This document shows positions 1-64,000 of a DNA stretch of 64,000 nucleotides, one piece after another. The DNA is from Liolophura sinensis (lineage: Eukaryota; Mollusca; Polyplacophora; Chitonida; Chitonidae). Positions within the stretch are counted from its first letter, which is position 1. The number at the start of each line of letters is the position of its first letter. The notes below the pieces were generated by a model. The model saw nothing but the letters and a program-made list of their open reading frames with translations. It had not been told where the DNA came from and ran no database searches. Made by a program: the position numbers and the translations under genes. The stretch covers positions 8,131,704-8,195,703 of the forward strand of contig NC_088304.1 in assembly GCF_032854445.1 (NCBI RefSeq). Direction: 5' to 3'.

Positions 1-374
1 TGAAATTAGGCTTGGGCACGCAAAAATGATCTTTAACTACTATGGCAGCACAAGTTAAAAACATAATCTGAAACGACTGCTCTGAGGAAGAGACCGCTGG
101 AAGAATCTGAATTACGTGCCAAACATTGCTGGGACCAAGATGAGGAGACACAAATGCGTGAGTTAATTGATCAAGGCCTGGTTTCTGTTTAATATGAACA
201 TATTTTATTGTGCTGAACAAAGGGATTGGGAAAAGGTCTGGCTTGGGATGTAATACCCAGCAATTCCCATCAAACCCACAGCTGTCATGGTGAAGTTGAT
301 GGACATTCACAGGAAAGGTTAAATATGTATGTACATGTACATGTAACTGTATGCTAGGGATTTCATATCATACT

Positions 375-600
375 TAAACAATTTTTCAGTTATATGGTCA
401 CGAGGTTTTTGTACATATAGGCTGTGCCCTCTGGTGACAGGACAAGTCCATGTGCTGCTACCACTGATATATCCTGCCCAAGACACCAGACACCCTACCC
501 AGTCACATTATACTAACACCCGGCCAACCACTCCTGTTTCCTTGCTCTAAACTCTCAGTGCTGAGTTCCAAGTGAATTTCTACATCTTTATATCCCAACT
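375..600. mobile_element. Degenerate SINE-like fragment (family B, variant tail)
   Basis: The segment with acaggacaagtccatgtgct, the 'accactgatatatcctgccc' part and 'ctctcagtgctgagttccaa' corresponds to the same parts of the better copy at 37283-37510. The two are diverged versions of one dispersed repeat. It lies just left of the RMND1 junction array, within the same intron. The first 370 bases of the window show no other feature I can identify. Confidence 0.45.
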
Positions 601-639
601 AAAATTGGAGGAATCATTTGTATTACATACATTTGTATT

Positions 640-2345
640 AAAACACTAGAGAGAATCTGTCAACACCTAACCTTCAGGCAGACTTAAGGGGAGACAGAGG
701 CCCTAACGTTCTAAAACACTGTAGGGAAAGTGTTAACACCTAACTGTCAAACAGATTTGAGACAAAATAAAGGCCTGCTGTTCTAAAATACTGTAGAGAA
801 GGTGTTTACACCTAACCTTCAGTCAGGCTTGAGCCAAAACAGTTAGGCGGCTGTTCTAAAACACTACAGAGAAAGTGTTAATGTCTAACCTTCCGGCAGA
901 CTTGAGATGAGACAGAGGTCCTGTTGTTCTAAAACACTGTAGAAAAAGTGTTACCACCTAACCTTCCGGCACACTTGAGATGAGATTGAGGCCCTCCTGT
1001 TCTAAAACACTGTAGAAAAAGTGTTACCACCTAACCTTCTGGCACACTTGAGACGAAATAGAGGTCCTGCTGTTCTAAAACACTGTAGAACAAGTGTGAC
1101 CACCTAACCTTCGGGCAGACTTGAGACGAGATAGAGGCCCTGTTGTTCTAAAACACTGTAGAAAAAGTGTTACCACCTAGCCTTCGGGCAGACTTGAGAC
1201 GAGATAGAGGTCCTCCTGTTCTAAATCACTGTAGAAAAAGTGTTAACACCTACCCTTCCGGCACACTTGAGACGAGACAGAGGCCCTGCTGTTCTAAAAA
1301 ACTGTAGAAAAAGTTTTAACACCTAACCTTCGGGCAGACTTGAGACGAGATAGAGTGAGTGCTTGGGGTTTAACGTCGTACTCAACAACTGAGACGAGAT
1401 AGAGGCCCTGCTGTTCTAAAACACTGTAGAAAAAGTGTTAACACCTAACCTTCGGGCAGGCTTGAGACGAGATAGAGGTCCTGCTGTTCTAAAACACTGT
1501 AGAAAAAGTGTTACCACCTAACCTTCGGGCAGACTTGAGACGAGATAGAGGCCCTCCTGTTCTAAAACACTGTAGAAAAAGTGTTAACACCTAACCTTCG
1601 GGCAGACTTGAGACGAGATAGAGTGAGTGCTTGGGGTTTAACGTCGTACTCAACAACTGAGACGAGATAGAGGCCCTGCTGTTCTAAAACACTGTAGAAA
1701 AAGTGTTAACACCTAACCTTCGGGCAGGCTTGAGACGAGATAGAGGTCCTGCTGTTCTAAAACACTGTAGAAAAAGTGTTACCACCTAACCTTCGGGCAG
1801 ACTTGAGACGAGATAGAGGCCCTCCTGTTCTAAAACACTGTAGAAAAAGTGTTAACACCTAACCTTCCGGCAGACTTGAGACGAGACAGAGGCCCTCCTC
1901 TTCTAAAACACTGTAGAAAAAGTGTTAACACCTAACCTTCGGGCAGACTTGAGATGAGATAGAGGCCCTCCTGTTCTAAAAAACTGTAGAAATAGTGTTA
2001 CCACCTAACCTTCAGGCAGACTTGAGACGAGACAGAGGTCCTGCTGTTCTAAAACACAGTAGAAGAAGTGTTACCATCTAACCTTCGGGCAGACTTGAGA
2101 CGAGATAGAGGCCCTGCTGTTCTAAAACACTGTAGAAAAAGTGTTACCACCTAACCTTCGGGCAGACTTGAGACGAGATAGAGGCCCTGCTGTTTTAAAT
2201 CACTGTAGAACAAGTGTTACCACCTAACCTTCGGGCAGACTTGAGATGAGATAGAGGCCCTCCTGTTCTAAAACACTGCAGAAAAAGTGTTAACCCCTAA
2301 CCTTTGGGCAGACTTGAGACGAGATAGAGGCCCTGCTGTTCTAAT
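640..2345 (-). repeat. 76-bp tandem array made from the RMND1 exon B donor junction
   Basis: About 22 copies of a unit of roughly 76 bp run from exon B at 2302-2345 leftwards into the intron. Read on the minus strand, each unit holds the coding tail (GAACAGCAGGGCCTC...CTGCCCGAAG), the donor G|GTTAGGTG, about 30 bases of intron, and a pyrimidine-rich ctttttctacag that looks like an acceptor. The copies at 640-900 are the most diverged. Two units, at 1356 and 1624, carry the same 35-base insertion of a SINE end, so a block of 268 bp was itself duplicated. Confidence 0.9.
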
Positions 2346-2464
2346 GCTGTGCTCAAATCTTCCAGGTGATACTCCTCTGATGTGGCATAAGCTGTCACCT
2401 CATACACTTGGTCCTGACACAACAAACAGAATTCAGGACTTTTGTCAAGACACAGTTTATTCAA
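2302..2464 (-). CDS. RMND1: RMND1 exon B, start of the conserved region
   Basis: This exon encodes about 54 residues including VTAYATSEEYHLEDLSTAL and VSSLPK. It aligns well with the human RMND1 segment that reads, from memory, CTAFATADEYHLGNLS followed by VTSLPRD. This stretch precedes the DUF155 core, which must lie left of the window. The exon ends at CCCAAAG|GTTAGG in phase 1, so the next codon begins with G, which fits the Asp that follows SLPR in human. The upstream boundary is less sure: I chose the acceptor after TACCAG because it keeps phase 0 with the previous exon, but its pyrimidine tract is poor. The last 45 or so bases of this exon plus the first 31 of the intron are the unit of the tandem array at 640-2345. 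Confidence 0.8.
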
Positions 2465-3068
2465 CTGGTACACTTCTGATGAACTCCTTGGCAACCCCCA
2501 AATGAACAACAGGCATTTTCACCTAAAGTTTGGTATATAAAAATCCATTTTTTTTCAGCACATAAAGGCATTAAAATGATAATTTTGAGATCAATACTTA
2601 AATTTTGCTGATAAGAAATTAACCTAACTCTACAAAAAAATATTAAGCAGCCATGTAATGAATCAATTAGAATCAGGCAAAATGGTTAACTTGAAAAATT
2701 TTAAACTTCAGGTGAAAACAAAGTAATAGGTCTACATGATAATTGTCAACACACACACACAAAAAATGCATAAAACCAGCCTCATTATCTAGAGATTTTA
2801 AATGCCATATTACTCAGATTAATAAACTGTTTATAAATATTTTTCACACTTTAACAGTATATACAGGGGTGGTTAATTATGTATATATAATAAATATAGA
2901 TACTAATCTTTTAGCAATAATTAATCCTCATTTAACTCTACAGAATCTCTTAATGCCACTAATATACATGGTTAACACCTAGAGCTTACAGTTAAAATGT
3001 GCAACAAATAAGAGTGACTTGTGGCAGCGCTTCACTGACTTCTACAGACAAAACCTAACAACAAATAC
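2465..3068 (-). other. RMND1 intron A
   Basis: This AT-rich intron separates the two RMND1 exons. It has GTATTTG at its 5' end and TACCAG at its 3' end on the minus strand. It contains a short CA run at 2750 and no repeat or RNA structure I can identify. Confidence 0.6.
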
Positions 3069-3383
3069 CTTGTCCCTAGATCTTGACACAGCCACTTTCT
3101 TCTTAGCGGGTCTCTTTGCTATCACAGCTTGTACATTTTTCTGTATGCTGTTTGCTATGGGAGGGGCGAATAACTCTGTTGTGGAGTTGAAAAGCCTTAC
3201 ACACCCAACAGAAATCCGAGTCTGTAGAAATGGTTCCGAAGCTCTCAGTAAACCGTTTCCAGCATTTTCAGTCCGTGTATAACAAGACCCAAACCGACAT
3301 ATATTTGTATATAATGGTGGACGATATATGCAGGCTTTTAGCCATAGCCTTGCTGGCTTTATCAACGTCTGAAGCGGCTTCAT
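3069..3383 (-). CDS. RMND1: RMND1 exon with start codon and mitochondrial presequence
   Basis: This is the N-terminal coding exon (105 codons) of the homologue of RMND1, a mitochondrial inner-membrane protein needed for mitochondrial translation. The first 40 or so residues are rich in Lys, Arg, Leu and Ala with no acidic residue, as expected for a mitochondrial presequence. The second half (FNSTTELFAPP, then a KRPAKKK cluster) matches the layout of human RMND1 between its presequence and conserved region, as I recall it. The exon ends at GACAAG|GTATTTG in phase 0, and the next exon can begin in phase 0. The ATG at 3383 is the only Met before the conserved part. A strong acceptor (ttcttttccag) just upstream at 3454 suggests that the start codon lies inside a larger second or third exon with spliced 5' UTR. 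A second reading frame overlaps this exon. Identity is moderately to well supported, mainly by the next exon. Confidence 0.7.
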
Positions 3384-3453
3384 CTCTGGGTTCCTGCTTA
3401 ACCTCTGTGTTATAACAGACGATCTCCTTCACGACTGGACATTTTACTCTTAT
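3268..3453 (-). CDS. Alternative frame overlapping the RMND1 start exon, unrecognised
   Basis: A good acceptor (ttcttttccag) opens an exon whose other reading frame runs 61 codons from IRVKCPVVKEIV through VKQEPRDEAASDVDKASKAM to a TGA at 3268. It overlaps the first 116 bases of the RMND1 frame, offset by one base. The first 40 codons look protein-like: mixed charge, normal codon choice and a helix-like Lys/Glu/Ala pattern. The last 20 look less so. Phases fit the two small upstream exons at 4956-4983 and 5311-5342, giving an 81-residue product. I do not recognise it. It could be an upstream ORF in the RMND1 leader, a separate small gene, or a chance open frame. Confidence 0.35.
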   Translation of the reverse strand: MRVKCPVVKEIVCYNTEVKQEPRDEAASDVDKASKAMAKSLHISSTIIYKYMSVWVLLYTD

Positions 3454-4955
3454 CTGGAAAAGAATAATGGTTAAATAAGCTTACAAATTCATCTTTCCAA
3501 CAATGAAAATGTCTAGAATTGTACATCTAGTATTATTTGCATAGTCTAATCACAATCTACATCTAAGTCATTTATCCTTTATAAATTATACTTACATACC
3601 ACACATATACATGTATGCCATAACTCAAACAGCCAAATCTCATACGTGATAAGTGAAATAATCATTTATGCATTTAAACAGATTTAAATTAAGAAACATA
3701 TGCCACACTCAGCACTGTTTTCAAAAATATTTCACATATACATGATATACCACAGCAGTTGGTGTCACAGGTGGAGGAAACTACATCAAAGTCTAACGAA
3801 TCTTCCCCACGTGTAATGAACACATATTGATGATGGGATCAATCAATCAGCCATAGCAAGGCTATGGCTAAAAGCCTGCATCAAAAACACAACCTGATGA
3901 GTTGTGATCACATGCAGCTACAGTAACTACATCAAAAACTGCAGTGGTAAAGGACAAAAGTCTGGTAATGGCCGTAATTTTACATTAAAAATGACGCTGA
4001 AGCAGCAGACTGACGCTCAAGTTAGTGTGTTAGGTAAGGTCATGATCCATTATGAGTACAGCTAACAAGACATGTAGGCTGTACACTGTGTCTCAGTGCA
4101 AGACTCCTAAAAACTGCATGAGTGAGGGTCATAATATGCAAATAATCTTATGCATCTTGTTTTACTAAACTACAACTCTTCTGCACAGAAAAGGGGCAAA
4201 ATATCGCACAACACATTCGATTACATTTCACATTATATCTGGGCCGCTCAAATCAGAGCTACACATACTGGCGAATAGACAGGGAAAGACAGTGTTATAA
4301 TACTGTGTTATGTCTGAATTTTAAAATAGCACATCAATTGTTTTGAAACCGTATTCTACAGTGAAGTAAAAGTATGAAGTGCCTGATGCTTTTTGACTAA
4401 CAAGGAACTGTCACAAAAAAAATGTCTCCATCGTGACAGCTGCTAGTAGAGCACAAAAGCGAGATATCATGGAATTACCACTTGTATACGCCATGGTTGA
4501 GATAAAAAAAAATCCAGAAGAATAGTTGCAAAGCTGTTGGCGAATGTAATTTGACAGGTAAGTTTTGGCTCATATTTCAGTTCCCTCACAGAAATTTTAG
4601 TATGGATGTCTGCTCGGCTGCGAACTAGACCTTAACCAATATTAAAAGTTCACAGCTGATTTCCTGGCTAGGTAACATTACTGAATATTTGTTCTTGAAT
4701 GTAGTTTCTTCAACATCAGTTTATTGGTCCCTCATTTCACCGTTCAGGACAAAAATCAGATAGAGTGTAAATATAAATGCAGTGCTTGGAGGCTTCTTGG
4801 GAATCGTCTCAGATTCTCACATCAGACTTGTTCTGAATTAAATTTGGCTGATGTAACGCCAGGTATCTTAGTGGTTGGAGTTGGAATTTATCTAGTTTCC
4901 ACTATAGTTTCATGCTTGTTTGGACTTACTAGTGATGACACATGGGAACACCTAC

Positions 4956-4983
4956 CTGGAATTGATAGCTGAGACGACTGTGA
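4956..4983 (-). CDS. Candidate 28-base microexon upstream of RMND1
   Basis: The segment is flanked by ttgtctgtccgtag on the acceptor side and by CCAG|GTAGGT on the donor side. Entering in phase 2 from the exon at 5311-5342, it reads HSRLSYQFQ and leaves in phase 0, which is the phase needed by the open frame at 3453. Phase agreement at both ends is the only support. It may equally be an untranslated leader exon of RMND1. Confidence 0.3.
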
Positions 4984-5310
4984 CTACGGACAGACAAATT
5001 ATTTGGTGCCCAGCAGTGGTATACTGAAGCCAGGAAGGGAAGTACGGAGGTGTTCAAGGTAAGCTTATGTAACAAGACAGGGCTGTGATAGTATGCGTAT
5101 CACAGCCCTACAGAGCTACAGGTATCTACGCTTTTGTTAGCAGAGAAGCAGACGACGAAAAATCTGTCTGAGATTACCAGGTGAATAAACATGACCAGTG
5201 AGGTGACATCCCAGCAGTCGTACACAGAATACTTCCCCTGTTTAAGATTTGTCAAGTGTTTAGTTTTCTGCAGAGAGGGTGACAAATAATGACCAAACAA
5301 ACACACTTAC

Positions 5311-5342
5311 CCCACATCTTTCTGCTTTGTGGGGGCTGGCAT
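5311..5342 (-). CDS. Candidate first exon upstream of RMND1 (MPAPTKQKDVG)
   Basis: An ATG in a good initiation context (GCCAAGATGCC) is followed by ten more residues and a consensus donor (GTGGG|GTAAGTG). A CCAAT box on the same strand (ATCCAATCAG) lies about 40 bases upstream, as for a promoter-proximal first exon. It could start an 81-residue product through the exons at 4956 and 3453, or be part of the 5' leader of RMND1. I see no TATA box and cannot place the transcription start. Confidence 0.4.
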
Positions 5343-5399
5343 CTTGGCTAGAACGCATACGCAACAGGTTACCTTGCTGATTGGATGAAATGCATGACG

Positions 5400-6239
5400 A
5401 TCAAGGGGGATAACCTTTACGCCGTGTGGCTCAAGGGGAAATACTCATGATTGATCCGGAGAAACCCGCGATTTCTCATCAAGTGAAATCCAGTTGTAAC
5501 ATCTATTTATAAAATGCTGACGCATAGGACATATTTGTGAATTTTGCCAAGCTGGAGTGCATAAAGCTATAAAAGGCTCTTGAAAATGCAAATGGACAGA
5601 ACTAGAACGGAAATGTGACTGTGTGGACAATAAAAATAGAATTTTGACAAACCCATCATTTTTTAAGCTTAAGAAAACCTAGTTTAGCTGAGTGAATACT
5701 CATGAAAAGTGTTAAACTCATGAAAAAGGCCAGTGGAAGCATTCTCAACTTCCTGTAGTTGCCTGACAAAACCGAACAACAGCTGCTAACCAAAATACAG
5801 TAGGATTGTGGGCGAACATGTAGATTGAGGTCTTCACTAAGAGAGATATCCACAACCAGTGATCCAGGACAGGCCTGGCCCTGGGATCACGAAGAGATCT
5901 CAGACTTATGTCAAAATTTCAGTCATTAAACTTGGTATGTTCCTTTCAGTTATTTTAACTGAAATTTGTTTTAGAGTAACATACCCCGAATTTATGCTGT
6001 CAAGCAATATTTTGACGTGAGAAATAACAATTTTAAAGTGATTTGAAATTTTTTACTTGTGTGATCCAAGATCACTTCCTAATTCCGGGGCCTGGTACTC
6101 ATCATGGCAAACTTACAGTATAAAGTCAAAGTGATCACAGAATGTTGGTGGATAGTGAGGAATGGTTGGGTGGAGTGTGGTGAGTGGAGAGTGGTTACTG
6201 CTTATACTCAAGCATATGTTCTATTAATGTGATGGTTAT
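5400..6239. other. Upstream non-coding DNA
   Basis: The stretch is AT-rich and unique-looking. I see no conserved exon. Short ORFs here have no protein-like composition and no flanking splice sites I trust. Confidence 0.5.
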
Positions 6240-6392
6240 ACTGGCTTGCTCTCTGGTGGTAGGCCTACATGAAACCTGTGGATGGTTGTGGGTTTCCTCA
6301 GACACTGCCTCGGTTTCCTCCTATCATAATGCTGATCGTCATTGCAGAAGTGAAATCTTTGGTGTAAAACACCAATTAATTAAATAAATAAT
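6240..6392 (+). mobile_element. SINE-like element, family A (truncated)
   Basis: The body contains gtggatggttgtgggtttcc, tcctcctatcataatgctga, agaagtgaaat, and a tail of tgtaaaacaccaattaatta followed by AAATAAATAA. This is the 3' half of the commonest dispersed family in the window. The tRNA-like head is missing. Confidence 0.8.
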
Positions 6393-6844
6393 AAATTGAT
6401 ATGATTTTAGGCACTGGGCCAAACATGAATGAAACCATTGCTGTCTTTGCCAGCCATCTGATGAACCTCTTGATAAAATGCCAAGTAGCGATTCAAATTT
6501 CTGACCAACTGCTAACTAAATTCGAAATTGTCCAAGATTGCTCTGATTTTAGGTTGGCAAAATTATGTTCAGCCAAAGATGGCCCCAAACCTGTGTCAGA
6601 GGGCGCTCCATTCAAAAACCTGATGCAGTTGCTGTTGCATTATGTCACGGTGTTCGAGACAAAAATTGCCTGTCAAGTGTATCTCCACAACCTTGAGTTT
6701 GCAGTCACACATTTTCCGCATCTTTCTTTCTGAGGATTATTGCAAGCACATCAATCGGTTATTTTCCATTCAGCATCAAGATTCTTTGGTAATTCTCACT
6801 GTAGGCTTCTGTCAGCCTTGACATATGTGACATGGGCATGTTCA

Positions 6845-7455
6845 CTTACCATGCCTGCTGGATTGCAACTTGTTCATTAATACCATGCCTGCTGGATTGC
6901 AACTTGTTCATAAATACCATGCCTGCTAGATTGCAACTTGTTCATTAATACCATGCCTGCTGGATTGCAACTTGTTCATCAATACTATGCCTGCAGGATT
7001 GCAACTTGTTCATAAATACCATGCATGCTGGATTGCAACTTGTTCATTAATAACATGCCTGCTGGATTGCAACTTGTTCATTAATACCATGCCTGCTGGA
7101 TTGCAACTTGTTCGTCAATACTGTGCCTGCAGGATTGCAACTTGTTCATTAATACTATGCCTGCTGGATTGCAACTTGTTCATTAATACCATGCCTGCAG
7201 GATTGCAACTTGTTCATTAATACCATGCCTGCTGGATTGCAACTTGTTCATTAATACCATGCCTTCTGGATTGCAACTTGTTCATTAATACCATGCCTGC
7301 TGGACTGCAACTTGTTCATCAATACTATGCCTGCAGGATTGCAGCTTGTTCATTAATACCATGCCTGCTGGATTGCAACTTGTTCATTAACACCATGCCT
7401 GCTGGATTGCAACTTGTTCATTAATACCATGCCTGCAGGATTGCTTCTTGTTTAA
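6845..7455. repeat. 34-bp tandem array
   Basis: About 18 copies of a 34-bp unit containing catgcctgctggattgcaac, with the spacer alternating between cattaatac and catcaatac. Copy differences are mostly single substitutions. The 82-codon plus-strand ORF here is only the repeat read through. Confidence 0.9.
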
Positions 7456-8089
7456 TTGACTGAGGGAGGCCAGAGTGTCTCGTTTAAACCATCAACTCCC
7501 ATATGTTTTGTTGATACTTTTAATTTGTTGTTTGAAACAAGTTTTAACTTAGACAATCGTGGTCAGAAACTGGAGTAATTTAGCCCAGGGTAAACCACTG
7601 ACATGACTGATCTTTGGCAAGCAAGTGATAAAACTTTCCCACAGATGTACTTATACATGTATATACCATAGTGGCAGAGGTCAGAGTGGTTTTCATTGGC
7701 TGTTCAGACTGTGCAAATGGTCACATGACCACCATAGACCACCATAGGCTTATTGTCACCTAGCGATTCAAAGGCAACTGAGTCATGGCCCGCTCCGTTG
7801 TACAAACTTTAAGCCTTATTTGTAATGGAAGACAAATCTTACACGTATTTTGAGAGGGGGGAGGTGTGAGCCAGCATTTACCCCAGAAAGATGGAGTTAG
7901 AGGAAGCCTCCACCCTGAATGTGTTCAAATAAAGGAAATGAAACCATGGTCCTATCCATGCAGCCACATATATGTACATATCGTGACTTCTGAGATATGG
8001 AAGTATGACGTTAAACCCCAAGCACTTACTCACCCACTCTGAGATATGGTGTCCAAATGCAGAACCTGATGCCCTCATGTTAAGGGATG
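7456..8089. other. Non-coding spacer with a SINE end
   Basis: Unique-looking sequence. At 8008-8035 is 'acgttaaaccccaagcactt', the end of dispersed family B in reverse orientation. No coding signal seen. Confidence 0.5.
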
Positions 8090-8530
8090 TAAGCAATGGG
8101 AAGAGGGGTATACCCAGTGGGGAGAGGTATATAACAAGTCTGAAGAGAGGTATACTACATGGGAAGAGGGGTATAACAAGTAGAAAGAGGAATATAACAG
8201 ATGCGAAAAAGGGATACGACAGGTGGGAAGACAAGTATAACAAGTGGGAAGAGGGGTATAACAAGTGCAAAGAAAGATGTATGTATAATGGGTGGGAAGA
8301 GAGGTGTGTGTATAATGGGTGGGAAGACAGGTGTGTGTATAATGGGTGGGAAGAGAGGTGTGTGTATAATGGGTGGGAAGAGAGGTGTGTGTATAATGGG
8401 TGGGAAGACAGGTGTGTGTATAATGGGTGGGAAGAGAGGTGTGTGTATAATGGGTGGGAAGAGAGGTGTGTGTATAATGGGTGGGAAGAGAAGTACGTGT
8501 GTAACAGGTGAGAAGAGAGGTGTATATGTA
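8090..8530. repeat. 27-bp tandem array
   Basis: The core at 8268-8515 has nine copies of a 27-bp unit (gggtgggaagagaggtgtgt plus gtataat). Degenerate, shorter units extend left to 8090. The period is a multiple of three, so both strands are open and give nine-residue repeats such as VFPPIIHTP; these do not look like real proteins. Confidence 0.9.
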
Positions 8531-10700
8531 ACAGGTAGAAATAGGGTCATCAGGGCAATTAACACAGGTACACAGACATGTTCACCTGAGCTCTGCCAGA
8601 TTAATACAGCACGTTGATTGCTAGCGTTGTTTAGGTAATATATCATTGGCAGAATAATGGCATGTAAATCAAAGAAATGAACAGATGACAATAACAAACA
8701 AACTAGAATGAATCATAGTTGAGAGGTTTATTGGCTTTCCAGTATATGATCACTGCTGCAGGTGACTGGCTAGTGACTGGCATAATGATATTATAATGAC
8801 ACATTAAAACATCTAACCCTTATATGCACGTGTGTGAGCTACATGTAGCTGTAACCAAAAGCTGTGATGATGTTAATGGGCAATACTGTCCATGCACCAT
8901 GCACTGTTACATGTACATGTAGTTGTGGATTTGCTGTTCAGTTCTGCTTGGCTTTTCACAGTATCATGGAACAACTGCAGATTGGTTAACAGGTGCTCTG
9001 TACATCTGAAAATTATACCGTGTGGCTTACTATTTCACAGCAATGTGAGGCCCAAACACATTAGTAGAGGGCCATTATTTAAACAAAACTGCTGGATATC
9101 TATATAACACAACAACTATTCTGCTAAAAGAAATTTACAAAAAAAAAAAAAAAAAAAAAAAAAAACAATATATGAAAGGGTTTTATTCAGTTTTCATTCT
9201 GTTAATCAGAATTCATATTAAAACAGTCAAAAAATTTTAAAAAAATAAATTAAAAAAAAAATTATGAAAGGGTTTCATTCAGTTTTCATTTTATCAATCA
9301 GAATTCATATAATAAAAAAGTCAACCTTAGCATTACTCTATCAAGTCTCTAAAACTGTGTATAAACCTTCAAACTGTCAAATTTTGACATTTCCTAAGTA
9401 CATGTGTACATGCACAGTTGTATATGACTGCTTCTACAATTTCGACTGTTTAATTTTGTGTCTGGTATAAGTCATACCACCACCTGATATCCATACTGGC
9501 AATGATGGATTCATCAGTATAGCACAGGTATGTTTCAGAGATCAGAGGTCACCATGTGGAAATGATTCAATGGGATTTTCAATAATGTCAATACATTTAT
9601 GCCTTAAAAATGTTACATTGTAATTTCATGGACAAATCACCAACTTCCACCAATTATTATATCAATAAATCTTTACACTTGCCTTTTAGCAAGCCATGTT
9701 ATGCTATACTTATAAAAATTAACTACCTTTCTAATCATATTAAAAGCACTATGTCCAACCCTATGCTAGCATATAAAATATAGATTACTTTATGTTAGCT
9801 AAAACAACTGTACTACTCTAACAGCTATAAACTAGTCATTTACTTTCAACTCCACCTAAAATGTAATCATACATTTCAAACATTAACAAAAGTTGCTGCA
9901 AGTACATATTTTGGAAAACAATTGAGTACATATGAAAAGCAAATACGTGTACATTTAAAAAATAAATTCAAAGTAAAGTACATCTTACCCAGTTTTTAAT
10001 ATTTTATATATAAATAACATACACGTCTCCCTTATTACAACATAGCATGATATCACGATATCACGACTGCGTTTCACTAATTCCCCACCAAGCCGCTGCG
10101 AACGCCTGTATTGAACTTCTCAGTGAAAATAAAGACCTCTGTGTGGATCTGTGTCAAAACATTGTAACAAGAGAAAGGTGTATACATAATCCATGAAGAG
10201 TATTACCATAATGAACACAGGTAGCCACAATAATGAAATAAACATATATAAATATGCTTAGAACAGTGATATGAGATCTGAATGACATGTATACAAAGTA
10301 GGATATGTAAATTATAGATATGAACGTCCTTAAAACATGTAATATACATGGAGTGTAGTAAGGCAACATGAAGATATAAATACGCAAATGGAAAGCATAA
10401 AAGCCAGTTCTTTGTTCTGAAGTACATGTACATGGGCATGTTTATGCATTAAATAATAAAAATGTTGAAATCAAGCTTTGGCTTAAATAACAATATACAG
10501 GTTATCTTTTGGTATACAGATTCTTGCTATGTCACCGTGTTAATGATCATGACATGCTGTCATTCACCTTTATAATTGCATGTCAGGTGAGATGGGACTG
10601 GACATTTTCAGGTAGGGCCTCACCTCATGACAGGCCACGACTGGACACCTCTATAGCAGAACATCACTTTAATGAATCATTATTGTCTGTTCAGGGACCT
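8531..10700. other. AT-rich non-coding stretch
   Basis: It holds a run of about 26 A at 9139-9164, followed by a short duplicated segment (tatgaaagggttttattcag at 9171, repeated with changes near 9264). The rest is AT-rich with no exon or RNA gene that I can support. Confidence 0.5.
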
Positions 10701-11312
10701 CACCCGACATGAGTTCATGATTTTGTTACTCCTTACAACTTCATGAATTTGTTACTCCATACGAGTTCATGGTTTTGTTACTCCATCTGAGCTCATGATT
10801 TTGTTACTCCATCTGAGTTCATGGTTTTGTTACTCCATCTGAGCTCATGATTTTGTTACTCCATCTGAGCTCATGGTTTTGTTACTCCATCTGAGCTCAT
10901 GATTTTGTTACTCCTTACAACTTCATGGTTTTGTTACTCCTTACAAGCTCATGATTTTGTTACTCCTTACAAGTTCATGATTTTGTTACTCCATCTGAGC
11001 TCATGATTTTGTTACTCCAAGAGCTCATGATTTTGTTTTTTCCATCTGATCTTTTGCCTTTTTTTAGTCCATATGAGTTCATGATTTTGATACTGAGTGT
11101 GAGTTTATGATTACTCCATAGGAGTTCATGATTTTGTTACTCCATGAGTTCATGATTTTGTTTTTTCCATCTGATCTTTTGCCTTTTTTTTTAGTCCATA
11201 TGAGTTCATGATTTTGATACTGAGTGTGAGTTTATGATTACTCCATAGGAGTTCATGATTTTGTTACTCCATGAGTTCATGATTTTGATACTCTATATGA
11301 GCTCATGACTAA
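10700..11312. repeat. 26-bp tandem array with a larger duplicated block
   Basis: The unit contains gagttcatgattttgttact. About 20 copies are present, with flanking variation between ccatct and ccttacaa. A block of about 125 bp with the odd segment ccatctgatcttttgccttt appears twice (near 11040 and 11167), showing later block duplication. Confidence 0.9.
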
Positions 11313-14300
11313 ATATTTCGTAATAGTTCGTAAGTTTGGTAATCATACAATGCATTGCCATAGAAACAATGAAAGTATTGTTTGCAGATTGGTGTTAAAG
11401 GCACAAACGTTCTGTTACAGCCACTTTGATTGGTAGTTATGCTGACAGCTTAACATCAACTCAGTTTGAAAATTTCACCACTGCTTTTTCAAACATATGG
11501 AGAGTGAAACTGAAAGTTAATGTTGTTTCCAAATGAGCTGTCAGAATTGTGAATGAAATTATTGACAAAGTATCAGCAAATTGCTGACAACTATATCTAA
11601 GAGTACTTTAACTCATAAATCTAGACTTTTCAAAACATTGAATTCATTCAATTGTTTGAATTTTAAGGAGGATGGACAATCATAATGATGTCACACCACT
11701 TTTTCATTATATTTACCTAGTTAGACTTTTCGTGAATTTTATTTTAAGCAATCTTTTACTCGTGGATAATACATGAAAGCAAATACATACTGTTTAGATA
11801 GTTCATAAAGCCCAACACAGACAACCATTCACTGCATTTTATCCAAGAAAAGAAAAAAAAAATAAAGTAATATTTTAGGCATAGTTTACAGTTGCCAGTC
11901 TAATGAATATTACATTCACTTTTTAGTTTCTTTCACAGTATGATAAATATTATCAGATATCTTAATCCAACTAACGATGAATTTTGAATTAAGACTGGCA
12001 CATACCGGTAATTATAGTTTACACATGTCCAACATTAAATGATAAAGATGTCTACATTAACTTGGTTCCACATCTAGAGATGCTTTCAATTTTGTAATGA
12101 ATTACTTGTGAATATGTATCTACAGATAAATTAAAATAGTTGGTTGTTTGAAAAATAACTACTTAATTTTTACCTTTCGTCAAGTAAACTGTGTAACACA
12201 TGTAAATACATGTAGGCATTTACAATACATGGCAATGAGTCTGTTTAAAGAGCTCTATACTGCATTCCACACACACTAGTTAACATTAAACTGATAATCA
12301 GTGTGATATTAAGACGTATATGTATGGCACTGACCATGAGCCAGATAGCAGTTTTGAGTGCCCATCGTTTCCCAAGTACTACCGTGTAGTACGTGTCACG
12401 CATGTATATTGTAAACAGAAGTACATAGGGATCCATTTATTTATTTATTTATTTATTTATTTGATTCGTGGTTTATGCATAGTGATCCATGCCATATTGC
12501 TACAACATTGTAGACTTTGCTGACAACCCAGGATTCACCTCTAGTTTTTGATGTGCATTTTTTAAGAAGTTTTCGAAGTCCATGGAAAGGTTTTTAGGTG
12601 TTGCAAAAATTCACACAAAATTATTGCAAGGATAATAATGCCTTTAATAATACAAGAAGATGTGCTGTTGATTTTCTCCCTAATAAGCACCATATACGTT
12701 CAGTGCACTCAAAACTGATATCTGCCTTATATAAGAGGAAACTTATATAAGTGGTTTCTTCATACTGCTTCCATGATTGGCTGGTGAACTCCGATCAAGC
12801 CCACCAGCCCTTTCTGGACTGCTATTGTCACTAATCCTGCATTGGACTGGTTAATCCGCACTCTCACAAGGTGTATCACCCTACTCCAGCAAGCTGAAAA
12901 TGCTAATATAGTACAAACTGATGTATGGCATACATTACATACCTGGCAGTGAAAACCTGATGATTGCAGAAATGCATACATGACAACATGAATTTCTTTA
13001 CAGTTAGAAAATCATTACAGTTTTCTATGCCATTCTCGGAAAGTCCATATAGTATTACAAACTGGCACTGTTTTTGCAACATTTGAGCAAATGATCAGAA
13101 AAGAACATAAAATGTAAGGAATGTTAAAACCTGTAGGCCACTCCGTCAACCCCAATTACAATAAAAAAAAAAAAAAAAATCATGAACTTACGAAAATAAT
13201 TCACATGCATACATTGTATATATTAACAGTTGTTCATATAAATATGAAAGTGAATTTGTGAGTGCTTGTGCACCTGCATATATCTATGACATGTCCATGG
13301 GTGTTCTTTTCTACACGAACAGGGTACACACTACCTTCTCACATCTGAAAGAGCAACTATCGGTGCAATTTATACACCTTTTTTTTAGTCAGTTTTGGAC
13401 GAAAAACTACACTGGTCGGTTTGGTGGATATCATGGCTTCCCAAAAAGTCCTCAGAATATGCTTAAATAAACACCTTGCAAACCTGTGAGAAGGCTGAAG
13501 AATTACAGTTCTAACATAACGATGAAAATGGTGCAGTATGAAACTTCATGTCGAGTCTGATTGTCTTTGCTAAATGCTATAGCTAGATAATTTACCTTGG
13601 TTGCAATAAAAAAAAAACTCTTGGGTGGAACAGATAAAATACCATTCACAATTAAATATATCAAGTGACAGTCGTTTGGAATGAAAGGGTCAATTTGTAC
13701 AGTGGTTTGGGAAGAGAAATCCCTTGTACACAGAGGTACCCATGCCCGCAAAATCAGTCATTCTTCAATAGTAGACTATCCTATTTCCTTTAATTTTTAA
13801 GACAAGATATTAGTAGTGGTGAAAGCAAAGAATTCCATTTTTTTTACCCCAATTTTTGGACAAGTAAAGATATGAATATGTTTTCTGTTTGATGGACTAA
13901 CCATGTGAAAAAAAAAATATTCCTGTTACAATTACACGTTGACTAAAAAAAGGAGTCAGGTGTCCCAAAAATTAGAAGAGTTAGGGTATAGGTTGATCAA
14001 TGTACCAATGAAATACATATGTTGTTTAATACAATTACACAGGGCTCACCAACGGGATGAGGAAAAATCACCGAATACGCTAAAATAGTCACCACAGCTG
14101 GGATTCTCTACTGAAAATATATTGATGAATGAACCATAACACTTCTCCTTCAGTAGCTACTAACTACAAAAATATGACCGGTCAAAATAATCTATGTTGT
14201 CTTTAGAAGAGGGAAAGGTCTGGACAGCTGACAACAGCAGATTTTCGACGGTACATTTATTCCGCTGATTACTGGAGGGATTGCTGGACAATTAGAACAA

Positions 14301-15689
14301 TGATTACCCTAAATAACCTAAAATTTTGTCCATGACTAAGTTGCTTAGTTCAGATTCTCGTCGGTCTGCTGATTTTGGAAAGGTGCTTTGAGAGGCGTTG
14401 ATGAAGGTAGGATGATATCAAACTGGGAAAATGTAAATTTTAGCACCAGAAGTATTTAAATATCTCGTGACATTAAATATTTGCCTCCAAAAAAATGCTC
14501 TTTTGTGGTCGAATTTTTAGATCATTTATGGTAACCTGCTGACAGGGTAAAGGAAGAGGAGAGAACTTTTCATCCTACTTGTTTATCAAAATAGTCTTTA
14601 TATAATGATTCTCATTAATATAGGTAACGAAAGCGAAAGTCACACATCTGCCAGCATCAACAATTTTTCACAAATCCATACAATGCTTTGTATATATACT
14701 GACTCCAATACTGGGATAAGGAAAATATACAGATGATCCAAACGTTGGAATTAGGCTTACGGGAGTAACCATTGTGAAAATAATTAAACCGCCAAACACC
14801 ATTATAATACATTGTAAACATCCGCTAAATATGTAACAGGACAACTATACCAGTCAGCAAACACGCTAAAACTACCATTTGGCCTCTTGCGATTTGCATT
14901 ATATGGATGTAACATACACGTCAGTACACGAGTAATGATTGCACAACGCTTTTGGGTAACCATGGTAACAGGACAACATCCGACGTGTCTAATACTTCAG
15001 ATTTGGAAGCAAAGGCTACAAAACAGCTTGCATGTAGGAGAAACATGAATATAAAACTTCAGCTTGACACATCAAGGACTTCAATGTTTATCTTAACGTG
15101 AATTCTAATGCACAAAAGCGCCATGAATGTGATGAATCTGGCAATCCCTAATTAACATACATGCAAATCATCAACAATAGAACACACCCCCTCATGTTAT
15201 TTTGCTTTACAGGTATGCAAAACCTGAGCTCAATAAACGCAGTACTTTTAGACACACCACCTTTTAACATTTTAACACCGACTGCACAAGACACTTAAGT
15301 CATGAATTCTGGAATTTCCGGTAATTAATTCAACACAAGGAAGGGTGTGAAGGTGGTGAATTTGGCAATTCACGATGCTTAACATACATGCTGGTCGTCA
15401 ACAACAGAACACACCCTCGTGATATTGTGCTTCACAGGTATGCAACATTTGAGCTTGATGCATGTACACTGTATGCAGTTATATCTGAGGTTCCACCACT
15501 GACATTTAGCTTAACACTGATTTGATCTCTACTATACACAAGACGCTAACTCACAAATTTTGTGACTTCTGGTAATTAATCAGAGTGAGTGGACACCTCT
15601 CAGTAGTGTACGACATCAGCTGCTACCTGCACTTTGTCCAGGCCAGGTAAACACTGAATTATGGTAACCTGTTCATTATTACAAATTTG
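11313..15689. other. AT-rich non-coding stretch
   Basis: About 4.4 kb with no supportable exon. Visible items are an ATTT microsatellite at 12437-12462, A runs near 13163, and a short dispersed motif near 13963 (tgtcccaaaaattagaagag) that recurs at 41779 with changes. Part of it may be intergenic sequence between RMND1 and the metallopeptidase gene. Confidence 0.5.
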
Positions 15690-15880
15690 ATGTGTGTAAT
15701 AAAACACAGCTCACACTAACATAACAGTTATTACACATTTGATGAGTGTAATAAAACACAGTTCACAACAGCATAATGATTATTACACATCTGATGAGTA
15801 ATAAAACACAGTTCACAGTAGCAAAATGATTATTACACATTTGATATATGTAATACAGCACAGTTCACATGCAGTAACCT
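15690..15880. repeat. About 53-bp tandem repeat, four copies
   Basis: The unit contains attacacatttgatgagtgt and aataaaacacagttcaca. The copies are diverged and slightly unequal in length. Confidence 0.8.
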
Positions 15881-16429
15881 GAAAATGATACATATCTGAA
15901 ATGTATTAACAAAACATCTACATTTTGCAGTAATCTGAAACAACCAGCAATACTGCTCCAATCATTACATTTGGTTGAACTGAAGTCTAACACACACATG
16001 GTCATTACTTTCATTACCAATGGTTGCCCATAAGATGATATTTATTACTGATAAATATATTACACAAGGGTGACGAAGATCTTCCTTCATGTTTTTATAG
16101 TAACCTCCGATGTATTACTCCAGTTATCAACGTTTTATCAATGTGAAAAATTCAGTTTTATATCACAGGAGATGTTTACTTGACAGCAAATCAACCCTCT
16201 TTTCACCTCCTTAGCTATTATGGAATCCAAACTATTATGAATTATGTCCCCTTCCCTGTCACTTCTAATATGTACATGGATATAACAACAGATCAACACT
16301 GTCTGGCATATACAAATGAAACTGTCCAGAGATCATAAAGTATTCTTCCAAACATTTCAAACAATGACACAGGCACATATATGACATGTATAGAACAACT
16401 AACATGGGTTACTATGTCCTGACAATTTT

Positions 16430-17600
16430 TAATACCACTATCAAGATAACAATTTACAACAATCAAGATAACAATTCACTACCACCAGGAGAGAATTCAC
16501 CACCATGGTGACAATTTACCACAATCAAGATAACAATTAATGCCAAAATCAAGTTAATTTACCATGATCAAGGTAACAATTTACCATCATCCCGGTAATA
16601 ATTCTCCATCAAGGTAGCAATTTACCACCATCATGTGGACAATTTACCACCATCATGGGGACAATTTACCACCATCATGAAGACAATTTACCACCATCAA
16701 GGGGACAATTTACCACCATCATGGGGGCAATTTACCACCATCAAGGTGACAATTTACCACCATCATGAGGCAATTTACCACCATCATGGAGACAATTTAC
16801 CACTATTAAGGTGACAGTTTACCACGATCATAGGGCCAATTTACCACAATCATGGGGACAATTTACCAACATCATGGAGGCAATTTACCACCATTAAGGT
16901 GACAGTTTACCAACTTCATGGGACAATTTACCACCATCAAGGTGACAAATTACCACCATCATGGAGGCAATTTACCACCATCAAGGTGACAATTTACCAC
17001 CATCATGGAGGCAATTTACCACATCATGGAGACAATTTACCAACATTAAGGTGACAGTTTACCACGATGATGGGGCCAATTTACCACACTCATGGGGGAC
17101 AATTTACCACCATCATGGGGCCAATTTACCACAATCATGGGGACAATTTACCAACATCATGGAGGCAATTTACCACCATCATGGGGACAATTTACCACCA
17201 TCATGGGGACATTTACCACCATCATGGAGGACAATTTAACACCATTAAGGTGACAGTTTACCACGATCATAGGGCCAATTTACCACAATCCTGGGGACAA
17301 TTTACCAACATCATGGAGGCATTTACCACCATCAAGGTGACAAATTACCACCATCATGGGGACAATTTACCACCATCAAGAGGACAATTTACCACCATTA
17401 AGGTGACAGTTTACCAACATCATGGAGGCAATTTACCACCATCAAGGTGACAATTTACCACCATTAAGGTAACAGTTTACCACACTCATAGGGACAATTT
17501 ACCACCACCAAGGTGACACATTAACACCATCATAGGAACAATTTACCACCATTAAGGTGACAACTTGCCACCATTAAGGTAACAACATTCCTGATTTGAT
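16430..17600. repeat. 21-bp tandem array
   Basis: More than 50 copies of a unit of about 21 bp built on caatttaccaccatcatggg, with subtypes ending in catggaggc, caaggtgac or cattaaggtgacagt. The subtypes recur in the same order (for example near 16800 and 17040), which indicates duplication of multi-unit blocks. ORFs here are repeat read-through. Confidence 0.9.
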
Positions 17601-19904
17601 ATTAAAACCAATACAACTCACATGTAACATACTCTCTGACACAAAACACAACAACACATTTGATAGATTTACATAAAGTCTCTGTACATATACAAATGTA
17701 TATACAATGTGTTCAATGCTGCCTTACACATACATGGCCATAAAATAACCACAGATATACAATAACAGTAAATATGACAACACAACAATCATAACCGTAA
17801 CAATTCAGTTACTGTTCTTGACAGGGAGCTCTTCATACTGGAGGTAAAAAAAATCCTGCTTTTAGAGTGAATAGCATAAATTCTGTGGATGACGTGAAGA
17901 TACATGTAGGTAAGATTTCTACAGGAATACCTTCACAGATGTACACTAGAAGAGTGCCCTGGCCTTCTACTACAGTTTATGGTATACACACGGCACTGTC
18001 CTCCACAGTATGTTCTAAACATACCCTCACATTTTCACATGTAACTGAATGAAACACACGAAGCTTGAAGGTACAATGTAAATCACTGTGGAAAACAAGG
18101 ATAGATAACTCTGTTTGACAGGTGTTGCAGAGCCTCTGATGGCCTGTAAAACCAGACACCTTAAGAACAAAACATTAAACGATATAAAATCAGGACAGAG
18201 ATAGTAACAAAGAATATCATATAATTATATCACTATTGAAATAAGGGTAAATAAAAGTATTAAGATAAATATCTTTCACATGGAATGCCTCCTACTGACA
18301 AGGGGAGACATCTGAGGGAGGGGAGCACCCAGGGGTACGTGTATATGAAACATACGCAGGCATCATCTAGACACCTACACGTACATACAATGTGTCACTT
18401 GCAATAGGCTTATTTTTGGACATTTCTGAATATCATATATATCACTTTCTGAGGCTTGGGTTGGGCAAGAGTGAAAAATTGTAGGAGGAATAGGGGGAAG
18501 GCTGTCAGTGACCCTCACGACAGTTCTTTTAATACATGCGCATGTAGCACATTAGGCTGATTGTGATTTTGGTGTTTAGTGCTCATCACTAGAGAGTATT
18601 TCTCCAAAGATGGCAGTAAGAGTAACCAGAGGCAAGCCTAATGTATATGCGACAATGACAGAAGGCAAGTTATCCCAACAACGCAAACAGCCACATGACC
18701 TGCCAATGTGGCCCAAGAGCCACCAGAAATGTGGGAATATCACGTGCATGTCCTACACTAGGTATACACTACTTCTGCTACAGACATTCTGAACAGACAT
18801 TTAGGGTTTCTGAATGTGACAAAGTGCCAGATGATGTGGGAGAAATTCTGCATGATGTAACAAAAAAAAAAAAAAAAACAAAAAAAAAAAAAAAAGAAAT
18901 CAAAAACTGGTTTTAAAATATGAAGTATTCACAGGCCCTTCATTCTTCATATTAAAGTGAGCCACCCCAGCACGATAGACATGTGTTCTAGTCATGCCAG
19001 TTTCTGCAACACACAGATCCACAGCCACCTTACAACGGTCTGGCTAATGACACATGCAAGAGAATGCTGTTTAACACTATGTTATTAATCAATGGGAGAC
19101 TCGGGGACGAGCTGCAAAAACAGCCCAAACGACAGTAGAATGCAACATTTGCCCGTCACGTTGCAGTGCGTGTGTACTTCAGATATGTTTTATGAGCACA
19201 TGTACACCGATAATTGTGACGTAATAAAGGAAAGAACAAATGAGTTCACAGCTTTAGACCATTCTTGGTGCAGGCAGGAAAGAGTAAGCTTGAAGTATCT
19301 AATAAAGTTTACCAACATAGCACATGGGTTTGATTGTACAACATGCTGAGGCCCTTTTACTGACACAGGAACAATCATGCAGATATGTCTTAACTTTGTA
19401 TAACATCGTTTTCAGGTCCCAGAAATTCCTCAGAAAACCTATCTGGAATTCATTAAAAAATAAGGTACAATTTTCAAAAAAAAAAAAACCCCAAAAAACA
19501 ACAACATGCAGCAGTGTTTAAACATAATTAAAAACTGCGGTTTTGTTAGCTAAATATGCATACGTCTGTGAAATTATTCCTCTCTCAGGATTTCATATAA
19601 AGGATGAATTACCAATTTAAAACCCTGTTTACTGAGATCAAATTTAAGGAACACATTCATGTTGTTACTATTGAAAGTAACCAATGTGAGGTCAAGTAGA
19701 TCATTTGTTAATGTGAAATTCTCAATGAACTCTATAGCGCTATCAAAACACTGTTTCAACATTAGAATTCTTTAAACTTTATATGATGTAACTTGATAAA
19801 CTGTCTCCACTATGATGCATTGTTTTAAATGGAATAAAACTGGCACATAAATCTTGAGCTTAAACAAGTACATGCAAATTGCCTCATGAACATGCAAGGC
19901 TAAG
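17601..19904. other. Non-coding stretch
   Basis: No exon with convincing splice sites. There are A-rich runs at 18860-18897 and 19479-19490. Confidence 0.5.
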
Positions 19905-20470
19905 GGCTTGAAACATCCTGAACTATTTGACCTCAAAATGGATGCTAAGGCCTGGAGACATCATGGACTGTTTGACCTCAGAATGGATGCCTGTGCCCTT
20001 AGATATCCTGAACTATCTGACCTCAAAATGAATGTTAAGGCCTAGAGACAACCTGTTTAGCCTCAAAATGGATGCTGTGCATGGTGCATTGACACTTCCT
20101 TAACTGTTTGACTTCAAAATGGATGCTGAGGAATTGACACATCCTGAACTATTTGACATCAAAATAGATGGTCATGCTGGCTTCCTCTCCGGACGTAAGT
20201 GGGAAGGTCTGTCAGCAACCTGCGGATGGTCGTGGGTTTCTCCCGGCCTCTGCCCGGTTTCCTCCCACCATAATGCTGGCGGCCGTCGTATAAGTGAAAT
20301 ATTCTAGAGTGTGGCGTAAAACATCAATCAAATAAATAAATAAATCAAAATGGATGACAATGTCTTTAGACACCCAGAACTATCTGACCTCCAAATGGAT
20401 GCTAAGGCTGAGAGACACCATGGACTATTTGACCTCAAAATGAATGCTGTGCCTTGGGAGTCCTTGAGCT
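19905..20470. repeat. About 46-bp degenerate array interrupted by a SINE
   Basis: The units share ctatttgacctcaaaatgga followed by tgctaaggc and a cctggagacatc-like part. About eight units lie on the two sides of a SINE at 20165-20346. The unit on the right continues the same pattern, so the SINE landed in an existing array. Confidence 0.8.
20165..20346 (+). mobile_element. SINE-like element, family A
   Basis: It contains ggcttcctctccggacgtaa, cctgcggatggtcgtgggtt, cctcccaccataatgctggc, gtataagtgaaatattc and an (AAAT)n tail. It lacks the complete tRNA-like head. It sits inside the 46-bp array, and the array motif tcaaaatagatg / tcaaaatggatg on both sides may be an approximate target duplication. 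Confidence 0.9.
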
Positions 20471-20844
20471 ACATACATTTAAATATGACCTGATATAACA
20501 TCATTAATGACACATTAACTTATCTTTTACTTCACTTCAGAACAGAGGTCATCTTGTAATGAGGCCTCACTTCAAACTGGATGATGACACTACGATATCT
20601 TCAGGCTACTGGATCAGATCACCTAATATTGGATGTTAGTAGAGTGAAGAGATCTTCAGAACACAGAGACGGTATCAAAACCTTAAACTAGATGTCCTTG
20701 CTGTGAAAGCACCTTTAGCCTGTAAGCCTACATCTCAAGCTGAATATCAGCATGTTGGGGAGATAGTCCTTCTGTAGGCATTTATCAAAGCACCTCAAGA
20801 TGTTGGTACTATAAAAAACGAGTTCCAGTTTGTGGACCATCATT

Positions 20845-21165
20845 CAAGCACCTGTAACTACACATTTATGTATGGTTGACCTCTAACAAGATGCTAATGC
20901 TCTTCATTCAAGCACCTCAAACTAGACATTTTCACATGGTTGACCTCTAACAAGATGCTAATGCTCCTCATTCAAGCACCTCAAACTAGACATTTTCACA
21001 TGGTTGACCTCTAACAGGGAGCTGGTGCTCTTCATTCAAGCACCTCAAACTAGACATTTTCACATGGTTGACCTCTAACAAGATGCTAATGCTCCTCATT
21101 CAAGGACCTCAAACTAGACATTTTCACATGGTTGACCTCTAACAGGGAGCTGGTGCTCTTCCAGA
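20845..21165. repeat. About 64-bp tandem array downstream of the metallopeptidase stop codon
   Basis: Four to five copies of a unit containing cattttcacatggttgacct and cattcaagcacctcaaacta. It ends 20 bases from the stop codon at 21185, so it probably lies in the 3' UTR. I did not find a clear polyadenylation signal. Confidence 0.85.
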
Positions 21166-21184
21166 CGTCTCAACAAGCCGCAGA

Positions 21185-21416
21185 TCACCTCGGCAGGTCA
21201 GCCACCTTGACTTTCCGCTTCACAATGTTCCCGTAGGTGTCTTCAGCCAAACATGTAATGCTGACAGCATTTTCCGGCAGGTTTTTCATGCGGCCAAGTT
21301 TGAGGGTGAACTCGATGGGTGGATGGACAAGGAACTCCCAGTGGTGGAACACCATACCCTCGGGGTCTGTGCGGACTTCCACCAGACGTAGCCCCGCACG
21401 ACTCTTCACCTTACCC
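21185..21416 (-). CDS. Metallopeptidase last exon
   Basis: The C-terminal exon begins in phase 2 after tgctcctag. It reads GKVKSRAGLRLVEVRTDPEG, then FHHWEFLVHPPIEFTLKLG and ends KVKVADLPR followed by TGA at 21185. The compact beta-rich pattern (RLVEVR, HHWEF) is characteristic of the end of this family as I recall it. With this exon the seven exons sum to 1904 bases, one short of a whole number of codons, which is the base missing in exon 2. Confidence 0.8.
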
Positions 21417-21519
21417 CTAGGAGCACCAACAGGAAACGATACACAAATGTCAACAGGTAAAATCTTCAAAAGTCTTCACACTGCACTCTAAAACACTTTA
21501 TTTGCCAAGTGGAATTAAA

Positions 21520-22235
21520 TTATTTATTTATTTGATTGGTGTTTTACGCTGTACTGTACGAGTATTTTATGACAGCAGCCAGCATTATGGTGGGAGGAAA
21601 CCAAACAGGGCCCAGGGGAAACCCACTACCACTCACAGGTCGCTGACAGACCTTCCCACATACAGCTGGAGAGGAAGCCAGCATTATGATGGAAGGAAAC
21701 TGAACAGAGCCCATGGGAAACCCACAACCATCCGCAGGTTGCTGGCAGACCTTCCCACATAAAGCTGGAGAGGAAGCCAGCATTATAGTGGGAGGAAACT
21801 GAACAGAGCCCAGGGGAACCCACAACCATCCGCAGGTCACTGGTAAACCTTCCAACATACAGCTGGAGAGGAAGCCAGCATTATGGTGGGAGGAAACTGA
21901 ACAGAGCCCAGGGCAAACTCACAACCATCCGCAGGTCGCTGTCAGACCTTCCCACATACAGCTGGAGAGGAAGCCAGCATATTGTGGGAAACCAAACAGA
22001 GTCTAGGGGAAACCCACAACCATCCGCAAATAGCTGGCAAACCTTCCCACATACAGCTGGAGAAGAAGCCAGCATTATGGTGGGAGGAAACCCAACAGAG
22101 CCCAGGGGAAACCCACAACCATCCACAAATCGCTGGCAAACCTTCCCACATACAGCTGGAGAAGAAGCCAGCATTGGAGAGGGGCTCCCGAGTCATTGTG
22201 CACACTGGAAGGCTAACTCCCTCGACCACAGAGGT
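21520..22235 (-). mobile_element. SINE-like element, family A, with internal tandem amplification
   Basis: The element is in reverse orientation, in intron 6 of the metallopeptidase gene. Its tail (ttatttatttgattggtgtt) is at 21520 and its tRNA-like end is near 22180-22235 (ggctaactccctcgaccaca). Between them, about 108 bp of the body (agccagcattatggtgggag to catacagctggagaggaagc) is repeated about six times at 21577-22173. A normal copy has this body once. Confidence 0.88.
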
Positions 22236-22671
22236 CAATTTGTCACATGGGTATAGATACACATATTTAAGATGGCCATGCCTTCATGACCCACATGTTT
22301 AACCAAGTTGGCTAGAACAAAAGTGTCAAAAGTTATTTGTTACTTGCTAGCACATGTAGACTCACAAAACAGTTCTAAGGCTAAATACTCAGTTACACTG
22401 TATATTCTGTAGTTTTAGATTTTTCCACAAACTCAAACTATCTATACACTTATATATATGCCTCTTAAGTGCTGAACTTGAAATACTTCATCTAATACAT
22501 GTTACTATAATGTCTTTTTACTAAAACACTCATTTTAAGTTTTGTCAAATGTAGCTAATTTTTAGGCATTCCCCAGAAGAACAAATTACTCAAATTTACG
22601 CTGTCTTTGAAAAATTGAAATGATGTCAGGGATATTCTAACGCAGTGAAGAATGCCTGTAACAGAGCTTAC

Positions 22672-22725
22672 CCAGAGATGTCTGGAAGTTTTCTGGGGTC
22701 TGACGGTGAAGCAGCGTTAAACCAC
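22672..22725 (-). CDS. Metallopeptidase exon 5b (54 bases)
   Basis: A small exon of 18 codons reading WFNAASPSDPRKLPDIS. It is entered after ctgttacag in phase 2 and leaves at CTCTGG|GTAAGC in phase 2. I looked for it because family members usually have a Trp-Phe-Asn segment after the HHK of the previous exon; both phases and the peptide fit. Its acceptor region is repeated upstream at 22726-22915. Skipping it would keep the frame, so it could be a cassette exon. Confidence 0.75.
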
Positions 22726-22915
22726 CTGTAACAGTTCAATAGCAGAACAAACACCATTTAACCACAGTAACTGATCATCAACAGAAGAAGTAGCATTAAA
22801 CCAGAAGCATCAGCATTAAACTACCTGTAACATATCAATAATAGAAGCAACAGCTTTAAACCACCTGTAACAGATCAACAACAGAAGAAGCAGCATTAAA
22901 CCATCTGCAACATCT
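22708..22915 (-). repeat. About 48-bp array made from the exon 5b acceptor junction
   Basis: On the minus strand, about four degenerate copies precede exon 5b, each with gatctgttacag|GTGGTTTAA and GCTGCTTC or close variants. The unit therefore includes the branch and acceptor region plus the first 20 or so exon bases. Only the last copy continues into a complete exon with a donor. Confidence 0.75.
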
Positions 22916-23009
22916 GTTTCTCTGAACATCTGAACTATATCATGCGTCTTTATGCAGTTCCATGCAGACAACTTCACCATAATCTGATCTACAAGTACAT
23001 TATCACAGA

Positions 23010-23335
23010 TCTCTATACCCAGTTCTACAGATGTCTGTACCCAATTCTACACAGATGTCTATATAGAGTTCTACACATGTCTATATAGAGTTCTACACAG
23101 ATGTCTATACACAGTTCTACCGATGTCTATACACAGTTCTACACAGATGTCTATACACAGTTCTACACAGATGTCTATATACAGTTCTACACAGATGTCT
23201 ATATACAGTTCTACAGAGGTCTATACACAGTTCTACACAGATGTCTATATACAGTTTTACACAGATGTCTATACACAGCTCTACAGAGGTCTATACACAG
23301 TTCTACACAGATGTCTATATATAGTTCTATACCGA
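23010..23335. repeat. 24-bp tandem array in intron 5
   Basis: About 13 copies of a unit with ctacacagatgtctatacac, varying between tatacacagtt and tatatagagtt. It begins about 40 bases inside the intron from the exon 5 donor and does not include the junction. Confidence 0.9.
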
Positions 23336-23374
23336 ATCAGATCTAACCAATCAGCACAGTGTAAATGTGCTTAC

Positions 23375-23570
23375 TTGTGATGTTTGAGGAGAACAGCTGA
23401 GGATCTGTACCAATGGGCACCATCATCTGCAAATTTAATGTCCGGTAACGTGAGGTCCGAGTCGCCTCCCTCTGGCGAGTTTGGCAGTGTAGAGGGGTGT
23501 GAAGATGTCGGGGAGAGCGACGAGGTAGATGCATTTGAGCTCACGCTAGAACAGCTGCTGGTTCGGCGCC
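23375..23570 (-). CDS. Metallopeptidase exon 5
   Basis: It is entered in phase 1 after tgttgtgatcag, so the split codon becomes CGG. It reads through a Ser/Thr/Pro-rich linker to LPDIKFADDGAHWYRSSAVL and LKHHK. The HWYRSSAVLL part resembles the conserved segment that follows the zinc site in this family, as I remember it. The donor is CACAA|GTAAGC, phase 2. The linker is probably disordered. Confidence 0.75.
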
Positions 23571-23837
23571 CTGATCACAACAGGAAGTCAATGGATAAAA
23601 TCACATGTTGGTGTAAAAATGCAACAAGAATGATAATGCCAGTAAATAGATAGTAATAACAAATGATTATTTTAAAAAAGCAAGACCACAAGTTTATGTA
23701 AAATGCTTGTATACAGCATTTATGAGATGGTCCAGCATTTGTTCTAAACAGGCAACCATCATTTTCTGATTATACCGCTATTCATAGATTAAATTCTTGT
23801 GACATACACAAACGATAAGGCAAGAAGGTCTTGTGTT

Positions 23838-24115
23838 GATTTATTTATTTCTTTGATGGGTGTTTTATGCTCAAGAATATTTCACTTATATGATGACAAC
23901 CAGCATTAAGGTGGAAACCGGGCAAAGCCCTGGGAATACCCACGACCATCCGCAGGATGCTGGAAGACCTTCCGATGTACATCTGGAGAGGAAGTCTGTA
24001 TGAGCTCGACTTGAACTCACAGACTGCAGTGACTGGGTCACTGCGCATGCTGACCATGTTTTACACCATACTCAAGAATATTTCACTTATACGACAGCGG
24101 CCAGCAATATGGTAA
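23838..24115 (-). mobile_element. SINE-like element, family A, compound
   Basis: It lies in reverse orientation in intron 4. The tail is ttatttatttctttgatggg and the body has accatccgcaggatgctgga and acatctggagaggaagtctg. A second partial copy (cactcaagaatatttcactt-like, cggccagcaatatggtaaga) follows from 24062, so two elements or a nested insertion are joined. Confidence 0.8.
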
Positions 24116-24526
24116 GAGGAGACCAAAATGTTTGTCATTGTTTTCTGATTCCAGGTTTACAAATTAAATAGTATAACTTTTAAATCTGGCAGTAAAATAT
24201 CTGCCGCTGATTTTATTGGTTGCAGTCTGAAAGATATATAATATAATTAAGGCGTACAATAAAGAGAGGTCAAACCACAGCAGTGAAGAAGTGTGATGGC
24301 TGGCAAATGGTCACTTGTAACCGCTGTCAATTTACCTCAGTTAGGTTTCTATTCTAACTGTTCATGTAAATGCACAAATAGTAGCAAATTACATGACCCC
24401 CCTGCCACAATGTCTACGTTAGCAGAGCATAACAAATTTCACACCCCCTAGTTACAATTTCTGTGCCGACATGCCTAAATGTCAAAACTGCCACAGCTGA
24501 GACTTCTCAGTAAGAGCAGTGAAGAA

Positions 24527-26540
24527 TCATCTCTGGCACAAAATGAGCTAAGCTAACTGACTCACGATGTGAGAGGATTCTTTGAGTGATCTGCTCAGAC
24601 ATCATGGAAAACTCAGCCAGAGCCTCAGCGCTGGAGTCGTCGTCCTGACTGATAATCTCTGGTACAAAATGAGCTAGGCTAACTGACTCACGATGTGAGA
24701 GGATTCTCTGAGTGATCTGCTCAGACATCATGGAAAACTCAGCCAGAGCCTCAGCGCTGGAGTCGTCGTCCTGACTGATAATCTCTGGTACAAAATGAGC
24801 TAAGCTAACTGACTCACGATGTGAGAGGATTCTCTGAGTGATCTGCTCAGACATCATGGAAAACTCAGCCAGAGCCTCAGCGCTGGAGTCGTCGCCCTGA
24901 CTGATAATCTCTGATACAAAATGAGCTAAGCTGACTCACGATGTGAGAGGATTCTCTGAGTGATCTGCTCAGACTTCACGGAAAACTCAGCCAGAGCCTC
25001 AGCGCTGGAGTCGTCGTCCTGACTGATAATCTCTGGTACAAAATGAGCTAAGCTAACTGACTCACGATGTGAGAGGATTCTCTGAGTGATCTGCTCAGAC
25101 ATCATGGAAAACTCAGCCAGAGCCTCAGCGCTGGAGTCGTCGTCCTGACTGATAATCTCTGGTACAAAATGAGCTAAGCTAACTGACTCACGATGTGAGA
25201 GGATTCTCTGAGTGATCTGCTCAGACATCATGGAAAACTCAGCCAGAGCCTCAGCGCTGGAGTCGTCGCTCTGACTGATAATCTCTGATACAAAATGAGC
25301 TATGCTGACTCACGATGTGAGAGGATTCTCTGAGTGATCTGCTCAGACATCATGGAAAACTCAGCCAGAGCCTCAGCGCTGGAGTCGTCGTCCTGACTGA
25401 TAATCTCTGGTACAAAATGAGCTAAGCTAACTGACTCACGATGTGAGAGGATTCTCTGAGTGATCTGCTCAGACATCATGGAAAACTCAGCCAGAGCCTC
25501 AGTGCTGGAGTCGTCGTCCTGACTGATTATCTCTGGTACAAAATGAGCTAAGCTAACTGACTCACGATGTGAGAGGATTCTCTGAGTGATCAGCTCAGAC
25601 ATCATGGAAAACTCAGCCAGAGCCTCAGTGCTGGAGTCGTCGTCCTGACTGATAATCTCTGGTACAAAATGAGCTAAGCTAACTGACTCACGATGCGAGA
25701 GGATTCTCTGAGTGATCTGCTCAGACATCACGGAAAACTCAGCCAGAGCCTCAGTGCTGGAGTCGTCACCCTGACAGATAATCTCTGGTACAAAATGAGC
25801 TAAGCTAACTGACTCACGATGTGAGAGGATTCTCTGAGTGATCTGCTCAGACATCATGGAAAACTCAGCCAGAGCCTCAGCGCTGGAGTCGTCGTCCTGA
25901 CTGATAATCTCTGGTACAAAATGAGCTAAGCTAACTGACTCACGATGTGAGGGGATTCTCTGAGTGATCTGCTCAGACATCATGGAAAACTCAGCCAGAG
26001 CCTCGGTGCTGGAGTCGTCGTCCTGACTGATAATCTCTGGTACAAAATGAGCTAAGCTAACTGACTCACGATGTGAGAGGATTCTCTGAGTGATCTGCTC
26101 AGACATCATGGAAAACTCAGCCAGAGCCTCAGCGCTGGAGTCGTCGTCCTGACTGATAATCTCTGATACAAAATGAGCTAGGCTAACTGACTCACGATGT
26201 GAGAGGATTCTCTGAGTGATCTGCTCAGACATCACGGAAACTCAGCCAGAGCGTCAGTGCTGGAGTCGTCGTCCTGACTGATAATCTCTGATACAAAATG
26301 AGCTAAGCTAACTGACTCACGATGTGAGAGGATTCTTTGAGTGATCTGCTCAGACATCATGGAAAACTCAGCCAGAGCCTCAGCGCTGGAGTCGTCGCCC
26401 TGACTGATAATCTCTGGTACAAAATGAGCTAGGCTAACTGACTCACGATGTGAGAGGATTCTCTGAGTGATCTGCTCAGACATCATGGAAAACTCAGCCA
26501 GAGCCTCAGTGCTGGAGTCGTCGTCCTGACTGATAATCGT
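24527..26540 (-). repeat. 126-bp tandem array made from the exon 4 donor junction
   Basis: Sixteen copies of a 126-bp unit. On the minus strand each has ATGTCTGAGCAGATCACTC, the donor CACATC|GTGAGTCAG, about 45 bases beyond it (ending ttatcagtcag) and the coding part GACGACGACTCCAGCGC. The unit is 42 codons without a stop, so read-through gives a 42-residue repeat (MMSEQITQRILSHRES...). Three copies have deletions: one base at about 26235 and four bases at about 25303 and about 24927, together nine bases. Fifteen of the sixteen donors match the exon 4 donor exactly; the copy near 25691 reads CTCGCATC. Confidence 0.95.
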
Positions 26541-26666
26541 GCGTCGTGTCTCTGTACCATCGTAGTTCTTCACTGAGATCGTCATGGAGGTAGGGCGGAT
26601 GATGGGGCGAAACCCGGTCTCCACATTAACCACTAACGGGGGAGGGTTCACATGGCTTCCTCTACT
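26447..26666 (-). CDS. Metallopeptidase exon 4, 3' end tandemly repeated
   Basis: It begins SRGSHVNPPPLVV after the acceptor ctccctcag in phase 0 and runs through RPTSMTISVKNYDGTETRRT to MMSEQITQRILSH. I end it at CACATC|GTGAGTCAG, phase 1, because exon 5 begins in phase 1 and no other junction in the array restores the frame more simply. The frame does not stop at the donor: read through, it enters the 126-bp array and gives a 42-residue repeat until a 1-base deletion causes a stop at 26232. Fifteen further copies of the same donor lie downstream, so longer in-frame versions of this exon are possible. Confidence 0.75.
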
Positions 26667-26957
26667 CTGAGGGAGATAATCAAAGGCAAAGCCAAGAACT
26701 TGAAGAAAGTCAAAATGATTCTCACCAAGCAATTCTAAACAGAATAAAAATTTACACAAAGCTATTAAACACTAAATAAAGACATAAATAGCTTGTAGCT
26801 CAAACTTCCACACTGGTAAAATTACACTAAAAAAATTTCCTGTTATGCAAAATCTGCACTGAGATTAGAAATAATGAAACAATGCACATATGCAGGCATT
26901 TAAAGCTACAAGGAACGTTATTTATCCATGAATAGATGGAGGACACCAGAGTGACTG

Positions 26958-27245
26958 GAGTGAGTGACTGCCTGGGGTTTAACGTCGTACTTAACAATTT
27001 TAAGACGCAGGAATGCTAAGAGTGCATGTTATGTGCCTCCTTGTTGCAGGATGGATTTCCACCGCTGCTTCACTGAGACGACTTAACGAAAGCAAGTAAG
27101 TCGCCCTGCCCGAGTCATTACACAGATACAGGTTAACAAGTCGTTGTACTGTCCCCTTCATGCTGAATGCCAAGCGAGGAAGCTACAACTTCCTCTGTTA
27201 AGGTCTTAGGTGTGACTCGACCCAGGATTGACCCTGGATCTACCG
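26958..27245 (-). mobile_element. SINE-like element, family B
   Basis: It contains gcctggggtttaacgtcgta, tgttgcaggatggatttcca and cgccctgcccgagtcattac, and ends in a reverse-complement tRNA-like head (B-box-like GGGTCGAGTCACACC on the minus strand near 27210). It lies in intron 3, about 150 bases from the exon 3 donor. Confidence 0.85.
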
Positions 27246-27395
27246 CTCCTGAAGTGGACAGCGTGACTGGAGTAATGCCCTGCTGATCACCAAGTATCTC
27301 AAGGACATACCTGTTGCAGCTGAATCAGGGAAGGTACACCCCATTACCCTGACACATACATACATAGGCCAATTCAATTTTTTGAAAATAATTAC

Positions 27396-27747
27396 CCTGT
27401 AGAATTGCTCCTTTGCAGATTTCCTCACCTTTTTAACAGGACTGTCATAGCAGACATCCCTATACCGACGGGCATGACTTTCCAAGGTCAAATTCCCCAC
27501 ACCAAGGTCAAACTCTCCTTCAGACAGATTGCGAGGTAAACTGTCACGGCCGTAGGAGGCAGTGCTCTTGATCGACTCTCTCGACTCAGCACTGCTGACC
27601 TTTGACCTCTGTACAGTGAAGACCTTGTGAAGGTCATCAAATCCCCGTGCCATGATTCCTGTGGGTGTATGGGCCAGGTCAAATGTGTGGCCCAGTTCAT
27701 GAAGGGAAGCACCTAGTCCAGTTGCATAATTCGCCCAGTGATATTCT
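27396..27747 (-). CDS. Metallopeptidase exon 3 with zinc-binding motif
   Basis: This exon holds the catalytic core: WANYATGLGASLHELGHTFDLAH, then TPTGIMARGFDD. HELGHTFDLAH fits HExxHxxxxxH, with three His zinc ligands and the general-base Glu at about residues 300-310. GIMARG is placed like a metzincin Met-turn. All key residues are intact. After FTVQRSK the sequence is Ser- and charge-rich and less conserved. The acceptor is tttttgcag at 27748 (phase 2) and the donor is CTACAGG|GTAATT (phase 0). It is separated from exon 2 by about 28 kb of repeat-filled intron, but joining them gives the continuous peptide AYREYHWANY. Confidence 0.88.
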
Positions 27748-28199
27748 CTGCAAAAACAATGTATAACCATTTGTGAAACAATAACTTTACACCTTTTACT
27801 GTGTAAAGGCACATATAGTTTAGCATTTTTGAAGTGACAAATTTCGCTTTATTCTGAGTGATTTTCCCACCTTGTTCAGTGTCATAGTGTTTTGTTATGT
27901 CTGAAAGGTTGGCATCAAAAGTAACATTTTAAGGTTTTCCTGTGCTTCTGAAAGTGCTTTTTTGAACAACCGTGGTACCAGTGATATGCAAGGCAAGAGC
28001 ATTTAAGCAAAGAGACAGGAGAAAGCAAACTTCATATAACACCACACAAATAAGAAAGTCTTGTTGAACGCATAGGGATTCAAAAAGGAGTTGATTTATT
28101 TGATCTGATTGGTGTTTTACTTTGTGCTAAAAAATATCTCCCTTTAATATACAACAGCAAAAAAAGGAGTTGGAAGAGCCATAAAACTTTCCCTCGCAC

Positions 28200-28375
28200 A
28201 AAAGCCAACTTGATTTCCAGACAGGTATTTGGCCGTTGACATGGACCTCTTCCCTACATCGTCAACATGATCCACGAATGATCTAACTTGATTTCCAGAC
28301 AGGTATTCGGCCGTTGACATGGATCTCTTCCCTACATCGTCAACATGATCCACGAATGATCTAACTTGATTTCCA
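28200..28375. repeat. 78-bp direct duplication
   Basis: Two nearly identical copies of a segment with cgttgacatggacctcttcc and tacatcgtcaacatgatcca, followed by the first bases of a third. The minus strand is open across both copies, but I see no splice sites or known motif. Confidence 0.8.
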
Positions 28376-28889
28376 TGACAATTCCTCCCCTGACACAATA
28401 CAGTCTTGTCTGGCTCAGTACATTTATTGATCCACAGACACTATTCACTGGCTACTTGCTATTCTGTGCATACTGTCTACGGGTGAGTGCCCTGCTAAGG
28501 TATTATGGAGGCGTCTTACCTGCATCTACTTCTGAATACCCTAATACATCTATATTTGTTACCCAATGTCAGCCATATGTATGCTATCATATCACAACAG
28601 CTACAGCGTAATACATACACATGTCAAGCTATCAAGATTTGTAACCACCACAATGTTATCCTCAGGAGAAACAAACTAAAAATTTCACTTTGAAAACTCT
28701 GGCTAAATGTATTTATGCCATTCAACTAGCTATGTAAACAAGGACATATTAAAAGCTGGATCTCACTTACAGATTGCTGAAAACAAAACCTACATGTGTG
28801 TGCGGGTGAGAATGAATCTTGTCGCTATATCTACATGTGTCTATCCAACTATCCATTGTATACACTGTGGTATAAGTGATAACTTTCGA

Positions 28890-29145
28890 CAATATTTATA
28901 TGATATATTTGATTGGTGGTTTACGACGTACTTAAGAATATTTCACATATATTTCTGACGGCAGCCAGTTTTATGATGGAAAGAAACCTGGCAGAGCCTT
29001 GGGGAAACCCACGATCAGCCCATGCATGGCTGGAGAGGAAGCCAGCATGAGCTGGACTTGAACTTAGAGCCACTGTGTTGGTGGAAGCCTCTTGGGTCAT
29101 TCCAATATGCTAGCGTGTTTACCCCGCTCGGCCACAGAGGCCCCA
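28890..29145 (-). mobile_element. SINE-like element, family A, nearly full
   Basis: It runs from tttgattggtggtttacgac through cagagccttggggaaaccca to the tRNA-like end cggccacagaggcccc. It is in reverse orientation within intron 2. The middle is shortened compared with other copies. Confidence 0.85.
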
Positions 29146-30779
29146 TCTTCAACAATAAGGCAGAGTTTTAATAATACATGTCAAATACATAGTCAATGAG
29201 CCTCCAGTGTAATGGTGTGTATGCAGAAAATGACAAGGCAGCCTGTCCTTCTGTAATACCAAGACTGAGCTCTTCATTCTGGGAGATCTGTCTGTAATTC
29301 ATCCCCACATGTGAGCACAACAGCTTATAGGGACCATGTGGCCTAATGGGTTTCTGTTAGCCCTGTAACATGGATCTTCTCTGGGAAATTCATTTGGGGT
29401 GTATGACAACCTGAAACCTCCAGATGAATTCATGCTAAAGTACAATGTGTGTATATATACACATAAACAATGACTTCATATGTACATATCAATAAGCTGC
29501 TAGCTGGCACTCGCCACTGTCACCAGTTGGTAAATACTGTAAGCAAAAAACAAGGTTTTCTACAGTTTGGCAAATATTTTATCCAAAATAATAGTTTGCT
29601 TTTGTTTACTGAGTTTTTGAAAAGATCAAATTCATTATTATACACTACTTTATTCTGATTTATCAGAGATTGTCAAAATATTGGTAGCCTATGTGTACAT
29701 ATTGGTAGTGAAGAAACAAAAACATCCCCAGCATAAGCACAAGCCCCTGATTCCAAAACCTCCTGTCCACAATTCCTCACCATTCAGAAGCAATTTCTCT
29801 CCTCAAATCTCTGCCCACATTTACGCCTATATCTTGTGATTTTCAGCAACACACCACAAACCAGCATACAAAGTACAATGTATGACATTTATGAGCATTT
29901 TATAACAATGTATTTTAATACAATTTAAATACAATGCCTGTTAAACATCAAATTTGCCTACATATGCTTTGCATTGCTTTGGCAGTAAAATACTATAACT
30001 ATGGGGCTAAAGAGAACAAACTCCAGCTTGCACCCTATGTATCATGTGTTTGACCAGTAGGCCTATTCACATGCACACTGTATTTACATGTATGTCTTCA
30101 GAGTCATGAACAATGTACACACATACCAGGTATTTCTGTATGTTTGAGCCCCGAACATTTCCTCGTACATGTTGCTTTAACATGTACATGTAACCACAAG
30201 GTACTGTAATTCTTCAACCTTTTCAGATGTTTACAACGTGCTTATTCAAGCATATTCTGAAGGTATTTTTGTATGGTAACGGTATACTTTTTGTCAAGCC
30301 CTGCAAAATGTGCATAAATTGCTCTGAAAGTTGCTCTTTCCTATGCAAAAACGTTGAGGATTTAGGGTAACAACACTTAGTCTGAGTGACCTAACATTTC
30401 TCCTGCAAAAATGCATTTTTAGAGACAATTTAGGGTATATAAAAGTTTCCCATGGTAGCTATCCTTATGCCAATATATATTTTCATCACAAAGTGATCTA
30501 AAATCAGGTAAAATCTCATACAACACAATACTCATTAAAACTACAAGCATTAAGCTTAAGACATTAAAATAAAATACATCACAGCAACCCTGTGACCTTT
30601 CTGCATGACAGATCAATAGCTAATTCCCAATGGGACCACTTCCACTGCCGACATAATATTTAGTGAATTTCTGTGTTATGAAAGCCTGAATGCATTGATA
30701 TGAGCAACAGGCGTTGCATTTACCTGATGATTTCTCCACCTTTTATGCGTGTCACCATTTATTAAATATGTAGTGGCAT

Positions 30780-30957
30780 TTCATTTATTTTATTCATATT
30801 TCCGATTGCTGTTTAATGGAAAACTTACAAGGACAGCCAGTTTTATGATGAGGAAATCAGAGTAAACCACTGACTGTTGCCGTTGCATAATTGAAGTGAG
30901 ATATATTCTTCATTACGGCGTAATACAACAATCAAATAAATAAATAAATAAATACTG
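30780..30957 (-). mobile_element. Degenerate SINE-like fragments
   Basis: It starts with tttattttattcatatttcc and gccagttttatgatgaggaa, like family A in reverse, and ends with a forward tail (ggcgtaatacaacaatcaaa, then AAAT repeats). Two fragments of opposite direction are therefore joined here. Confidence 0.6.
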
Positions 30958-31339
30958 CATTAATAGGTCCTCATGTAGATCCAACAGGCTCAGTCATACT
31001 TCTATATGTATACTATGAAGAAGGACAAAATTGAAAACAAGTTTTACTGATTTTAGAGAAAAAACATTCTTTGATAGTTTTTAATACATTTATCTGTTTT
31101 TCCAGCTGTCTCATGAGTCTTATACCATTGAAAGCTTGTCGGAATGATCCAGTGTGGACAGAATCCATCAAAATTAGATTAGCAATTTATCTGGACACAG
31201 TGCATTGCTTCCTGTCTATTCTATCCTATAATATGGCATAGGTTCTATATGGCATAGGTTCTATATGGCATGGGTCATGCTATGGGACAGAGTAGACAGA
31301 AAAGAATGGCACAATGTCCAGATAAATCATTCATCTACA

Positions 31340-31528
31340 AGTTGACAAGTCCAGCTCAAGCTGACTTCCTCTCCGGCTGTATGTGGGAAGGTCTGCCAGC
31401 AGCCAGCGGATGGTCGTGGGTTTCCCCCAGGCTCTGCCCGTTTCCATCCAGCATAATGCTGGCCGCCGTTGTATAAGTGAAGTATTCTGGAGTATGGCGT
31501 AAAGCACCAAACAAATAAATAAGCTGAA
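31340..31528 (+). mobile_element. SINE-like element, family A
   Basis: It contains gacttcctctccggctgtat, agcggatggtcgtgggtttc, ccagcataatgctggccgcc, ttgtataagtgaagtattct and the tail caaacaaataaataa. It is in forward orientation within intron 2 and lacks a complete head. Confidence 0.85.
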
Positions 31529-34500
31529 GTTTTGATGCATTCTGTGCACACATCAGGCACAATTTTGATAAACTAGCATGTACTAGCTGAGTGTAAAACT
31601 AATGGAGAAATGCTTTATTCCTAAAATTGGTAAAAGTTTGTTTCCGACCTTGTCTTTCGTCATATATACAGTGCACATAGAGCAGTATGACTGGGCCCAT
31701 AGGATCAATATGTGAAGGCTTGTGCCATATACCCTACAAATTTTACTACCCTTTAACAAGTTATTACAGCTATATTTAGTTTCCCAATGCCAGCCACAGA
31801 CAGGGAGTTTTTCGGGCTCTCTATCTCCAAAATTAACTAGCTACGCATGACATGTTGCTGGGATACTGGTGGCATCAAGCCAATGGGTAGTTGTTTGGGG
31901 TGGTATTACACGAAGTTTCTTGGAGATCACTTGCCTTCCACCAACAACTGGCATACATACATAGTACTCTGTACTTACTTACGCTAATTCCTCCACTTTT
32001 TCGCATATGAAAGAGCAACCTTGAGTGCAATTTATGTCACTGTAGTTATAGCACTGAAGTTCCACCCATGTATTCAATCCATATGGATTGTACAACACAT
32101 ACAGGTGCATTATTGGCTATTCCCAGGTGGTTAATCATTGTAATCATGTTACAAATGAACAGCAATCAAGCCATCAATACCAGCGGGAAAGCTGTGGAAG
32201 TATTTGTCCACAATCAGACATTGACACTACCCAGACCAGTCCCCATGTTAACACACACTACACGTAGTCATATGTGGTTACATGCACGGTGAAGCATGGC
32301 CACGGACCATGCAGACAGCGCTCATTTGTCCTGGGAAATGCCCTGATTATTAAAAGTGGAATGCTGCGTAAAACAAGGCACAATTCCCCTGATTATGTTG
32401 ACCTTAACATTCATGTAAAGAACCCCCTGGCTTGCTGCGCAATGTACATGTAGGTATCCATATACTCATATTTGATCGCCACCTTAATTGGATACATATG
32501 AACAGTTGCAATCAAAGTGCAAGTGAGATATATATTTTATTATTGACAACTTCTATTGTAGCATGGTATACGACCGATTTTACTCGCTCCATCTTTCCAA
32601 CATCACTGAAAACAGCTGACTTACTCTTAGCATGATTCCGTCCTAAAGGCACGTTCAGATACACTGTAGGTGTTGCATTAATATTAAAAGTACAAATTGC
32701 GTGTGCAACTGTGCCAGTGAACAGTATAAAACAATAGTAAATGTTTTATAATATCTACATGTATAGATATGAGTATTTTCTTATGCAATCACATATGATG
32801 AACATTGCGTTTGTATACTGTGTATACATACCTGCACATTTCTGTCACATGTTCTATAACATAACGCACCAGGATCGATTTAACAATAATCATCTAAGCT
32901 CCCTTTTGGAAATCCAAGTATATACCCCAACCCAGACTGTCCTATCAAAATTTTCATTTCCTTTAATTCGACAAAATATCAAATTACATCAGACCGTTCT
33001 AGCTACACGTATTACGGCATGTTTTCCGTTCCTTCTTCAAAATGTCAAATTATATCAGACTATCCTGCAAGAACATGTAGACGAAGCTAGTATCACCATT
33101 TTGCTTTTCTTCTGCAAAATGTGAAATTATATCAGACGGCCCTCGCTACATGTATACAGATGTTTTGTACTTCTTCACAATGTCAAAGTTATATATTTAA
33201 TTAAGGTCTTTACAACGATTTTGCTCGTGATCATCTGAACCAAAATCAGGGTACTGTATTATCTGACATGCCAGGAAAAGTCCAATTATGTTTTGAACAG
33301 CAGCATGTAGGTGCCGCAGTTGCATGCCTGTGCTTTAATAAAGAATCCCCAATTTTCAGGAATCTCTTCAAGAAGCTTTCATCTCAGAAACTGATTTACT
33401 CATGGATGGATATGCATCTGCCAAATGGTTTGCCTCCAGACAATGCAATTTTCCAGTCGTGAAAGAAATTGATTGTAACATTCAATGGCTATGAACCATA
33501 AAACCGAGACCCTTTAAGTGGTCGATAAAGGTGCTACTATTATTGATCACCAGACAGCCTACAATCACTGTATCACCAGCAGATATCAAAAGGAACTCTT
33601 CTAGAATCCAAGATAACTCGGTAGATAATAACTACAGCAATTCTGATGGGATCTGGTTTAGGAACGACTGACATGTACATATGACCGTATGTACAACTCC
33701 CGAAAGTTGCAGACTCCAATTGTTGCCATAAAGAACAAATTCGGCCACGGGAAATATTCAAGGTAAAAAGCAAGAAACAGATTTCAAACTTTATTCCTAA
33801 AAACCTTTTGATTAACTTATAGAGACACCAACCTTTTTAAATGCTGATTTACATCCTTTCCACTTTCAGTTTGCATAATTTCACCTAAAGTTTAGTAAAT
33901 TTTAATTAACACATTTTGATTGATTCGGTCATCGTTTAGTGTCGCATAAAACGTTTTTATGAAACTTGATTAATTTAAACTTGAGCATGGGAAATCAAAT
34001 GTGTCATTTTAAGGCCTGGATGTGCATTTTTACATATCAAACTTTAGGTGAAATACAGTAATTCAGGGCTACAAATCAGTATCAGATATCAGTATCTCAA
34101 AGACATACACATGTAAATGTACAGATAATGATTGTAGGTCTATCTGTAGGAATTCAGCATTACTGCCAACATTGACAAAATCCATCCTGATCAGCAAAAC
34201 GTTAACATCACAGATTCATGCATATGTTATTCATGTATTCCGTTAACTCACCTACATGTACCAGTCATTACAACCAGTGATTACAACCAGCCATTAGAAC
34301 AGAATGCGCAATGAATTCAACCTCTAAACACAAATCCTCACCTAGATCCATGTTAATCTGGGGCCTAAAGAGAACTGTCATTTGAAGCCCTTTTCATACC
34401 TTAAGAAGAGGGCTGACAAGCCTTTTCTTGTCCTTTTATATATTAGGAAGCATCTTAAACTGCATAATTAACAAATAAACTCCAACTGTATCCTTAAATG

Positions 34501-34654
34501 GACATGCAAATGTTACATTCTGCAGACCTTCATCATGTCAACAATGGTATTCAGGTATACATTGTACTTACTCTACAAAAGCTCCACATCCCTTTGTAAG
34601 CTAAAGACTCTCAGTAAGCAAAATAGCACTGATTATTGAATGGCAGATTAACCC

Positions 34655-35170
34655 AGATTGTCAACAATGACAGGAAATGCACCTTCAACATTGACCGGAA
34701 ATGCACCTTCAACACTGACAGGAAATGCGCCCAATTCAACAGCGACAGAGAATGATCCTTCAACATGGATAGGAAATGTCCCTTTAACATTGGTTACTGA
34801 TTATAGAATGGCAGATTAACCCAGATTGTCAACATTGACAGGAAATGCACCTTTAACATTGACAGGAAATGCGACTTCAACATTGACAGGAAATGCGCCT
34901 TCAACAATGACAGGAAATGCACCTTCAACACAAACAGGAAATGTGTCCAATTCAACGCTGACAGGAAATGCGCCCAATTCAACAGCGACAGGGAATGATC
35001 CTTCAACATGGATACGAAATGTCGCTTTAACATTGGCAGGAATTGTGCATTCAACAGTGACAGGAAATGCGACTTCAACAGTGACAGGAAATGCGCCTTG
35101 AACAGTGACAGCAAATGCGCCTTAAACATTGACGGGAAATGTGCCTTCAACACTGACAAGAAATGTGCCT
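34655..35170. repeat. 24-bp tandem array
   Basis: The units contain tcaacattgacaggaaatgc with variants (acagtgacagg, ccaattcaac). A block including acattggttactgattatag interrupts it near 34800, and the sequence before the array (tggcagattaacccagattg) recurs at 34809, so the whole start of the array was duplicated. Confidence 0.88.
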
Positions 35171-35544
35171 TTAGGTAAAATTAAAACATGCTACACAGGT
35201 ACATGTAAGTTCCAGGGCAAACCACTACAACATTTGTTACTGACAACCATCCTATCTCACACAGAACAAGGAGCCTGTTTATGGGGATGGAGTTAAAGGG
35301 AGAGAAAAAATGAAATAATATATACATGTATGCAACATCAAAATAATTTTTGCAATACTTTTTATGTTATATAAATTCAATTTTGATCATCATTAGGCAT
35401 ATACATGTACATAAAATGAACTTGTGACAATGAAATCAGCTCAAAATCAAAGAATATACTGGCTGAATTAAGGCTCTAACTCATGACTTCCACGTATAAG
35501 TATGGTGTCTTAGAGTTACCAAGCCAGATGGGAACATCTTACTT

Positions 35545-35730
35545 GCTAATGTCCGCTATATACAACATGCTGTAAATAATGTCCGCTATATACAACATGC
35601 TGTAAATAATGTCCGCTATATACAACATGCTGTAAATAATGTCCGCTATATACAACATGCTGTAAATAATGTCCGCTATATACAACATGCTGTAAATAAT
35701 GTCCGCTATATACAACATGCTGTAAATAAG
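35545..35730. repeat. 30-bp tandem array, six identical copies
   Basis: The unit taatgtccgctatatacaac plus atgctgtaaa is repeated six times without a change that I can see. This is the most homogeneous array in the window and so probably the youngest. Confidence 0.95.
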
Positions 35731-36499
35731 TACTGAGAATGGCACGTATCACCTTCCTAGTAATATATCGTACCGGTAATGTTTTTTTTGTTTTTTTTAA
35801 CATAAGGAAAAGTTTAACAGTAGGAAAGTGGTAAGTGTGGTCATCCTGTAGGTGAAAAATTCTTGGGTACTTAGCTTTAAGCAATTAACAATGAAATAAA
35901 CAAGAAAACATACTGATTTCCGAGAATATGACTAATTACTAATATTTAACATTTGTTGAATAATATAATTTGGAGGTTTCTTGATTCTCTAGTTAATAGT
36001 TTTCAAGATACACAAATATACGAACTCAGACATGGACCTACAGAAAAAGCAACTGAATAATAGATAGATACATGTAAACATAATACATCTGGAAGTCAAA
36101 TTTATGAATACCTGTATTTGACTCTAGCTATTCTGTGCATCACACGCTTGTATGGGATTGTCAACACAGCCCCCTGCCTGGAAGGATCTGCCAGATGACA
36201 TCACTAGATTGCCGACCCACCATCCATCACAGACTTTCCCCTCAGCGCTCTATTGATTTTTAATAAATCTCAAAGACACAGCCATTAAGGGGAGACAGAT
36301 TGATAGAGTGAATCAATTCACTGCACCATGCGCTGACACCACAAATAACTAGCTGTGATGAAGACATACAGATGAAGATTGGCACTGAGGCCCACAATCA
36401 CTGGGTGATAAAGTGTGGATGAACGCCGATGACATGGCGTTAAGCCCTAACTGCTCATACATTCAACCTTTATATGAACTTCAGTCACAAAAGAAAAAA

Positions 36500-37170
36500 A
36501 TCTCCCTCCTAGCTCTCTGTATTTCCACAGCTCATGTATTTCTCAGGTGGCATGAAGCTGCATTTCTCAGCCTCTATGAGATGTACTTCTCATCCCGTGT
36601 GGGCTGTATTTTTTAGACAGCGTTTCCTAGGCAATATGGGCTGTATCTTTCTGATGGCAAGGGCTGTATTTCTCACCCTGTGAAGGTTGTATTCTCCAGC
36701 CATGTGAGCTGTATTTCTTGGCCATGTGCATGAACTGAAATTCCTGGCTCGTTCGGGCTGTATTTCACGGACAGCATGGGGATGTATTTTTCAGCCTATG
36801 TGGAAAGTATTTTTAAGACGGCATGGGGCTGGGGCTTGGACGGCTTATTTCTCACACAGTATGGGCTTTTTTCTCAAACTCTGTGTGCTGTATTTCCCAA
36901 ACAGCTTGGGGCTCTAACAGACACACAGGGCTGTGTTACCCAGCCCATATTTCTCAGATGGCAAGTTTTATCCTTTTGGAGCTGTATCTGGGCTGTATTT
37001 TTCAGACAGCTTGGGGCTGTATTTGCCAGACCATGAAGCACTGTTTTGCACACAATTTTCATGCAGAATGTGGCTGTATATTTTCCACACCAGGTGGGGC
37101 TGTTTTTTTTTTCACAGACTGCATGGGGCATTTTCCAGATAGTGAGAGGCTGTATTTCTATTTATTTAAA
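36500..37170. repeat. Degenerate repeat with ggctgtatttctcag motifs
   Basis: About 18 loosely spaced units share gggctgtatttctcagacag and gcatgg. Unit lengths vary from about 30 to 45 bases. Overlapping ORFs of up to 124 codons are read-through of these units. Confidence 0.7.
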
Positions 37171-37282
37171 GGCTTGAGAGCACTTGTGAATAGCTAATCA
37201 AGTGAATGGCATTGTATTCCAATGGTATCAAAGTACATTTGAGAGTTCAAACCCACCTTAATCTTTACATGTATGTATGTAT

Positions 37283-37510
37283 GTATGCTTGAGGTTTAAC
37301 GTCGTACTTAACAATTTTTCAGTCATATAACGATGAGGAGTCATTAGATGTGTGTATAAAATGTGTCTTCTTGTGTCAGGGCGAGTCCATGCTGCCAAAG
37401 TGCTGTCGCCACTGAAGTATCATGCCGAAGACATCAGACCCCAGGTTAAACAGTCATGTTTCCTTTGCTCTAACCTCTGAAAGCTGAGCGTCAAGTGAGG
37501 CAGTAGCAAG
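37283..37510. mobile_element. SINE-like element, family B variant
   Basis: It starts with gcttgaggtttaacgtcgta and cttaacaatttttcagtcat, then continues with a different body (agggcgagtccatgctgcca, cgccactgaagtatcatgcc) shared with the fragment at 375-600. Confidence 0.75.
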
Positions 37511-38064
37511 TCTTAAGGTTTATGCTAGTTCATGGACAATATGGCCAGAAAGCGTGAACATGTCTTCATGCAGTGGATTAACCTCCACTGAGCGTTACCC
37601 AAACCTAACAAAAGTATCCCAGACAGCAGGTTGGGCTAACCGACGCCACAATGACCAAATATTGACCAAGCCAGTTACTGGAAGGATACGTCTAATTTTC
37701 CTGGTTAACCTATAAATCTGTTGATGTACCAAATTCCACTGGTCAATCACCCTGTGTAATTAGCAGAAATACAAGTAAGGCACTGTCTTGGTGGAGTTCA
37801 TAGAGCTTTTTCCCTTACCCGGACTTTTGACGTGTCTTACACGAGTGGTCTGTTAGAAGGCTAACAAACCATCCTCAACAATTTCCTCTCCATCTCCATC
37901 ATCCCTGGCACTGATGTTTACACAACTGTCTCAGAGCTGTGTCGCCTCTTTCCAGCTCAGATCACCAGATTTTAACACCTAACTCTTAAAGACCCACTCA
38001 CTACTTGTGGTTCTAAGAGATGCAGCATTAGAAGGCATTCTGATCAATTTAAATTTTTAATATT

Positions 38065-38268
38065 GTGTAATGATCTAATATTGTATAATGATCTAATATT
38101 GTTTAATGATCTAATAATGTGTAATGATTTCATATTATGTTATGATCTCATATTGTGTAATGATCTCAAATTGTGTAATGATCTCATATTGTGTAATGAT
38201 CTTGTGTAATGATCTCATATTGTGTAATGATCTTGTGTAATGATCTCATATTGTGTAATGATCTAAGA
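38065..38268. repeat. 18-bp AT-rich tandem array
   Basis: About 11 copies of attgtgtaatgatctcat or close variants. Two copies lack the cat-att part, giving the shorter step cttgtgtaatgat. Confidence 0.88.
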
Positions 38269-38344
38269 ACGAGAAGCGAGAAATACCAGAAACATGTATG
38301 TGATATCTGTATGTTTTATTGTGAATAGGGCAATCTGCTACACG

Positions 38345-38975
38345 CCTTGTTTAGACTGACTCATACAACTTGTTCAGGCTTACTATACATGCCAAGTTCA
38401 GGCTTACTGCAAGCAACTTGTTCAGGCTGACTGTACACAACTTGTTCAGGCTTACTATACTTGCCTTGTTCAGGCTTACGGCACTCATCTTGCTCACGCT
38501 TCATGCACACATCTTGTTCAGGCTTACTGTACACATCTTGTTCAGGCTTACTGTACACATCTTGTTCAGGCTTTCTTCACATAGCTTGTTCAGACTTACT
38601 ACACATGCCATGTTCAGGCTGACTGTAGACAACTTGTTCAGGCTTACTGCACACACCTTGTTCAGGTTTACTGCACACAACCTGTTCAGGCTTACTGCAA
38701 ATGCCATGTTCAGACTGACTGTACACAACTTGTTCAGGCTTACTGCACACAACTTGTTCAGGCTAACTGCACATAACTTTACTGCACACACCCTGTTCAG
38801 GCTTACTTCACACACCTTGTTCATGCTTACTGCACACACCTTGTTCATGCTTACTGCACACACCTTGTTCATGCTTACTGCACACACCTTGTTTGGGTTT
38901 ACTGCACACAAATTGTTCAGGCTTACTGCAAATCAGCTGTTCAGGCTAACTGCACACGACTTGTTCAGGTTTACT
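38345..38975. repeat. 24-bp tandem array
   Basis: About 26 copies of cttgttcaggcttactgcac plus acaa. The period is a multiple of three, so long ORFs exist on both strands (217 codons on plus with LFRLTAHN-like repeats, 136 on minus with LNKLCAVS-like repeats). Neither has splice sites or a non-repeat domain attached. Confidence 0.92.
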
Positions 38976-39521
38976 GCTTCTGTATTTGGACCTAAGTGCA
39001 CGGTTACATCAGACTACATTTAACAGCACACTTGACCCGGATATGACCTTGTTATCGTGGTAGCGATATTCACCCTTGACCAATAAGGTTACCGTTGATG
39101 GATGATATCCCCTATCTGCTCTAGAACTATACTTTATTATTCCAAAACTACTCATGTAAAATGTTAGAGGAGTCTCCTTCTCCATCAAGGCTGTATTACA
39201 ACTGTGGATCAGTTCATCAGTTACTTGCAAAAGTTTACTCTAGAGTGCTCTAATATCCTCCACTCATGAAACAAAAAGACAGAATCCTAATTAATAAATT
39301 CATGAATCTGTAACTTTATTTCACCTTTTCCATTTATAGTGAGCCAGGCAAAATTTTTTATCTTTACATCGAAACTAAAAGCACTGCTAGACACTGACGC
39401 AAGTCAAAAAATGAAGATTGTCCTGCTCAAGGAAATTGTGTCTTGCATATCATTAGTAAGTTTGGGTTCATCAAAACATATGCAGATGTCAGTTATTCGT
39501 GCATGGACAAGATGATTTTAA

Positions 39522-40068
39522 CCTTAAAGGTGGAGAAAAGATAACAATGACAAAGTTCAGATGAAAGAGTGCGAAAAGTTATCCCTAAATGTGGTCTTCC
39601 ATATTTTTTCAAATTTTTCCTTAAGCAGAAAAAGACATTTGAAAATAATTTTTGTATGGTGGGTATTTGGGACCACCTTTTGGTATTTATTGTCTTCGTT
39701 TAGTAATGTCATAAATCAGGATGTAACACAGGTTTAATAAATATTTTTGCACTAGGATCTGTTTTTTTCAGCAAACAAATGTATTAAACCTCAATTTGTA
39801 TCATTTAGATTAAATGCAAATGTTTCGATATAAAGAACAAAACTACATTAAACAAATTTTATTAGACATGTGTCAGCCTTATTTAGAACATTATTATGCA
39901 ACAGCCATAAATACCAAAAGTTCGTCCCAAATACCCACCATACAGAAATATACCATTTTCTCTTGAAAAAAAAAATCCAAAAAATATTAAAGATCATATT
40001 TGCAAGTAAGTTTTGACGCTCTTTCATCTGATTTTGGCATCATTTTCATGTTTTGTCCTCCTTTAAGA
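39522..40068. mobile_element. Foldback element (long inverted repeat)
   Basis: The left arm (ccttaaaggtggagaaaaga, cagatgaaagagtgcgaaaa, tatggtgggtatttgggacc) is matched in reverse complement by the right arm (tcgtcccaaatacccaccat, gacgctctttcatctgattt, tgtcctcctttaag). The pairing continues inward almost to the centre near 39800, so the whole 547 bp is a diverged hairpin with arms of about 270 bp. It has no ORF. It looks like a non-autonomous inverted-repeat transposon; I could not fix a target duplication. Confidence 0.75.
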
Positions 40069-40265
40069 TTCTCCGAAAATAACATATTGAGATTGCAATT
40101 CAAGAGATTTTCAGAAAACTAAATGAAACTGGAACTGACAACTTTTCTGAAAATTTAGAAAAAGAAAAAAATAATAACACACAATGCTTGCAAATTTCCA
40201 ACAGAAAACAGGAAATTTAATATCATCATATAGCTACACGTATTATATACTTCTCCTCAATCTCC

Positions 40266-40520
40266 TTTAGTCGGTTAGCGCGCTAGCGCAGCGTAGTGAC
40301 CCAGAAGCCTCTCACCAATGCGGTCGCTGTGAGTTCAAGACCAGCTCATGCTGCCTTCCTCTCCGGCCGTACGTGGGAAGGCCTGTCAGCAACCTGCGGA
40401 TGGTCGTGGGTTTCCCCCGGGCTCTGCCCGGTTTCCACCCACCATAATGCTGGCTGCCGTCGTATAAGTGAAATATTCTTGAGTACGGCGTAAAACAACA
40501 ATCAAAAAAAAAAAAAAAAA
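40266..40520 (+). mobile_element. SINE-like element, family A, with tRNA-like head
   Basis: The most complete forward copy. It begins tagtcggttagcgcgctagc, has a B-box-like gagttcaagacc at about 40332, then the body (ccggccgtacgtgggaaggc, cctgcggatggtcgtgggtt, cataatgctggctgccgtcg), ttgagtacggcgtaaaacaa and an A-rich tail. The head supports a tRNA origin with an internal RNA polymerase III promoter. Confidence 0.88.
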
Positions 40521-41627
40521 ATCAATCTCCTTTGTATGCTGAGAAGTTTGAGGGATATTCTATGTGTCAGAGTAGACAGACCCTCGAAAAGGGAAACAGA
40601 CTGTGGGGGTGGAGGGTAACCATGTACGGTACATAAAGCCCTGCAGCCATCCTGACTAATCCTCCCCTACCCCGATTCTCAGAAGTGTCTCATTCAGTAT
40701 GTTGATCATGTGACCGGCTGACCGCTGCAATATCCAGTCAATGGCCGTTTACAATCTCTTCACCACAAAGCCATGGCCTCAACGCAGAGGCACGGCTGTG
40801 TTTTGAGGGCTGACAGTGTTTTGGGGGCTTGTGATGTAGGCCATTCCCAGATGACTGAACCATCAGTATTGATTTGTGGTTGGAGAGGTCACACTCGTTA
40901 CTGAACGGCTGGAGAGAAATCTTCCAAAGGCATGATGTCTTGCTAGCTCCAGGCTTATAGGCGTTCAACAGGAGGCATCAAATACTATCTTGCTCAATGC
41001 TTTAATCGGCTCCTCCAATGGACAGACTGTATGTGGCCAAACGGTTCACAAAATATAACATGACAAGTAAATTCTGAAAAGTGGTGACGGGAAACTACTA
41101 AAAGATCTCGCCTCTTTCTTCTTGCTACAGCAGTACAATGTACATGTATGCCATCCACTATCACTGGTTGCGACCAACACAATTAAACACATTTGTTAAA
41201 CTCCACTCAGGTGCAGATTGAGTCAATGATGTGTTTTTTTTTTTTTTTGGCACTTTTTTTACCCAGCCTGTGTTCTCAATGCTTACAATATATGCCTGAC
41301 TGTTACACACAACACTAAAAAACATTCGTCACAGTCTGCAGGCACTGAGTAGTCAAGGCAAACACAGATCATACATGTATACACAGGAAGAGTGAAAGAA
41401 AAAGCAGGAATTATTATAATACTGTTTGGTAGATCTAAATCATGTCTGAATGCATGACTTGGGAAATATTTCTCGTGACATTTGCCATTTTTTTACCTGG
41501 ATGTCTCCTGTATGAATCTAGGAGGTAGATTTCTGCCGCAGTTCATCACTACACAACCTCAGGGCAATATTCACAGAGCTACCGTATTTATTCCAATTTT
41601 TGGGACACCTGGTCTGCTCAGTTTAGA

Positions 41628-41789
41628 CAATATACATGTAAATGTAGCCGGAATATTGCATTTCTTTTTTTGCACATAGTTGGATCACCTACTGAACAAC
41701 ATAGGCCCACTTATATCTTTACTTTTCCAAAAGGCTAATAAAGAAATGTAATATTCTTCTTTCAGCACTACTAATATCTGTCCAAAAAA
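41628..41789. repeat. 160-bp segment duplicated at 42526-42688
   Basis: The segment with tatacatgtaaatgtagccg, tgaacaacataggcccactt and ttccaaaaggctaataaaga recurs about 900 bases to the right with only a few changes, at the left part of the 42.3-43.9 kb array. This is a local direct duplication that is not part of the array unit. Confidence 0.85.
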
Positions 41790-42344
41790 TTAGAAGAATT
41801 AGGGTAAAGATTCAGACCATTTCATACAACATTAATTTCACATGTAGCAATGATGTCTGTGTTGGGGGAATACATAACCCACACTGTGTACTCCATGTAC
41901 TCCAGAATAAATGTATGTACAATGAACACTGGTCTGGAAAAACTGTCATGCTGTTAGGATACAGTTAAACAACGATCAATCAACCTCAATTTAGCTTCCC
42001 TTCAAATTATCACCCAAAAAAAGCATGGGCCAAAAAAAGTTGCAATCCTCAAGAAAGTCAATCTTAAAAGTCTATCTGCTTAATTGAACTGCAAATACTA
42101 TAAGTTACAGCCCTGATTAAGGTGGAAACAAACCAGAAAATGTTCTCTGTAGCTAACCTGGTCATGGTAAGGACCAGTAGAAGTGTTACGACATGTAGCT
42201 GTAAACAAAACCTCCAACTGTGCATGGCCCTGATGAATGAGCTGGTGGGCATGGCGTTTCCATCACAGTTATAAATATGCCAGAGAACCTCATCTGTCTG
42301 CCCCTCTCTCTCTCTCTTAGGACTGTTCTTTCACCCACACACAT

Positions 42345-43860
42345 GAATATTTCTTGTGTAATACCTGTTCTCAGTTGTATATGTGTAATACCTGTTCTTG
42401 GTGGTGCATGTGTGGCAAATATACCCTTCACATGATCAGGTGTGTATGTATAGTGTCTGTTCTCATGATCAGTTGTGCATGTGTAGTACCTGTTCTCAGA
42501 GGTGCATGTGCAGTACGTGTTCTCAATATACATGTGAATGTAGCTGGAATATTGCGTTTCGTTTTTTGCACATAGTTAGATCACCCACTGAACAACATAG
42601 GCCTACTTATATCTTTACTTTTCCAAAAGGCTAATAAAGAAATGTAATATTCTTCTTTCAGCACTAGTAATATCTGTCCAAAAAATTGTGCATGTGTGAT
42701 ACCTGTTCTCGGTGGTGCATCTGTGGCAAATGTACCTGTTTTTGTGATCAGTTGTGCATGTGTAGTACCTGTTCTCATGATCAGTTGTGTGTGTACAGTG
42801 TCTGTTCTCATGATCAGTTGCGTATGTGTAGTGTCTGTTCTCAGTTGTGCATGTGTAATACCTGTTCTCGGAGGTGCATGTGCAGTACCTGTTCTCAGAT
42901 GTGCATGTGTGATACCTGTTCTTGTGATCAGTTGTGCATGTGTAGTACCTGGTCTTATGATCAGTTGTGCATGTGTGGTACCTGTTCTTGCGATCAGTTG
43001 TGCATGTGTAATACCTGTTCTCAGAGGTGCATGTGCAGTACCTGTTCTCAGTTGTGCATGTGCAGTACCTGTTCTCAGTTGTGCATGTGTAGAACCTGTT
43101 CTCGTGATCAGTTATGCATGTGTAGTACCTGTTCTCGGAGGTGCATGTGCAGTACCTGTTCTCAGTTGTGCATGTGTGATACCTGTTCTCGGTGATACAT
43201 GTGTGGCAAATGTACCTGTTCTCATGATCAGTTGTGTATGTATAGTGTCTGTTTTCATGATCAGTTGTGCATGTGTAGCACCTGTTCTCATGATCAGTTG
43301 TGCATGTGTAGTGTCTGTTCTCTTGATCAGTTGTGCATGCTTAGTACCTGTTCTCATGATCAGTTGTGCATGTGTAGTGTCTGTTCTCTTGATCAGTTGT
43401 GCATGCTTAGTACCTGTTCTCATGATCAGTTGTGCATGTGTAGTGTCTGTTCTCAGTTGTATATGTGTAATACCTATTCTCGGTGGTACATGTGTGGCAA
43501 ATGTATCGCATGATGAGTTGTGCATGTGTAATGCCTGTTCTCAGTGGTGCATGTGCGGCAAATGTACCTGTTCTCATGATCAGTTGTGTATGTGTAGTGT
43601 CTGTTCTCAGTTGTATATGTGTAATACCTGTTCTCGGAGGTGCATGTGCAGTACCTGTTCTCAGCCGTGCATGTGTAATACCTATTCTCAGAAGTGCATG
43701 TGCAGTACCTGCTCTCAGTAGTGTATGTCTTTTAAATGTTCTGAAGTTGTGCATGTATAGTACTGGCTCTCAATTGTGCATGTGTAGTACCTGTTTTCAG
43801 TCGTGCATGTGTGGTACTTGTTTTCAAGTTTGCATGTGGTGTAAATATTCTTAAAGGTAA
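42345..43860. repeat. 27/33-bp tandem array
   Basis: Some 50 units based on agttgtgcatgtgtagtacc plus tgttctc, either 27 bp or 33 bp when atgatc is included. A subtype with ggtggcaaatgtacctg recurs. The copy at 42526-42688 of a unique sequence interrupts it. ORFs of up to 341 codons, including Cys-rich ones, are read-through of periods that are multiples of three. Confidence 0.9.
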
Positions 43861-43924
43861 ATGTTTAGTAACGGTGTTCAGTGCACACATTGTATCTGTT
43901 CTGAGTTGTGCCTGTTACTATGGC

Positions 43925-45375
43925 TTCCTACCCAACAGATCGTTGTCCCATCAACTGCTTTCCAACTGACCACTTCTCCATCGACTGCTTCCCTACAGAT
44001 CACTTTCCCACGGCCTGCTTTCCCACACATAATATCCCAATGGATTGCTTTCCCATAGATAACATTAGCATGGATTGCTTCCAAACAGATCACTTCCTCA
44101 TGGACTGCTTTCCCACATTTTACTTACACATGGATTGCTGTCCCACAGATCCCTTTTCCATGGATTGCTTCCCAACTGATAACTTCCCCATGGACTGCTT
44201 TCCCACATATCACTTCTCCATGGATTGCTCCCCAAAACATCACTTCCCCATGGACTGCTTTCCCACAGATATTAAATTCCCCATGTATTACTTTCCCAAC
44301 AGATCAGTTCCCCCAAGGACTGATTCCCAACAGATCAGTTCCCCCCCAAGGACTGACTCCCAACAGATCAGTTCCCCCCAAGGACTGATTCCCAACAGAT
44401 CAATTCCCCCCAAGGACTGATTCCCAACAGATCAGTTCCCCCAAGGATTGATTCCCAACAGATCAGTTCCCCCAAGGACTGATCCCAACAGATCAGTTCC
44501 CCCAAGGACTGTTTCCCAACAGATCAGTTCCCCCCAAGAACTGATTCCCAACAGATCAGTTCCCCCCAAGGACTGATTCCCAACAGATCAGTTCCCCCAA
44601 GGACTGATCCCAACAGATCAGGTCCCCCAAGGACTGATTCCCAACAGATCAGTTCCCCCAAGGACTGATTCCCAACAGATCAGTTCCCCCCCCCCCCCCC
44701 CAAGGACTGATTCCCAACAGATCAGTTCCCCCCCAAGGACTGATTCCCAACAGATCAGTTCCCCCAAGGACTGATCCCAACAGATCAGTTCCCCCCAAGG
44801 ACTGATTCCCAACAGATCAGTTCCCCCCAAGGACTGATTCCCAACAGATCAGTTCCCCCAAGGACTGATCACAACAGATCAGTTCTCCCAAGGACTGATT
44901 CCCAACAGATCAGTTCCCCCAAGGACTGCTTCCCAACACATCAGTTCCCCCAAGGACTGATTCCCAACAGATCAGTTCCCCCCAAGGACTGATTCCCAAC
45001 AGATTACTTCCCCATGGATTGCTTTCCCACAGTTTACTTTTTCATGGACTGCTTTCCCACATGGATTGCTTCCTCACATTACTTCCCCATGGATTGCTTT
45101 CCCACAAATCCCTTCCCAACAGGTCACATCCCCATGGACTGCTTCACCATGGATGGCTTCCCAACAGATCAGTTCCCTCATGGACTGCTTTCCCACAGTT
45201 TACTCCTCCATGGAGATTCTCCAAACAGGTTACTCCCCAAGGGATTGGTTACCCACAGATAACTTCCTCATGGACTGGTTCCCCACAGATAGCTCCCACA
45301 TACATTGTTTCCCAACATATCACTTCTCCATGGACTGGCTCTGCATATAACTTCCCTATGGATCACTTTCCCATG
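43925..45375. repeat. Two related arrays, 30-bp and about 32-bp
   Basis: Units of about 30 bp (atggattgctttcccacaga, tcacttccc) run from 43925 to 44285 and again from 45005 to 45375. Between them, units of 30-33 bp (aaggactgattcccaacaga, tcagttccccc) run in about 22 copies, differing mainly in the length of the C run (up to 15 C at 44687-44701). The middle array evidently expanded inside the older one. Confidence 0.9.
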
Positions 45376-45444
45376 TTTCCTCGTGGTTGCATGCTGTTAC
45401 CCATGATAATCAGTGACAGCTGTGCTTACAACATACAAGTAAGT

Positions 45445-46159
45445 CAGGGTTCGCACGTCTGACAGCCCAAAAAATTCAAGGACTTTTCAAGTACTTTCAA
45501 GTATTTAAAATACAAATTCAAGTACCTCAAACAACAGTCACAATCTCCGCTTTTGCATACAAACTCCGACAACAGGCGCAGCTTGAATACTTTTTTTGGT
45601 GATTTTGCAAGCATGGTACAGCCATGCCGTGGCATTCGACAGGTACAAAGCCTTGTGTTGGTGCCATAACTTTCCGTCAGTGCACACATCACTGATAATC
45701 AGACAACCCATCATTGATTCTTATAAATTTTCCAATGTCCGTCAGAATAAATAGCGTAGCTTAAAATATTTCCACGCAACGCACGTGTTAGTAAACAGCA
45801 CCACTGTCAGTCACAAGTAGTCCAGGGCAACATGCCCATACTGGAGACATCTATACTTCGGAGACACTATCAGCAGCATGCTCGATTGACACTGCTGGCG
45901 TCACGCACAAGCCAGTCCTTGAAATCTGGGAATTGCAGCCATTCAGCGTTAAAACAACAGTTGCCTGGCATCTCTAATGCTTTTTTTCATGGACCAATTC
46001 ACTCTCAATGACTATAGCGTAAGTTCTTACAGTCAAACCAAAAAAAATGGCGATCTTAGTGTCCTCTGGTGGGGAAAAGGAAGTCTGTAGTGGTACAAAA
46101 CTATGACCAAAATAAAATTCAAGTACTTTCAAGGCTTTCATGGACCCGTGCAAACCCTG
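45445..46159. mobile_element. Non-autonomous DNA transposon (MITE-like)
   Basis: It opens with cagggttcgcacg and closes with cgtgcaaaccctg, a 13-base inverted repeat with one mismatch. Further in, ttcaagtactttcaagt on the left and caagtactttcaaggctttc on the right extend the similarity. The 715 bp contain no transposase. Ends of this CAGGG type are common in hAT-like non-autonomous elements of animals (recalled). The flanks show no clean 8-base duplication, so insertion is old. Confidence 0.65.
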
Positions 46160-47367
46160 CCAAGTTGTGTTCACAGTTTGACATGCAAGGAAGCTGTGTT
46201 CTAGAAGGCAAAACATCCCCATGAGGTTGTAATGCATGCAACAGGCAAACCTAGCAAGACAGGGCAAGGAGAAAAAATCTGCCCTTGTTGGATACTGATT
46301 TTTGATGAATCTATTAACCGTTAATTAAAAAACACTATAATTAGCTGTGCTGGGGTTCACTGATGAACCAAATCTGTTCGGCAATCCCTTTTTGGTTTTT
46401 CACAATGACTCCGTGAGGACTTGTGGGCGGGTTGAGGGAGGGGGGTGAGGTGGGTGGTGATTGCGGAGAAAACATCTTCTCACTGGGGAAAAAGGCACAT
46501 GGATGTTCTAAAGCTGAAACACTGATTTATCACCTGGATGTTTACACAACAGCACATGTCCCATATCGTGACATTATGGATCACAAATAATACAAGGTGT
46601 TCACTAGACACTGGAACACAAGGAATGCAGGAAATCGGATGGATGAACATCTTCCAAGAACAATAAAATAACACTCTATAACCTTAACAAAGCTATATAA
46701 ACATCAATGTTTCCACATACATGTAGAGCAACATTATGGTACCTGTAGTCAGTATACTGTCAGAGTGGAGTTCATTTCTTCTGCTAATACCTCCATCTAC
46801 TGAATATTTATTTTTATATCAATGCTCATTGCTGTACTCAGAATTGCTTTGCTTTAAAAAAAAAACAAATTATAGAACCTGAGTAATTTAGGAAGAGGGG
46901 TGAAAACTGACGTAAAGGCTCACAGGCATTTTTTCTGACATGCTTGTTAAAGAAAGCTAACATATGTACCAAGGTTCATCTTACAAACAACTGAAAACTA
47001 TGCATAAAAATACCTTCACTTATTTTTTCACATCTTTCTGAGAGTGTTGAAATGCATTCAAATATTTGAAAACTATGGTGGGCTTTCTGAGCCATACTGA
47101 TGGTATCTATGAACTCACATCACATGTTTCTCCTGATGTTCCCAAGAGGGAAGGAATTTTTGGTAACATTATTTCAGTAATCTTTCACTCATGAGCAAAA
47201 AGAGTTATTCCAACATTCAGTGACATGATTAGAGTAGAAAAAAACTTTCTGTGACATCAGAGTTCCTAACCTCTGATAGTATGGTGCACAAAACCCACCT
47301 TAGAATTCAAATATTTAAGGTCATTTGGGGTCTATAATTCCACTTCTACATGCAGTAAGGAAGTGTT
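46160..47367. other. Intron 2 sequence without visible features
   Basis: AT-rich intron with no repeat array, exon or mobile element that I can identify. Confidence 0.5.
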
Positions 47368-47636
47368 AATTTATTTATTTATTTGATCGGTGTTTTGCGC
47401 CGTACTCAAGAATATTTCACTTATACGACGGCGGCCAGCATTATAGAGGGAGGTAACCGGGCACAGCCCAGGGGAAACCCACAACCATCCGCAGGTTGCT
47501 GGCAGACCTTCCCACGTACGGCCGGAGAGGAAGCCAGCCGAGCTGGACTTGAACTCACAGTGACCGCATTGGAGAGAGACTGCTGCGTTATCATGCTGAG
47601 CTAGCGCGCTAACCAGCTAAGCCATGGAGGCTCCCT
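47368..47636 (-). mobile_element. SINE-like element, family A, full length
   Basis: Complete copy in reverse orientation: tail ttatttatttatttgatcgg, body tacgacggcggccagcatta and accatccgcaggttgctggc, then gagctggacttgaactcaca (B-box region) and the head gagctagcgcgctaaccagc ending at gccatggaggctccc. Confidence 0.92.
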
Positions 47637-48261
47637 AGCTCATACTGAAATCATTCGCATTATTATTATTCCACTGATTGTGTGATCGCGCTACAGCCTA
47701 GACCGTTTGACTTGAAACTTTGCTGTTAAATTCCCCTATACCTGAAGTTATCAGTCTTGCTATTTCTGTTTTTCTATGTCACATGGTTTGGCAGCCATAT
47801 TGGATTTTATAGCAAATCATTTAAACACGTACTTTTCAAGAACCACACAACAGACTGGTGTGAAATCTGATATGCCAGTAAGCACATCCTAGCTTCAATA
47901 AGTTTGAAAAATCTTTGTCTTCCGGTAAAAACTGTTAAAGCTCGCCGAGGACAGAAACTGTGATGTCCACAACTAGTTTTCAAATTTCAATTCTTACATA
48001 TTCTGGTGCATTTCAGCCGCTGATTCTGAATTTGCTTTTTTTTTGTCTGTCTTTCTAACTTTCTGAGATATAGTCAAAAAAAGGAAAATTCAGTTAATAT
48101 GTAATTTCAATGGCCTGTAAATCCAGATCTATGTGAGCTAAAAATGTGAAACTTGCACAAAATTGTCTGCCAACGGAATTGAGCTATGATCAACAGTTCT
48201 CCCCCTGGAAGCATTTGAATGACACCAATTTTTTTTTTAAGAAATACGTCTAGACATTAAT

Positions 48262-50124
48262 CCTAAAGCTTTATCATTGAGTTAGATGGTAACTGGACTA
48301 GGTTTATGCTCTTTGACCATTGAGTTAGATGGTAACTGGACTAGGTTTATGCTCTTTGACCACTGAGTTAGATGGTAACTGGACTAGGTTAATGCTATTT
48401 TACCACTGAGTTAGATGGTACCTGGACTAGGTTTATGCTCTTTGACCATTGAGTTAGATGGTAACAGGACTAGGTTTATGCTATTTGACCACTGAGTTAG
48501 ATGGTAACTGGACTAGGTTTATGCTATCTGACCATTGAGTTAGATGGTAAGTGGACTAGGTTTATGCTCTTTGACCATTGAGTTAGATGGTAAGTGGACT
48601 AGGTTTATGCTATTTGACCATTGAGTTAGATGGTAAGTGGACTAGGTTTATGCTCTTTGACCATTGAGTTAGATGGTAACTGGACTAGGTTTATGCTATT
48701 TGACCACTGAGTTAGATGGTAACTGGACTAGGTTTATGCTATTTGACCATTGAGTTAGATGGTAACAGGACTAGGTTTATGCTCTTTGACCATTGAGTTA
48801 GATGGTAACTGGACTAGGTTTATGCTCTTTGACCACTGAGTTAGATGGTAACTGGACTAGGTTAATGCTATTTTACCACTGAGTTAGATGGTACCTGGAC
48901 TAGGTTTATGCTCTTTGACCATTGAGTTAGATGGTAACTGGACTAGGTTTATGCTATTTGACCACTGAGTTAGATGGTAACTGGACTAGGTTTATGCTAT
49001 CTGACCATTGAGTTAGATGGTAAGTGGACTAGGTTTATGCTCTTTGACCATTGAGTTAGATGGTAAGTGGACTAGGTTTATGCTATTTGACCATTGAGTT
49101 AGATGGTAAGTGGACTAGGTTTATGCTCTTTGACCATTGAGTTAGATGGTAACTGGACTAGGTTTATGCTATTTGACCACTGAGTTAGATGGTAACTGGA
49201 CTAGGTTTATGCTATTTGACCATTGAGTTAGATGGTAAGTGGACTAGGTTTATGCTCTTTGACCATTGAGTTAGATGGTAACTGGACTAGGTTTATGCTA
49301 TTTGACCATTGAGTTAGATGGTAACTGGACTAGGTTTATGCTCTTTGACCATTGAGTTAGATGGTAACTGGGCTAGGTTTATGCTCTTTGACCACTGAGT
49401 TAGATGGTAACTGGACTAGGTTTATGCTCTTTGACCACTGAGTTAGATGGTAACTGGACTAGGTTTATGCTCTTTGACCACTGAGTTAGATGGTAACTGG
49501 ACTAGGTTTATGCTTTTTGACCACTGAGTTAGATGGTAAATGGACTAGGTTTATGCTATTTGACCACTGAGTTAGATGGTAACTGGACTAGGTTTATGCT
49601 ATTTGACCATTGAGTTAGATGGTAACTGGACTAGGTTTATGCTATTTGACCACTGAGTTAGATGGTAACAGGACTAGGTTTATGCTATTTGACCATTGAG
49701 TTAGATGGTAACTGGGCTAGGTTTATGCTCTTTGACCACTGAGTTAGATGGTACCTGGACTAGGTTTATGCTATTTGACCATTGAGTTAGATGGTAACTG
49801 GACTAGGTTTATGCTATTTGACCACTGAGTTAGATGGTAACTGGACTAGGTTTATGCTATTTGACCATTGAGTTAGATGGTAACTGGGCTAGGTTTATGC
49901 TATTTGACCACTGAGTTAGATGGTAACAGGACTAGGTTTATGCTATTTGACCACTGAGTTATATAGTAACTGGACTAGGTTTATGCTCTTTGACCATTGA
50001 GTTAGATGGTAACAGGACTAGGTTTATGCTATTTGACCACTGAGTTAGATGGTAACTGGACTAGGTTTATGCTATTTGACCACTGAGTTAGATGGTAACT
50101 GGACTAGGTTTATGCTATTTGACG
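48262..50124. repeat. 43-bp tandem array with higher-order blocks
   Basis: About 43 copies of ttgagttagatggtaactgg plus actaggtttatgctctttgacca. Variants (ctctttg, ctatttg, ctatctg; taactgg, taagtgg, taacagg, tacctgg) recur in order: an 11-unit run starting near 48270 is repeated 473 bp later, including the unusual aatgctattttaccactg at 48391 and 48864. Confidence 0.95.
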
Positions 50125-50404
50125 TGCTGCTTTCTGCTGCACTGTTCATGATTTCCCAGAGCGGTTGTGCGATTAGATATAGCTATGCTATCTTCTATTT
50201 GACAGCATAGGATACCACCTACAAAAAATGAATAACCTAGGACCCGGCTGAAAATGCTTTGCAGTTCTAGTGTAAAACAATTTTGCATGAATGTAACAGT
50301 TTTATGGTAGCCAAACCTGTTTTGCAACTATTCAGTCAAACATGTGTATGTTGATGTTGGTTTCTAGCACTCTTCCTTTAAAATCTTTAGAAAAATGCAT
50401 TTGC

Positions 50405-50605
50405 ATAAATACATACACATGTAGGACTGGAGAGGAAACCAGCATGAGTTGGACATAAATTCACAGCGATGTCAGGCTTATAATAGGTCATACTGGGATA
50501 CTAGCAGGCTAGTGCCAGGGATACTAGCGGGCCGGCGCCCAGGATACTAGTGGGCTAGCACCCGGGATACTTGCGGGCTAGCGCCTATGCCAAGGAGCCC
50601 CTTAA
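50405..50605 (-). mobile_element. SINE-like fragment with repeated head
   Basis: It contains the family A segment gactggagaggaaaccagca and the ttggacataaattcacagcg part. It then has four copies of ggatactagcgggctagcgc-like sequence of about 28 bp, followed by atgccaaggagcccc. The repeated part corresponds to the tRNA-like head (gctagcgcgctaac) of other copies. Confidence 0.7.
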
Positions 50606-51514
50606 TCATATTCAGATAAAAAAAAAAAGAGTATCTAAAAAAATATTCTTAAATTTCAGTCTTAGGGCCAAGGGAACACAAACTGTCAGTTGCAAACATA
50701 GCAAAGTCGAACAAGGTTGGCTGATACTCAAGTTCCATGTGCACAGTTTTAATGATAGTCTGATATGTGTCATTTTAACTATGCAGCAACAATTTGGAAC
50801 AACTATGACATCAATATTTCTGATCAATGACAAATTACCTTACACAAACAGACTTAATTTCCTCAGAAGTGACATCTGAACAACTTAATTTCCAATACTA
50901 CTGAATTATTCATCCATGAACAACCATGATAATACTGCCAACTGAAGGGCTGTTGCACAAATTCAATTCTGAATTTCAGAACAGATTCCCTGATTTGAAA
51001 AAAAAATATTTCCATGCATGATTCAGAAATGATTTTCCCATTCAGAAAACAAATTGCTCCTCAGAGATTGAAATTTCAGCTCTATTCAAACTTTAATGAG
51101 TTGAATTGGCAAGAATCCAAGTTTGAGAAAGAGAATGTTAAAAAAAAAACAGTAAATTCATAATCTTGGCAAACTGTTCAGTTTTCTGTCCAACATTTCC
51201 ATGTGCAAATGTGAAGTTAAACATGAAAGTGCCTTTTCCATTACCCAACAACAAGAGGATCAAAATTTGTACAAAAATGATGGTCTTCAAGAAGAACAAG
51301 ACTTTTCTCTTTTCTATGTCATACACATAGGTTCAATCTCTGACGTCAGTATTGCTTTCACTGCATATTTAAGGTGACCTTTGAGAACGGGTGGATCCAC
51401 CCGTTATCACCCATGGTTTATCTCAACTGGACTATTGAATAGAGATACATATAGAGTTTATACAAATATGGCTGTGAGACAGGCAGGTTCTCATGCATTC
51501 ATGTAAACCATGGC

Positions 51515-54500
51515 CAATCAGTGTTTGTATAGCTGTGCCATCTGCAGTGATTGTATAGCTGTGCCGTCTGCAGTGTTTGTATAGCTGTGTCGTCTTTAGT
51601 GTTTGTATAGCTGTGCAGTCTTTAGTGTTTGTATAGCTGTGCAGTCTTTAGTGTTTGTATAGCTGTGCAGTCTTTAGTGTTTGTATAGCTGTGCAGTCTT
51701 TAGTGTTTGTATAGCTGTGCAGTCTGCAGTGTTTGTATAGCTGTGTCATCTTTAGTGTTTGTATAGCTGTGCAGTCTGCAGTGTTTGTATAGCTGTGCAG
51801 TCTGCAGTGTTTGTATAGCTGTGTCGTCTTTAGTGTTTGTATAGCTGTGCAGTCTTTAGTGTTTGTATAGCTGTGCAGTCTTTAGTGTTTGTATAGCTGT
51901 GCAGCCTGCAGTGTTTGTATAGCTGTGCAGTCTGCAGTGTTAGTATAGCTGTGCAGTCTTCAGTGTTAGTATAGCTGTGCAGTCTGCAGTCTTTGTATAG
52001 CTGTGTCGTCTTTAGTGTTTGTATAGCTGTGCAGTCTTTAGTGTTTGTATAGCTGTGCAGTCTTTAGTGTTTGTATAGCTGTGCAGTCTTTAGTGTTTGT
52101 ATAGCTGTGCAGCCTGCAGTGTTTGTATAGCTGTGCAGTCTGCAGTGTTAGTATAGCTGTGCAGTCTTCAGTGTTAGTATAGCTGTGCAGTCTGCAGTGA
52201 TTGTATAGCTGTGTTGCGTTTAGTGTTGGTATAGCTGTGCAGTCTGCAGTGTTTGTATAGCTGTGCAGTCTGCAGTGTTTGTATAGCTGTGCAGCCTGCA
52301 GTGTTTGTATAGCTGTGCAGTCTGCAGTGATTGTACAGCTGTGCAGTCTGCAGTGATTGTATAGCTGTGCAGTGTGCAGTGATTGTATAGCTGTGTCGTG
52401 TTTAGTGTTTGTATAGCTGTGCATTCTGCAGTGTTTGTATACCTGTGTCGTCTGCAGTGTTTGTATAGCTGTGCAGGCTGCAGTGTTTGTATAGCTGTGC
52501 AGTCTGCAGTGATTGTATAGCTGTGCAGTCTGCAGTGATTGTATAGCTGTGCAGTCTGCAGTGATTGTATAGCTGAGCAGTCTGCAGTGATTGTATAGCT
52601 GTGCAGTCTGCAGTGTTTGTATAGCTGTACAGTCTGCAGTGTTTGTATAGCTGTGCAGTCTTTAGTGTTTGTATAGTTGTGCAGTCTGCAATGATTGTAT
52701 AGCTGTGTAGTCTTAAGTGTTTGTATAGGTGTGCAGTCTTTAGTGTTTGTATAACTGTGCAATCTTTAGTGTTTGTATAGCTGTCCAGTCTTTAGTGTTT
52801 GTACAGTGCAGTGTGCAGTGTTTGTATAGCTGTGCAGCCTGCAGTGATTGTATAGGTGTGCAGTCTGCAGTGATTGTATAGCTGTGCAGTCTTTAGTGTT
52901 TGTATAGCTGTGCAGTCTTTAGTGTTTGTATAGCTGTGCAGTCTGCAGTGTTGGTATAGCTGTGCAGTCTGCAGTGTTTGTATAGCTGTGTCGTCTTTAG
53001 TGTTTGTATAGCTGTGTCGTATGCAGTGATTGTATAGGTGTGCAGTCTGCAGTGTTTGTATAGCTGTGCAGTCTGCAGTGTTGGTACAGCTGTGCAGTCT
53101 GCAGTGATTGTATATTTGTGTCGTATTGAGTGTTTGTATAGCTGTGCAGTCTGCAGTGTTGGTATAGCTGTGCCGTCTTTAGTGTTTATATAGCTGTGCA
53201 GCCTGCAGTGATTGTATAGCTGTGCAGTCTGCAGTGTTTGTATAGCTGTGCAGCCTGCAGTGTTTGTATAGCTGTGCAGTCTGCAGTGTTTGTATAGCTG
53301 TCCAGACTGCAGTGTTTGTATAGCTGTGTCGTTTGCAGTGTTTGTATAGCTGTGCAGTCTGCAGTGTTGTATAGCTGTGCAGTCTGCAGTGTTAGTATAG
53401 CTGTGCAGTCTGCAGTGATTGTATAGCTGTGTTGTGTTTAGTGTTTGTATAGCTGTGCAGTGTTTGTATAGCTGTGTTGTCTGCAGTGTTTGTATAGCTG
53501 TGCAGTCTGCAGTGATTGTATAGCTGTGCAGTCTGCAGTGATTGTATAACTGTGCAGTCTGCAGTGATTGTTTAGCTGTGCAGCCTGCAGTGTTTGTATA
53601 GCTGTGCAGGCTGCAGTGTTTGTATAGCTGTGCGGCCTGCAGTGTTTGTATAGCTGTGCAGTCTGCAGTGATTGTATAGCTGTGTCGTGTTTAGTGTTTG
53701 TATAGCTGTGCAGTCTGCAGTGTTTGTATAGCTGTGCCGTCTTTAGTGTTTGTATAGCTCTGCCGTCTGCAGTGTTTGTATAGCTGTGCAGTCTGCAATG
53801 TTTGTATAGCTCTGTCGTATGCAGTGATTGTATAGCTCTGCAGTCTGCAGTGTTTGTATAACTGTGCAGTCTGCAGTGATTGTATAGCTGTGTCACGTTT
53901 AGTGTTTGTATAGCTGTGCAGCCGTAGTGTTAGTATAGCTGTGCAGTCTGCAGTTTTTGTATAGCTGTGCAGTCTGTAGTGTTAGTATAGCTGTGGAGTC
54001 TACAGTGTTTGTATAGCTGTGCAGTCTGCAGTGTTTGTATAGCTGTGCAGTCTGCAGTGTTTGTATAGCTGTGCCGTCTGCAGTGTTTGTATAGCTGTGC
54101 AGCCTGCAGTGTTTGTATAGCTGTGCAGCCTGCAGTGTTTGTATAGCTGTGCAGGCTGCAGTGTTAGTATAGCTGTGCAGTCTGCAGTGTTTGTATACCT
54201 GTGCAGTCTTTAGTGTTTGTATAGCTGTGCAGTCTTTAGTGTTTGTATAGCTGTGCAGTCTTTAGTGTTTGTATAGCTGTGCAGTCTGCAGTGTTTGTAT
54301 AGCTGTGCAGTCTGCAGTGTTTGTATAGCTGTGCAGGCTGCAGTCTTTGTATAGCTGTGCAGGCTGCAGTGTTGTATAGCTGTGCAGTCTGCAGTGTCAG
54401 TATAGCTGTGCAGTCTTCAGTGTTAGTATAGCTGTGCAGTCTGCAGTGTTTGTATAGCTGTGCAGTCTGCAGTGTTTGTATAGCTGTGCATTCTGCAGTG

Positions 54501-55280
54501 TTTGTATAACTGTGCAGTCTGCAATGTTTGTATAACTGTGTCGTCTTTAGTGTTTGTACAGCTGTGCAGTCTGCAGTGTTTGTATGGCTGTGCAGTCTGC
54601 AGTGCTGGTATAGCTGTGCAGTCTGCAGTGTTTGTATAGGTGTGCAGTCTGCAGTGTTTGTATAGCTGTGCAGTCTTTAGTGTTTGTATAGCTGTGCAGT
54701 CTGCAGTGATTGTATAGGTGTGCAGTCTGCAGTGTTTGTATAGCTGTACAGTCTGCAGTGTTTGTATAGCTGTGCAGTCTGCAGTGTTTGTATAGTTGTG
54801 CAGTCTGCAATGTTTGTATAGCTGTGCAGTCTTTAGTGTTTGTATAACTGTGCAATCTTTAGTGTTTGTATAGCTGTCCAGTCTTTAGTGTTTGTACAGT
54901 GCAGTGTGCAGTGTTTGTATAGCTGTGCAGCCTGCAGTGTTTGTATAGCTGTGCAGTCTGCAGTGATTGTATAGGTGTGCAGTCTGCAGTGTTTGTATAG
55001 CTGTGCAGTATGCAGTGTTTATATAGCTGTGCCATCTGCAGTGTTTGTATAGCTGTGCCGTCTTTAGTGTTTGTATAGCTGTGCAGTCTTTAATGTTTGC
55101 ATAGCTGTACAGTTTTCAGTGCTTGTGTAGCCGTGCAGTTTGCAGTGCTTGTATAGCTGTGCAGTCTTTAGTGTTTGTATAGCTGTGCAGTCTGCAGTGC
55201 TTGTATAGCTGTGCAGTCTGCAGTGCTTGTATAGCTGTGCAGTCTGCAGTGCTTGTATAGCTGACAAGTGTTCAGTATTT
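51515..55280. repeat. 26-bp tandem array of about 3.8 kb
   Basis: The largest array in the window, with roughly 145 copies of gtttgtatagctgtgcagtc plus tgcagt. Common variants are tttagt for tgcagt, attg for tttg, and tgtcgtc for tgcagtc. On the minus strand many stretches are open because the unit lacks stops in its three-unit cycle (LYKHCRLHSYTNTADC-like peptides). Confidence 0.95.
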
Positions 55281-55369
55281 GTATAGCGTTGAAGACCATA
55301 ATACTAATGGCTCTCACAACAGTGCATTAATTTTTAGTTCAATTAATCCATCAATACTTTACAAAAAAA

Positions 55370-55703
55370 GCGCTTTGGGTTTAACGTCGTACTTAACAAT
55401 TTTTCAGTCATATGACCACGAAGGAGTCCTTACAGTGCATGTAATCTGCCTCTTTGTTGCAGGACGGATTTCCACCGCTCTTTTATTTAGTGCTGCTTCA
55501 CTTAGGGAACTTACTGAAGACTGGTAAGTCGCCCGCTCAAGCCATTATACTGATACGGGTCAACCAGTCGTTGCACTATCCCCTTCATGCTGAACGCCAA
55601 GCAAGGAAGCTACAAATTCCTCTTTTAGGGTCTTAGGTGTAACCCAACCAAGGATCTACCGGCCCCAAAGTGGATACTATACCAGTTGAGCTATCTGGGC
55701 CGG
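55370..55703 (-). mobile_element. SINE-like element, family B, full length
   Basis: It runs from gctttgggtttaacgtcgta to agctatctgggccgg. On the minus strand it begins CCGGCCCAGATAGCTCAACT, whose TAGCTCAACTGG fits a tRNA A box, and GGTTGGGTTACACC about 40 bases later is near a B box. So this family is tRNA-derived and is read on the minus strand. Confidence 0.9.
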
Positions 55704-55851
55704 AATTAACAAAAAGAAAACAGATAGTAAGCGCTGGACAAACTAGTGTGGTCAGAGTGATGATACAGAGGGGTAACTTAGGGATGGGAATAGAGTAGGG
55801 TTAGGCTGAGTCCTACCCTGCTCATACCATGGAAATCAACAAAAACACAGC

Positions 55852-56022
55852 CATAAGTGGGAAGGTATGCCAGCAACCTATGGATGGTTGCGTCTTTCTC
55901 CCAGGCTCATCTTGGTTTCCTCCCACCATAATGCTGGCTACTGTCATATATTAAAATGAAATATTCCTGAGTACGGCCTAAAAACACCAATCAAATAAAT
56001 AAATAAATAAATAAATAAAAAG
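55852..56022 (+). mobile_element. SINE-like element, family A (truncated)
   Basis: It starts ccataagtgggaaggtatgc, continues with cctcccaccataatgctggc and ends in an (AAAT)n tail. It lies in intron 2, only about 25 bases from the exon 2 donor. Confidence 0.85.
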
Positions 56023-56045
56023 ATACAAAAGAATTATCTCCTTAC

Positions 56046-56177
56046 CTGTAGGCACTGTCATCCATCAGAACAGAACGGTCGATTTTTCTCTCGTCAGTAA
56101 ATCGCATCACCACTTCCTCAAGACTGGCTGCCCAAGTATGCAAATTACCCGTCCCAATAAGGCTAAACCACCGCCAC
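56046..56177 (-). CDS. Metallopeptidase exon 2, apparent 1-base deletion
   Basis: Exon 1 leaves in phase 1 and this exon opens GGTGGCGGTGGT, giving GGGLAL directly after HTALG. From the middle onward the good frame is one base off (GTGNLHTWAASLEEVV...DDSAYR), and it leaves in phase 2 at CTACAG|GTAAGG, matching exon 3. So the exon is 132 bases where 133 are needed. The break is at 56155-56161, at the short A run in cccaataagg. Without the extra base, translation stops in this exon. Possible causes are a consensus error at a homopolymer or a real disabling allele; the other exons show no damage. The peptide leads into the zinc-site exon. Confidence 0.75.
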
Positions 56178-56284
56178 CTGACAGAAATGGAGAGTGTTTA
56201 CCAGCGTCGTGTAAACGTCGAATTGTGCTTCTTTTCCACTCAATGATCTCAGGTAATAGTGCATACATAACGTAACTTCTCCAG

Positions 56285-56455
56285 CCATAAGTGGGAAGGT
56301 CTGTTTATAGCAACCTGCAGATGGTCGTTAGTTTCCCCCTGGGTTCCGCCCGGTTTCCTCCCATCATAATGTTGGTCGTTGCGTTGTACAAGTGAAATAT
56401 TCTTGAGTACAGCGCAAAACACCAATCAAATAAACAAATAAATAAATAAATAAAT
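56285..56455 (+). mobile_element. SINE-like element, family A (truncated)
   Basis: It starts ccataagtgggaaggtctgt, continues with cctcccatcataatgttggt, gtacaagtgaaatattcttg and an AAAT tail. Its 5' break point is the same as that of the copy at 55852 on the other side of exon 2. Confidence 0.85.
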
Positions 56456-56684
56456 ATACATGTACAGTGTAACAGAAGTGAAATGTATAATATTCCCACA
56501 CAAACTATATTTACAGATATTACACTGACCAAATGATAAAAAGCAGTCTGATGAAGTGACACAAGCAAATCTGCTCACCGCACATGTATATTTGTTGGAT
56601 TGGTTTTCAACTCCATACTCAGGAATACCTACATGTAACTCCTTAGACTAGTATACTGTATGGTCACAGTCAGGTTAATGGGTG

Positions 56685-57505
56685 AAGATCACCAGACAGA
56701 CTCTGGAGTAAACCCCTTTCGCCAGGTATATGAGTGAAAAACACCAGGCAGAGCCTGGAGTAAACCCCTGTTGCCAGGTATATGGGTGAAGAACACCAGA
56801 CAGAGCCTGGAGTAAACCCCTGTCGCCAGGTGTATGGGTGAAGAAGACCAGGCAGAGCCTGGAGTACACCCCTGTTGCCAGGTATATGGGTGAAGAATAC
56901 CAAACAGAGCCTGGAGTAAACCCCTGTTGCCAGGTATATGGGTGAAGAACACCAGACAGAGCCTGGAGTACACCCCTGTTGCCAGGTATATGGGTGAAGA
57001 ATACCAAACAGAGCCTGGAGTACACCCCTGTTGCCAGATATATGGGTGAAGAACACCAGACAGAGCCTGGAGTAAACCCCTGTCGCCAGGTATATGTGTG
57101 AAGAACACCAGACAGAGCCTGGAGTAAACCCCTGCCGCCAGGTATATGGGTGAAGAACACCAGACAGAGCCTGGAGTAAACCCCTGCCGCCAGGTATATG
57201 GGTGAAGAACACCAGACAGAGCCTGGAGTAAACCCCTGCCGCCAGGTATATGGGTGAAGAACACCAGACAGAGCCTGGAGTAAACCCCTGTCGCCAGGTA
57301 TATGGATGAAAAACACCAGACAGAGCCTGGAGTACACCCCTGTTGCCAGGTATATGGGTGAAGAACACCAGACAGAGCCTGGAGTACACCCCTGTCGCCA
57401 GGTATATGGGTGAAGAACACCAGACAGAGCCTGGAGTAAACCCCTGTCGCCAGGTGTATGGGTGAATAACACCAAACAGAGCCTGGAGTAAACCCCTGTT
57501 CCTGC
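56685..57505. repeat. 52-bp tandem array, open in all three minus frames
   Basis: About 15.5 copies of a unit containing acaccagacagagcctggag and taaacccctgtcgccaggta. Because 52 is not a multiple of three, each minus frame passes through the same three phases, and all are free of stops: ORFs of 239, 289 and 286 codons overlap here. They have no flanking splice sites that join them to a gene. The array is in intron 1 of the metallopeptidase gene. Confidence 0.93.
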
Positions 57506-57769
57506 CTTAAAGCTGCAACCAGCCAGCCACACTGGAGTGAGCATTTCATCTGATTAGTTAAGGGCTAAACTGCCACATGAAAACAGGTGATTCCACCACA
57601 TGAGCCACAGAGGACACACAAACTGACTTGTACTCTGAATGTACGTGTCTATGAACAGTTCAGCAGTCTTTATGGTAACCAGGAACATTTTGGTCCATGC
57701 TAATGTAACCAGAGCAGAACTGTTCCTCTCTTCCACACTCTTACCTGTAAAGGAGTGTGGTCTCTTGGT

Positions 57770-58925
57770 TTTGGTACTTATCCAAAGTCGTGTGACCCTT
57801 AGTGTACTTCAGAATGTTGCTGTGAGTTCTATTACACTTACCCAATGCTGTGTGACCTTAAGTGTGCTTAAGAATGTCACTATGGGTTTTGTTACACTTT
57901 ACCTAATGCCCTGTGACCCTTGGTGTACTTAAGAATGTCACTATGGGTTTTGCTACACTTTACCTAATGCCACGTGACCCTTGGTGTACTTAAGAATGTC
58001 ACTATGGGTTTTGCTGCACTTTACCTAATGCCCTGTGGCCCTTGGTGTACTTAAGAACACTAGTATGGGTTTTGCTACACTTTATCTACTGCCACATGAC
58101 CCTTGGTGTACTTAAGAATGTCACTACGGGTTTTGCTACACTTTACCTAATGCCCTGTGGCCCTTGGTGTAGTTAAGAATGCTAGTATGGGTTTTGCTAC
58201 ACTTTACCTAATGCCATGTGACCCTTGGTATACTTAAGAATGTCACTATGGGTTTTGCTCCACTTTACCTAATGCCCTGTGGCCCTTGGTGTACTGAAGA
58301 ATGTCACTACGGGTTTTGCTACACTTTACCTAATGCCCTGTGGCCCTTGGTGTAGTTAAGAATGCTAGTATGGGTTTTGCTACACTTTACCTAATGCCAT
58401 GTGACCCTTGGTATACTTAAGAATGCTAGTATGGGTTTTGCTACACTTTACCTAATGCCCTGTGGCCCTTGGTGTACTGAAGAATGTCACTACTGGTTTT
58501 ATTACACGTTACCTAATGCCCTGTGGCATTGGTGTACTTAAGAATGTCACCATGGGTTTTGCTGCACTTTACCTAATGCCCTGTGGCCCTTGGTGTACTT
58601 AAGAATGTCACTATGGGTTTCGCTACACTTTACCTAATGCCCAGTGGCCCTTGGTGTACTTAAGAATGTCACTATTGGTTTTGCTACACTTTACCTAATG
58701 CCCTGTGACCCTTGGTGTACTGAAGAATGTTACTATTAGTTTTGTTGAACTTACCTAATGCTGTGTGGCCCTTGGTGTACTGCAGAATGTCACGATTGGT
58801 TTTTTTGAACTTACCTAATGCCATGTGGCCCTTGGTGTACTGAAGAATGTCGCTATTGGTTTTACTGAACTTACCTAATGCTGTGTGGCCCTTGGTGTAC
58901 TGAAGAATTTCGCTGTGGGTTTTAG
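57770..58925 (-). repeat. 60/61-bp tandem array made from the exon 1 donor junction
   Basis: About 19 copies. On the minus strand each holds TACACCAAGGGCCACA, GCATTAG|GTAA and then tgtagcaaaacccatagtga or a related intron part. The four copies nearest exon 1 keep GGTAAGTTC and are 60 bp, so they stay in frame (TKGHTALGKFNKTNS-like repeats). The distal ones are 61 bp with GGTAAAGTG. Most copies keep AG|GTAA; the one at 58080 has lost it. Confidence 0.92.
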
Positions 58926-59592
58926 GGAGGACTCCATCTGGAGGGTTATAACGTGTGAAAGACATGAAACAATACCACTTGCACCGGTCTTTGTTGCTAA
59001 ATTTGGAAGATGTCATAAGTTCCCTGCCGAAGTAAGACCATAGATCATTTCCCGACATTTTGTATGCCTCCTCTAGTCTCAGTTTACTCTTAAACAGGTG
59101 GCAGACAGGGTTTTCCTCTGAGTCCAGTTCTAATTGGAATGTATTCCGATCAAATCCATGCTCTCTCATTTTTTCGGAGGTAAAGCACTGTATAAGCTGG
59201 GCGCCCAAAATAATCCTCTGCCTCGCTGAATCGGCTGAGCAGTCTTCAGAGTCGGGCCCTTGGATATGACCATTGTCATCAGCGCAGACGATGTAAACTG
59301 GTCGGACAAAATTTGCTGCCTTGAGATATTCAAATGCTAATGTCAATGTGGTTTCATCTGCGCCAAATTTCAGCTTTATAGTGTTCAAGCCACGCCTTAG
59401 CCTCACCAATGCCTTGAAACATCCCTCGATGACTGGCCAGCGCATCTTACTGGCAGCCTCGCCGGGAATGCTGTCGTTCCAAACCTCGATCTCCTCATCT
59501 TGGCAGGTAAAGGCTTCCACGTCCCCGATGAGCAGGGGTAAGTGACACCTGGCTATGTCACCACTGCTGTAGTTGTACACGGTTATCCTCAT
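58875..59592 (-). CDS. Putative YIL108W-type zinc metallopeptidase, exon 1
   Basis: This exon encodes residues 1-239 (MRITVYNYSSGDIARCHLP...). It covers the N-terminal part of the putative peptidase family I know as Metallopep (PF12044, yeast YIL108W), including LPLLIGDVEAFTCQ, VRLRRGLNTIKLKFG and the segment ending KGHTALG. The Met at 59592 is the natural start because the known family pattern begins here; an acceptor-like cttacag just before it allows a spliced 5' UTR. The exon ends at GCATTAG|GTAAGT in phase 1. The same frame runs on for four 20-codon repeats to a stop at 58684, but that extension is the first part of the junction array. Function in animals is not established; the fold suggests a soluble zinc endopeptidase. 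Confidence 0.8.
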
Positions 59593-59759
59593 TCTGTAAG
59601 CCCTCAGCTCTCAGCCTCATCCCAGCCTACAGTAACAGTCAAAAACATTCAGTAAATATACACTTGACCATGCACTACTGAATTTTCACCTCAGATGTTA
59701 ACATAAATGTTGTTTTCTTTTGTTCGGATGGCTATTTTTTATTTACCTTTACAAAGGAG

Positions 59760-60010
59760 GCGTCTGTCTGTCCGTTTGCCTGGGTCTCTGTATGTGGTTG
59801 TCTGTGTGTGCGTGTGTGTGTGTGTCTGTCTGTCTGGGTCTGTGTATCTGTTATCCAGAATGTGTTTGTCTGGGTTTGTGTGTGTGTGTGTCTGTCTGGG
59901 TCTGTGTATCTGTTATCCAGCATCTGTCTGTCTGTCTGTCTGTCTGTCTGGGTCTGTGTATCTGTTATCCAGGGCCTGTCTGCCTGTTTGTCTGGGTCTC
60001 TGTGTAAACT
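59760..60010. repeat. (TCTG)n / TG-rich microsatellite cluster
   Basis: Runs of tctgtctg and tgtgtgtg, plus three copies of tctgggtctgtgtatctgtt with atccag, upstream of the metallopeptidase start. Cys- and Val-rich ORFs here are read-through. Confidence 0.9.
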
Positions 60011-60364
60011 GGAGAAAATTGTACATAGGCTAGAAAGTTGCTAAGCACAGATCCATTAATTTTGATTGAATTTCTTGAATGATCCTTCTATCACCATTGG
60101 TAGATAGAGCAGAAATGCAGAGTACTTCCACTTTGTCAACAGTGGGAGGCTGTTTGGCTAATGCAGAGGTTTTTGCTCTCAGAACCACTTCTAGTGGGGT
60201 TTTATTTAAATTATTATATCATTTTTGTTTTTCTTCCTGTTTTTTGGAAACTTGAGTTTACACAATCTGTGAAAATAAGGAAATCACAATTGACTGAAAT
60301 AATATATGGTAATATGTGTCAAAATGTTTGAGTACCAATTGACTGGATCCTTAGGCACACCCAT

Positions 60365-60625
60365 CTTTTTTTCACAGACCAGTTTATCAGGCACAGTCAG
60401 GCACCATCAGGCAGTCAGGCACCATCAGACAGTCAGGCACCATCAGGCACTGTCAGACAGTCAGGCACCATCAGGCACTGTCAGACAGTCAGGTACCATC
60501 AGGCACAGTCAGGCACCATCAGGCGCAGTCAGGCACCATCAGGCATAGTCAGGCACCATCAGGCACTGTCAGACAGTCAGGCACTGTCAGACAGTCAGGC
60601 ACCATCAGGTACATCAGGCCAATAA
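60365..60625. repeat. Short tandem array with caggcaccatcaggca
   Basis: Irregular units of about 10-20 bp (aggcaccatc, aggcactgtc, agacagtc) repeated about 16 times. Confidence 0.85.
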
Positions 60626-61499
60626 CATTATTAATGACAAGACGCCTTAATTCCAGCTTACATGTACTGTGTTTGGCTGACACTGTTTCTCATCTACATG
60701 TAATACAGATACATTGCATTGGTCTTGTATAAGCCTACAGACCTTGTGAAAGTGTTCTCAAGTCTGCCAATTCAAATATACAGCATAAGAAAAAGCTTTA
60801 GGATACATGAGCATGAAAAGGGAATATTCTTAGTTCCAATACATGAAGCTGATGACCATGATGTTTTAGTGCCATTACCTCAGGTCCACGGGTCCTGAAG
60901 GCTTATACCCGACTGCTTATCAATGATATTGGGTCATTGCTATTATTACACATACCTTGTGCTCACCATACTGATAACTACCAGAGGTTGTATTCTACAA
61001 AGTATTATACATGTATTCTGTAAGACAGCTCTCAGCCATTTCAAAACATTCAACTACATGACTCGTTTATGAAGCAAATCTTTTTATGATCAGCCCAAAA
61101 CCTTTTAAGTGTATCAGCAGCCTTGGGGTCATTACACTGTCAAAATACAGACAAATCAGAGACATTTTTGGTGATTAACCCGCTGACATGAGGTAATAAT
61201 GTGGAAATTTACATAGCAGGGCATTAATGGACAATTATAATGACCTGATAAATAATACATACATATATCGGAAATAGTATCTGGTGTCCCTTTCATCTGT
61301 CTGGCAAATTAAGGCATGGTACAACTGTTACGATCCACACACATGTGTATATTCATCGATGAAGAATATTAATAGTGTCATTTCTATGCCATCTTTGTGT
61401 AAAACCTGGATACAATATCTACAACCCATCATCCATTCATATTTATATGATATTATGTTTCCCTGGATCAATCTAATCTCACTGATGACATCATTACAT
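60626..61499. other. Upstream non-coding DNA
   Basis: Unique-looking sequence with no supportable feature. Confidence 0.45.
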
Positions 61500-62240
61500 T
61501 AGAGTGCTGCCTCAGTGAACTACCCTGCCACAGACACCAAGTGCATGTACAACACAATCTCACTGAATTACCGAGCAAAAACACCAAGTCTACATGATAA
61601 TGTCACTTAACTATTCTGCCAACAACACCAAGTGTACACGACAATCTCACTGAACTGCCCTGCAACAGACACCAAGATCTAATGAGTTCAACTAATGTGA
61701 AGATGCAATGTGTACAACTATATGTATCTAGATGTAACGTGTACAACTGTGTGGATGTAATGTGTACAAAAGTGTGGATGTAATGCGTATAACTGTCAGG
61801 ATGTAATGTGTACACCTGTCAAGATGTAATGTGTATAACTATCCAGATGTAATGTGTACAACTGTCAAGATGTAAAGTGTACAAATGTTTAGATTTAATG
61901 TGTACATGTACAATTTTAAATGTACATGTACAGATTTAAAGCATGCAAATGTCCAAATGAAATGTGTACAACTGTCCTGATGTAATGTGTACAACTGTGT
62001 AGATGTAATGTGTACAACTGTTCAGATGCAATATGTACAACTGAGTGCATGCAGATGCAATGTGTACAACTGTCTCGATATAATGTGTACAACTGAGTAC
62101 ATGTAGATGCAATGTATACAAATGTCTAAATCTAATGTGTACAACTGAGTACATGTAGATGTAATGTGTACAACTGTCCAGATCTAATGTGTACAGCTGT
62201 CTAGATGTCATGTGTACAAATGTGTAGATCAAAAGTGTAC
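61500..62240. repeat. Degenerate array with gatgtaatgtgtacaactgt
   Basis: From about 61690, some 22 units of roughly 20-25 bases share atgtaatgtgtacaactg. To the left, looser repeats of caccaagtgtacacgacaat and ctcactgaac occur. Confidence 0.85.
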
Positions 62241-62284
62241 ATGTATGACGCATAAGCTGATGGATATGTACACAGACTGGTACA

Positions 62285-62455
62285 ATTGTTTATTTATTTA
62301 TTTATTTGATGGGTGTTTTACACCGTACTCAAGAATATTTCACTTAAACGATGTCAGCCAGCACTATGGTGGAAGGAAACCAGGCAGAGCCTCGGGAAAG
62401 CCCACAACCATCCGCAGGCAGCTTGCGGATGGTGGACCTTTCCACATACGACAGT
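62285..62455 (-). mobile_element. SINE-like element, family A (truncated)
   Basis: Reverse orientation. Tail tttatttatttgatgggtgt, body ccagcactatggtggaagga and accatccgcaggcagcttgc, with the last part partly inverted (gcttgcggatggtggacctt), and then it breaks off. Confidence 0.85.
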
Positions 62456-63932
62456 ACAACTGTGAACTGTGTATAGTATACAGGTATGCAGACTGACACA
62501 GGTAATCAATACACAGGTAAACACATCTGTGACGTCAGCCACTTACATGTACAGGTGTCATCTGGCATTTAGTAAACTTGATATGATAGTATTGACAAAT
62601 AGGATTTTTACTTCCTCCGACTGTTCAGCATCTAGGTAATATGGCAAGTGAGTCTTCTATTGATCACAGGGTGTGTATGTATGAGGGACATGACTACTGG
62701 CATGGCCAGGTACTGTATTTATAACACACTTGGACACTGCACATCATCTGTGTAACAACTCTGTCAATAATCAGGATAGCAGAACTGAACCAAGTCCAGC
62801 TGGGTCCTGTATACTCAAAGTTTTACGGTGATGTCATACCTAAGCCAGTCATTAGCACAGTGATTGGTCATGTGACTAGAGTACTAGAAGTGAAAACAAA
62901 GCGAATTCAACCAATGTGAGATAGGCATTGAATATGTCGCCTGAATATCAGTGTAATTGTTGCCTCAACATAATTCTTAAATGCAAACAACACACTAGAA
63001 TGAAGTATATGTCAGATAAAAGACCATTAAATATTGATTTGTTTTGTTTTTTTCAGAATATTTTCCATCTACTGTACATGTAGTAAAATAAATTTAAAAC
63101 TTTGGATTCTACTGTGGTATTTTCTGACCATATTGGGACCAGTGATGTCACTTCTGCTTTTTGACCACTGAACACACACAGAATGTTATAGTTCATCATT
63201 CAAAGTGTATCTTCATTTAGAGCTATGAATACATTCAACAAATGGGACCTTTAAACGAACTACTTCAAGCCAAAAATATTGCTGTGGCGTCACTGATAAC
63301 CAAAGGGGCCCAAAAGACCACCACAGAATCCTGTTTTAAATGAATTTTAGTTGGTTAAAAAAAATCCTAAAAAAATAAATCAAACTATTTTCCGGGACGC
63401 TGTTTAATGATCTTTCATCTGATAAATACTTTATTTTAGTGTTTTCTTTGCCTTTACTGTAGAATTTGGCCTGAAAGATATAAACACAGTAAGGAAACAA
63501 GATACAGAGGACATGTGCAAGAGTTCTAAAACCAGGGGAGGGACATATGCAACTACTGGTACCCATCCTTCCTCCGTGGTAATCTTATCCTTCAAATTGA
63601 CTGATTGGTTGACTGTGATGAACGCCATGCTCATGAACTTTTCATCTATATTATGGTGGTCAGTTTTCACTTATTGTCACCTGGCGAGGGAATATACAAA
63701 TTCACCTCATTAACCTTGAAAAAGTATAACTCCTTTTCTTATACAGGCCTAGCATGGTTGGAGTCTTGATGTTTACAATGTCAATTTCATACTCAATGAA
63801 GATTCAGGCTGATTGTCTTTGTTATTGAGTAAGTCTGGAGTAAATAGAAGATACCCACCTAAAGGCCTGCTATCCACACCCACCAAACTGCCACCATATG
63901 TCCCTGCTTGGTTTAGAATAGATTTATTATAC
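62456..63932. other. Non-coding or undetermined stretch near the right edge
   Basis: AT-rich. A minus-strand open stretch at about 63540-63640 (FITVNQSVNLKDKITTEEG) looks somewhat protein-like but I could not fix splice sites or a family. Nothing else is supportable. Confidence 0.4.
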
Positions 63933-64000
63933 CCATGAAGGTGTACGCTCCCCAGCGAATGCTGCCATCTTCTGACTGCTCCACTGTGAAACTGGACATG
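63933..64000 (-). CDS. Possible exon of an upstream gene, cut by the window edge
   Basis: The minus strand reads SFTVEQSEDGSIRWGAYTFM from the edge and then meets a possible donor (TTCATGG|GTATAA). The composition is clearly more protein-like than the surroundings. I do not recognise the family, and the ATG at the edge may be internal. If real, it belongs to a gene whose 3' part lies between here and 59.6 kb or which ends nearby. Confidence 0.35.

Follow-up and report, generated by a model that had tools for sequence, protein, structure and literature searches.

Four tandem arrays in the chiton Liolophura sinensis appear to have grown out of splice junctions, raising the question of whether such junctions are amplified more often than expected in an array-rich genome and, if so, what the copies do. 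The stretch analysed (hereafter the window) comprises 64,000 nucleotides of contig NC_088304.1.

Structure of the arrays and their host genes

All four arrays were present where a sequence-only reading had placed them. Their units straddle exon–intron boundaries on the minus strand, each holding the end of an exon, the splice site and the start of an intron. The split into three donors and one acceptor was borne out, as was the presence of AGGT, in the form AG|GT (the bar marks the splice boundary), at three of the four junctions.

Array 1: 639..2344, minus strand; 73-bp units (39 coding, 34 intronic bases), ~24 copies, donor CCCGAAG|GTTAGG.
Array 2: 22708..22913, minus strand; ~40-bp units, TTACAG|GTGGTTTAA, acceptor of exon F.
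Array 3: 24529..26538, minus strand; 126-bp unit in 16 copies (91 coding, 35 intronic bases), donor CTCACATC|GTGAGT of exon D.
Array 4: 57791..58923, minus strand; 60/61-bp units with ...ILQYTKGHTAL-G|GTAAGT, ~18 copies, donor of exon A.

Two of the periods first proposed were right (126 and 60/61), whereas 76 had to be corrected to 73 and ~48 to ~40. The array 1 unit runs from coding ...LEQQGLYLVSSLPK into GTTAGG, with a 49-bp insertion in two copies, and the period of array 4 is 60 bp for the first three copies counted from the exon and mostly 61 bp farther away. Retention of the splice site in nearly every copy held for the donors, namely the GT of array 1 (22/24), the donor splice site of array 3 (16/16) and TTAG|GTAA of array 4 (17/18), but not for array 2, where the acceptor AG was retained in only 4/6 copies.

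The arrays do lie in two genes, although their distribution differs from that first suggested. Two unrelated genes for arrays 2–4 were rejected, as family matches and a joined reading frame place all three in one PF12044 metalloprotease gene; array 1 lies in another gene. The exons are as follows.

Exon A, from the ATG: 58875..59592, minus strand; PF12044 positions 2-256, end CATTAG|GTAAGT, donor amplified.
Exon B: 56046..56177, minus strand; PF12044 positions 266-305, TCAG before and GTAAGG after.
Exon C, with the HELGHTFDLAH motif: 27429..27747, minus strand; PF12044 positions 302-384, GCAG before and GTGAGG after.
Exon D: 26447..26666, minus strand; joins exons C and E in frame, donor amplified.
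Exon E: 23375..23570, minus strand; based on the joined open frame C–G.
Exon F (WFNAASPSDPRKLPDIS): 22672..22725, minus strand; joined open frame C–G, acceptor amplified.
Exon G, last coding exon, ending in TGA: 21185..21416, minus strand; joined open frame C–G with one final stop.
Second-gene exon, DQVYEV...SSLPK: 2302..2413, minus strand; frame open in both tandem copies of the gene, donor amplified.

The metalloprotease gene therefore has 7 exons and 12 junctions, of which 3 are amplified. The array 4 donor is flanked by two exons matching contiguous parts of PF12044. For arrays 2 and 3, the junctions are supported by splice phases and by the open frame of exons C–G, which, joined through their exon-proximal sites, give a single frame of 339 codons with one stop at its end; exons D–G had no family match in Pfam or NCBIfam. 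Relative to the frame expected, exon B lacks one base.

The gene carrying array 1 is probably RMND1, with DUF155/PF02582 exons located downstream of the array 1 exon on the same strand. The array 1 exon itself had no family match in Pfam or NCBIfam, and a PDB search with the RMND1 exons returned designed repeat proteins at best (E = 0.015). One of the two RMND1 junctions in the window is amplified, and a fifth array occupies an RMND1 acceptor just outside it. Both RMND1 arrays, donor and acceptor, recur in a tandem duplicate of the gene. Their lengths differ between the tandem copies, which are paralogs and not alleles (donor, 1366 versus 1706 b; acceptor, 574 versus ~786 b), as expected of unstable arrays.

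Frequency of junction arrays in other conserved genes

Four amplified junctions among about nine had initially seemed high. Four are indeed amplified, but the junction total is 14 (12 + 2). Random placement of the founder units of the 38 arrays in the window gave 0.3–0.4 straddling arrays for 14 junctions, and the probability of four or more was 3e-4 to 9e-4. Since the window had been selected for having such arrays, a sample of other genes is the fairer test.

We therefore scored 225 sampled exon matches to myosin, kinesin, chaperonin, aldehyde dehydrogenase and Sec1. Sample 1 derived from at least 263 exon matches of three families, grouped into 183 clusters; 139 clusters were drawn randomly and 120 fetched, giving 173 exons. 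Sample 2 was non-random, being picked by exon density from the leftover exons plus 26 further matches, and gave 19 stretches and 53 new exons, one of them a pseudo-match (L133). Exon ends were taken as profile-match ends, some of which are domain ends and not junctions, and the arrays were curated visually, without blinding. In clear cases the unit repeats at least 12 coding bases together with the splice site and intron; fewer than 12 coding bases defined weak cases (donors L096 and L134, acceptor L136). Several candidates were dropped: L099, where the 28-bp array is intronic with the profile match running into it and a 41-bp array holds only ~5 coding bases; L140 and L144, where the arrays are intronic; and the second L133 match, a copy within the array.

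Clear junction arrays numbered 13, at 11/225 donor ends and 2/225 acceptor ends. This included a chaperonin (LVPGGGATEMALAQ|GTGTGT, L097), a myosin (FLDR|GTAGGT, L040) and a kinesin (LMFGQR|GTAAGA, L133). Across this sample, junction arrays occur genome-wide, in many unrelated conserved genes. Random founder placement predicted ~4 arrays per side. For both sides together, 13 clear arrays were observed against 7.6–8.4 expected (P = 0.05–0.09), or 16 against 8.5–9.4 when the three weak cases were included (P = 0.01–0.03). The comparison with random placement that had been proposed genome-wide, made here on the sampled matches, thus yielded a modest total excess, and the impression of unusually frequent amplification stood in the window but was weaker across the sample. 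The excess of donors was clearer (11 observed versus 3.8–4.2 expected, P = 0.002–0.004), yet this pattern was spotted post hoc, after sample 1. The donor:acceptor ratio was 9:1 in sample 1 and 3:1 in sample 2 (4:2 with weak cases), sample 2 alone not being significant. A donor bias is therefore possible.

Could the overlap of arrays with exon ends simply be chance, or the repeats false products of assembly? The modest total excess would agree with this, as would L099, L140 and L144, which proved not to be junction arrays. However, in all 13 clear cases the repeated unit includes at least 12 coding bases along with the splice site and intronic bases, and the HiFi reads reported for the published assembly (mean length 8,347 b) exceed the length of the arrays studied, making chance or artefact very improbable. 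A dispersed repeat was also rejected: three tested units gave 75 matches, all at their own locus or the RMND1 duplicate, in a search that skips very common words. The letters of a dispersed repeat were sought in papers and none were found.

Array position also differed around the two kinds of junction. Sample 1 had no array within an exon, where 7.1 were expected. Within 50 bp upstream of acceptors, array cover was 3.2%, rising to ~16% at distances over 300 bp; on the downstream side of donors, the corresponding values were 7.8% and ~11–12%.

Variation among copies and the fate of additional splice sites

Divergence among copies in 12 arrays was 5.7, 4.2 and 5.1% at codon positions 1, 2 and 3 and 6.1% in the intron. 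Copies therefore vary like noncoding DNA, and a codon-position signal is absent. Each of the 16 donor exons examined has an open frame up to the first donor, whereas use of the second donor would shift the frame or add a stop in 12/16 donor arrays. These data bear on the idea that the arrays are coding, exon length varying through several in-frame donors to give variable protein repeats (20 aa in array 4, 42 aa in array 3). In 4/16 arrays, including arrays 3 and 4, reading through to the second donor preserves an open frame, and the array 3 unit (126 = 3 x 42) stays open for two further copies. Against this, a one-base deletion breaks the array 3 frame at the third copy, array 4 switches to 61-bp units after three copies, and most arrays would lose the frame or gain a stop at the second donor, with no sign of codon constraint in the copies. 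A coding repeat (exonic VNTR) was rejected on these grounds, and we consider variable protein repeats quite improbable.

The splice dinucleotides themselves were well preserved, AG/GT being retained in 168/175 copies over 14 arrays. Retention of the splice dinucleotide (154/159 copies, 97%) exceeded that of the same dinucleotide elsewhere in the units (664/793, 84%), and a random dinucleotide equalled it in only 0.4% of draws, although this test overstates its sample, since two tandem gene pairs contribute related copies. Such retention counts against pure decoys, which should not show it. Together with the commoner amplification of donors than acceptors, it would suit a role of donor arrays in RNA processing, for instance as U1 docking sites promoting the splicing of long introns or delaying early polyadenylation, or in stepwise intron removal. 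However, the arrays are arbitrary in copy number and period, the majority of donors lack one, and the retention test is inflated by the related gene pairs, so we think such a role quite unlikely. Decidedly unlikely, too, is its most specific form, in which ~1 in 20 donors of conserved genes would carry a ladder of spare donors, maintained (97% versus 84% retention) while codon positions drift, that serves the processing of long array-rich introns through U1 docking or stepwise removal, the donor–acceptor asymmetry being its trace.

The presence of AGGT at the junctions had suggested that tandem duplication might create or shift introns. Read by hand, 14/16 amplified donors are AG|GT, and so are three of the four junctions in the window; every copy of array 1 also contains what could be a 39-nt mini-exon in frame (AG|AACAG...GAAG|GTTAG). 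AG|GT is, however, the splice consensus. Under one automatic rule for all exons it occurred in 5/7 amplified donors versus 37/95 others (P = 0.12), and the four rules compared like for like, this one included, gave P = 0.12, 1.0, 0.28 and 0.76. Our first values (P = 0.0008 and 0.0002) set hand-read amplified donors against an automatically called background, and the excess lost significance once both groups were called by one rule, leaving a special role for AGGT unsupported. No created or shifted intron was seen in the gene models, each array flanking an intron already needed; nor was a new intron found between copies with the peptide unchanged, the C–G join needing no extra intron. Adjacent candidate mini-exons of array 1 are 34 nt apart, which is short for a spliceosomal intron. 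AGGT-driven creation or movement of introns, as in the Rogers model, is accordingly highly unlikely here.

Origin of the arrays and comparison with known systems

The arrays are most probably splice-junction minisatellites, 'mirages' in the sense used for lancelets, captured at a junction and tolerated. A short segment that happened to span a splice junction would be duplicated in tandem, after which the array would expand and contract like other minisatellites of this array-rich genome, presumably through slippage or unequal exchange. Additional copies would accumulate on the intron side, with the exon-adjacent copy probably staying the working splice site and the rest acting as decoys excised with the intron. 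The protein would remain unchanged because the decoys leave with the intron, and arrays would be tolerated as long as splicing keeps to the exon-proximal site. Near an acceptor, an array may interfere with the branch point and pyrimidine tract and so be purged; selection against arrays close to the acceptor is the most likely reason for the predominance of donors.

Lancelet mirages are described in Adh3, the globins BflGb6 and BflGb9, troponin C and PGBD5 as minisatellite-like tandem duplications of varying unit length across 5' or 3' boundaries, in which many copies, though not every one, carry AG/GT; regular splicing by RT-PCR and array length polymorphism between haplotypes were also reported (PMC3087553, PMC3902484). 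Somatic instability, in Adh3, is a further trait of lancelet mirages. Of the sequence features, the chiton shares boundary-spanning units (all four arrays of the window, the one at the RMND1 acceptor and the 13 clear sampled cases), amplification of both donors and acceptors, and imperfect AG/GT retention. The chiton differs in being a mollusc and in the counting of arrays across a sample of conserved genes (11 donors versus 2 acceptors). The host, the measured frequency and the possible donor bias are new; neither the frequency nor the donor–acceptor contrast was found in the searchable open-access literature.

Related cases are reported elsewhere. By its coordinates, the human CBS 31-bp VNTR, c.1444_1467+7(16_21), has 16-21 copies of a unit with 24 exonic and 7 intronic bases (PMC2630376); it too is a donor-spanning minisatellite, but a single polymorphic locus, whereas the chiton has many loci in one genome. 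Human segmental duplications are described as carrying variable internal tandem repeats at exon–intron boundaries of duplicated genes, said sometimes to form novel introns (PMC2812944). Both are minisatellites at such boundaries, with the transcripts of recent paralogs altered in the human case. Intron gain by tandem duplication of AGGT segments (Rogers 1989; a potato RdRp case, PMC4974935) likewise copies splice signals, but the chiton gene models need no gained intron.

Should the rate found in the sample apply throughout, several percent of the donors of a mollusc genome would head rows of near-identical donor copies. Such rows would amount to a natural experiment, on a large scale, in how one splice site is chosen among equals, and arrayed junctions would be a place to seek introns being shifted or gained. 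Array copies also concern annotators, as they can mimic extra exons in homology searches; at C11:27414708, our search took an exon-end copy inside an array for another exon.

Tandem arrays at splice junctions of two genes

The window (C10:8131704-8195703, from a genome of 609,464,459 b in 632 contigs) carries a metalloprotease gene, a single gene running from 59592 to 21185 on the minus strand. Matches to the PF12044 (Metallopep) profile covered profile positions 2-256 in exon A, 266-305 in exon B and 302-384 in exon C, with the HELGHTFDLAH motif located within exon C. Profile family searches found no family match for exons D-G, which are therefore supported by reading frame, phase and splice consensus. 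When exons C-G were joined at their exon-proximal splice sites, they formed a single open frame of 339 codons with one stop at the end. Exon B (56046-56177, minus strand) has one base fewer than the frame of its neighbours requires, which may represent a sequencing error, a frameshift or gene decay. Its PF12044 match also crosses one TAA.

The second gene, at the left of the window, is probably RMND1, based on the DUF155/PF02582 family and on likeness to the human RMND1 protein. The translation of its exon at 2302-2413 is DQVYEVTAYATSEEYHLEDLSTALEQQGLYLVSSLPK. No family match was found for this exon in profile family searches; DUF155/PF02582-matching exons lie downstream on the same strand.

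Splitting the four arrays copy by copy demonstrated that every unit consists of exon end, splice site and intron start, confirming the sequence-only reading that units straddle exon–intron boundaries at three donors and one acceptor.

Junction arrays in the window (position, strand, junction, period, copies with the splice dinucleotide)
57791-58923, minus: array 4, donor of exon A, period 60/61, 17/18
24529-26538, minus: array 3, donor of exon D, period 126, 16/16
22708-22913, minus: array 2, acceptor of exon F, period ~40, 4/6
639-2344, minus: array 1, donor of RMND1 exon 2302-2413, period 73, 22/24

The previously proposed periods of 126 and 60/61 were reproduced, whilst 76 and ~48 were replaced by 73 and ~40. 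Near-complete retention of the splice site, proposed for all four, held for arrays 1, 3 and 4 and failed for array 2. Away from arrays 1, 3 and 4 and the array 1 duplicate, the units of these three arrays were not found among 75 matches. In array 4, the three copies closest to the exon measure 60 bp, keep the frame and carry the donor GTAAGT; farther copies are mostly 61 bp with GTAAAG.

Frequency relative to chance and donor bias

Random placement of founders (the initial array units) predicted 0.3-0.4 straddling arrays for 14 junctions in the window, compared to the four observed (P = 3e-4 to 9e-4). As the window had been picked for its junction arrays, other genes were sampled. At least 263 exon matches came from profile searches covering myosin heads, chaperonins and kinesins, and a random 120 clusters, drawn before their sequence was seen, constituted sample 1 (173 exons, 180,522 bases). 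By rule, 11/61 arrays straddled an exon end versus 6.2 expected, and none lay inside exons versus 7.1 expected; by eye, 10 were real junction arrays (9 donors, 1 acceptor). Sample 2, selected by exon density, contributed four clear cases (three donors, one acceptor) and two weak ones with <12 coding bases in the unit (one donor, one acceptor).

The pooled set (225 exons, 450 ends, 241,044 bases, 81 arrays) held 11 donor and 2 acceptor arrays that were clear, or 13 and 3 including weak cases, against random-placement expectations per side of 3.8-4.2 and 4.2-4.7, respectively. The donor excess gave Poisson P = 0.002-0.004 (clear) and 0.0005-0.001 (all), and the acceptor deficit was not significant (P = 0.21, 0.31). 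Jointly, donors and acceptors gave P = 0.05-0.09 (clear) and 0.01-0.03 (all). The proposal that amplified junctions are commoner than under random placement stood for the window; in the pooled set the total excess was modest and that at donors clearer. Junction arrays are real and frequent in the chiton genome.

Donors outnumbered acceptors 11:2 in the pooled clear set (P = 0.022) and 14:4 including the window and RMND1 arrays (P = 0.031), a bias first noticed in sample 1 and which sample 2 by itself was insufficient to establish. Array cover in the pooled set rose with distance from 3% to ~16% upstream of acceptors and from 8% to ~11-12% downstream of donors, a pattern consistent with arrays being selected against close to acceptors. 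G+C content was also higher in arrays than in other flanking sequence (44% versus 37%, pooled set), so founders could favour exon-like sequence and thereby contribute to the excess around exons.

The suggested involvement of AGGT was unsupported. AG|GT occurred at 14/16 amplified donors read by hand versus 41% of automatically called donors, but one rule applied to both sets gave no significant excess (5/7 versus 37/95, P = 0.12; three other rules, P = 0.28 to 1.0).

In the window, 38 arrays take up 33% of the sequence, compared to ~10% of the exon neighbourhoods in sample 1. Several are very long and purely intronic or intergenic.

Very long minisatellites
51519-55287: 26 bp x 146
48275-50123: 43 bp x 43
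16433-17585: 22 bp x 53
L002 (RMND1 region, outside the window) 1411-4933: 55 bp x 64

Behaviour of the copies and likely origin

The exon was open to the first donor in 16 donor arrays. Extending the exon as far as the next matching donor broke the frame or added a stop in 12/16, and left it open and in frame in 4/16 (arrays 3 and 4, and those in L097 and L134 outside the window). Variation among copies was similar throughout, at 5.7, 4.2 and 5.1% for codon positions 1, 2 and 3 and 6.1% in the intronic part (12 arrays). Together, these observations suggest that copies are as a rule untranslated. The splice dinucleotide was retained in 154/159 copies versus 664/793 for identical dinucleotides at other positions of those units (11 arrays), with a mean mid-rank of 0.70 that random dinucleotides reached in 0.4% of draws. 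This retention speaks against simple decay of the copies and is treated as a lead, because the copies share ancestry and the set contains a paralog for two of the arrays.

Structurally, the chiton arrays fit the definition of mirages, the lancelet name for tandem duplications spanning an exon–intron boundary; in excerpts from the literature, troponin C and PGBD5 are further lancelet mirages (PMC3902484) and the human CBS VNTR, judged by its coordinates, provides one isolated example spanning a donor (PMC2630376). Limited searches of the open-access literature found no report of junction arrays in molluscs, and 'tandem', 'minisatellite' and 'tandem repeat' were not found in main-text portions of chiton genome papers. 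The kind of array is already known; the phylum and the measured frequency are new. The arrays are best explained as neutral minisatellites captured at splice junctions and tolerated provided that the exon-proximal site remains functional.

The RMND1 duplicate and its arrays

At an RMND1 acceptor beyond the left edge of the window, TTACAG|GTGATGAATGAGAAG, there is a fifth array (74 bp unit). RMND1, its surroundings and the neighbouring arrays are tandemly duplicated (window 1 to ~8500 with the outside stretches L002-L005 and L145; stretches are ~93-97% identical), which may be a false duplication from two haplotypes. Both RMND1 copies possess the donor array (1366 versus 1706 b) and the acceptor array (574 versus ~786 b), suggesting that the arrays are older than the duplication and were altered afterwards. 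Two array 1 units (1390-1683, minus strand) carry a 49-bp insertion resembling a dispersed element elsewhere in the window, with similar letters near 26962; the corresponding array of the duplicate gene contains this insertion too, which suggests that it entered before the gene duplication. Each array 1 copy (639-2344, minus strand) also holds a possible 39-nt mini-exon, AG|AACAG...GAAG|GTTAG, which is phase 1 at both ends and would thus be in frame if ever used.

Outside the window, a kinesin profile match (L133 3972-4094) falls on an exon-end copy inside a junction array, an example of how homology-based gene prediction can be led astray by arrays of this type.
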